A DNA stretch of 42,124 nt. Origin: Chromera velia. Taxonomy: Eukaryota; Sar; Chromeraceae. Position numbers and translations under genes: made by a program. Every line of letters begins with the position of its first letter. The stretch's first letter is position 1. The DNA is taken from NCBI GenBank assembly GCA_018398765.1, contig JAHBMJ010001964.1, positions 65,045 through 107,168 on the forward strand, read 5' to 3'. Shown here one piece after another: positions 1 through 42,124 of the stretch. Under the pieces are notes generated by a model, which worked only from the letters and a program-made list of their open reading frames with translations, was not told the origin of the DNA and ran no database searches.

Positions 1-818
1 TGTAATGTTATTCCCCTCAGACTCTCCATCTGGCTTCCCTCGGACAACCTCCACCCGCTGTCCTTCGTTTCTTCTTTCCTCTCATTTTCCGTCCTTTCTT
101 TCTTTCTTTCTTTCATTGTCTCCTTCCCACGTTTGGTGGGAGGGCCCACTCGGGTCCCCCCTCCCTCCCTGCCTCCTCGAATTCCTTCCTTCCTTCCAGA
201 AGGCAGACTCCACCTGCGTCACTAGCTGCATGCCTCTACTTCCTACCCCTGCAGGCCCCTGCATGCCTTTTACTCCCCCCCCATTTCTCCCCTTCCGTCA
301 GCTGACGGGATTCTGATTCCTTCGATCGCAAAGACAGACGTTCATTCACTGCATGCCGGAAAGAAACTGCCACTTTACTATTATTAAACCAAACAATCAC
401 GAACCAATTAATTAATTATTTAATTCGGTCGCTGCTGTCACACACAGAAAGTGAGTGTGTGTCCAGCTGCGTTTGCACAGAGAGTGAGTATGTGCGCTTT
501 CACTTTTTGCTTTCTTTTGCCCTGCGATTTTCCCACATCTTCCTTCACCCGTCCGTCTCTGGGGATACCAAGCTTGGCATTTCTCGCCCGTCTCTTTTCT
601 ATATGAAATAAAAAGAACCCCCCCCCCCCGATTTTTCGTGTTGCTCCTGTCTTTTTTCTGTTTCTCTTTTCCTGACTATCTTCTTTCCTGCCTTCCTGCT
701 TGCTTGAAACTTATTCTTTTTCCTGGACTGGCTGACTGACTGGGTGGAGACGCGACGCAGTCCCACTTAACACAACAACCTGCCTTGCTGCCAATCGAAT
801 TTTAACTTCTTTGCCTCT
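1..818. other. Intergenic / 3' flank of gene A, no gene seen
   Basis: No exon with convincing codon structure is visible. The stretch holds CT-rich simple sequence near 95-115, an AT-rich patch around 375-425, a run of C near 618-630 and several TGCATGCC boxes (near 229, 261 and 352). The stop codon of gene A (minus strand) lies at 819-821, so the right part is probably its 3' untranslated region. The short open frames here are translated simple repeats. Confidence 0.5.
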
Positions 819-2577
819 TCACATCATGTCAGGATCGGGTGATGGGGACCTTTTCCTCCTCTGCCTCTCTTTCCTTCTAACCCTCTGCCTCTTGAAAGGT
901 CTGTAGTGAGGACCGTTTCGGGCTCTGTGGGGGAAGCGGACGGGAGATGGCACAAGAGAGGAGGGGGCAAACCCGGGATCCCCTTTCTCCAGATATTCAA
1001 TCGTGGGAGCTTTTCGTCGATACGCGGAAAGGTCACTGGTGGGACACCGTCTCCAGGCGTAGTTTTTGTATCCGAAGATCGCCTCCTGCTTCGGCCGAGC
1101 CAGAAGGTATCTGCATTCCATTGTCCATTCACAAAAAAGTAAGACATTGAAGACGTTCAATAACATTCAATAATAGAAGCAAAGTGGTCTTACTATCACA
1201 AGCAATAAAGGCGGTCAAAGTCATCCAAACTATACGCCAGCCAACAAGGAGAAAGGGCAGGAAAATGCAGAGCGCCCAGTCAACCAGACAGAGATCCAAA
1301 GAGGCACGGAAAAAGGCACAAAGAAACAGTCAAAATGTTTCCAGACAGACAGACTGTATGTTTCTTCTTCAGACAGACCATATGGTTTCTTTCCCTTCTT
1401 TTCTTCATGAACACAACAGACAGACAGGCAGACAGGTAGACAAACAACGGAACGGAAATACTCCAGGCAATTTAGGCAGGAGCTGCGGGTCGAAAGACGC
1501 TGCACACCGACAAAACTGTACTGAATTAATCGGCGATCAAGCCATCGAATAATGTGAGCGAGCGCCTGTTTCCGTGAGGTCTGTCCAAGGTTCCTGAGAG
1601 GACACATGCAGACGTCTCTTCTTTTGAGTGTGTCTGTTTTCTTCGTCAAGTGGTGCTTACCTGTCCTTGCCCATATGCAGAGCGATGATCTCTCCCACCG
1701 AGTTCTCGCTCATAAGGAAACTCATGAACGCAGCGAGAGCTCCATAGGGGCCTTCCATCTTCATCGCCTTGTCGTAAAACTCAACGATCACTCTCCTCTC
1801 GGGCTCCTGCAGGGAAGACAGGAACTTTGTTCTTCGACATAAATGCACACAGACAGACCGACAGACAGACAGATGTAGATACCAAATCACTTCGATCGCT
1901 CAATTGAAACCACTTAATTAATTCTCCTGGCCGACTGAGTGCATGCCTGACTGAGGGAATGCAATGAGTGCTGACCGACCGATGCCTGATCCCAGTCGAC
2001 CACCCTATAGTCGGGTTCAATGAACAACCACAGAGCGCTCCGACCCGCCGCATCAAACCCCCACCAGTCGAATCCTCTGCCAAGCTTTCCAAGCCAGTTT
2101 TTGTTCACCTGCAGGGGGGGAGAAGAGCAGTCACGCGGGAAGGAAGCAAACAAAGAGAGGTTGTACATCACGTAACCAAAAAAAGAACAGACCCTGCTGG
2201 GAGACGTGAGTGAGTGAGTAAGCGAGAAAATAAACCTTGGAGGGAGTTTATCGTTGGCACAAGAATGAAAGAGTGGACAGACGTCAACCTTGAGGAAACG
2301 ACGTTTTCCCCCACCCTTTCTTTCCCTTTTTTACCCTTCCTGCGCAACCCGTTGCTCCCAATCCTCCCCTTGCACTTCACAATAGATTTGTCAACTGCAT
2401 CAAAAGTGAAATTCCCCACTTCCACCCACACACCCACCTTCTTCATCTTGGAGAGCTCTTCCTCGTAGTCAAAGAGGAACCTTAAGGAGTCTTCAGAGAA
2501 ATCAAAACCTGGACACATACACACACACACACATAGAGAGAGAGAGAGGGAGAGAGAGAGAGAGGGAGGGAGAGAGG

Positions 2578-2630
<53 letters not shown>

Positions 2631-3944
2631 AGACAGACACAGACAGTGAAACAGTGCAAGGCAGACACTCATGGAGGCACACTGGGACCGGGTGGCAAAG
2701 CTTTTAAGTGAAGTCAGACTGCAAAGAGTTCGTCCTCGGCCTGTTCTGCAAGGGCGCATACACTAACAGCTGCCTACCCAAAGACAGCGGAGACTTTGGA
2801 CTCGCGAGAGCACAACATGATGTCTTGCCGTGTCAAATTCTCACCATGCCACTCTCTTCTGCCCCAGCAGACAGCAAGTAAGATGCAACGGCAGTGAAAC
2901 AACCAACCGAGAAATGAACAAACGAACAGACAGGTCGACCAGCCCACTGACCACCACCCCCCTCCCCTACGCACCCACACACACACGCACACACAGACGT
3001 ACAAGTGCTGCCGGCGAGACCGTTGAGACTGTGGAGTTTCAATCCGAATCGTGGAGGAGATGGGTTTTCTGCATAGAGAGAGAGCAGACACGTACGCCAT
3101 AGCCGAGAGAGAGTCAATTAAGACTTTTTGTAAAAGAATACCCATGAATTAATGCATGGAATGAAGGGACTCACGTTTTGTGTCATCAATCAAATCTCGG
3201 GAGTTGTTTTCTCAGTGCTTCTTCAACTCAGTCATTCATTCATCATGTCTGTATGTGGGCCCCTGTGAGCAATAGAGAAACGAAAAAATGGAGAAAAGAC
3301 TTAAATGAATCAGCCGAACGACCGACCCACCTCTGCGTCGCACCAGCTCGGCTGCAGGAAGAGCAGTAGAGGCGCCCCCAGCCTCATCTTCTTGTGAGTT
3401 CTCATCCCACCCTGACCCTGCCTCGTCATTGGGCAGTTCCCAATACATATCCTCTCCTCCTGCTTCACTCTCGTACACAGCTCCTCCATCTCTTCGCCTG
3501 GGCCTTCTCTCTCTCTCCCCCGCAACGATGTGACCCAGAAGGTCTCCCTGCCCCCCGAGTCCTCTGCCGTTCTCTCTCTTCCTCCTCTTCCTCTTGGGAC
3601 GCTCTCCAGGAAGGAGCATTCCTCTGACGTTGGTCTCTTCGTCTGCCTCACACGTCAGAGACGCCAACTTGCTCGCCTTGCAGGGTTCGTTTTCTGGATC
3701 GTCGCACACCTGCACACATTCACTCATTGGTCGGTTCGTTCACTCATTCATTCGGTCAGTCGGCAAGCAGGCCATGAATTTTTCATTCCCAAACGGTGGA
3801 GGGGGGATTGAGGGCATGATCTGACCAGAAATGGGGGGGCTGCGTGAAAAGAAATTGAATTCCTTCGCTGAACTGAGAGAGAGAATGCAGAAGAAGCAAA
3901 CCCACGCACACACAGACAGACAGAAAAATACATACACATACATA

Positions 3945-4009
<65 letters not shown>

Positions 4010-4972
4010 CACGACGCAGCCCAGCCTCGCTGTCGCTCTCTTTCACCCACAACAGGTTTCTCCGCAACAAGGCAACAAAAGAAAACCGCCATCCCTCTAC
4101 AAGCGCCTTCACTAACACAATTGAATCATCCGGAGAACAACACACAGAAAAGAGCACACAGACAGACAGAAAAAAGAAAAGAAAAACAGACGTACCTGAG
4201 GGAGGAAAGAGGAGTAATGAGGATTCTGCCACCACCAGTTGACCAGCCAATTTGCATACGACTTGAATTGGGCCCCTGCAGAATGTGCGTGCCACATTCG
4301 ATGGATTGAATTATACGAAGAAAAACATTTTTCTGGCCACTGCTGGTCACAGATGCAACACAAACTAATAGGAAGAGGGGACGTAAAAAAGACGTATCAG
4401 TCGGCAGACATGCTGAAAGGCAAGCCGAAAGAGAAAGCATGGAAAAGGAATCAAAGAGACAATGAGGGAGAAGAGGAATGAGCCAAGAGAGGAAGTCAAA
4501 AGGACCCAGGGGACAGAGAGAGAAATCGATGCAGAGAGAGAGAAACAACGAAAGAGGAATCAATCCACCTTCTATTCTCTGGTTGCGCTCATGCCGACAC
4601 ATTACTCCTCCCTTCCCTCACTCAACCCTCCACTCACTGACCCGTAATTGTCCCAACGTTAACCTGTCCCTGCCAGTACTCTCTGTCAAGAAAGTCCTCT
4701 ACCTGATCGATGCACATGCCGTTTTTTCCCGAACAAACAGGGAAGAGAACGGAAGGGAAGGGGAGGTAGAAAGGAGAATGAAGACCTGAAACAGCAAAGA
4801 CTAATTTCGCAATGAAGAAAATTGTTGCGTCTGATTTCAACCAAATCTAAAAGAAAACCCCCCAAAACCCAGTAGTAGCCCTCGCAATCCTTGCAAGGAT
4901 TCAGTCCCTTTGACCAACGAACCAACGAACGAATGGACCGACAGACAGACAGACAGACAGCCAGACAGACAG

Positions 4973-5035
<63 letters not shown>

Positions 5036-5050
5036 GCCAGCCAGCCAGCC

Positions 5051-5090
<40 letters not shown>

Positions 5091-5173
5091 TATATTGTCT
5101 TTTCTTCACTTCACTTTTTCCGACAGACAGACAGACAGACTATATGTTTCTTCTTCTCCCTTCTTTTCTTCAT

Positions 5174-5217
<44 letters not shown>

Positions 5218-6771
5218 GCCAGACAGACAGACAGACAGCCAGACAGACAGACACAGACAGCCAGACAGACAGACTATATCGTCCTTGAGACAGACAGACA
5301 GACAGACCTGCAGCCAGATGTCGGCGTTCCAGGAGATCCGAGGAGGGTCCACAGAGAGCTCTGCCGGCAGGCCCTGTCCATTGAACCTGCGGGAACCATC
5401 AAAAAAGGTGACGTCAAAAGTGGGGTCTTTAGTTCGGGGGTTGAGATCAGACTAGCCACTGAAGCGCTCGGGGATAGTCTGGGAAGGAAGAGAAATGGAG
5501 AGAAAGAAAAAGTGGAAAGAAAGCGCATGCGTTTTCCGTCCGTGATTGGGAAGGAGGGATGGATGAAAGCAATAACGGAGAGGTCACAGCGCTTTTTGAT
5601 GGGCGTACCGGCCGGAGACTGAACGAAAAAGCTCGGCTCACAAACAAACAGAGAAAGACAGACGCAAGACAGAGATCAGGGAGGCCGAGGGAAACACTCG
5701 AGAGGGAGGAGAGGCGTCCAATTGTCTGTCTGGCGTGGCAGTTAAGGAAAAAAAGGGAAGATCATTTCTCTTCACAGGAAAGTCTTTGAGAGCCGCGGGG
5801 GAAGAGCAAGTGCAGAGATCGGATGGATGGATGCACAGGTTCGTTCAAGGAGAGACAGGCCCGGGGAGAGTGGGGGTGATTGACAGACACAGACAGGAAT
5901 ACAGGTCCGTTGACAGGAGGACAACCAGAGGGGCACACGCACAGGCGAACAAGCAGAGAGTCTGCAAGATAGACGGACCAACATACGACTGAGAGAGACG
6001 AATCAGCAAATCCATGTCGAAAATGTTCATGCGCGCACCAGGTTCTCACTGACGGGTTTCGTTCAGACGTGAAGCGAGAAGACTTCCTCTCTTTCTGAGC
6101 CAAGCCAAAAGCTATACTGATGAACATACAGCTTTGCCAGCCGACCTGCAGGCGTTCATTCCGACGACTGCCCACTCCCCTTCTGCGTCTGCCGTTCTTG
6201 TTTTTCGATGGAACCCGAGGGCTCCATGGAACAGGCCCTTGAACCTGTAGACGAAACGAACAACCTGCCCATTACTCTTCCCTCCGATTGCCTGCAGGAA
6301 GTACGAAGAGAGATCACCCTGGCTTCAGCTTCTTTCCCCCCTGAGACGGACGGGAAACGAACACCCAGACGGAAGCGCAAGCAGAATGCAAGGCACACAG
6401 ACGATCTTTCGACTCACCCCCGTTAGGGCATAGACAGAAAGTTCCTCGTCGTCCTGCAAATATGGGAAGACTGAGACCACGTCCTTCCGACTCGTGATGA
6501 CGTTGTAAGGGCTCCAGAGTTCCACACGAGTCAGGGAGTTTTCAGAATTGAGACAGAAGATTTCGGACAGTTGGAACGAGTCCGGACAAAATGAATGCCA
6601 CCGCCTTTCATTTTCTGATCTAAAATACTTTGCGTCTGCCTTGACCTGCCTTGGTTCAGGGCAGTCACGGTGGTGCCTGGGGCCTGTGGGATCCCTCGCA
6701 CCCCCATTTTGTGCAACAGAGAGAGAGAGACTCAGAGCCCCAGCAAAAAGCGCAAGCAACGGGCGAAACAT
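819..6771 (-). CDS. Gene A: secreted protein of unknown function, 11 exons
   Basis: I do not recognise the family. Exons on the minus strand: 6418-6771, 6054-6145, 5308-5386, 4869-4907, 4642-4702, 4196-4275, 3331-3709, 2438-2508, 1980-2108, 1661-1806, 819-1110. All junctions are GT-AG and keep phase, giving 573 residues from ATG 6769-6771 to TGA 819-821. Residues 1-20 (MFRPLLALFAGALSLSLSVA) look like a signal peptide. The mature part has a CKDC motif, a tryptophan-rich segment (NWLVNWWWQNPHY, about residues 217-229) and a second aromatic block (GRGFDWWGFD). Exon 7 (about residues 236-361) is a charged, probably disordered insert with KRKRRKR and acidic runs. The C-terminus is strongly basic (KRQRVRRKERQRRKR). 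No membrane segment other than the signal is clear. Exon 4 (39 nt, weak GTTTTG donor) is the least certain. It is divergent from gene B. Confidence 0.72.
2515..2645. repeat. (CA)n-(GA)n-(GACA)n compound microsatellite
   Basis: A compound simple repeat lies just upstream (in transcript sense) of the exon 8 acceptor of gene A: CA repeats, then GA repeats, then about 16 GACA/GACG units. Read in the sense of gene A it is pyrimidine/GT-rich (TGTC, TC, GT) and could serve as an extended polypyrimidine tract before the acceptor at 2509-2510. Confidence 0.9.
3928..4012. repeat. (CA)n-(GA)n microsatellite in gene A intron 6
   Basis: CA dinucleotide repeats followed by GA repeats, between exon 7 (3331-3709) and exon 6 (4196-4275) of gene A. 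In transcript sense this is TC then TG repeats. Confidence 0.9.
4937..5311. repeat. Large interrupted (GACA)n array in gene A intron 3
   Basis: About 375 bp of GACA/GCCA tetranucleotide units interrupted by T-rich cores (GACTATATTGTC... near 5089 and GACTATATGTTTCTTC near 5138). Its right end runs directly into the 5' splice site of exon 3, so in transcript sense the intron begins GTCTGTCTGTCTG right after exon base 5308. The open frames seen in it (TDRQ/CLSV repeats) are translated microsatellite, not genes. Confidence 0.92.
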
Positions 6772-7342
6772 CGCTGTTGCTCACTTCTCAAAAAAAGATT
6801 ATGTGTTCTGCGATGACATATGGAAGGAGAACAAGGCGCGCTGTGAAGCAGAGAGGCATTCAATCACTCTGACATCTCTAAAGCCGTGGCGATCTCATTT
6901 CATCCAGTGGCAATGTATCTCGACTGGAAGAGGGAAGAGACGTGAGCTCACAACATGCACTTTTGCATGAAAAAGGTTCCAAAAAAAAAAAAAAAGCCTA
7001 TATAGCTTGCAATACAGAGCTAGATCAGAGCTAGGCCGCGTAAAAAAGTGAAGTTTTGGAGTTTTGTTTGGGTTGGATGAGGGTGCCGCTCGCATGCAAG
7101 CCCTGCACTGGCCTGCTCCGTGCGAACCATGCATGCAAGCATCTTGGCATTACCAAGCAGCCCTAGCCAGCCGAGTTCGAAGTCTCAGACTTTCATCAAT
7201 TAACTTTCGTGGAATCCGACGAAGAAGAGGTTTCGAGTTTCTGCACACTTTGCATGGCAGACCATCCCAAAGGGGTCCGTTGTGTCGACGGGAACTCAGA
7301 GGAACGCAACGGGACACATGTATGCACTTTTGGGTGTCAGCC
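6772..7342. promoter_or_regulatory. Divergent promoter region between genes A and B
   Basis: This 571-bp spacer separates the start codons of genes A (minus, 6771) and B (plus, 7343). It holds a poly-A run near 6978, a TATA-like CCTATATAGC near 6996, a short direct repeat GAGCTAG (near 7018 and 7030), one TGCATGCA at 7130-7137 and a GCATGCA at 7092-7098. TGCATGC is a known ApiAP2-type promoter element in apicomplexans; its role here is inferred. Part of the right end is 5' untranslated sequence of gene B. Confidence 0.45.
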
Positions 7343-10300
7343 ATGTTTCTTCTCGGAGTTGTGCTTTCAGTCTGCTGCGTCTCGCTTGCCACTTCGCAAA
7401 GTGCAGTGCTTCTGCAAGCGCGGCAATGCGCAGTGCAAGAGCGCCACCCGCTTCACCTTGCCTCTCATGAGATCACAGGTTTCTACCACCCCCAGGAAGG
7501 CGTCCTTCCTCTCGACACGCAGGGCCGTCTCCCTCCCGCCACCGTGGCTTTGTCTCGCCGTCTCCTTCAAACAGAGGCAGACAGATCCCTTCGGGATACA
7601 AGAGAGGCAGAGGAACTGCAATCCCGACTGTACAATATCGCAGACCTTCAATACGAACTGATTGTCACTCTTGGAACTCCTTCCTCTCCTTCCCCTTCTC
7701 TTGAGGGAGACCCTCAGGTCCAATATGTGACCGTCATTCCAGACACTGGCAGCGCAGACTTTTGGTCGGTCTTCCCATTTCCTCTTCATTCAGTCACTTG
7801 CTCCTTCTAATTTCGTCCTTCAAGTCTTCTCATCCTGCTTACTGCCTGCTTCGTCAGTTGAGTTTGTGTGCTTGGTCTGTATGTGCAGGGTGCCGGGTGT
7901 GGAGTGCACCAACTGCGGCGCCGCCCACACATACGATCCCCTGAAGTCGAAGACCGCCAAGAGAGTAGGAGACCAGAAGCTGATGCAGTACGGAGATGGC
8001 ACCGTTGGTCAGTTGGAGGAGAGAGAGAAGAGAAGAGAGGAGGAGAAAGAGAATTTCTGTCGGCAAACAATCCCTCTGTTTCTTCTTCCGCCTTTTTTCT
8101 TTTTTTATCTTTCTGGTTTCTGCCGCCTTCTTACTCTTTCTCCAACTTCGTCTTCTCTTTGTCTGTCGCTCCGTCTTCCTTTCTCTCTTCCTTCGTTCCT
8201 TTGTATGCGTGAAAAAAAGAAGAGAAAAACAACCATCGTCAGTCTGTCGACCGAGAAGCACTTTCCTGCAAATAATTCTTGCAAAGAAAGACACCACAAT
8301 GAAACGAAACACCCAGCGTGTCAGTCTGTTTATTTCCCTGCCTACCGATTGTCCAGATCGCCAGATTGATCGCTGGATCACCTGAAGGTGTTTCTTTTCC
8401 ATCAACAGTCAATAGCCTGTTCCACCGCTTCAAGCAACGACGCAAGAAACGCGGCACAAAAAAATGAGAAAATGCATCCATCTGCTGTCATACTGACACA
8501 TTCTGTGAGTGCGTCTCCTGATGCAGCGAGAGGAGAGACATGGATCGAGACGGCGAGAATCCCTCTGGGCAACCCCGTGAGAGAGATGGGACTCCGCGTG
8601 GGGGCAGGCAACGAGACGATGCGCGTCTCCACGGATATTCCGACAGAGACAGCAGCACCATCATCCTTGGCCTCTTCCTCCGCCTCTTTGTGGGGTGTTG
8701 AGGGTCCGGAGTCTGAAAAAACAACAGCGACCAGTCTGGAGGTGCAGAACCAGTTGGTTGTCGTCCTGGTTGCTTACACGTCCCGAAACGTGAAGATGGA
8801 GTCGGACGGAATTCTCGGTCAGTTGATTGGGTGCTTGGGTGGATGGCCGCATTTCTTTCGTTCAAGCTCCCTCCTCTGATTTGTTCCAACCCACTCTTGA
8901 GGAGTTCTCGCTTGTCGTAGAGAGAATCCGAGGAGGAACTGTTTGACTGAGCTTGCTAATGGGATGGAAGGGATGGATACAGGTTCGTTGCGCACGTTGC
9001 TGTTGAGTTCTGCGAAGGTCTGTGTGCAGTGCCGCCTCTTGTGTTTTTATTCTCAATCCTTTCTACATCCTCCCGCTCTTCTCTCCTGCTCCATCTTGCC
9101 TGTCTGCCTGTCTGCATGCATGCATGCATGTCTGCTTTCAGGACTGGCGCGATTCCAGGAGGGTACAGAGAGGGGGGAGAGGGAGGTGTGCTTCATCGGT
9201 CAGTCTTTACGCAGTGTGTGTCTCAGTCCGCCTCTGGATGCCCGGTTTCCTGCATTATCTTTCGTTGTTTCTTTCCAGAAGCTGTCCTGTGTCTCTCACG
9301 GTCCCTGCTTGAACACAAAGGTTAAAGAGCAGAGATCTGCTGCTGCATTGTGACTGTGTGTCTTTTTCTTTTGGGTGAAAAAACAAAGGGAGAGTCTCGG
9401 GGATCAATTGACTTCCTCTGGATTCACTCAGTGGGGGACTGAGTCACTGATGTCGTCAGACTGTCTGTCTCTCCAAGGAGAGGAAAGGAAAAGAAAGGAA
9501 GAAGAACAAGCATGAACATCTAGGCTGTCCCGTGCGCGTTCGGGTGCGTTAACTTTCTCCCTCTTCTAGTCTCTGTGCATTTCTCTCACTTTCGGATCTT
9601 CTCTTTTTTTGATCTCCGTCTCTCGGATCTTTTGTTATAGCGGGTGGTTCACTTCGTTTCCTTCGATCCTTTTCCTTCCTCTAACGGCTGCTTGCAGACA
9701 ATTTCTTTCAGCAACAAAAGGATGCAGGACTGAAACCCCAATTTTCACTGTACCTCAATTACCTGAAGAAACAGAACCAAAGGAAGGAGACGGAGACCGA
9801 GGGGGATTTGTCAGAAAAGGACAAAAACAATGAGAGCCCCCCTGCAGCAATGTTCTTTGGAGAAGCAGGTAGGTCGGTCGGCTTCACGTTATGATTAGAA
9901 AGAACTGTAGAGACAGGGCCACCCTCACTTGTCTATAGGCCGAAGTTGATGATTGGTGGGTCAGTGCAGGTGAGGGATACATGACACGAGTACACGATAG
10001 AGTTGCCGATGACTTTCCTTCAGCCTTCTGCTGGCTGATTTTTTGGGCTATCTTTTTTCATTCACTCAGACTCTCTTTGAGTCTTCTGCTGTCCTTTTGC
10101 GAATTCCGCTAGGTCCCCTACCAAAACTTTCTTTTTCGCCTCCCTTGCTTATTCTACTCTCGGAATGTTCGTCTTCCATCTGCGCGTGGATGTATGAACG
10201 ACTTTGTGTGATTTGCCTTTCTGCCTGATTGACTCCCGGCGTGCTTGACTGCATGCATGCAGACCTCGGCACATTTGTGAAAGAGGAGACCCGTCTCCTT

Positions 10301-11661
10301 GCGCCGATGGGGACTTCTGAAACGTCGCATCTGTGGAATGTGAAGGTGAAGGCTGTGGGTGTGGCCGGCCAGGAGCGTCTACGATTGCCATCCGACGCAC
10401 ACAAGAAAGAAGGAAAGGGGAGTGGCGGGGGGGAAGGCGGTGAGGGAGTTCCAATGATGGTGGACTCAGGTCTGTCTGTCTGTCAGTCAGTCGTTGGTAA
10501 ATACATAGTACTAAGTTTTGTTTTGTTCTTTCTTTCTTTCTTTCTTTCTTTCTTTTCTTTCTTTCTTTCTTTCTTCCTTGCCTTGTTGCTCTCTTTCTTA
10601 CTTGCTTGCTTTCTTGTACTGTCATGAGATCAGTAAAGAGAAGAAGAAAAAAAAAAGCCGGGCTGGAGTTGGTCGAACTGCTCTAGAAGGTGACTTCTTC
10701 TCCTTTTTTCTGCTCTTCTCTCTTTCAAACTTTCAGGGAGCTCCATGTTGGTTTTGGAAGAACCTGTGTACGAGTATGTGGTGAGGGGCTTGGAGAGGAG
10801 CGGCGTCTGCGGAAGGACTTCGAGAGGGGTAAGGTGGGGGGAAGGGGGGGCGGATGCAAGGAGAGAAGAGAGTGGCTCCTGTGATAACATGCGAAGAAGC
10901 CTTCTTGCTTTAGAAGCACATGTAAGCGAAGGTGGAAGAGCGGGGAGGAGGAGAAGAAGAAAGATCTATCGCTCTCTCTCTCTTTCTTTTCGCGAAAAAA
11001 AGAATGTGTATCTGTGCGTGCGAACACATACACGTTGCCAATTGAACACACTGACACAGCACTCTACCGACGAAACAAGAGAAGGGGGGGTGCAGGAGAC
11101 TTGTGTGTGCAGAAAAATGAGGTAAGGAGGGTAATAGAGAAAAAGGCAAACCCCCTTGAGTCACACAGAGGGTCAGGAGAAAGCAGAGATCTATCCCAAG
11201 GGAACGAGGCAGACAGACGAGGACTCGAAGACTGCAAGAAGGAAAAGAACCTTGAAAGGCATCTCAGCAACCTGTGGATTTCCGCAATCAGAGCGGGAGG
11301 GGGGAGCGGGGATTTCTGCATTTTGTTCCTTTCTAAGCACGGTTTACGCTTCGCCTTATCCATCTTCCCATTCGTCTACCTTTTTGTCTACCCGTCTCTC
11401 TCTCTGCCTTGTTTCTTTTTCTTTCGTGCTCCTGCAGGTGTTCTGTCAGTGCCCGTCCTTAAGTGAGAGGCACTCAATGTTTGTGCGGTTCCTGTCGGGT
11501 GACTGGCGTTCGTTTCCGACTCTGGACTTTGAGGTGGAAGAGCTTCAACAAGAGGAAGGCAAAGAACAAGGAGGGGGGAGGTTCTGTTTGGATGCGTCAG
11601 AGTATGTGATTGAGATCGTCACATCTTCAGGTGTCTGTGTCGGACAGCTAGGTCGGTTAGC

Positions 11662-11699
<38 letters not shown>

Positions 11700-11784
11700 G
11701 TGTGTGTGTGTGTGTGTGCGTGTGCGTCAGGAAGAGAAAAGGAGAGTTCTGTTGCGCGGAAGTTCTACTGCTTGATTGTGTACT

Positions 11785-11825
<41 letters not shown>

Positions 11826-12482
11826 TGACATGTCCCTTCTGTCGCTCCTCACCTATGTGCTGCCGTCCGTTTGTTCTCTCCAGGTATGCCTGCATGGGTC
11901 TTCTGACTCCCCCAAGGAAAGACTGCATGATCGCGTGCCCTCAACTCATGAGTCTTTTGTCCGTATGCTTTTTTTTCTTCCTTCTTTTGCGTGGAGTGAC
12001 GTCCTGTGCAAGAGACTCTTATTTCCTTCCTCATCATCGTTTCCGCGATCCTTCTCAGCCTGCTTCTTCTCTCTCCGCTCTTCCTTACTTCATGTCTTTT
12101 TTAGTTTCGCCCCGCCGAGTAGCGTGTCTCTCTCTGTGGACCTGTTTCTCCCTTGTCGATTGTAAGGCCTCAGTCTTGGGCTCTTGCACGTGAACTCTCT
12201 GCAGCGATAGACAAGGGGCCATCCACAATGCCGGTCCCGGGCATTCTGGGGATGGTGATGATGCGGAGCTTTGTGACAACGTTTGACGGTGAGAGAAGGG
12301 CTGTCGGGATTGCGAGGTCGAGGGCTTCTCCACTGGCAGGAATGAGGGGGGCAGAGTGCGGGGTGACTCCACAGTTAACGTCTGCAGGTATTTTCGGGTG
12401 GTGTGTCCTCTCTTTTCTCCTCGTGCTGATGGCTGCGGGACTCTCGTGGCTGTTCTTGCCCTTCTGGTCAGTTGACTGTTGA
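7343..12482 (+). CDS. Gene B: pepsin-family (A1) aspartic protease with C-terminal membrane segment
   Basis: A bilobal secretory-pathway aspartic protease. Exons: 7343-7764, 7889-8007, 8527-8817, 8867-8916, 9712-9868, 10263-10469, 10737-10828, 11438-11630, 12205-12482; phases agree and give 602 residues. A signal peptide (MFLLGVVLSVCCVSLATSQS) and a pro-region of about 100 residues precede the first lobe. That lobe has the catalytic IPDTGSADFWVP (Asp134, split by intron 1), flap MQYGDGT and DGILG. The second lobe has PMMVDSGSSM (Asp414, split by intron 6), FPTLDFEVE and PGILGMVMMRSFVTTFDG. Spacing between the two aspartates is wider than in pepsin, because of low-complexity inserts (KEGKGSGGGEGGEG and others). 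The end, GWCVLSFLLVLMAAGLSWLF, is a transmembrane helix, so it is probably a type I membrane protease of Golgi, endosome or surface. Exon 4 and the long intron 8917-9711 are the least certain. Which subfamily it belongs to cannot be settled here. Confidence 0.85.
9113..9128. promoter_or_regulatory. Overlapping TGCATGCA boxes in gene B intron 4
   Basis: Three overlapping TGCATGCA octamers (9113-9120, 9117-9124, 9121-9128). The octamer matches the ApiAP2 motif known from apicomplexan promoters, but here it is intronic and may simply be a (TGCA)n microsatellite. Confidence 0.4.
10525..10577. repeat. (CTTT)n microsatellite in gene B intron 6
   Basis: CTTT tetranucleotide repeat inside the intron between exons 6 (10263-10469) and 7 (10737-10828). 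It is pyrimidine-rich in the sense of gene B. Confidence 0.9.
11664..11822. repeat. (GT)n and (GA)n microsatellites in gene B intron 8
   Basis: About 30 GT units (11664-11727, with a few GC interruptions) and, 60 bp on, about 17 GA units (11787-11822), in the intron between exons 11438-11630 and 12205-12482. Confidence 0.9.
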
Positions 12483-12784
12483 GGGGGTGGGTGGGGTGGG
12501 GGCATTTGGATGGAATTAAGTGAACGTGATCAAGCAAGGCGGCTGCTTTCTTTCTTTTGTGCATGCCGGAATTAAGCGTTGACGCGGGGAATGTATTCGG
12601 TGTGGGTGTGGGGGACGAAGTCACCGAAGTAAGTCGAACTTTTCGACAGCTGCGTCTGTTTTTTTTTTTTTTTTAGGCTCTTTCCTGCCGTCCTTCCGTG
12701 CGTCCGTTCGCTCGTCCGCTTGGTCTTTTGTTCGTTTTTTCTCCCTTTTTTTCTTTTCTTCCTTTTGTCCTCTCTCTCTCCTTT

Positions 12785-12815
<31 letters not shown>

Positions 12816-14106
12816 TTCGATCTTTCGCTGTCTCGTACAGTCGACATCGAATGTCTCGACTCGCATTTTGTTCTGCTGTCTAGCGGTTTCTTCCACAAAA
12901 CTTGTGGACACCTTCCTCTGTGCAGCTTGAGGCGAGCTGGACGGTCATCTGGGGAGAGCAGAGAAGTGGAGGCGTCGGAGCTTGAGGGCATCTCGGGGGA
13001 GGGCAACCGTTTCGACATGTGGCTGAGGTGGTTGAGAGGCAGCGTTAGGGAGACGCCCCCGGAGTCTCCCAGAGTCCCATTAAATAATGCAGAGACGGAA
13101 GGTTCAGAGATGAGAGAAGTAGTAGGTTAAAACTGAATCAGTGAATTGTTCCAGGAAGAAAACTCCAAAAAATATCTGTAGAAAATTGAAAATTTGTTGA
13201 TTCAAAATGCATGCATACAAAGTTAAAAGTTTTTAATTTTATGAAGAGTGTATAGGCTGCCTAGCTAACAGTAAACTAAGCTAGAAACTAAGCAGTCTGT
13301 GAAAGTGAGACATATACAGTCATCATCATCATCATACGCCATCGTTGTCTGCCTAGACTAGTGGCCTAGTCTTCGAGGCTTCCAACGTTTGGCAAGCTCG
13401 GCAAAAAGACGACAAGTTCGTCAACAAATGACCCCTAGCGGCTCAAAAGGGGCTTGTCCTAAACTATGAGAAAAGGTCAGCTTTAAACGCTGGTCTGTAG
13501 GTACAGCAAAAACTGTTAAATGTTTTTAGTATAGCGCTATCATTTGTATCTCTACCCGTTTAGGGCAGTCCCTCACACAATTTATGACACAAACCTTGTC
13601 AGTACTGTTGTCACTGACACACTAGCTGTTATGTCTCATCTGTTATATGACATTATGATTATCAAAGCCTTTATCATAATTAACCATAAGATAGATCGAA
13701 TCGCAGCTTCAATCGTTTATGTTACCATACCATGCAAAACTTTTTGAATTTACTAGTACGTATATATGCATTCAGCTCTAATGTTGGCTAAAATACCATT
13801 ACGTTGATATGACTTACATTATACCGGCATAATACCGCCTATAATACCGCCAACTGTACTAGATTATAATTATACGATTCTTTCTAGACATAAATCAATC
13901 TAAATTAATCAATCCATGTACGCATCTTTCAAAGTTAGTCTTATAGGTCTGTGCGCTTTAGATACCGACCGAGGAGTGTGCATTGAAACGAAAGACAGAA
14001 AGCGTAGGCGAAGGCCGACCAGAAACAACACAAAAACAGACTATTGAATTCGAAGCGCGACCACAAACATCAGACAAACTTCTGACAAAGTCTCACTCAT
14101 CCCTTC
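12483..14106. other. Tail-to-tail spacer between B and C; unresolved open frame and AT-rich stretch
   Basis: The left part may hold 3' exons of gene B. A GTCAGT donor at 12467, a segment 12577-12628 ending in GTAAGT, and a good acceptor at 12839-12840 after a (TGTC)n tract could give a cytoplasmic tail. The phase-consistent route gives only a short tail, ending about 12930. A longer open frame (12841-13129, ending EMREVVG) needs a phase I could not supply. From about 13130 to 13980 the sequence is AT-rich with no coding signal; it has a TGCATGCA at 13208-13215 and a short CAT repeat near 13320. Confidence 0.45.
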
Positions 14107-16545
14107 TCAGGCCGATTCACCTCTTCCATCCTTCACAAATTTACAATCTTGTGCATAATGCCCATGCTGCTGGCACACTCGGCAGAACGCTTGCTCTCCT
14201 GACGCTCCTCTATTGGCAAGCAATTGGGAGTGCTGAATACCTGCCTGGTATTTGCTTGAACTCTCCCGACGGAACTTCTCGAAATCGTCGTCTGCACGTG
14301 AAGCCATCGCACCCAGACCCATTCGCTCCCCCATTCCCTTCTGCAGAACGGTGCCGTCCTCTGCAACCCCGGCCTCTGCCTGTGCCCATGCAGTGGGACG
14401 TTCATAATCCTCACTCATCATTCTCATTTCCTTATTTCTGTTGTACCTCCTTTCTTCCTTCTCCCGCTCCCTCTCTCGAGAAAGAGAACGAGACCTCGAA
14501 CGACGGCGGACACGTGAAGGCTCTTCGTCCCTCTCCATGTCTCTGTCTCTAGTTCTCTGTCTTCTCCCACCCCTTTCTTCTTCCTTCTCCCGTCTTTCTC
14601 TCTCTTCCTCTCTCAGTCTCTCTTCCTCCTCCCGCTGTCTCTTTCTCTGTTCTTCTCGTTCGATCCTTGTCTCCAAATCCCGCAAATCCTCAAAGAAATC
14701 TGCCAGACGCTCTAACTGAAGTTCGGACGGGGGCTCATACGGAGGAGAGGACTGGGGGGTCAAAAGGGGGTCAAGCGGTCTGTAGGGCACAAATGCGGTC
14801 TGCAAATTTTTTCCTCGTTTGCTCATCTCACGGAGCATTGTTGCCATCACCCCCACAGGTACTGACTCGGGAGTCTGTTTCTCCCCTACCTGTTCCTGAA
14901 ACCCCCCCGCATTCATACCCACACCACCACCCGCGTTCATGCCCCCCATGGGATCACCCCCCCACATGCCCGGAGCAGGAGGCCCCCCATGGTGCAGAGC
15001 GTGGCCCCCCATCTGCATCGCTGCCATATGAGGAGGCATAGGTGCACCCCCCATCATCATAGGGCCAGGCCACGCCCCCCCCTGTGACATTGCTGCGGCG
15101 TGCTGGTGATACATCTCCGGATGCATCGCTGCGTTGCCGTATGTCATTTGTTGTTGCTGCTGTTGCTGCTGCTGTTGTTGCATTTGTGCAATGAGAGCTT
15201 CGGGGGCGAGAGGTTGGGACAGAGAGGAGAAGGTGTTCGAGGGAGCCTGCATGGTATTCATCGTCGCAGGGGGTGAGGCGGCATGAGACTCTACCCCCTC
15301 CATTGGACCTGCCTCTGTCTCGGCACCTGCCCCTTCGGCTTTTGCAGGCCCGTCAGAGAAAGCAGAGGGAGGGTCAGGCGAAGGGGAGGGGGCCGGTGGG
15401 GCATGGGGAATGGTAGGGAGGGTTTTCTGCTCAACCACGAATTTCATTTCTGCTGATTCGTAACTGTCAATCAGACCCATCCTCTCCCACTCTCTGAGAG
15501 ACTGCGTCACAGCCTGCTTCAAATCGTCAGAGGGAGGCATCATCGAACCCCCCCCCCCCGGGTCCTCCTCGGGTTTCCAGTACACAGACCGGAGGATCCA
15601 CAGGAGAAAGGGACGGAATGACTGACGAAGAGCAGCTGAACTGCCTGAAGACCGAAGCGCTCCGTTGACCATCGCAAGGATGTTCAGACGATGTCTGTCG
15701 TCTGATATTGACGACAGTGTCTTTCTAATTCCTAACGCAATTTCTTTGACTGTACTCTGCTGACACTCCAGCCACATGGTTGCTTTATCGACTGACTCCT
15801 CAGACAAACCACCCCCTCCCATTTGAGGTTGGAGAGAGTCGAGAACATCTGAAAGTTCTTTCTGAACTTCTGGGCTGATCTCCTGTACAGGAGGTTCCTG
15901 ATAAGAGACCAGGAGCGCCTCCAGGTCATACTCTATCTGAATGTCCATCTCACCCCCCCCCTCTGGAGAACTGCCGGGTTGAGCAAAATGTGACTGAGCA
16001 CCAGGAACGGAGGAGGAGGACGAAGAAGGGTCCCCCTGAAAGGAGGAAGACGCCCCCCCCTGCACCCCCACTGATCCCTGCCCCCCCTCCGAATGAGGCA
16101 CCAGGGATGCGCCGTCCGTCCTTGGCGGCATTCCAGGCGGAGGTGGCGGTGCGAATCCTGGGGGCACGGCCTGCTGCTGCTGTTGCTGCTGGGCGTTCTG
16201 TGCCCCCACGGGGCCGAGGAACCGTTCAGCGCAAGCGCCGGGATCTTGCTCCCCCACGGAGAGACAGTAGCGACACCAAAGGAAGTATTCTGCCCCCTCC
16301 CCCCCGAACATAAACTGAAAAAGAGGATTGTGAGCCTCCTTTGATCTGGTGGAACTCTCAAACATAGGTCCGTTCTGCTGACAGAAGCGTGCCACCGTCT
16401 CTATCCTCTGCCTAAGAACTCCATCACTTGGAGGCTGGGCAGGTGGAGCAGGAGGCTGTTGCTGTTGCTGGTGCTGCATTTGCGGGTAGACCCCATGAGC
16501 CATGCCCATGTGCCCCCATCCCATGGGTGGTTGTTGCCCCCACAT
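14107..16545 (-). CDS. Gene C: SURP / CID-like / RS / zinc-knuckle splicing-related protein (CHERP-like)
   Basis: An intronless 812-residue frame from ATG 16543-16545 to the stop at 14107. Residues about 43-95 form a SURP (SWAP) module: IETVARFCQQNGPMFE and NPLFQFMFGGEGAEYF match the family pattern in CHERP and SF3A1. Residues about 220-330 resemble a CID (RNA polymerase II CTD-interacting domain), with KATMWLE and LNILAMVNGAL as the helical core. Between and after these are poly-Q, Pro/Gly/Met-rich and Ser-rich linkers. The C-terminal third has a long Arg/Glu coiled-coil, an RS stretch (RRRSRSRSLSRERE) and a CX2CX4HX4C zinc knuckle (CRVCQQHGHYAQDC) close to the end. SURP plus CID is the arrangement of CHERP, a U2 snRNP-associated factor; the terminal zinc knuckle is not usual there. 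Likely nuclear, in pre-mRNA splicing or 3' processing. Confidence 0.82.
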   Translation of the reverse strand: MWGQQPPMGWGHMGMAHGVYPQMQHQQQQQPPAPPAQPPSDGVLRQRIETVARFCQQNGPMFESSTRSKEAHNPLFQFMFGGEGAEYFLWCRYCLSVGEQDPGACAERFLGPVGAQNAQQQQQQQAVPPGFAPPPPPGMPPRTDGASLVPHSEGGQGSVGVQGGASSSFQGDPSSSSSSVPGAQSHFAQPGSSPEGGGEMDIQIEYDLEALLVSYQEPPVQEISPEVQKELSDVLDSLQPQMGGGGLSEESVDKATMWLECQQSTVKEIALGIRKTLSSISDDRHRLNILAMVNGALRSSGSSAALRQSFRPFLLWILRSVYWKPEEDPGGGGSMMPPSDDLKQAVTQSLREWERMGLIDSYESAEMKFVVEQKTLPTIPHAPPAPSPSPDPPSAFSDGPAKAEGAGAETEAGPMEGVESHAASPPATMNTMQAPSNTFSSLSQPLAPEALIAQMQQQQQQQQQQQMTYGNAAMHPEMYHQHAAAMSQGGAWPGPMMMGGAPMPPHMAAMQMGGHALHHGGPPAPGMWGGDPMGGMNAGGGVGMNAGGFQEQVGEKQTPESVPVGVMATMLREMSKRGKNLQTAFVPYRPLDPLLTPQSSPPYEPPSELQLERLADFFEDLRDLETRIEREEQRKRQREEEERLREEERERREKEEERGGRRQRTRDRDMERDEEPSRVRRRSRSRSLSREREREKEERRYNRNKEMRMMSEDYERPTAWAQAEAGVAEDGTVLQKGMGERMGLGAMASRADDDFEKFRRESSSKYQAGIQHSQLLANRGASGEQAFCRVCQQHGHYAQDCKFVKDGRGESA

Positions 16546-17279
16546 TGTCAGGTGCCCTACAAGGAAGGAGAGGGGCGAAAAGCAAAAATTCGACCAGTCT
16601 CCTGGAGACGGACTGAAGTCACAAGGAGTCTTTCAAAGAAAAAGTATCAGACCGAAGCAGTTTTGCGAACAACAACCTTTCCTTTGATCGAGCACATCTG
16701 CACTGCATGGATCATGGCACAGAAAGCAGTCAGCGGAATAACGCCGGAATTCAAATTTCAAAGTCACTGAGTGCTTCCTGACACAGCGGGAAATTCGAAT
16801 TTTTGTGCACGTATACGTTGGCGATGCACCCCGCGCGGCCCCGGCCCGCGCGAGATCCCCCGGCCGCGCGCGGCCGCCGCGGTGACTAGCTCCGAACAAT
16901 CATTGAATCTCACCTTAATTCAGACGATCGAACTGATCCTCCCTTCAAATTTCATGTCTCTCCTAAGCTCAGAGTTGAGACCTGACAGTTCATTCATTAC
17001 GGTTGCGTACCCAATCAAGAAGCAGAGAGGACGACGCCCTGGCTTCTGGAGATCGCTGTTCACTTTGGAGTCGCTCACAGCGGTCTACGTACGTGTGTAT
17101 CTTCAATGTCCCAACAGACGGCGTCCATCTGTCCGTCCATCTATTCAGGAGAGGTCAAGGGACATCACAGTCATCCCCTTGTAGAAGACCTTATAGCCAT
17201 CTGAACGAGAGAGATACTGGCAGTTTCTCGCTTTGGATCTGGCACAATCTATTGAATAGTAGGCGCCACATTTACAGAT
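16546..17279. promoter_or_regulatory. Divergent promoter region between genes C and D, with GC-rich palindromic island
   Basis: This 734-bp spacer separates start codons 16545 (minus) and 17280 (plus). Near its middle, 16829-16882 is almost pure G+C with overlapping GCGCGC and GGCCGCGCGCGGCC palindromes, while the flanks are of ordinary composition. No TGCATGCA occurs here. CTAAGCTCAG near 16966 and the end of the spacer show no clear TATA box. A shared bidirectional promoter is an inference from geometry and composition. Confidence 0.45.
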
Positions 17280-20200
17280 ATGGGTAGCAGTCAGTCTGTT
17301 CCATCGTCCTGCACCGCGATGGAGGTGGAGGCCTTCTCCGACGCTTTGATGCGGGTATGTAATTCCCCTCCTTTCTTTTCCCGAGCTCTTCTGCATTGTC
17401 CTTTTGACCCATGTCTGTGCATGTCTCTCTTCATGTAGGGACACAAATTCATCCGGGTTTATATATCACGGCTGTTTTCTTAGTTTGCTGACGCAAGAAT
17501 ACTCATTTGGATTGTTGCTGCAGCATCACGGAGGGGAAGAAGCGGAGGTTCTGCACAGACTGCTGGTGAAGGACGTGGAGATGTGGGACGATCCTTCGTA
17601 TCTCTCTTCCGCAGAGGCGTGGGAGCAGCTGCAGGAGGAGGCAGCCATGTGCGTGTTCGAGCGGGCACTTTCGTTCCTCTCCCGCCAGGCGAAGAGGAGA
17701 TCTTCTTCTCTCTGGAGCGCCATCGCATCTGAGTGGCAACGCGTGGCACAGCAAGTGGCTCTAGATCTCTCTCCATCCCACGACAAGCTCATTCCCGTCC
17801 AGGTCCGTCGGTCGGTGTGTTCTGAATAGTATATACCACGTCGGATTGAGTAAGTAAACTGTCAGCTGCATGCTGAAATGTCCACCGGGCTATGGTGGGT
17901 GATTGGGGCCTGGCATGGACAGATTAATGCAATGCACTCGTCCTTCGTGGCTCCGTGCAAGGAAAATAGTCGACGCACGCAAGGACGCATCGATGCGTCC
18001 TTGCGTGCGTCAATACACTTGTCCTTCGTGGCTCTGTGGAAGGAACTTGTTGGCTCGTCCCACATTTGCCTGCATTAAGATATATACAGTTTCGGCTCTC
18101 ATACACGCATGCGCCTCATTCAATGTATGGCTCGCGCCCGTCTATTTGTCTGCCTGTTGTGAAAGCAAAAGAGAAGAGAAGCCAGGGAACAAAAAGTGTG
18201 GATCATTTCTCACCACAGACAACTTTCTTTCCTCACTTTCCGTCTGTCTGTCTGTCTTTCTGTATGTATCTCTGCCTGCAGAGTGTGTTGGGGTCCCTAG
18301 AGAATTTTCCCTTGGCGGCGTCGGAGGGAGAGGAGATTTTAAGAAGCCGTCTGATGGCAACACTGAAGACGAAAATTTCGAACGAGACGTCCAACTTGAA
18401 GGGGATCCAGCCGGTGGGTGCCTGGGTGTGCATGAAGAAAGGAGGCTGGGGAGGGTGGGGAGAGAGAGAGGGAGAGAGAGAGAGAGGGAGAGTGAGGAGG
18501 GAGTGAGGCAGGTGAGCAAAGCCGATTGGTGCAATTGAGGGTCGAATGAATTTCAGGACGTCCGCACCCCTGATTCGTCGGCGTGGCTGCTGATAGAGTT
18601 TCGATCAAGCTGGCCTTCTAGCACCATCCGTTTCCGATCTAGGAGATTTATTTGATATTGATGAGCATTTCTCCCTTCCACAGAGATTCTAGTCACTTCA
18701 CTCATGCAGGCAGGTTTGCACTTATGACGTGGGTCTCGAAATGTAAAACCACAGTTTTCCTTTGCCCGTTTAGCTATTTTTACTATCTTCCATTGCTTGT
18801 GTGTGTGTGTGTGTGTGCGTGTGTCCCTGTGCTCGCAGATCAGGGGATGTGAAGAGTACGCAGAGGTCCTGCAGAGCCTCACTCACTTCGGGATTGGCAG
18901 GGTTAGTGAGTGAGTGAGTGAGTGAGCGAGTGAGTGGACTACTGAAAGCAAAAAGGAGCCTCTTCCTTCCTGCGCTTTTCCCGTTTCGTCCTTCTTTTCC
19001 TTTCGATTCTTTCTTTGCGTCTTTTCTTCTTTCTTCGCCCCTCTTTCCTTCCTTCCTTCCTTTCTTCCATCCCTCGTTCGTTCCTTCTCCCTCTATGCGT
19101 TTATTTGTTCGTGTGTCCCTTCTACATGTGTTTATTTGTTTGTTTGTGTGGCGTCCCCTTGCAGAACCTCCATCCCTTTCACGTCTATCCTGTCGGTTGT
19201 GCTCTCTGCGTGCAATTCCTCCCCCCCCCCTCTTCTTCTGCTTGCAGGCTTTTCTCTCGAGAGACCCCCAGATTCCTTTCGGCATTAAGTTACAGGTCGG
19301 TCGGAGCATCAGTCAGTCAGTCTCCGGTCTTTCGATCGGTCTTAGTTCGTTCTGCGTCTTTGTTTCCTATTTGATTAAATGAAGGAAGAGATTTGTAGGA
19401 AGACGCGGGGTGGTTCTTTCTCCTTTCGTCTACTCGCCTGCCGAGTATCTATCTCCTCTGCTGTCTCGTCTGGCGCTACACGAAAAGTCTGTTTGTGCCG
19501 CTGCATTTTCTGCTTCGCAAAACACATGGACAGCAGTCGACAAGAGAAAGATCGAAAGTCTTGCTTGGGTCACTTTCTGGATTGCATACCCAGTCTGATC
19601 GAATTCTGCGCTTACATCCCCCTGCGTGCACTTATGTCGACCCATGCACCCCTCTGATGCAAACACAAGTCTCTCTGTCCTCTTTATCATTCATTCTTTT
19701 CCTCAGGGCCCTCCTCCACTGAGCGCCTACCTCGACTTCTCCACGAAACCCCAAAATGGTCCCTCGATCTGCCCCCCCCAACTAGTCTTCAAGCACGAGG
19801 GAAAGGGGGGAGGAGGAGGTTCAGGCAGCAATCCCCTGTACCCCCTCGGCAGCTGTCAGAAGAAACCTCAACAAGGAGATGAGGAGGAGAAAGGCGAATT
19901 CTATTGGAGGGTGCTTCTCGGTCTTCTGAGTCTTTTTGAAAAGAGCAGCGGAGACGGAAATGTAGAAGAGGGGGGGCGCGGCTGTACGCGCGCACCTCCC
20001 GCAGGAGGAAGATCCAGCCGCCCCCTCCCTGTAAGACCGTCGGTGCAACTTGAAACCATCTACTCGCACTTTTGTGTGCGCACACACAGAGGATTCCCAC
20101 CGTCCCAGGGGGTGAACGTACTGGACATAGTCCGGAGAGCAGAGGCTTCTGTTCCTTCATCTTCGCGCGTCTCTTCCCCTCCTGCACGTTCTGCTGTGCC

Positions 20201-23144
20201 TTCCCTAGACACGACCTCAAGCTCCAATTGGTTCTCTGCCGTTGCTGCCTGTTTTGGCACTCGGCTCAAACCCCAGGAGACGAGACGGGAAGGCATCGAA
20301 GAATCAGATTTCATCCTGGGAGGAAATCTATCCCACCTTATGGGGCCAGATGGGAGACGTGTGTGCGGGTCTGGGTCTAGGCGGATGGCTCCGTCTCCCC
20401 GTCCCTTTACCTCTCGTCGCAGTGCCCGATTCCACCCAACACACCAGCAAACAGGTGGGAAGACAGTGGGGGAAGGGGCATCCCGGCAAAGAAAAGAAGA
20501 AGAAAAAGACCGAAACCACAGCACAAACGGCACAGGCATTCATACTCATATCAGCATTGCTCGTGTCGGTGGTGCTCCTGTGCGAGAGAGTCAAGCGAGG
20601 CAAGCTGCCGCTTCCTCTTCCTTCTCTGGCCTCTCTCGTGTAGAAAAAGGGGGGTTGTTCTCTCACCTGACGAGGGAAGAGGACCCAGCCCCAAAGCACA
20701 AAAGAGAGAGCGTATCACGAGAGAAGACTGGAGAGAGAACTTCCATAGTCAGGGGAAAGAGTTCAAGTAGGGGGGGACAAAGGAAAGACACAACACGGGG
20801 GAAAAGCAGGGAGAGGGAGCGGACAGGAATTATTCGAGGAAAGAGCGGGGAGAAAACTGTCTCCTCATCCCTTCCCCTTGCCTCGTCCTTTCCACCTCCT
20901 CCTCCGGCTTCTTCGATCATACCGCCCAGTTCCCTCAGACAGACTCTGACCCATACGCCCAGTTCCCTCAGACAGACTCTGACCCATACGCCCACCCCTG
21001 AGTGCCCTCCAAGGAAGGCAGACGATCATGACATCCCCCTTAACACCGAGGCGTCTCGGTCCACAACGAAAAGTCCGGTTCCGAAACTCAATTTTCAGAA
21101 GGAGGGTGGGCGGGCTTTGGAAGATCGGCGTTCTTGTTTGAATGCCTCTGAGCCTCATGCTGACGACCTTTACTCGAAAGACATGTGTGATCTTGCTCCT
21201 GCCCCTTCGGCTCCTTCGAGCTCCATCCAGAACAATTCTCTTGGTGCGCCCGCCGTTTCAGTCGTCATTAGTCAAAGTGCCAGTGAGGCACAAGAGGCAC
21301 AGGGGGAAAAAGATCAAGACAGGGTTGTTGGTGACTCAGTCCCCAGCTCGCACAAAGTAGAGACGGCAGACAACAGCAAGCAGGAACGAACAGAAGATCC
21401 CCCCGAACAATCCACAAACAAGCCTCCTGTGGTCCCTCTTTCCCCCTCACATTCTGGGATCATCATGCCGTCTCTCCACTCCGAAAACTCCTCGGAGAAA
21501 ATTCTGATCACCTCTTCCTCAACCAACGATCTGCTCCCACATGCACCTAGCTGCGCCCACCCCGATCCGACACACAAAATTCCTCCTGCGCCTGGAAATG
21601 AGAGGGAGGAGGAAGGACAGACAGATGATCGCCCGGTGTCGGATCAGGAAAAAATGAGACTGGCAGTCGCCGCTGCCGAAATTGCTACTCCCTTTCCTGC
21701 CATCCTCTCAGCACTCGGTGCCTCAGTAACGTGGAACGAGGAGACATCCCGGTGGCAGGGTGTGCTTCCTGTATCATCCAACAGCAGCAACAACTCGCTT
21801 CCCACATCTCTCCTCGCATCCGCCTCTTCCCTGTCAAATAAAAATCGACAGAAAGGGCCACAAGCCCACAGAGCTAGTGCAACAGCCTCGACCCCCGAGG
21901 AAGTGCCAAAGTCACGGGAGCGTCTAATCGGCTGGTTGCTCTCCCAAGCATTCCCTTCTCCCGACAGACCACAGCGCCACCCTCAGCCTCAATCAGCAAT
22001 GCAGGAGGCAGGAGGGAAGAGCCAGACAGTCAACGTGAACCTTGCCTCTGTAGGCGTAAGGTCTCCCGGGTCCCCCTTTTCCTCCCTCAACTCTCTTCCC
22101 TCTGTCCTTGCGACAAGTGGGAGAGGGAACCGGACGCTCCACTCGTTTTTGCCCGACCAGAAGGGCACAAAAGGGAAGGGAAAGGAGAGAACTGCAGCAA
22201 CAACGACACTCAAGCAAAGCAGGACGAACCACGCTGCTTCGACTGCTGCTGCCACAAATGAGAGAGCAAAGGGGGGGCGCGGGGGGACAACAAAATCAGA
22301 CAAGCAGATGCCTCGATCCGCTTCCTCAGCTACCGAGCGCGCCCTTTCGCCTCTTGGCCAGGCGGAGGTTCCCAGACGTCCCGCGGGGGTGCGGTGGGTG
22401 CGGGGGGAGTGCCAGGGTGCGTCTGGGACTATTTTTTGGGAGAACGTGTGCAAGGTTCAGGGAGCTCGTCGGTCTGAAGCGTTGCCGGGGAACATTCAAG
22501 CTGCCATGGGTGAGTGAGAACATTCAATCCCTGGATCCATCTGCACCCGTCTCTATTTGTATCTGCATCTCTTTGTGTGTCTTTCTGCCTGCCAGGATGA
22601 CTGGTCAAGGGACTTTTTCACAGACCAAACAACTCGCTCTGATTTCTCTTCCTACCTCTTCTCGGTTTCTGGCACTGTACATGTGCGTATGTTTCTGTTT
22701 GTTTCTTTATTTCAAAAAGGCCTATGATGCAAATGCATGTGGAGGTGCATGATGGATGCAGCGACTCTCGGGGTGTCTGGGAGGGATGAGAGTTTCGGCC
22801 TTCCTTTCTTTGTGGAGCCTGTGCAACAGTCAGGAAGCGGGGTGCGCTCACAAGCGTCTGCCGCCTCTTCCTCCTCTGACTCCGTGGGCGGGGGTGATTC
22901 CCTCTGCACCATATTCGTTCTTCTGAAAGACAGAAGGTCGGCTCACCTTTCTATGATCCTATCAAAGGACCCAATAAACATTAAGATGTGCAAACGACGA
23001 AAGAAGGGAGCAAGCAGAGATGGAAAGAGGAGAGAGAGAAAGGTCAAGAAGAGAGGAGAGAATACACACACAATCACACCCGCACACACACATACACACA
23101 CACACACACACGCACACACACACAAACACACCCGCACACACACC

Positions 23145-23179
<35 letters not shown>

Positions 23180-23184
23180 GCACG

Positions 23185-23232
<48 letters not shown>

Positions 23233-23810
23233 CACACACTTGTCGGGGTGACGGGCCCTTCAGTTCTCCGTCGATTGACGCGCTGCCTGTCCGTCCCCAC
23301 TAAGTTTTTGTCTCTGCACGATCCATGCAGTGCCCCTTTCTTTGTTTGTTTATGCCACCCAATTTGGATATCCCCTTGCACTACCAATTTTGTTGTCTTG
23401 TGAAAAAACACACGACCTTGCGTACTCTTCTTTTTTATTTGAGGCAACGTGACTTTATGCCTGTGCTTCTTTTTGTCTGGATGACTGGAATCTGCAGCGA
23501 GTGTATGAAGTTCACTCGCGACGCACCGCGCGTCCTGTCTCAGTGGACTGGTGGTGGTCGGTGTCTGAGATCGTCGCTTAGCAGCGTTTCCCTTCTCAGG
23601 AGTCAGGCCGAGGAAGAGGGAAAAGACACCAGTAAGAGGGAGAGTGAAACGGTCAACGTGAAAGGAGCGACAAGCTGCGGCAGGGCAGGAGTTGAAGATC
23701 GCACTGCCGGGCTCCTTCGGATGCAAACGGGAGGCGGGGTGACTCCCCGGCGAGGTGGCCTAACGGTGGAGCGGGGTTTTCTTCTTTTTGACGACGTTTC
23801 ACGAAAGTGA
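17280..23810 (+). CDS. Gene D: large low-complexity protein with N-myristoylation-like start, unknown function
   Basis: I do not recognise the family. Exons: 17280-17354, 17524-17802, 18282-18413, 18839-18901, 19248-19295, 19446-19592, 19707-22509, 22624-22686, 22762-22936, 23498-23810; all GT-AG with matching phases, 1365 residues. The N-terminus MGSSQS fits the myristoylation pattern MGXXXS, suggesting membrane attachment. Exons 1-6 encode an ordered, helical region ([51 protein letters not shown]). Exon 7 is 2.8 kb and mostly Ser/Pro/Lys/Arg-rich and disordered, with islands such as [13 protein letters not shown] and [14 protein letters not shown] and an 11-residue tandem repeat. The last exons again look folded ([27 protein letters not shown]). 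Exon 8 has an alternative upstream acceptor. A candidate extra exon at 18557 was left out because its donor phase does not fit. Confidence 0.68.
17930..18045. repeat. 40-bp perfect palindrome flanked by 35-bp direct repeats, in gene D intron 2
   Basis: Bases 17972-17991 and 17992-18011 are perfect reverse complements (arm GACGCACGCAAGGACGCATC), centred on ATCGAT with no spacer. On each side lies a near-identical copy of a 35-bp sequence containing GTCCTTCGTGGCTC (17930-17964 and 18011-18045, about 5 differences). The transcript would form a 20-bp stem with almost no loop. It could be a small inverted-repeat element or a structured intron element; no coding content. Confidence 0.85.
20923..20988. 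repeat. Two exact 33-bp tandem copies within gene D exon 7
   Basis: A 33-bp unit starting CGCCCAGTTCCCTCAGACAG occurs twice head to tail (20923-20955 and 20956-20988). It is in frame and encodes an 11-residue repeat ([11 protein letters not shown] twice). Exact identity points to a recent duplication or an assembly slip. Confidence 0.92.
23067..23241. repeat. Long (CA)n microsatellite in gene D intron 9
   Basis: About 175 bp of CA repeats with GC and CCCG interruptions, between exons 22762-22936 and 23498-23810. Unlike most introns here, the sense strand carries CA rather than GT. Confidence 0.92.
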
Positions 23811-24963
23811 CCGTTTGGAAGGATTCAGAAAGAAGGGGAAGCGGCCGGGATGATCACGTTTGGATTTAACTTGGGGCATAAGTCAGCCTAGCAGTAGTAA
23901 CAAAATTGGATTTTTGTTCGGGAAACATGTGGGGAAACATGTTTGTGCAAATTGGCATATGTAGTCAGTACTTTAACTTCTGTAGTCGCACTTTTGTAGA
24001 CTGTTACAGTAGTCGTCCCTCGGTCACCGCTCAACTTCTTAATTTAGACTTTATTATAAAAATAAATTTACAGACCATACCAGGCTAAAAACTTTTAAAT
24101 AAAAAACAAGATTATTTTATGAAAATAATTAAAACGTATGTATGTGTATTTATGTTATATTGTTTTAGTATGACGGTCTTGGGATCAAAAAAAAAATAGA
24201 GCAGGTCATTTACCAAAGAAACAGAAAAAGGTCTGCGTCGTAGTTCTTTTCAATGTTTTTCAAGATAGAAAAAAAACGAATTTCGTTTTTAATTACATGT
24301 TTTTAACTGTAGTCCACGTTTTACCAAACTTGTTTATGTTTTATTATGTTTAATTGGTTTGACCATTCTGTATAATTCTGCTACTTTCTAGGCTATTTTT
24401 GTCGGACAAAGAGTATCAGCTGGAAAGACAAACAAACAAAAACAGAAAATGAAAGAACGTAAAAGAAAATGATCCAGGGAAGGGGAGAAGGGGAGGGAGG
24501 GGAGGGAGAGAGAGAGAGTAACGAGGTTTTTTGTCGGCGGCAATCCTCCCTCACAGTAGGTTCTGCGCGCAAGGCGCGCGTGGTCTGTCGTTTTTTTGTG
24601 CCCGTATTTTTTTTTTACCGCGTGCGTTCTTTTCCATATATATATATATATATATATGTATATACCCGGCATGTCGATCTTGCAGCTAGACTGTGTGCAA
24701 AGCTGCTTATTTAACTGCGCAGACCTATGCAGTAGATCAGCAGTACACGAGTATAGAGCTCGATCGATAGAAGGCGATCATCAGTAGAAGGCTGTGAAAA
24801 GACTGTGATTTGTGGACAAGATGGAGTCGAATGCTGACCGACTCTAACGTTGTTTGTCTTCCAGTCCATGTCTGCACAACTTTGGGTTGACTCAGTGGTC
24901 ACTTGCTTGTCAGAGTGACTCCAACGGATTACCTAATCTCACGGTGTCAAACGAAGCAGGAAG
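23811..24963. promoter_or_regulatory. Spacer between D and E: AT-rich tract, (TA)n, GCGCGC hairpin
   Basis: From 23880 to about 24420 the sequence is AT-rich and without coding signal. Then come a GA-rich stretch (24470-24520), a short inverted repeat CGCGC-AAGG-GCGCG-like at 24563-24582, and a (TA)n tract at 24636-24664 some 300 bp before the start of gene E. The last 100 bases (after an acceptor-like CTTCCAG at 24859-24865) are open in another frame and could belong to an upstream exon of gene E. Confidence 0.4.
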
Positions 24964-26009
24964 ATGGATGACGGCGACATCGTGGGTTTGACCGAGAAAG
25001 CTGTGCTCACTTTTGGTGGTAGGTGTGCAAAGGGTGGCGAGCTGCTTCGGAATGAGCTCGGCATCGACTCACTCGACTTCTGCCGGCATGCGTGCCGTGC
25101 CGAACGCTGCTGCACTGCCGCGACATACCACGAGACCAGTCGTCAGTGCTCTTACTTTCGAAGATGCAAAGTCGAAACCACTCAGGCAGCAGACAGATGG
25201 GCCATTGCGTTTCCCAACAGGGGCCCTTGCGCCCGTGAATTCGTTTACGGGCAGCCTGACTTTGGGGCGGTGTTTGTGAGTGCCGTTGTGGCCGCCGCTG
25301 GTTGGGCTATGCTCTTCGGGTTGGTCCTTCTTCCTGTTCTTCGACGGTTTCTTTTGCGAAGGCGTTTGAAAACGAAGGGGGTCGTGGTGGATTGTGTGCT
25401 TTCAAATTTGAGGGAACCGGAGAGACTCGATGAGGAAGAGGAGAGATTCGACATCGGGGCCTTCCAGAAACACCAGCCGTGCACTCTGGACGTTCATTTC
25501 AGTGTTCCTGTCAGTGGAGAGGGGGAGGGAGGGGGGGAGGGACAGCTGCATTTGGACGTTGAGATGGTCTGCCAGTCTGTGTCTGAGGAGGCATTCGAAA
25601 ATATCAGAAACAGGGTGGACCTCTCAAGGTCACAGAAGAGGAAAGGAAGAGAGATCTGGCAGTTTACAGTACCAGGAAAAGTCATCACAGACCCAGCAGA
25701 TCCTCACAGGTCAGTTCAAGCAAGGAAGGGAGGGAGGGAGGGAGGGAGGGAAGGAAAGACAGAAGGACTTTGTGGGAGCCTTCGACTGAGAACTGATGCG
25801 CACAATTTTTCCTAATCAGCGTTCCAGAAAAGTGCAGGCGCGTGAGACCAAAATTATCTCTCAGTCAAGCGAGAGATGCTCACCTCAGTGTCTGTATTCT
25901 GACCCCAAACCACTCCGAGCTTTTCAATTTCTCTCTCTTCCCCTGGACGAAAGTACGACCCTTTTTCTGCGAATTGATCTATCTTCGTCTTGATCTGTCT
26001 GTCTGTGTA

Positions 26010-26044
<35 letters not shown>

Positions 26045-27331
26045 AGGTACTGGGCCCTTCAGGAAGAGATGCAGCAGCCTCTGTGCCATGACATCATCTT
26101 CTTCAATCTCATGTCCGCACTCATCGGCTCCGTCCTCATCGTGGGGGGGGTCATTCTCTCCTTCTGCCTCCCTCCCCATCCAATCAGTCCCACCTCCCCC
26201 CAAAACCTCAGAGACCCCCACCTTCTTGATGGTACCACACCCGTACTAGCTGCTCTGGTCGGTCTGGTTCTGGGCCTCCTTGCAGGCACAGCCTTTTCTG
26301 TATGGATGAAGGGGAACCCTGGGGAGCTAGACGGACAGTACGCGTTTGAGGCCGAAAGCCGGAAACGGTGGGCGCGCCTGATGCGCAAGAGAGGTGCTGG
26401 CAGGGACATTCCTGCGAGTTTCAACTACAAATACTTTGACGACGGCGAAGGAGACAGTGAGTACGAACGAGACGTTGAGATAGAAAGGGCAGAGGAGGAG
26501 GAGGAAAGCCGCGCCATCAGCAGCAGTAGCAGAGCCAAGGACAGAGGTGTCTCAAAAAAAGGAAAACGAAAACAGGGGGGGGGAGGAAAGGTAGACGATA
26601 ATGCCTCCCCCTACGGTCTTCCTCAGAAAGGCCTAATTCCCCTAGACCCCCGCAGCAACCCCCTCCTTGTGGAGGGTGGGAGGGACGCCATCATCACAGT
26701 CCCTTGGGAGGATGAGGAGCAGGACGATGGCACCGGTCTGGGCGCCCCTTTGACAGGATATGCAAAAGTCGCAACGTCCTACGCTGACCTCCCGGAATTA
26801 GCAGAACAGGGGGTCCCTGCTGACGCACGCGATCGGTATGAACCCCCTCCGATCGGGGATATGCGGGGAAGGGGGAGTAACCGTGCGTCCCCCCGCGTCA
26901 GCGGCAGCGGCCCCTCCGACAGGGGAAGGGCGGGCAGGGGTGGGGGGATGCAGTTTGAGGAGGATTTGCTGCCTGGACATAGAAGGGTCAGCTCTGACGA
27001 CTACGCCCAACCGGGCAATGCCCGAAACCGTAAGAAGGACGCAAAGGGCGGTAGAGGCAACAAGGGAAAGGAGAAGAGTGGCGGGAAGGGGAAAAGATCA
27101 TCTAAGCAGGAAGGGGGGGGTGAAAGGGGAGGAACCCAATCAGAAATCAATGCCATGAGGGCGGCCGAGGAGAAAGCAAAATTCAGTGGAGACCCCCTCA
27201 CGCCCATCCAAGAACCTGTAGCCTTCAAGGCATCGATGATAGGCAGTCCGACCAAGGTGGCGGATGCAGACAAGGCGGACAAGGCGGACAAGAATTTCAA
27301 GCGAAATGCGGTCCCATCCCGTCGAGGCTGA
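24964..27331 (+). CDS. Gene E: three-pass membrane protein with Cys-rich PAN/apple-like head
   Basis: Function unknown. Exons 24964-25709, 25820-25996 and 26047-27331 join in phase to give 735 residues. Residues about 21-89 have a cysteine pattern like a PAN/apple module (FCRHACRAERCCTAATYHE, then QCSYFRRC), usually a carbohydrate- or protein-binding fold outside the cell. TM1 is about 101-126 (GAVFVSAVVAAAGWAMLFGL), TM2 about 325-349 (FFNLMSALIGSVLIVGGVIL) and TM3 about 373-395 (VLAALVGLVLGLLAGTAFSV). Between TM1 and TM2 is a 200-residue region with charged and hydrophobic segments. The C-terminal 340 residues are polar and probably disordered, with acidic (EEEEES), Lys/Gly-rich and DKADKADK stretches. 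No signal peptide is seen at this ATG, so an upstream exon may exist. Confidence 0.72.
25997..26040. repeat. (TGTC)n-(TC)n tract at start of gene E intron 2
   Basis: The intron starts GTCTGTCTGTCTGTG immediately after the donor (exon ends 25996) and continues as a TC repeat up to the acceptor at 26045-26046. The whole 50-bp intron is microsatellite-like. Confidence 0.85.
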
Positions 27332-28664
27332 TGGGGTCGAGCTTCATGCACCGAACTTTTTCTCTTCATACTCACACTGAGAACATAGCAACAAGCACGC
27401 CCACTTTCAAACCCACCACTCTGTATACAGTCCAGTACCAACCGGGCAGCTCTAGGGTTTTTCCTGATACAAATACGCGTCAAAGCAGAAATCGGATTGC
27501 AGTGAGGGAGAGGCACGGGGGGAGGGGTCAGAAATGGAAGCAGGGAAGAAATCATGTCTGAATCGTACAGTCTGATCCATCGCTGGACGACATCTTTGCT
27601 CGATTCGACCCTCCAAGAATTCCTTCCGCAGAGGGGTGGTTAAAGATTCAATAAAGAATTAAAAGAACTTCATCTCAACTTGATCTCCACTGGCAAGGAT
27701 TCTCACGCACACAGTAGAAAAAATCATCTGAGAAACCAACCATTCTTTGAAAGATGATTTGATATAACTTTGTAACGATTCTTTAGATAAAAAGCTGCAT
27801 ACCATTAACAGTACATCTAGCAGTGTACCGTTTTGAACGACGTTGTCGACGTTTTGTATGAAAAAATATTAAATGTATAAAAGGCTTGAAGTTCATATAA
27901 AATTGAGGGTAAAAATTCATTGTATGAGTAAAGTTGGAAGATACCTGAGATGCTTCAAATTCTAGTAGTACGAATTATTTTTATATTAAATCTAGATATT
28001 AAATAAATATATAAGAGCATGCATTGTATTTTTTTTTGTTCAAAAATGGTGAAATGCACTTGCAGCTTTGATACTAGCTTCAACATATCATGTCACATAT
28101 GCATGATTGAATTAATTTCAGATTTTTTTTTATTTAGATGATTAAAAATCACGTTTGTTAATTGTTACTGACGCGTCAGCTCTATTTCTTTAATATCCCT
28201 TTTTTAATGATTGTCAATTAAAGCCAATGGGAGCTAACTTGAAGCTCTTGGCTGCTGCAACAGTTCATTCAAAAACGCACCAAATGTGATCGAAGCGGAA
28301 GTTTGTAAGTTTTTATTGGCAAAAACATAGAAATCTTCATATTGGAGGCGGGGGTGTCACCGTTGAAAAAAGATTTAGACGTTCATTTCAACGGGGCTTG
28401 ACTAGCGCTGGTTCTAGCACTCGTTGATGTTGGACGGCTTTATTTGAAACTTGCCTTCAAAACAAGGTGCGGGCGACAGAAAGTCAACTAGGGAGCCTCC
28501 TTGCAGTCCCCTACTGCATGCTCATTCTGCTCTCTGACCCGCAGCCCTGCCGAACTTGAAGTGCCACACGTCCATCGCCCTGTGGATCTTCACCAGAAAG
28601 TCTTCCTTTGTTTCGGGTGGATAGTGTCACCCCTACCTCTTGCTGTCCAAGCGCCGAGGGAAAA
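27332..28664. other. Tail-to-tail spacer between E and F, AT-rich
   Basis: The first 300 bp look like 3' untranslated sequence of gene E; an AATAAA at 27650-27655 could be its poly(A) signal (weak evidence). From about 27640 to 28320 the sequence is AT-rich, with no exon-like frame. No repeat family or RNA gene is recognised. Confidence 0.45.
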
Positions 28665-29354
28665 TTACGCTTTCTTTCGTGGCGGCTTTGCGGTGTTGCG
28701 TTCCCACCATACCAAAGCCTCTGTCAGCGGGATAAGGGCATAGAGGGTGTACCAAATGATTTCGCCAAAAATTGGGCAGGAACTGCGCGGAGGGTCCACA
28801 CCCCATTTCGGCGCACCCTCTCTGAAGTACAAGGCAATCCCGAACAGCCGACCCAGTAGAGGCACTGCGTGGGTGTATGTGGTGAATCTTACACCCCACG
28901 CACGGTGGTTTGGAATGTCCTTTACGTACGCAAAGTACCATGTGAGCACTGCCGAAAGGGCCCAAATAACGGCCAAGGCAAAGACAATCCATGTCTCTGG
29001 ACGGCCCTTGACGTCATGGATCTCGAAGGAGAGAGGCATCGCAGGAACGAAACTGATCAGTGCCATGACCAAACAGAGTCGTCCAGACCAACGGTGAAAC
29101 TTGAGACTGTATCCGCGAACGTCTCGAGAAACTTGAAGGACTGACAAGAAGAGAGGAACGAACGCAGTGAAGATATGCGCCCATAATTTCACAGAGTCTG
29201 GATTCAACACAACGCGAAAATCAATTCCGTAGACCGCGCGGTAAAGGACTTCATGGCCTTCTTCCTTGTTGTGTAAGACGTGGTAGTCGTAAAGATTGAA
29301 GGTGAATAGGAGATCATACAAGATCACCGAGCCCAAGAGAAGAGCCTGTGACAT
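28665..29354 (-). CDS. Gene F: DUF2306-type multispanning membrane protein
   Basis: An intronless frame of 229 residues; I place the start at the first ATG (29352-29354), giving MSQALLLGSVILYDLL. At least six hydrophobic segments are visible, e.g. FTAFVPLFLSVLQV, LVMALISFVPAMPL, WIVFALAVIWALSAVLTWYF and IIWYTLYALIPLTEALVWW. Conserved-looking histidines and arginines sit at membrane edges: KLWAHIF, KFHRWSGRL and NHRAWGVRFTTYTH. This HRxxGRL plus HxxWxxR pattern is that of the uncharacterised DUF2306 family, widespread in bacteria and fungi, for which a haem- or quinone-linked role has been guessed but not shown to my knowledge. The C-terminus is basic (KPPRKKA). Divergent from gene G. Confidence 0.72.
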   Translation of the reverse strand: MSQALLLGSVILYDLLFTFNLYDYHVLHNKEEGHEVLYRAVYGIDFRVVLNPDSVKLWAHIFTAFVPLFLSVLQVSRDVRGYSLKFHRWSGRLCLVMALISFVPAMPLSFEIHDVKGRPETWIVFALAVIWALSAVLTWYFAYVKDIPNHRAWGVRFTTYTHAVPLLGRLFGIALYFREGAPKWGVDPPRSSCPIFGEIIWYTLYALIPLTEALVWWERNTAKPPRKKA

Positions 29355-30109
29355 TCTCAACTTAAGACGATCGTGTTCGGCTGTCTGCCTGGAGTCTGCC
29401 GGAGCGCGCGGAGGAGTGGAGCCACTGGGACTCTCTCGAAGATACTCAGGAGGCTAATTCGACACCTATTGTGTCAGATTTACTGCTGTGGATGTGTCGA
29501 TGCGCTTCGTCTGGTTGCTGTGAGGCTGCCAGGAGCCTCAGCCGGGAAAAATGTAGATGCACCTTCCGTTTGTTTCACAGAGTAAGTCCGCTCTCTTTTC
29601 TGGCTCCTTCTGCATGCATCTGCAGTGTGTATTGGACGTAGGAACAGGAATTGGCTGTATGACCGTGAAGGAGTCTCCGCTGAGTCCGTCTGCATGAGGC
29701 ACAAATATGCATGAAGGTCAGACGGACAATTAACCAATGATGCATGCACAGATTCAAGGCCGCGCCGTGGCGGCGCGCTTCAATGCATGCATGCAAAGCC
29801 TTATAATTAATTGGATGAGCCGCGCGGCGCGCGCCGCGCGCGCGCGCGGGCGCGGCCGAGCGTTTGAGGCGCATGTCGCCGCCGCCTAGACTCCGCCCCG
29901 CCTAGTACTGCGCGCCTTTGTACGAAGCATCAGACACACATACATCATCATATATATACAGGTTTCGTCATGCTTTCGTCTGTCTGACCGTCTTCTCGAG
30001 ACTCGTGCCGTCTATCTGTTCAGACGTGTCGTGTTTAGATGGTCTGTGAAGCGCCAGGAAGCCAAGAAGGTTTTGTGCACGATCTAAGCTCTTGCATGCA
30101 TTTGAAAGT
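29355..30109. promoter_or_regulatory. Divergent promoter region between F and G with five TGCATGCA boxes and GC palindromes
   Basis: Within 755 bp there are TGCATGCA octamers at 29611-29618, 29741-29748, 29784-29791, 29788-29795 and 30093-30100. Interleaved are GC-rich palindromic blocks at 29758-29778 (GGCCGCGCC...GGCGCGC) and 29819-29860 (GCGCGC-rich, nearly pure G+C). An ATATATATACAG stretch lies near 29951. TGCATGC is a well-known ApiAP2-bound promoter element in Plasmodium and Toxoplasma; the density here is far above chance for an 8-mer and suggests a real regulatory cluster. Confidence 0.6.
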
Positions 30110-31886
30110 ATGTCCGGACCCGGAAGCAATGGAAGAGACATCATTGCTTCCTGCATAACCCCCTCGCTCTCGAAATTGATCTTGGATTGTAAACTGCTCC
30201 AAAGGATCGAGTACAAGAGTAAGAACCCGCATCGCACAAGAGACTATTTCTGTGCACTCAAAAATGTGAACCGTCACGCAGCCTTCGTGTTCTATCTCGA
30301 AAGTCTCCTTTCTACCGCTGCCTCTGGAGAGCCCCCCAGGTTGATCCGCGTTTCCAAAGACCTCTTGGCAGGTTTCGACCAGATGTCGAAGAGCATTAAG
30401 GTCGCGGGAACGTTGTTCTCACATCTGATCAGACATGACTTTTTTCTCCCTTTCTCTTTGAGCGTCTTCGCCTGCCTTAGCCGTCTCCACGAAGTCCTCG
30501 AACAAATAAAGAAGGGTCTCCGTGCGCTCTGTGCTCTTCGAAAAAAAAACGAAGTGCATACGGAGAATCCTCAAGGTTCCATCAACTACACTGCCGAAGT
30601 GCCCCAAAAAGCTTCGAAGAAGACGAGAAGTCCAGAGAGAAACATGCAAAACCCCGTAAGCACACTACCCACACAATTGCAGTCCGTGCTGCCGCATATT
30701 GCCAATCCGAAGGCAGAGCCCCTGGAGAGGCCGGAAGGGGACTCCGATGATGAGGGCGAACCTGTGGGAGACGCTGAGACGGCTGCTCTTCTCGCAGCCC
30801 TGAGGGGGGNNNNNNNNNNNNNNNNNNNNNNNNNNNNNNNNNNNNNNNNNNNNNNNNNNNNNNNNNNNNNGGGGGGGGGGGGGAGAGTCCCGGGGAAACT
30901 CAGACACAGACACGGAAACAGCAGCAGCAGCAGCAGCCTCAAGCAGAAAACCCGAGGCCCCTCCTGCATCCCTACCCCCTCTTTCTTCTTCTTCTTCTGC
31001 TGCTGCTGCTGCTGCCGCCGTCTCCTCCCTTGAGATGGTGGCAGAGACCGACGAGGGTGTGGCACTGAGTCTGCCTGCAGAGAGGCCGTTTGTCTCTTCT
31101 GCTGCGGGCATCTCCTCAAGCGATGGATCGCGGCTCGGGTTGACTGCGTTAGGGGGACCCGGCAGCATGTCGTCGGAAGTTGGAGAGACATGCATTTCAA
31201 AAGGTGGGGCGGATTTTGAGTTTGGTTCGTTTGTAGAGGAGGGAGGAGTCGACATCGAAGAGAGGCCGGGGAACCGGGATTCAGAAGCAGAAGAAAAAAA
31301 AAGAGACCAGGAAGAAGAGGAGGGAAAAGGAGAGCGGACTGAAGTTGAAATGAATGATCTGCAAAGCAAAAGGAAGAGAAGTCAGGGGGGCGAAATACAT
31401 CCAGAGGGGAGAATGCTGTCGGGAGGCAGAGCAGAGATGGAGGAAAACGGTGGAGGGGGATCATCAGCTCCTGAGCACGCCCTGGTGGTGATGTCGGATG
31501 TGGAAGGAGACGGGGACGTTGAGATGGAGTGCGTCCGTGAGTCGCAAAGGTTCTCAGAGGCAGATTCTCTAGGACAGAGGGGTGCAGAGGGAGAGACCCA
31601 AGAGGCCCCTCAAAAGAGGGAGAGGGGTGCTGCGGGAGGTCCGCGGGGACGCAAGCAAGGGAGGTCGTCTCAATCTCCGAATGCCCGATTTGGACTCTTG
31701 AAGAGACCCTCTGAGACGTCCATTCTTCCCGCAATCAGGCGCCAGATGTGGATTCGGTCAGGTCTTTCCAGAAGAGGGCAGTTTAATGGGAGTCGTGGAG
31801 GATTGCCCTCATCCTTCAATGCGATCAGAACACTCACACTAAAAGAGCTGCGAGATCAGCTGATGGCAATGCAAAACTCAGACTAA
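30110..31886 (+). CDS. Gene G: NEPRO/RMP1-like nucleolar protein, interrupted by assembly gap
   Basis: Intronless as far as seen; ATG 30110 gives MSGPGSNGRD, stop at 31884-31886. Residues about 15-130 carry CKLLQRIEYKSKNPHRTRDY and FCALKNVNRHAAF followed by helical repeats, which resembles the N-terminal domain of NEPRO (nucleolus and neural progenitor protein) and RNase MRP subunit RMP1 (signature: short helix, YK/RNxNQHR-like motif, helix). If right, it acts in rRNA processing in the nucleolus. After residue 233 comes the run of 61 N; the frame beyond (RGNSDTDTET..., Ser/Ala-rich, acidic and basic tracts, ending LKELRDQLMAMQNSD) is shifted against the frame before it. The true gap length must then be a multiple of 3, not 61. 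Poly-A and poly-Ala/Ser trinucleotide runs flank the gap. Confidence 0.58.
30810..30870. other. Assembly gap (61 N) inside a poly-G tract
   Basis: A run of 61 N is bounded by G6 on the left and G13 on the right. The gap probably marks an unsequenced G-rich or Gly-coding repeat in gene G. Confidence 0.98.
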
Positions 31887-34544
31887 ATGTGAGTCGGGTT
31901 ATTCGGCAATTAATTTATGTCAGTGCCTAGCTAGACCAGTGCGGCAAGTGTCTGTTGCATGACCGGTGTTTTTATTAAATTTTATGAGATTTAATTAAGT
32001 TTGATTCGCTGTTCCCTGACTAGTTCCCTCAGGCTACAAAACTGAGTGAATCTACAAATAAATATAAGTGAATTTACATAAATTTACGTGTTAGTGAATC
32101 TAGTAGTAAATTTAACTTACCGCCTTTGGAGACCGCATTAAAAAAAATTGATCGTTAGATCCTCTGGGCTAGCATCAGGGACCTAAAATGCGGCAAAATA
32201 ACGGTTTTTGCGCTAGTTTTCGCGGTAATTAAACTTTCATATATTTTCTGCTAAAATATATAACATTTGAACTGCATTATTTGAATATTATTTTACTATC
32301 TAGTCTACTATCCTACAAAGTTGCCTCATAAATTTACAGGAATTTAGGAGAATTTAACAGAATCAAAGCATGAAATTTACTGGAATTTTAAGGATTTTAA
32401 TGGAATTTTACAGAAAACCATTACTAGAACCTTCAAAGTTTACATACGTGCTAAATTACTTCATTAAATTCTTTCTAGAGAATTTAAATGTTACGTATTA
32501 ATTAAATCTTCAAAGTTAGCTCCACAGTTATGGTATTCATTAAATAAAGAAAAGAACCCACCAATCAATCAGTTAATCAATCAATCAATCAATCAACGAA
32601 TCAATCAAACGGGCGACCTCTACAAGACAAAACGGCGACAGTGCTCAAGCTAGGGCACTGATGAATCACTTATTACTTATCACTAACCAATCTTTGAATA
32701 AATTAAATTCAATAATTTTAATTCATTCTTTTATTTTTTTTTGTAATTTGAACTAGAATTTGAATCTTGTGACTGTGTACAATGTTTCAGTAAACAGATC
32801 CTGAGGGCGTACATAGTCATTGAATAATGACCGGACGCGTCTCAGGCTGTACTACCCGCTGTGCGGATCGTTGAGTTTCATTGTTGTGTATGAACGCTGC
32901 AAAAATCTACTGCAGAATTTATTGAAGCATCAAGAGAGACGAACTGGCAGATGAAAACTTTCACGTGAAAAGCTCTGAGGAAACGAGCGTTGATGTGAAC
33001 TACAATTAGGGACGCTTCGTATATTCTTGAAAAAACCGGCCAAATAAGACGATCCGTTTGATGAATGTTCTGTTGAAGACAGTCAGCAGAAGACGGCAAA
33101 TGAGCGGACAGAGTTTTAGCATCCCCCTTTCGCTTCTGTCCATTCCCTCCCGGCCTAGTCTGTCTGTCCGTTCCTGCAATCGTCCCACGAGGATGCAGGG
33201 AGGGAGGAGGGGGAAGACAGGAGGAGGGGAAGGGAGCAAGGTCGAAAGTGACTGATTCAGAACAGTGTTTTCTTCTCCTTTTTCAGTGCGGACAACATAG
33301 AAGCATCCTCATTGCCTCACCAAGCACGGGGAGTGGGGCTCAACGGGACAGGCAGACAGCTTTGTTCACAAAACTTCAACAAACGAATGTTTGAAAGGGA
33401 GCAATCATTGCCTCCTTCTATTCCACAAGACGACTTGCAGACAGAACCCTCGCTGTCCTTTAGCGAGACGGCAACATGCCTGAGGAGACAAACAGACAAA
33501 CAAAAAAGCACTTGAGTCGTGGAGAGAGAAGGCTGATGCCGCCATTGGCTGTTCACGTCCCCGTGCGTCAATCGCTTTGCGTGTGCACATGCTTCTCGGA
33601 GGAAACAATAATCATCCGACCTGACCCATCAACTGGCTGACTGACATCTTTGCAATCGTTTCGTTTTTTTGCATGCGACATTTCCAGAATTCTTTCTTTC
33701 TTTCTTTCTTTCTTTTTTTCTTTTTCTTTCTTTCTTTCTTTCTTTCTGTCTTTGCGATCGATGGCTTTCTTTGACCTATTCGGAAGATCTCGCAACGACG
33801 CGGCCATACCATGTTTCCCTCTTCCCCCCAAACAACTCGTTCGCTTACTTCCGTTCGATTTATTTGAGAGCGTTTCCGTTTGCACATCTCTCTGACCTGT
33901 TCAGCTTCCCCACTTGGTCTTCCCATCGAATGCTGGGACGGACGGACGGAGGACGGACGGACGGACAGACGAAGAGACAGATAGAGACGCAGACAGACTG
34001 TATGTTTCTTTCTGTTTTACAAACAGACAGACGGATAGACAGGCTGACTGAGTATATGTTCTCCCCTTTCCCCCCTCCGCCCCTTAATCTACACAACAGA
34101 AGACAAAAAAAGAAGACAGAAAGACCCAATGACAACAAAACAGACACACAGAGAAGTGAGTCAACAATTGAATCGAATCACAGGATCCCCTCCACTCAAC
34201 ACAACAAATCCCTCACCGCTCCCTCTGCCCCCCCTCCCGCCCACTTGAACAAGAAGATGGCGCAACCCGCCCCCCTGGGACATGCACTCCCTTCCTGAAT
34301 TCCTGGATTTAACCCTGCAAGCCCCAACGCGACATGACAGTGCAGGTCTCTCAAGCGTACATTAAGAGGACTGGATTCTCTTATTCGCCTTCCGCCCCTC
34401 CCCTCTCCCACGTACACCCCTCTTCTTCCCGAGTCCGAGGTTATGAAAACACCCAGCCAGACTGAAACACCCCCCTTCCTTCCCTCCCTGCCTCCCTGAG
34501 GATACGACTGCATGCGCATCTCTCTGCATGACCTAGGTGATCGA
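31887..34544. other. Tail-to-tail spacer between G and H: AT-rich, then simple repeats
   Basis: From 31887 to about 32870 the sequence is AT-rich, with degenerate tandem GGAATTT-like units (32330-32420) and an ATCA repeat (32570-32610). From about 33000 on it is of normal composition, but I see only short frames. A (CTTT)n tract lies at 33690-33748 and an interrupted (GACA/GACG)n array at 33940-34060 with TATGTTTCTT cores. The right end is probably 3' untranslated sequence of gene H. No gene can be supported. Confidence 0.45.
33690..33748. repeat. (CTTT)n microsatellite
   Basis: CTTT tetranucleotide repeat of about 58 bp with one internal poly-T stretch, in the spacer downstream of genes G and H. 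The Leu/Phe/Ser-rich frames across it are artefacts. Confidence 0.9.
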
Positions 34545-37500
34545 TCAAACAAAATCTTCTTCGTCTTCTGGGGCCTCGTCCCCCGAGGGAACACGCACAT
34601 ACGCCCCCCCTGTCCCCTCACCCCACACCCGACGATTCCCCCCATCCCCCCCTCGTCCCCACCCACTGAGGGCGTCTACCCGGAAATCTCGGAGGGGCGA
34701 CCCTTCACCCGGATGAGTGACCACGTCCAGCTGATCTACCGTCGTCCCCAGCCCGATCCGTGTACCTCTGTGCTGAGGGAAATCCTGTCGTGCTGTATGA
34801 ATACCAGGAGACGACTGGATCGACAACATCTCCCGATCCAATGCCCCGGTGTCTTGCAGGTGGGACTGCGTGTGACCGCTACTCGGGTAGGAAGCATCGA
34901 GTACCGACCTCCGACCGTCTACTGAGATTGGTCCCAACGGATCACTCCCTTGGTACCGGCCTGTCCCTCGCATAGGCCCCCTATCCCTCTCCCTCTCCAA
35001 GCGCACCATCTGCTGGTCACGCATTTTTCTATCGTTACGCTCTCGGAGCCGCGCAACATACTCAGAGTGTGCACCTGCGGACCCCGCACGCGGCACCTGG
35101 ACCTCATCGCGTATTACCGAAGGCATCAAGTGCCTTTGACCGCCCCCGGGGATATTCGGTGCGTGGGGGGGGTGGAGGGACGTGCGGACTGACTGAGGCT
35201 GTTTTGCGGGAGAGCGCATGGCAAAAGGTGCAACTCGGTTGAGCATCTCACGAGAGTCCATGCTGGAGGCTCTCAGAGTTTCATGAGGTGCTGAAGATGG
35301 GGAAGGGAACAATTCACTATCCCTCGGTCTGTCTCTCTCTTTTCTTGGCGCAAGACGTGCTCCTGCAGAGAGATTCCGTCTGTGCTTGGAGTGACGCGGG
35401 ACTGCATCAAATTCACTCACCGCTTGACGCTCCCCTCCTGACGGCGCACTATCGCCATCAAGAGACAGACCGGGGCTCGAAGCAACCCCTCCTAAGAACT
35501 CCCCCCTCGACCCCCCATGCGGGATGATGGGTTGCATCCACGTCGGCTGTGCAGCGTCGACACGGAGCCCCCCACGAGCAAACACGCCGGCTGCGGTAGC
35601 AGCAGTCTGTAGAGGCACCCCTCTTCCCCCCGTTGTGCGGCGACTGCCGGACTGTCTGGCTGCTGGGGGCCCCTCAGGACCCCAGACTTCAGGCTGCTGA
35701 CCGGGGACCGAAGAAAGGGCCCCGGCCCAGTTGGGGGAAATGACTCCGGTGGGCCCGTGCAGACCTAAGTCCCCGGCAACCGCCCTGCTGGCCTCAAGCG
35801 AAGCCCCCGAGTCCCATGGCAGACTGACAGGCAGAGACGGCTCTGCATACTGGACACCGATCTTGTTCATGAACAATGTCAGCGCACTGCAAGAGATAGA
35901 GAAAAAGGAGGAGAAAAGATTGGAACTTCTGCTAACGTCTTGCAGATAAAGGAAGGCGGATGATTTCCAGAAAGCGAACGAACAGTTGCATAGAAGACTT
36001 CTACGGCTGAGGGAGGACAAATACTTCTTTATCCTTTTCCGATAAGCCTCGTCTTTCCCTGTTCAGTCTTCTTCTGACCCATCCTATCCATTCCGTCTGT
36101 CTGTCTTTCTGTCAGTCTGTCAGTCTGAAAGAAGGGAAGAGAAAAAGGAAAGAAAAGACAATATAGTCCGTCAGTCTGTCTGTCTATTTCTGCGTGAATC
36201 GCTCGATCATCGGTAGCTCCTTTCTCTTTGTCCACGCCTTACTTCTCTTGCTCACTCCTTCTTTCTTGTCTGGATCTGGCCGTGTGCAGAGCGCTCAAAG
36301 CAGAGCCGATAATTTTGAATGGTCGATCGCATACAAACCCAGATCTATTCTACCCAAACACTCTCAGACCCTGCCTAACCAGCTTCATTCTATCTCCCAA
36401 CCTGAAAAAGGGCATGATCGATCGTGCATGCAGAAGAGTTAGGCAAATGTTTCCCCCCTTCCCTTTCTTGTCTGACTCCCCTCCTCCACCGAACACCACC
36501 TAGATGAAAGAACAACAAAAACAATAGACTTACTCCCAGAGGGCCATACGAGAGGCATAGATCTCCTTCCATCTGTCCCATCCCAATCTGTGGGTCACCC
36601 AGATGTCCATGTGGATGAAGTGACCAACTGCGAAGGATCCGATGTTGAACCAGGGCTCCTCTAACCACTCGCTGCTCCGATTCCGAAGGTAGATACTGAC
36701 GAAGTCCCTCACCATCTGAAATCATTCATGAAGGCCGAAACAAACGTCCACAAAGAGTCTTTACTATCTCGAGAAAACATTCAGTCTCTGAAGCTTGCTT
36801 CCTTAAAGAATGAACCCGCCTGCTCAATGAGGAATGAGTACTTAAGTCGATGGGGATGGACGTGTCTCTGTCTGCCTATTTTTAGACAGGGAGACCGAAA
36901 TATTTCAAGTGATCCTTCATCCCCTTCTCTCACTCTTTTTGGGGGGGGGAGGCAGTCACTGTTAGCTGAGTCAGCGCAGTGCAATACATCCAGACTGCAC
37001 AGGACCTTTAGAACTTCGCCCGAATGTTTCTTGAGCTGAAAGGAATTTTCATGCATTCGCTTTTTTCTCTTCAAAGAAAAGCAAGACACAAACCAAAGAA
37101 AACTCTTTGCCAAAACTCCAACGAATCGAAATCAAGCAACAAAGCCAGGAAGGAAAGAAGACAAAGACAGTGACAGATTGATCAACCCGACCTTGAGCTT
37201 CTCTGGAGGTGTGTCAAATTTGACCCTTATACCGAATGCAAAGCACGCCTGAGGGCTGCGACTCTCGTTGACTACGGTCATCCTGCCCAGCTCAAAGTTC
37301 GGAATGATCACCTGCATTGAATGCATCCATCAAGGTCACACACAAGAACACCGCTTTTCTGTATTTCACATGGAATCACGTCAGACTTCGGAGGGAGGGC
37401 AGGATCACCCACGTAAAAGATATCAACTGCAGGAGAGACACGGGAGTCAACTCCGAAAGGGAGTCAGAAAGGGCCATGCATGTCGGGGTAAGAGAGCAGA

Positions 37501-40500
37501 CCCGAGATGTTTCTGGTTGTAGAACCATCTGCGGATGATGAGGGTTGTGCAGGGGAGAGCGAGGAGCAAAAGGAAACAGAATGAAAAGAGAAGAAGCCCA
37601 TAGTGATTCCAGTGGAAAAATCTGTTGTCGTGTCCTCAAAAATAAATAAATGAAACCTTGTGGTGCCAAGGCTAGCGCGTGCGTTTCTTTTCAAGTTTTC
37701 ATGCCCACCCATCCACCCACCCTTTTATTGAAGATCGTCACGAAGTGTGTGGTCGTTGCGTGGACTTCCTTCACAATCATCAGAGGGAGGGAGTCCACGC
37801 TTCCGCCCAACACAGAGACTCTGCGTTCAATCACGCATGCAGCAAAAGTGGAAGGCAGTTCAGAAAAGGCTACTAAGAACACAGGAGTACTTTGACCAGA
37901 CTCCTCAGAGAATTTGTCGGAACACTTCAGCAAGACGAGTAGACAAAAGCGCCAGCAGCAGCGACAGACAGATAAGACAGGGGCACGGAGACCGACTGGC
38001 TGACTGACAGACAGACGGGCAGAAAGACAGGAGAATAACTCAAAAAAATGGAAGCAAACAATTCTGAAAGCCAGAAGTGGAATTCGTTCTTTTCCCACCC
38101 ACTCCCTCAAGTCATCATGAGGGGCAAATAAGCCAGCCACCATACAGCCATCCAGACACACGGCGACGTTTAGACAGACAGACAGACAGACTCAAGCAAC
38201 ACCAGCGGGGACCGTCGATCTTCCCTCTTTTCCGACCTGTCTCCGATGTCGAACGGATGTTGGAAGAAGAGGAAAGCCATAGAATCAAAAAGATTCCGGC
38301 AGCTGTTACCTGCGCAAAGAAGGGGAAAGGAAAGCAATTGAGACAAACCTGGTGAGGTGAAGCCGATCGCTGACAGACAAGAGGAAAACGGCCCGGATGG
38401 GCACGGGGCAGAGCGAGAAAGAAAAGGGGTATGGAACGGACAACGACGGAGCGAATTTAGAAAGACAGGGAAGATGGAACAACGAAGAAAGAAAGATAGA
38501 TGGATAAAAAAAAAGAGTAAAGCAAGATTTAGCATGCAGTCGCAAGGACTTTCTGGAGGCTCACCGACGCAGGAAAGTCTTGGAAGCAACCCGTCACGCA
38601 CGGGGTTTTGTCGAATGCTTGCACAACGTCATTCACTTTACCAGCCGACCAAGCAAGAGTGGAAGCGTTGAAAAGAAGAGAAGATTCAGCCTCGAACATG
38701 ACGTGTTGGGAGGCCAAACGAACCGAAAGCAAACGAAATTGAAGCGACAACTGCCAGCATCGGCACGAGAACCTGAGAGAAGTCGACACCGGAAACGATG
38801 AGTGCGATGAAGATTGTGATCACCCACAAATTGCACCCGAGCATTTGCCTCACGAGACTGGTGATGCTGTCGAGGGACTGCAGGCAGGCAGGCAGGCAAA
38901 ATCAGGGAGGAATCAAAAATGAAGGGACCGCAGTTAAGTACAAAAACGAGGAGGGTGTGCTGGTGCTTTGGGAGTAAAGTGGAAAGATTAGACATCCACC
39001 TCTTATTCTTTCTCTGCTTCATCCTCACATCGGTCTCAAGGGGAAGAGAAGACGCGGAAGGACTGAAGGTGTCAATTCAAGAAAAAACAACCCAACAAGA
39101 CAACGAAGAAGCCAAAAAATGCCAGGAGCAACCTAGCGAGCAAAACCCCATGGGGGGGGAACCGGAGCACAGCGAAGAATTGAGAGAGACACGGTGCCCC
39201 GAAGACCCTGCCCTGCCCTCAAAGACAGGCCACTCAAACGAGAGAGAATGCTGTCACTCTTCTAACTACCCCTCAACCGCAAAGAAAAAAAAAACTCAAA
39301 CTGACGAGAATGCTTTTGATGATGTTGTTCCGTTCGAAGTGAAGGAAAAGAAGTGACCGTGCGAATTTGACGTAGGAGACCCGACCACTACCTGAACGCA
39401 TTTTTTCACATATTTGGAGAGTGACCATCTCCACATAAGAAGGAAGGAAACAGAACAAGGCACTGAACAACTCCGAGATTGAACACCCACTCGCTTTCGC
39501 TCAGTTCCGAAGCAACGGAGAGAAGAGAGAGGCGTCAGCCCCTCACTAGAGAGACCCACGCGGTCCGAAGTCGGTTGGAAAGAAAGTACGCGTGTGTCTT
39601 GTCCGCACTGACAAGGAGTGCGAGGACATGTTTCCACTTTTTCGTCTCTCCCTTTTCTCTCTCGCTTATACAAACACGCATGCGCACACACTGACCGACT
39701 CTGCTTCAACAATCCTTTGCTTTTCCAAGACGGACAGAGAAAAAAACACATTCCAAAGGGAGAAGACAACCTAAGAAAAACAATCAAAAACGGACCTGTG
39801 TAGTCGAATGCAGCCATGACCTCCTCCGCCTCCGAGGGCGGCAGGAACATCTGGAAGGTTGCCAGCCAGATGTACTGCCCGCACATGGCCGCTTGAAGTC
39901 TCTGCCTCTGGGAATTCTGACCAACACTACCGTCCGACCCTCCGTGGGATCCGTCTCCTCTCCCTTTCAAGCCCCTTCCTCCCCCCCCAAAGCCCATCCC
40001 CACTTTCTGGAGCATTCTTCTGGAGACATCCTGCAATTGGATGATTGTGGGCTGCATCAAATGACCATTGGGGACAGAAGAGCCTCTGTGCTCAGGAATT
40101 GGCAGTGCTACTTGGTGAGTGGAGGCGGCTGGGGCAGCGGCATCGGGGGCGGACGAGCTTCGACCTTTGTGTTTGAAAACTGACCACCCTCCTGCTCGCC
40201 CTCTGTGCTGCTGCTGCTGTGGAGTCATGCCTCGTTGCGAAGACTGACGTCGTAATCCGGCACCTGCATTTGGACCTTGAGGGGGTGCTTTTGAATTTCG
40301 ATTTTTGTTTGAATTTTTGAATGGCCAAATGCTCTGACGGGGCCGTGCAGCTGCCGGGGTCGACATGTCAACGGAGCGTTTCCGGCCGAGTTGCATGGTG
40401 GTTCCTCTGCCTAGAGCCCCCTCTGCACTGTGCTGGGGTTCTTCCTGCATGTTGGGCAGTACTCTTGTTGAGGGTCTCGGTTCGATGGGACGGGCGTGGT

Positions 40501-41763
40501 CCTGTACGAGGCTCGTGGCTTCGGCGTGGGAGAGGGGGCTGAGGTCCATGGGAGGGAGGGGAAGGTCATATCTGGGGGAGCCGGCTGGGGACCCTGAGGA
40601 GTCATGGGGAAGGGGTAGGGGCTGACCGTTGATTGCTGTAGTGGGAAGGATCAGCGGAGCGGGGGCGTCGGGCCGTGAGAGACCTGGTTGAACAGGGCTG
40701 GTGATCTCGGCGGGAAAATGAGCAACTGCCTGCTTTGTGTGTGCGAGGTTGGCCAGTGCTGTTGCTGCTTTTTGAGTTTGCTCTGCATTTTCGGGGGAAG
40801 ACTGCGGTACAGCAATTTCAGGTTCTGCAGCAGGGGCTGCGGGAAGAACTAGTACGTCAGTGTCTGGATCGACAACCAGTGGGGGGGCGGGAACTTCGAT
40901 AAGAGTTGGAATGACGGTGGTGGGGGCAGCAGCCGTGGAGGAAGCAGCGGTAACGGTCCCACCGACACCTCCAGCAGGAGCAGGAAAGGCAGACGGATGA
41001 ATGTCTCGTGTCACTTTCGGGTTTGTTGGGCCTTCACCTGTCCCCCTTCCCGTCATGTCCAGTTTCTTTGTTTCATCCTGTTCAAGTAGAATGTCTGCTT
41101 GTCTTTGGACTTCGTTGGCCAAGAGGGCGTTGAAGAGATGGGGTGCAGCAGCGAAGGCGTCCCTTGATCTTTTGATTTGAAATTTTCCTTCTGCAATCGA
41201 GTGCGCATTTGTGCATACATCGGTTCTGGAATCCATCTCGAGAAACCCGCAGAAAGTGGAGAAGCAACACAACTAACGACACAGGTAGGAAGACAAGACA
41301 AGGAAAGCAGATCCCCCAAAAGATCTCTCTCAGCCAGAAACTCCAAAACAGATATGTCCTTTCTTTACGCAAGCTGACTGATTGATGGAAAGATATATCG
41401 CTCATACAGAGGGGAGTGGAAAAAAGCGGGGAATTGCGCACACCAAGCAAAGCCGTTGAAGCTTTTCCTCCTACCGAGAGAAGGCAAGAAGTCTAGGGAA
41501 AGGTCTCTTATCGTAATGAATTATGGGGCATTCACGGATTCGAATGCTCAATCACACATCACTCACCGCCTATAAAGATTGTGAATTGCGACCCTCGAAT
41601 AGTATTTCGGATCTGCCACACGTCGAACGTCGGGCTGTCCTGTGCCTTCTCTGGGTCGAGCAGCTTGACGAACGACTTCGAGAAGTTGGCCCCCTTGATC
41701 AACCGTCCGGCTGACTGGAGCTTCTCTTTACTCGTATGGACGGTGGTGTGCCAGTAGATCTTG
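34545..41763 (-). CDS. Gene H: MscS-like (MSL) mechanosensitive ion channel, 5' end beyond window
   Basis: Exons on the minus strand: 41567-41763, 39796-41190, 39392-39462, 38724-38877, 38237-38309, 37721-37820, 37502-37528, 37192-37311, 36534-36715, 34545-35886; phases agree, 1219 residues in the window. The pattern follows plant MSL4-10 channels: GQYIWLATFQMFLPPSEAEE (MSL: YIYxxDFMRFL.EDEAE), LWVITIFIALIVSGVDFSQV and AFGNSCRNLFDSMAFLFFQ then HPFDIGDR (MSL: FESxxFLFxxHPFDVGDR). Beyond these come IVKEVHATTTHFVTIFNKR, VIIPNFELGR, VKFDTPPEKL and HMDIWVTHRLGWDRW (MSL: VWVTHRMN). It gates ions in response to membrane tension. Oddities: a Pro/Ala/Ser/Gln-rich insert of about 400 residues in exon 39796-41190 and a 420-residue disordered C-terminal tail, acidic at the very end. 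N-terminal membrane segments should lie past 42124. Confidence 0.85.
36085..36182. repeat. Interrupted (TGTC)n with GA-rich core in gene H last intron
   Basis: Two blocks of TGTC/CAGT units flank a GA-rich core whose reverse complement (GACTATATTGTCTTTTCTTTCC-like) matches the cores in the gene A arrays near 5089 and 5138. In the sense of gene H it reads GACA, opposite to most arrays in the window. Confidence 0.75.
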
Positions 41764-41935
41764 CTGCAATTAATTCATTCATCAGGGGAACTCACGATGG
41801 GATGCGATGCGAAAGGAGAACGGCGGCGGGAAAAAAAGGGAGGAGAGGAAGTAAGAAGTGAGGCAAGAGTGCATCGAAAACAAAGCCGACAGACACTTCA
41901 ACACACACGAAGAAAGTATCACATCCACACCCACC

Positions 41936-41986
<51 letters not shown>

Positions 41987-42034
41987 GTAAGAAGTGAGGC
42001 AAGAGTGCATTGAAAACAAAACCGACAGACACTT

Positions 42035-42070
<36 letters not shown>

Positions 42071-42124
42071 ACACACACAAAGAGAGAGAGAGAGAGAGAA
42101 AGAAAGAGAGAGAGGGGGGGGGGG
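41764..42124. other. Gene H upstream intron: 60-bp direct repeat and microsatellites
   Basis: A sequence of about 59 bp containing GTAAGAAGTGAGGCAAGAGT occurs at 41851-41909 and again at 41987-42045 with about 4 differences, each followed by (CA)n and then (GA)n. The window ends in (CA)n-(GA)n-poly-G. Exon 41567-41763 begins inside a codon, so this is intronic. Confidence 0.75.

Follow-up and report, generated by a model that had tools for sequence, protein, structure and literature searches.

A purine at intron position +3 belongs to the textbook consensus of the 5' splice site, where it is read as a requirement of U1 snRNA. The window considered here, the whole analysed stretch of 42,124 nucleotides from Chromera velia, raises the question of whether C can take over this position, and by what route. 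The first-pass annotation of the window, based on 38 introns called by eye, had proposed that C is the commonest base at +3, in 18 of them, and that G at +5 is retained, in about 34, implying weakened U1 pairing, a changed U1 5' end, or greater reliance on +5 and U6. Here we report an analysis of the candidate donors of the window, of introns placed by protein homology elsewhere in the genome, and of the splicing RNAs and factors that would recognise them. The reading that we favour, at a probability of roughly 55%, is that these are ordinary major-class (U2-type) introns, the donor consensus of which has drifted to AG/GTCAGTC (outside brackets, a slash marks a splice junction) through slippage and a homogenised array, with C at +3 being tolerated.

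Donor candidates in the window

All 13 donor hexamers cited in the first-pass annotation were found in the window at their position and strand (13/13). Three of them lie on the plus strand in an aspartyl-protease gene. Splicing of the intron at 7765..7888 (donor TTTG/GTCGGTCT, acceptor GTGCAG/G) yields DTGSADFW/VPG inside the PF00026 match; the intron at 8008..8526 (donor GTTG/GTCAGTTG, with the acceptor GATGCAG, a TGCAG-type one picked out of several open acceptors) yields YGDGTV/A, a junction inside the same match; and the intron at 8818..9141 (donor CTCG/GTCAGTTG, acceptor TTTCAG, again picked from several open ones) yields DGIL/GL. The spliced piece scored 55.9 bits against PF00026 with matched residues 53-116, covering the junctions at 7765 and 8008, as against 11.1 bits for a control in which exon 1 was read through its donor, with ten stray residues outside the match. 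A search of exon 1 against PDB gave no match. The junction at 8818 is based on the DGIL/GL motif, which is typical of aspartyl proteases. At the level of predicted protein, the three C+3 donors at 7765, 8008 and 8818 fit the homology. A further plus-strand donor, TCAG/GTCTGTCT at 10470..10475, is the first unit of GTCT GTCT GTCT GTCA GTCA GTCG and follows MMVDS, presumably the second active-site motif of the protease.

The sequences of eight other candidate donors were confirmed. On the plus strand these are CCAG/GTCC GTCG GTCG at 17803..17808, ACAG/GTCG GTCG at 19296..19301, ACAG/GTCAGTTC at 25710..25715, and ATCT/GTCT GTCT at 25997..26002, the exon side of which is weak; on the minus strand they are ATCG/GTCG GTCA at 1974..1979, ACGG/GTCA GTGA GTGG at 4636..4641, ACCC/GTCA GTGA at 6048..6053, and ACAG/GTCC GTTT at 39790..39795. 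The remaining minus-strand candidate, GCAG/GTCT GTCT GTCT GTCT GTCT at 5302..5307, heads a tetranucleotide array that TRF places at 5174-5307.

The presence of GTCNGT alone is weak proof of a donor, because the window is full of CTGT/GACA repeats: GTCTGT occurs 173 times on the two strands together, and 588 of 1586 GTNNG have C as their third base. Tetranucleotide arrays of the GACA/AGAC/TCTG kind are plentiful (4936-5090, 5174-5307, 2579-2639, 12785-12815) and belong, like the intron starts described below, to the GTCN type. The window also holds a run of N at about 30811-30873 (61 N in the window) with G-rich flanks, an assembly gap within an apparent reading frame. Finally, a single open frame at 14107-16632 on the minus strand encodes a SURP/SWAP-type protein of 812 residues with an arginine-serine-rich C-terminal part, which is possibly a splicing factor itself; a search with this protein, in which the 7985 candidates sharing most words were scored, returned the protein itself and one weak match.

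Base composition of homology-placed donors

The genome sampled (177.8 Mb, 4040 contigs) has 58 matches to the chlorophyll-binding family PF00504. Introns were collected from it with a spliced profile aligner whose sole demand was GT...AG, which left +3 and all later positions free. The kinesin search gave 134 exon matches; kinesin loci comprised 34 fetched regions and the search loci L017 and L043, and introns that passed the filters came from 34 of these. Minus-strand loci among the search loci L016-L045 were left unturned and gave no model, and they and most of the others duplicate fetched regions; L018 (contig C45), which is no such duplicate, was left out of the count, as was L044, a duplicate of L066. 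Further kinesin contigs among the search matches lie outside the sample. For CCT, 30 introns came from five genes, each with one external PDB reference sequence, that of CCT alpha being devoid of part of the middle; matches on contigs C745, C775, C1653, C2636, C2658 and C1137 lie outside this sample. Each donor was banned in turn and the alignment repeated to obtain a donor margin, and introns were kept with a margin of at least 10 half-bits, a YAG acceptor and a length of at least 50 bases. The combined set holds 128 predicted introns (98 kinesin, 30 CCT) from 39 of the loci L017, L043, L046-L079 and L081-L085. The kinesin profile is partly self-trained, since it was rebuilt once from 14 sequences later realigned to it, and the CCT introns depend on external references only. 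Margins of about 13-15 amount to one gap opening, and this penalty alone stands against an alternative donor located 12 bases deeper in an array.

In this set C is indeed the commonest base at +3, with 69 C, 31 G, 20 A and 8 T, or 54% C (95% CI 45-63%; locus bootstrap 95% range 45-62%). The kinesin introns had 51 C, 22 G, 18 A and 7 T at +3, with +4 A in 53, +5 G in 93, +6 T in 72, +7 C in 55 and -1 G in 82 of 98, and the CCT introns had 18 C, 9 G, 2 A and 1 T, with +5 G in 29 of 30. Retention of G at +5, the second part of the earlier claim, holds in 122/128. Purines occupy +3 in 51/128 (40%, 31-49%), far below the 85% line that the first-pass annotation had drawn. GTCNGT outnumbers GTRAGT among the donor hexamers by 47 to 18, and the commonest kinesin donor octamer is GTCAGTCA (11/98). 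The donor and acceptor consensus of the 128 introns is AG/GTCAGTC...TGCAG/G, with C at +7 in 70 donors and a strong acceptor (T at -5 in 101, G at -4 in 95, and C at -3 in 124, YAG having been imposed).

The composition changed with the filters as follows. Under the strictest cut, a donor margin of at least 20, kinesin donors had C in 23/50 and a purine in 26/50. With the margin filter off and YAG kept, +3 read 71 C, 35 G, 25 A and 10 T in 141 kinesin introns and 26 C, 11 G, 2 A and 2 T in 41 CCT introns. Thirteen non-YAG introns with a margin of at least 10, from an earlier stage, had 5 C, 4 A, 3 T and 1 G at +3 and G at +5 in five, and when the donor dinucleotide was left free, 103 of 188 best donors had GT.

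These counts bear on the possibility that donors were mis-called inside GTCT/GTCA repeats. GTCNGT is very common in the repeat-rich window and the original introns were eye-called, as such an artefact would have it; however, the homology-placed donors were found with no preference at +3, in two gene families, and C stands at +3 in 41/85 donors outside repeats, and we consider the artefact most improbable.

A second alternative, that a mobile introner family brought the GTCAGTCA ends, draws on the rank of that octamer and on local similarity with E of 1e-3 or better in 47 pairs among the 128 introns. The similarity is partial, though: identity is 69-77% in the longest pieces of the 25 best matches (231, 224, 171 and 138 bases), and the matches look repeat-driven, because several fall at many offsets of one intron. 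C at +3 occurs at intron positions shared between paralogues (19/47) and at unique ones (37/70), and at shared positions the +3 base interchanges. Judged on this small sample, introners appear very unlikely. From the same paralogue counts, shared-position introns were rejected or given low weight as the sole source of C+3; the lower share of C at shared than at unique positions also tells against the reading that we favour.

By its sequence the set belongs to the U2-type class: introns are GT-AG, as imposed in their placement, with a conserved G at +5, and the U12-type donor RTATCCTT, with C at +5, is not reflected in them (C at +5 in 3/128). The U2-type trait that is lacking, a purine at +3, is a consensus preference and no condition of the class.

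The C excess relative to its surroundings

In the repeat-masked genome, GT is followed by A in 13%, C in 32% (0.322), G in 30% and T in 25%. Compared with these masked GTN, donors have an approximately 1.7-fold excess of C (p = 5e-7); they are poor in T, and G is not enriched even though U1 could form a wobble pair with it. The excess persists against masked genomic GTNNG (C 0.354, p = 3e-5). Within the same introns, GT at offsets 5-40 is followed by C in 44% (p = 0.23 vs donors), and against GTNNG at these offsets (C 53%) the kinesin donors show no difference (p = 1.0); 100-400 bases into introns, C follows GT in 31%. The C at +3 therefore largely mirrors its immediate surroundings, nearby intronic GTNNG being as rich in C. 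The unusual feature is the failure of the donor to exclude C at +3.

A GTCN array at the intron start

The surroundings have a structure of their own: at the intron start lies a degenerate (GTCN)n array that keeps a 4-base register with the splice site. In 94 introns, 128 GTC starts at offsets 4-44 fall in the donor register, as against 5, 13 and 12 in the other three; the exon side has no register (17, 15, 11 and 18), and the 30 CCT introns repeat the pattern more weakly (19 vs 5, 10 and 4). Counted by intron, a GTC in the donor register occurs between offsets 4 and 44 in 53/98, compared with 6, 11 and 11 for the other registers. This repetition of GTC down the intron is our main lead to the origin of C at +3.

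When the first unit is compared with the second (where +5 and +6 are GT), C is equally common (69/128 vs 50/88, p = 0.68), A is commoner in the first (20/128 vs 5/88, p = 0.03) and T is rarer (8/128 vs 15/88, p = 0.014). Selection at +3 persists but is weak: with the second unit as the baseline, it shows as a preference for A and an avoidance of T. Among 69 kinesin GTNNGT donors, +8 is a copy of +4 in 31, compared with 19.2 in shuffles (p = 0.0012), an excess that points to tandem duplication. Duplication in its simple form does not account for everything, because +7 shows no clear copying of +3 in these donors (30/69 vs 26.7 for shuffled sequences, p = 0.18) and because C is also frequent at +7 when +3 is A or G (24/51). 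After GTNNGT the next GT is rarer at donors (19/64) than inside introns (177/362), so donor arrays are no longer than repeats elsewhere. In kinesin donors without C at +7, +3 is still C in 20/43 (p = 0.05 vs 0.322), and some preference for C at +3 that is independent of the array may exist. Among the open-literature titles listed for tandem donors and microsatellites, none was relevant.

The array could itself be a functional element, serving U1 as a landing pad in several registers or binding a splicing factor, with C at +3 as part of the motif. Such a role is suggested by the density of GTC, which is 63 per kb at offsets 4-20, drops to about 20 per kb far inside introns and is raised on the intron side only, and by the 70/128 donors with C at +7. 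Yet at offsets 8-44 an in-register GTC is present in only 34/98 kinesin introns, and similar repeats occur elsewhere in introns, which makes a functional array unlikely.

Splicing RNAs and factors

A changed 5' end of U1, one of the implications raised earlier, found no support. The genome has one full-length U1 copy (79.3 bits), which begins with AAACUUACCUG, and a second copy, with its 3' end missing, starts in the same way, making 2/2 copies that keep a 5' end. The pattern ACTGACCTGGCTGG, representing one possible U1 5' end complementary to C+3, has two genomic matches, and Rfam finds U1 in neither; the search is blind to a U1 with a very different body, to RNA modification and to editing. 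Position 2 of U1 is A (AAAC) instead of the U of the Rfam consensus (L001 1501-1655, L002 1501-1629), but it would face intron +7. A changed U1, or a divergent one pairing with C+3, is accordingly given hardly any credence here. Pairing with U1 or with U6 does not account for the C at +7 (70/128), A2 of U1 being no partner for C. Three of five U1 DNA matches have no 5' end (L003/L012, L014, L015), outnumbering the single full-length gene; they are probably pseudogenes.

U6 has ACAGA at 7/7 loci and exact ACAGAGA at 6/7, the remaining locus (L009 1501-1608) having ACAGAGT, and loop 1 of U5 is CGCCUUUUACUAAAG in 2/2 matches. U1 with ACUUACCUG, U6 with ACAGA and U5 loop 1, which make up the hallmark of the U2-type machinery, are all present here. 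Loss of known factors was rejected or given low weight in three cases: SNRNP27K has one genomic match (87 bits), whose C-terminus with ...YRQYMNRKGGFNR... we take to hold the M141-equivalent residue, a METTL16 type has two exon matches, and LUC7 has two matches on one contig.

With a canonical U1, the suggestion that C+3 weakens U1 pairing is borne out at the sequence level: the mean predicted U1 duplex of kinesin donors is -5.2 kcal/mol with C+3, -8.4 with A+3 and -9.0 with G+3. Judging from base counts, this loss is not compensated at the other positions that match U1, A at -2 occurring in 34/69 C+3 donors vs 33/51 A/G+3 donors and G at -1 in 58/69 vs 44/51. Greater reliance on +5 and on U6 at C+3 donors is plausible: G occupies +5 in 67/69 of them vs 48/51 A/G+3 donors, and C+3 would face G44 of U6.

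One alternative is that C+3 is positively selected, donors being committed mainly via U6 and a pair between C+3 and G44 of U6 (human numbering) replacing the lost U1 pair. It would draw on the canonical ACAGA at all U6 loci, on G at +5 in 67/69 C+3 donors, and on a preference order relative to genomic GTN of C, A, G, T, where that of U1 would be A, G. Passages of PMC11732430 describe the interaction of A or G at +3 with G44 as weak, and passages of PMC9803359 place contact between +3 and G44 in later complexes. The U6 helix would be lengthened by T at +4, which occurs in 9/52 donors with C+3 vs 3/42 with A/G+3; the direction agrees with the prediction, but the numbers are small and confounded by GTCT repeats. 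Against positive selection, C is not enriched relative to the second unit of the array or to nearby GTNNG, and in 98 kinesin donors C+3 brings no gain over G+3 in the predicted U6 duplex (-2.41 vs -2.39 kcal/mol; A+3 -1.84). We regard it as doubtful.

A model for the drift of the donor

In the favoured reading, drift through slippage with C tolerated, the donor GTNNGT would act as a 1.5-copy seed of a GTCN array, and replication slippage would extend and homogenise such arrays into the intron, a proposal that leans on the abundance of tetranucleotide repeats in this genome. Pressure from the array would keep rewriting C into +3, and weak selection there would fail to purge it. C at +3 would be tolerated because selection at this position is weak: U1 may bind through -2..+2 and +4..+6 around the mismatch, and after hand-over C+3 could form a Watson-Crick pair with G44 of U6, where A and G interact weakly. 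A bolder version, which we put forward only tentatively, is that at +3 the donor has come to follow the logic of U6 in place of that of U1, the U1 pair being lost and the U6 G44 pair gained, and that a microsatellite growing from the splice site renews the C, with donor and repeat evolving as a unit.

Comparison with known donor systems

C is not known to be the commonest +3 base in any other eukaryote. A genome that combines canonical U1 and U6 with C at +3 in about half of the donors provides a natural test of which RNA, U1 or U6, determines this position. Gene finders trained on GTRAGT are expected to miss such exons. Donors that head phase-locked tetranucleotide arrays offer a link between microsatellite mutation and the evolution of splice sites that can be tested directly. 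The open literature on Chromera or chromerid introns, splicing, snRNA and GTCAGT donors, with subscription papers and supplements outside its scope, gave no account of this consensus. The Chromera genome paper (PMC4501334) describes an assembly with much low-complexity repeat; its main text has the word 'splice' 0 times and 'intron' 6 times, and its RNA-seq-supported gene models may hold the consensus implicitly.

The canonical U2-type 5' splice site is (A/C)AG/GU(A/G)AGU, as given in part of PMC3488318. The Chromera donor is like it in the GT start, in G at -1 and +5, in T at +6 and in the canonical U1, and differs in that C rather than a purine is commonest at +3 (69/128). In the two-class U5/U6 model (portions of PMC9803359 and PMC11732430), +3 lies opposite G44 of U6, so that its identity bears on U6 strength; C+3 as a Watson-Crick partner of G44 is not mentioned in those portions of text. 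The switches from +4 A to +4 U in Saccharomycotina, which according to a section heading of PMC10581693 have no associated compensatory change in U6 or U1, are similar as a lineage-wide shift of one 5' splice-site position. There the position is +4 and here it is +3; METTL16 and SNRNP27K are linked with the fungal switch in the title of that paper, and METTL16-type and SNRNP27 domains are present in Chromera. The non-canonical introns of dinoflagellates (PMC7789003) and tunicates (PMC13326754), as described in parts of those papers, likewise have shifted donor rules. In those introns GT itself is altered, whereas in Chromera GT is kept and the shift lies at +3 (and +7).
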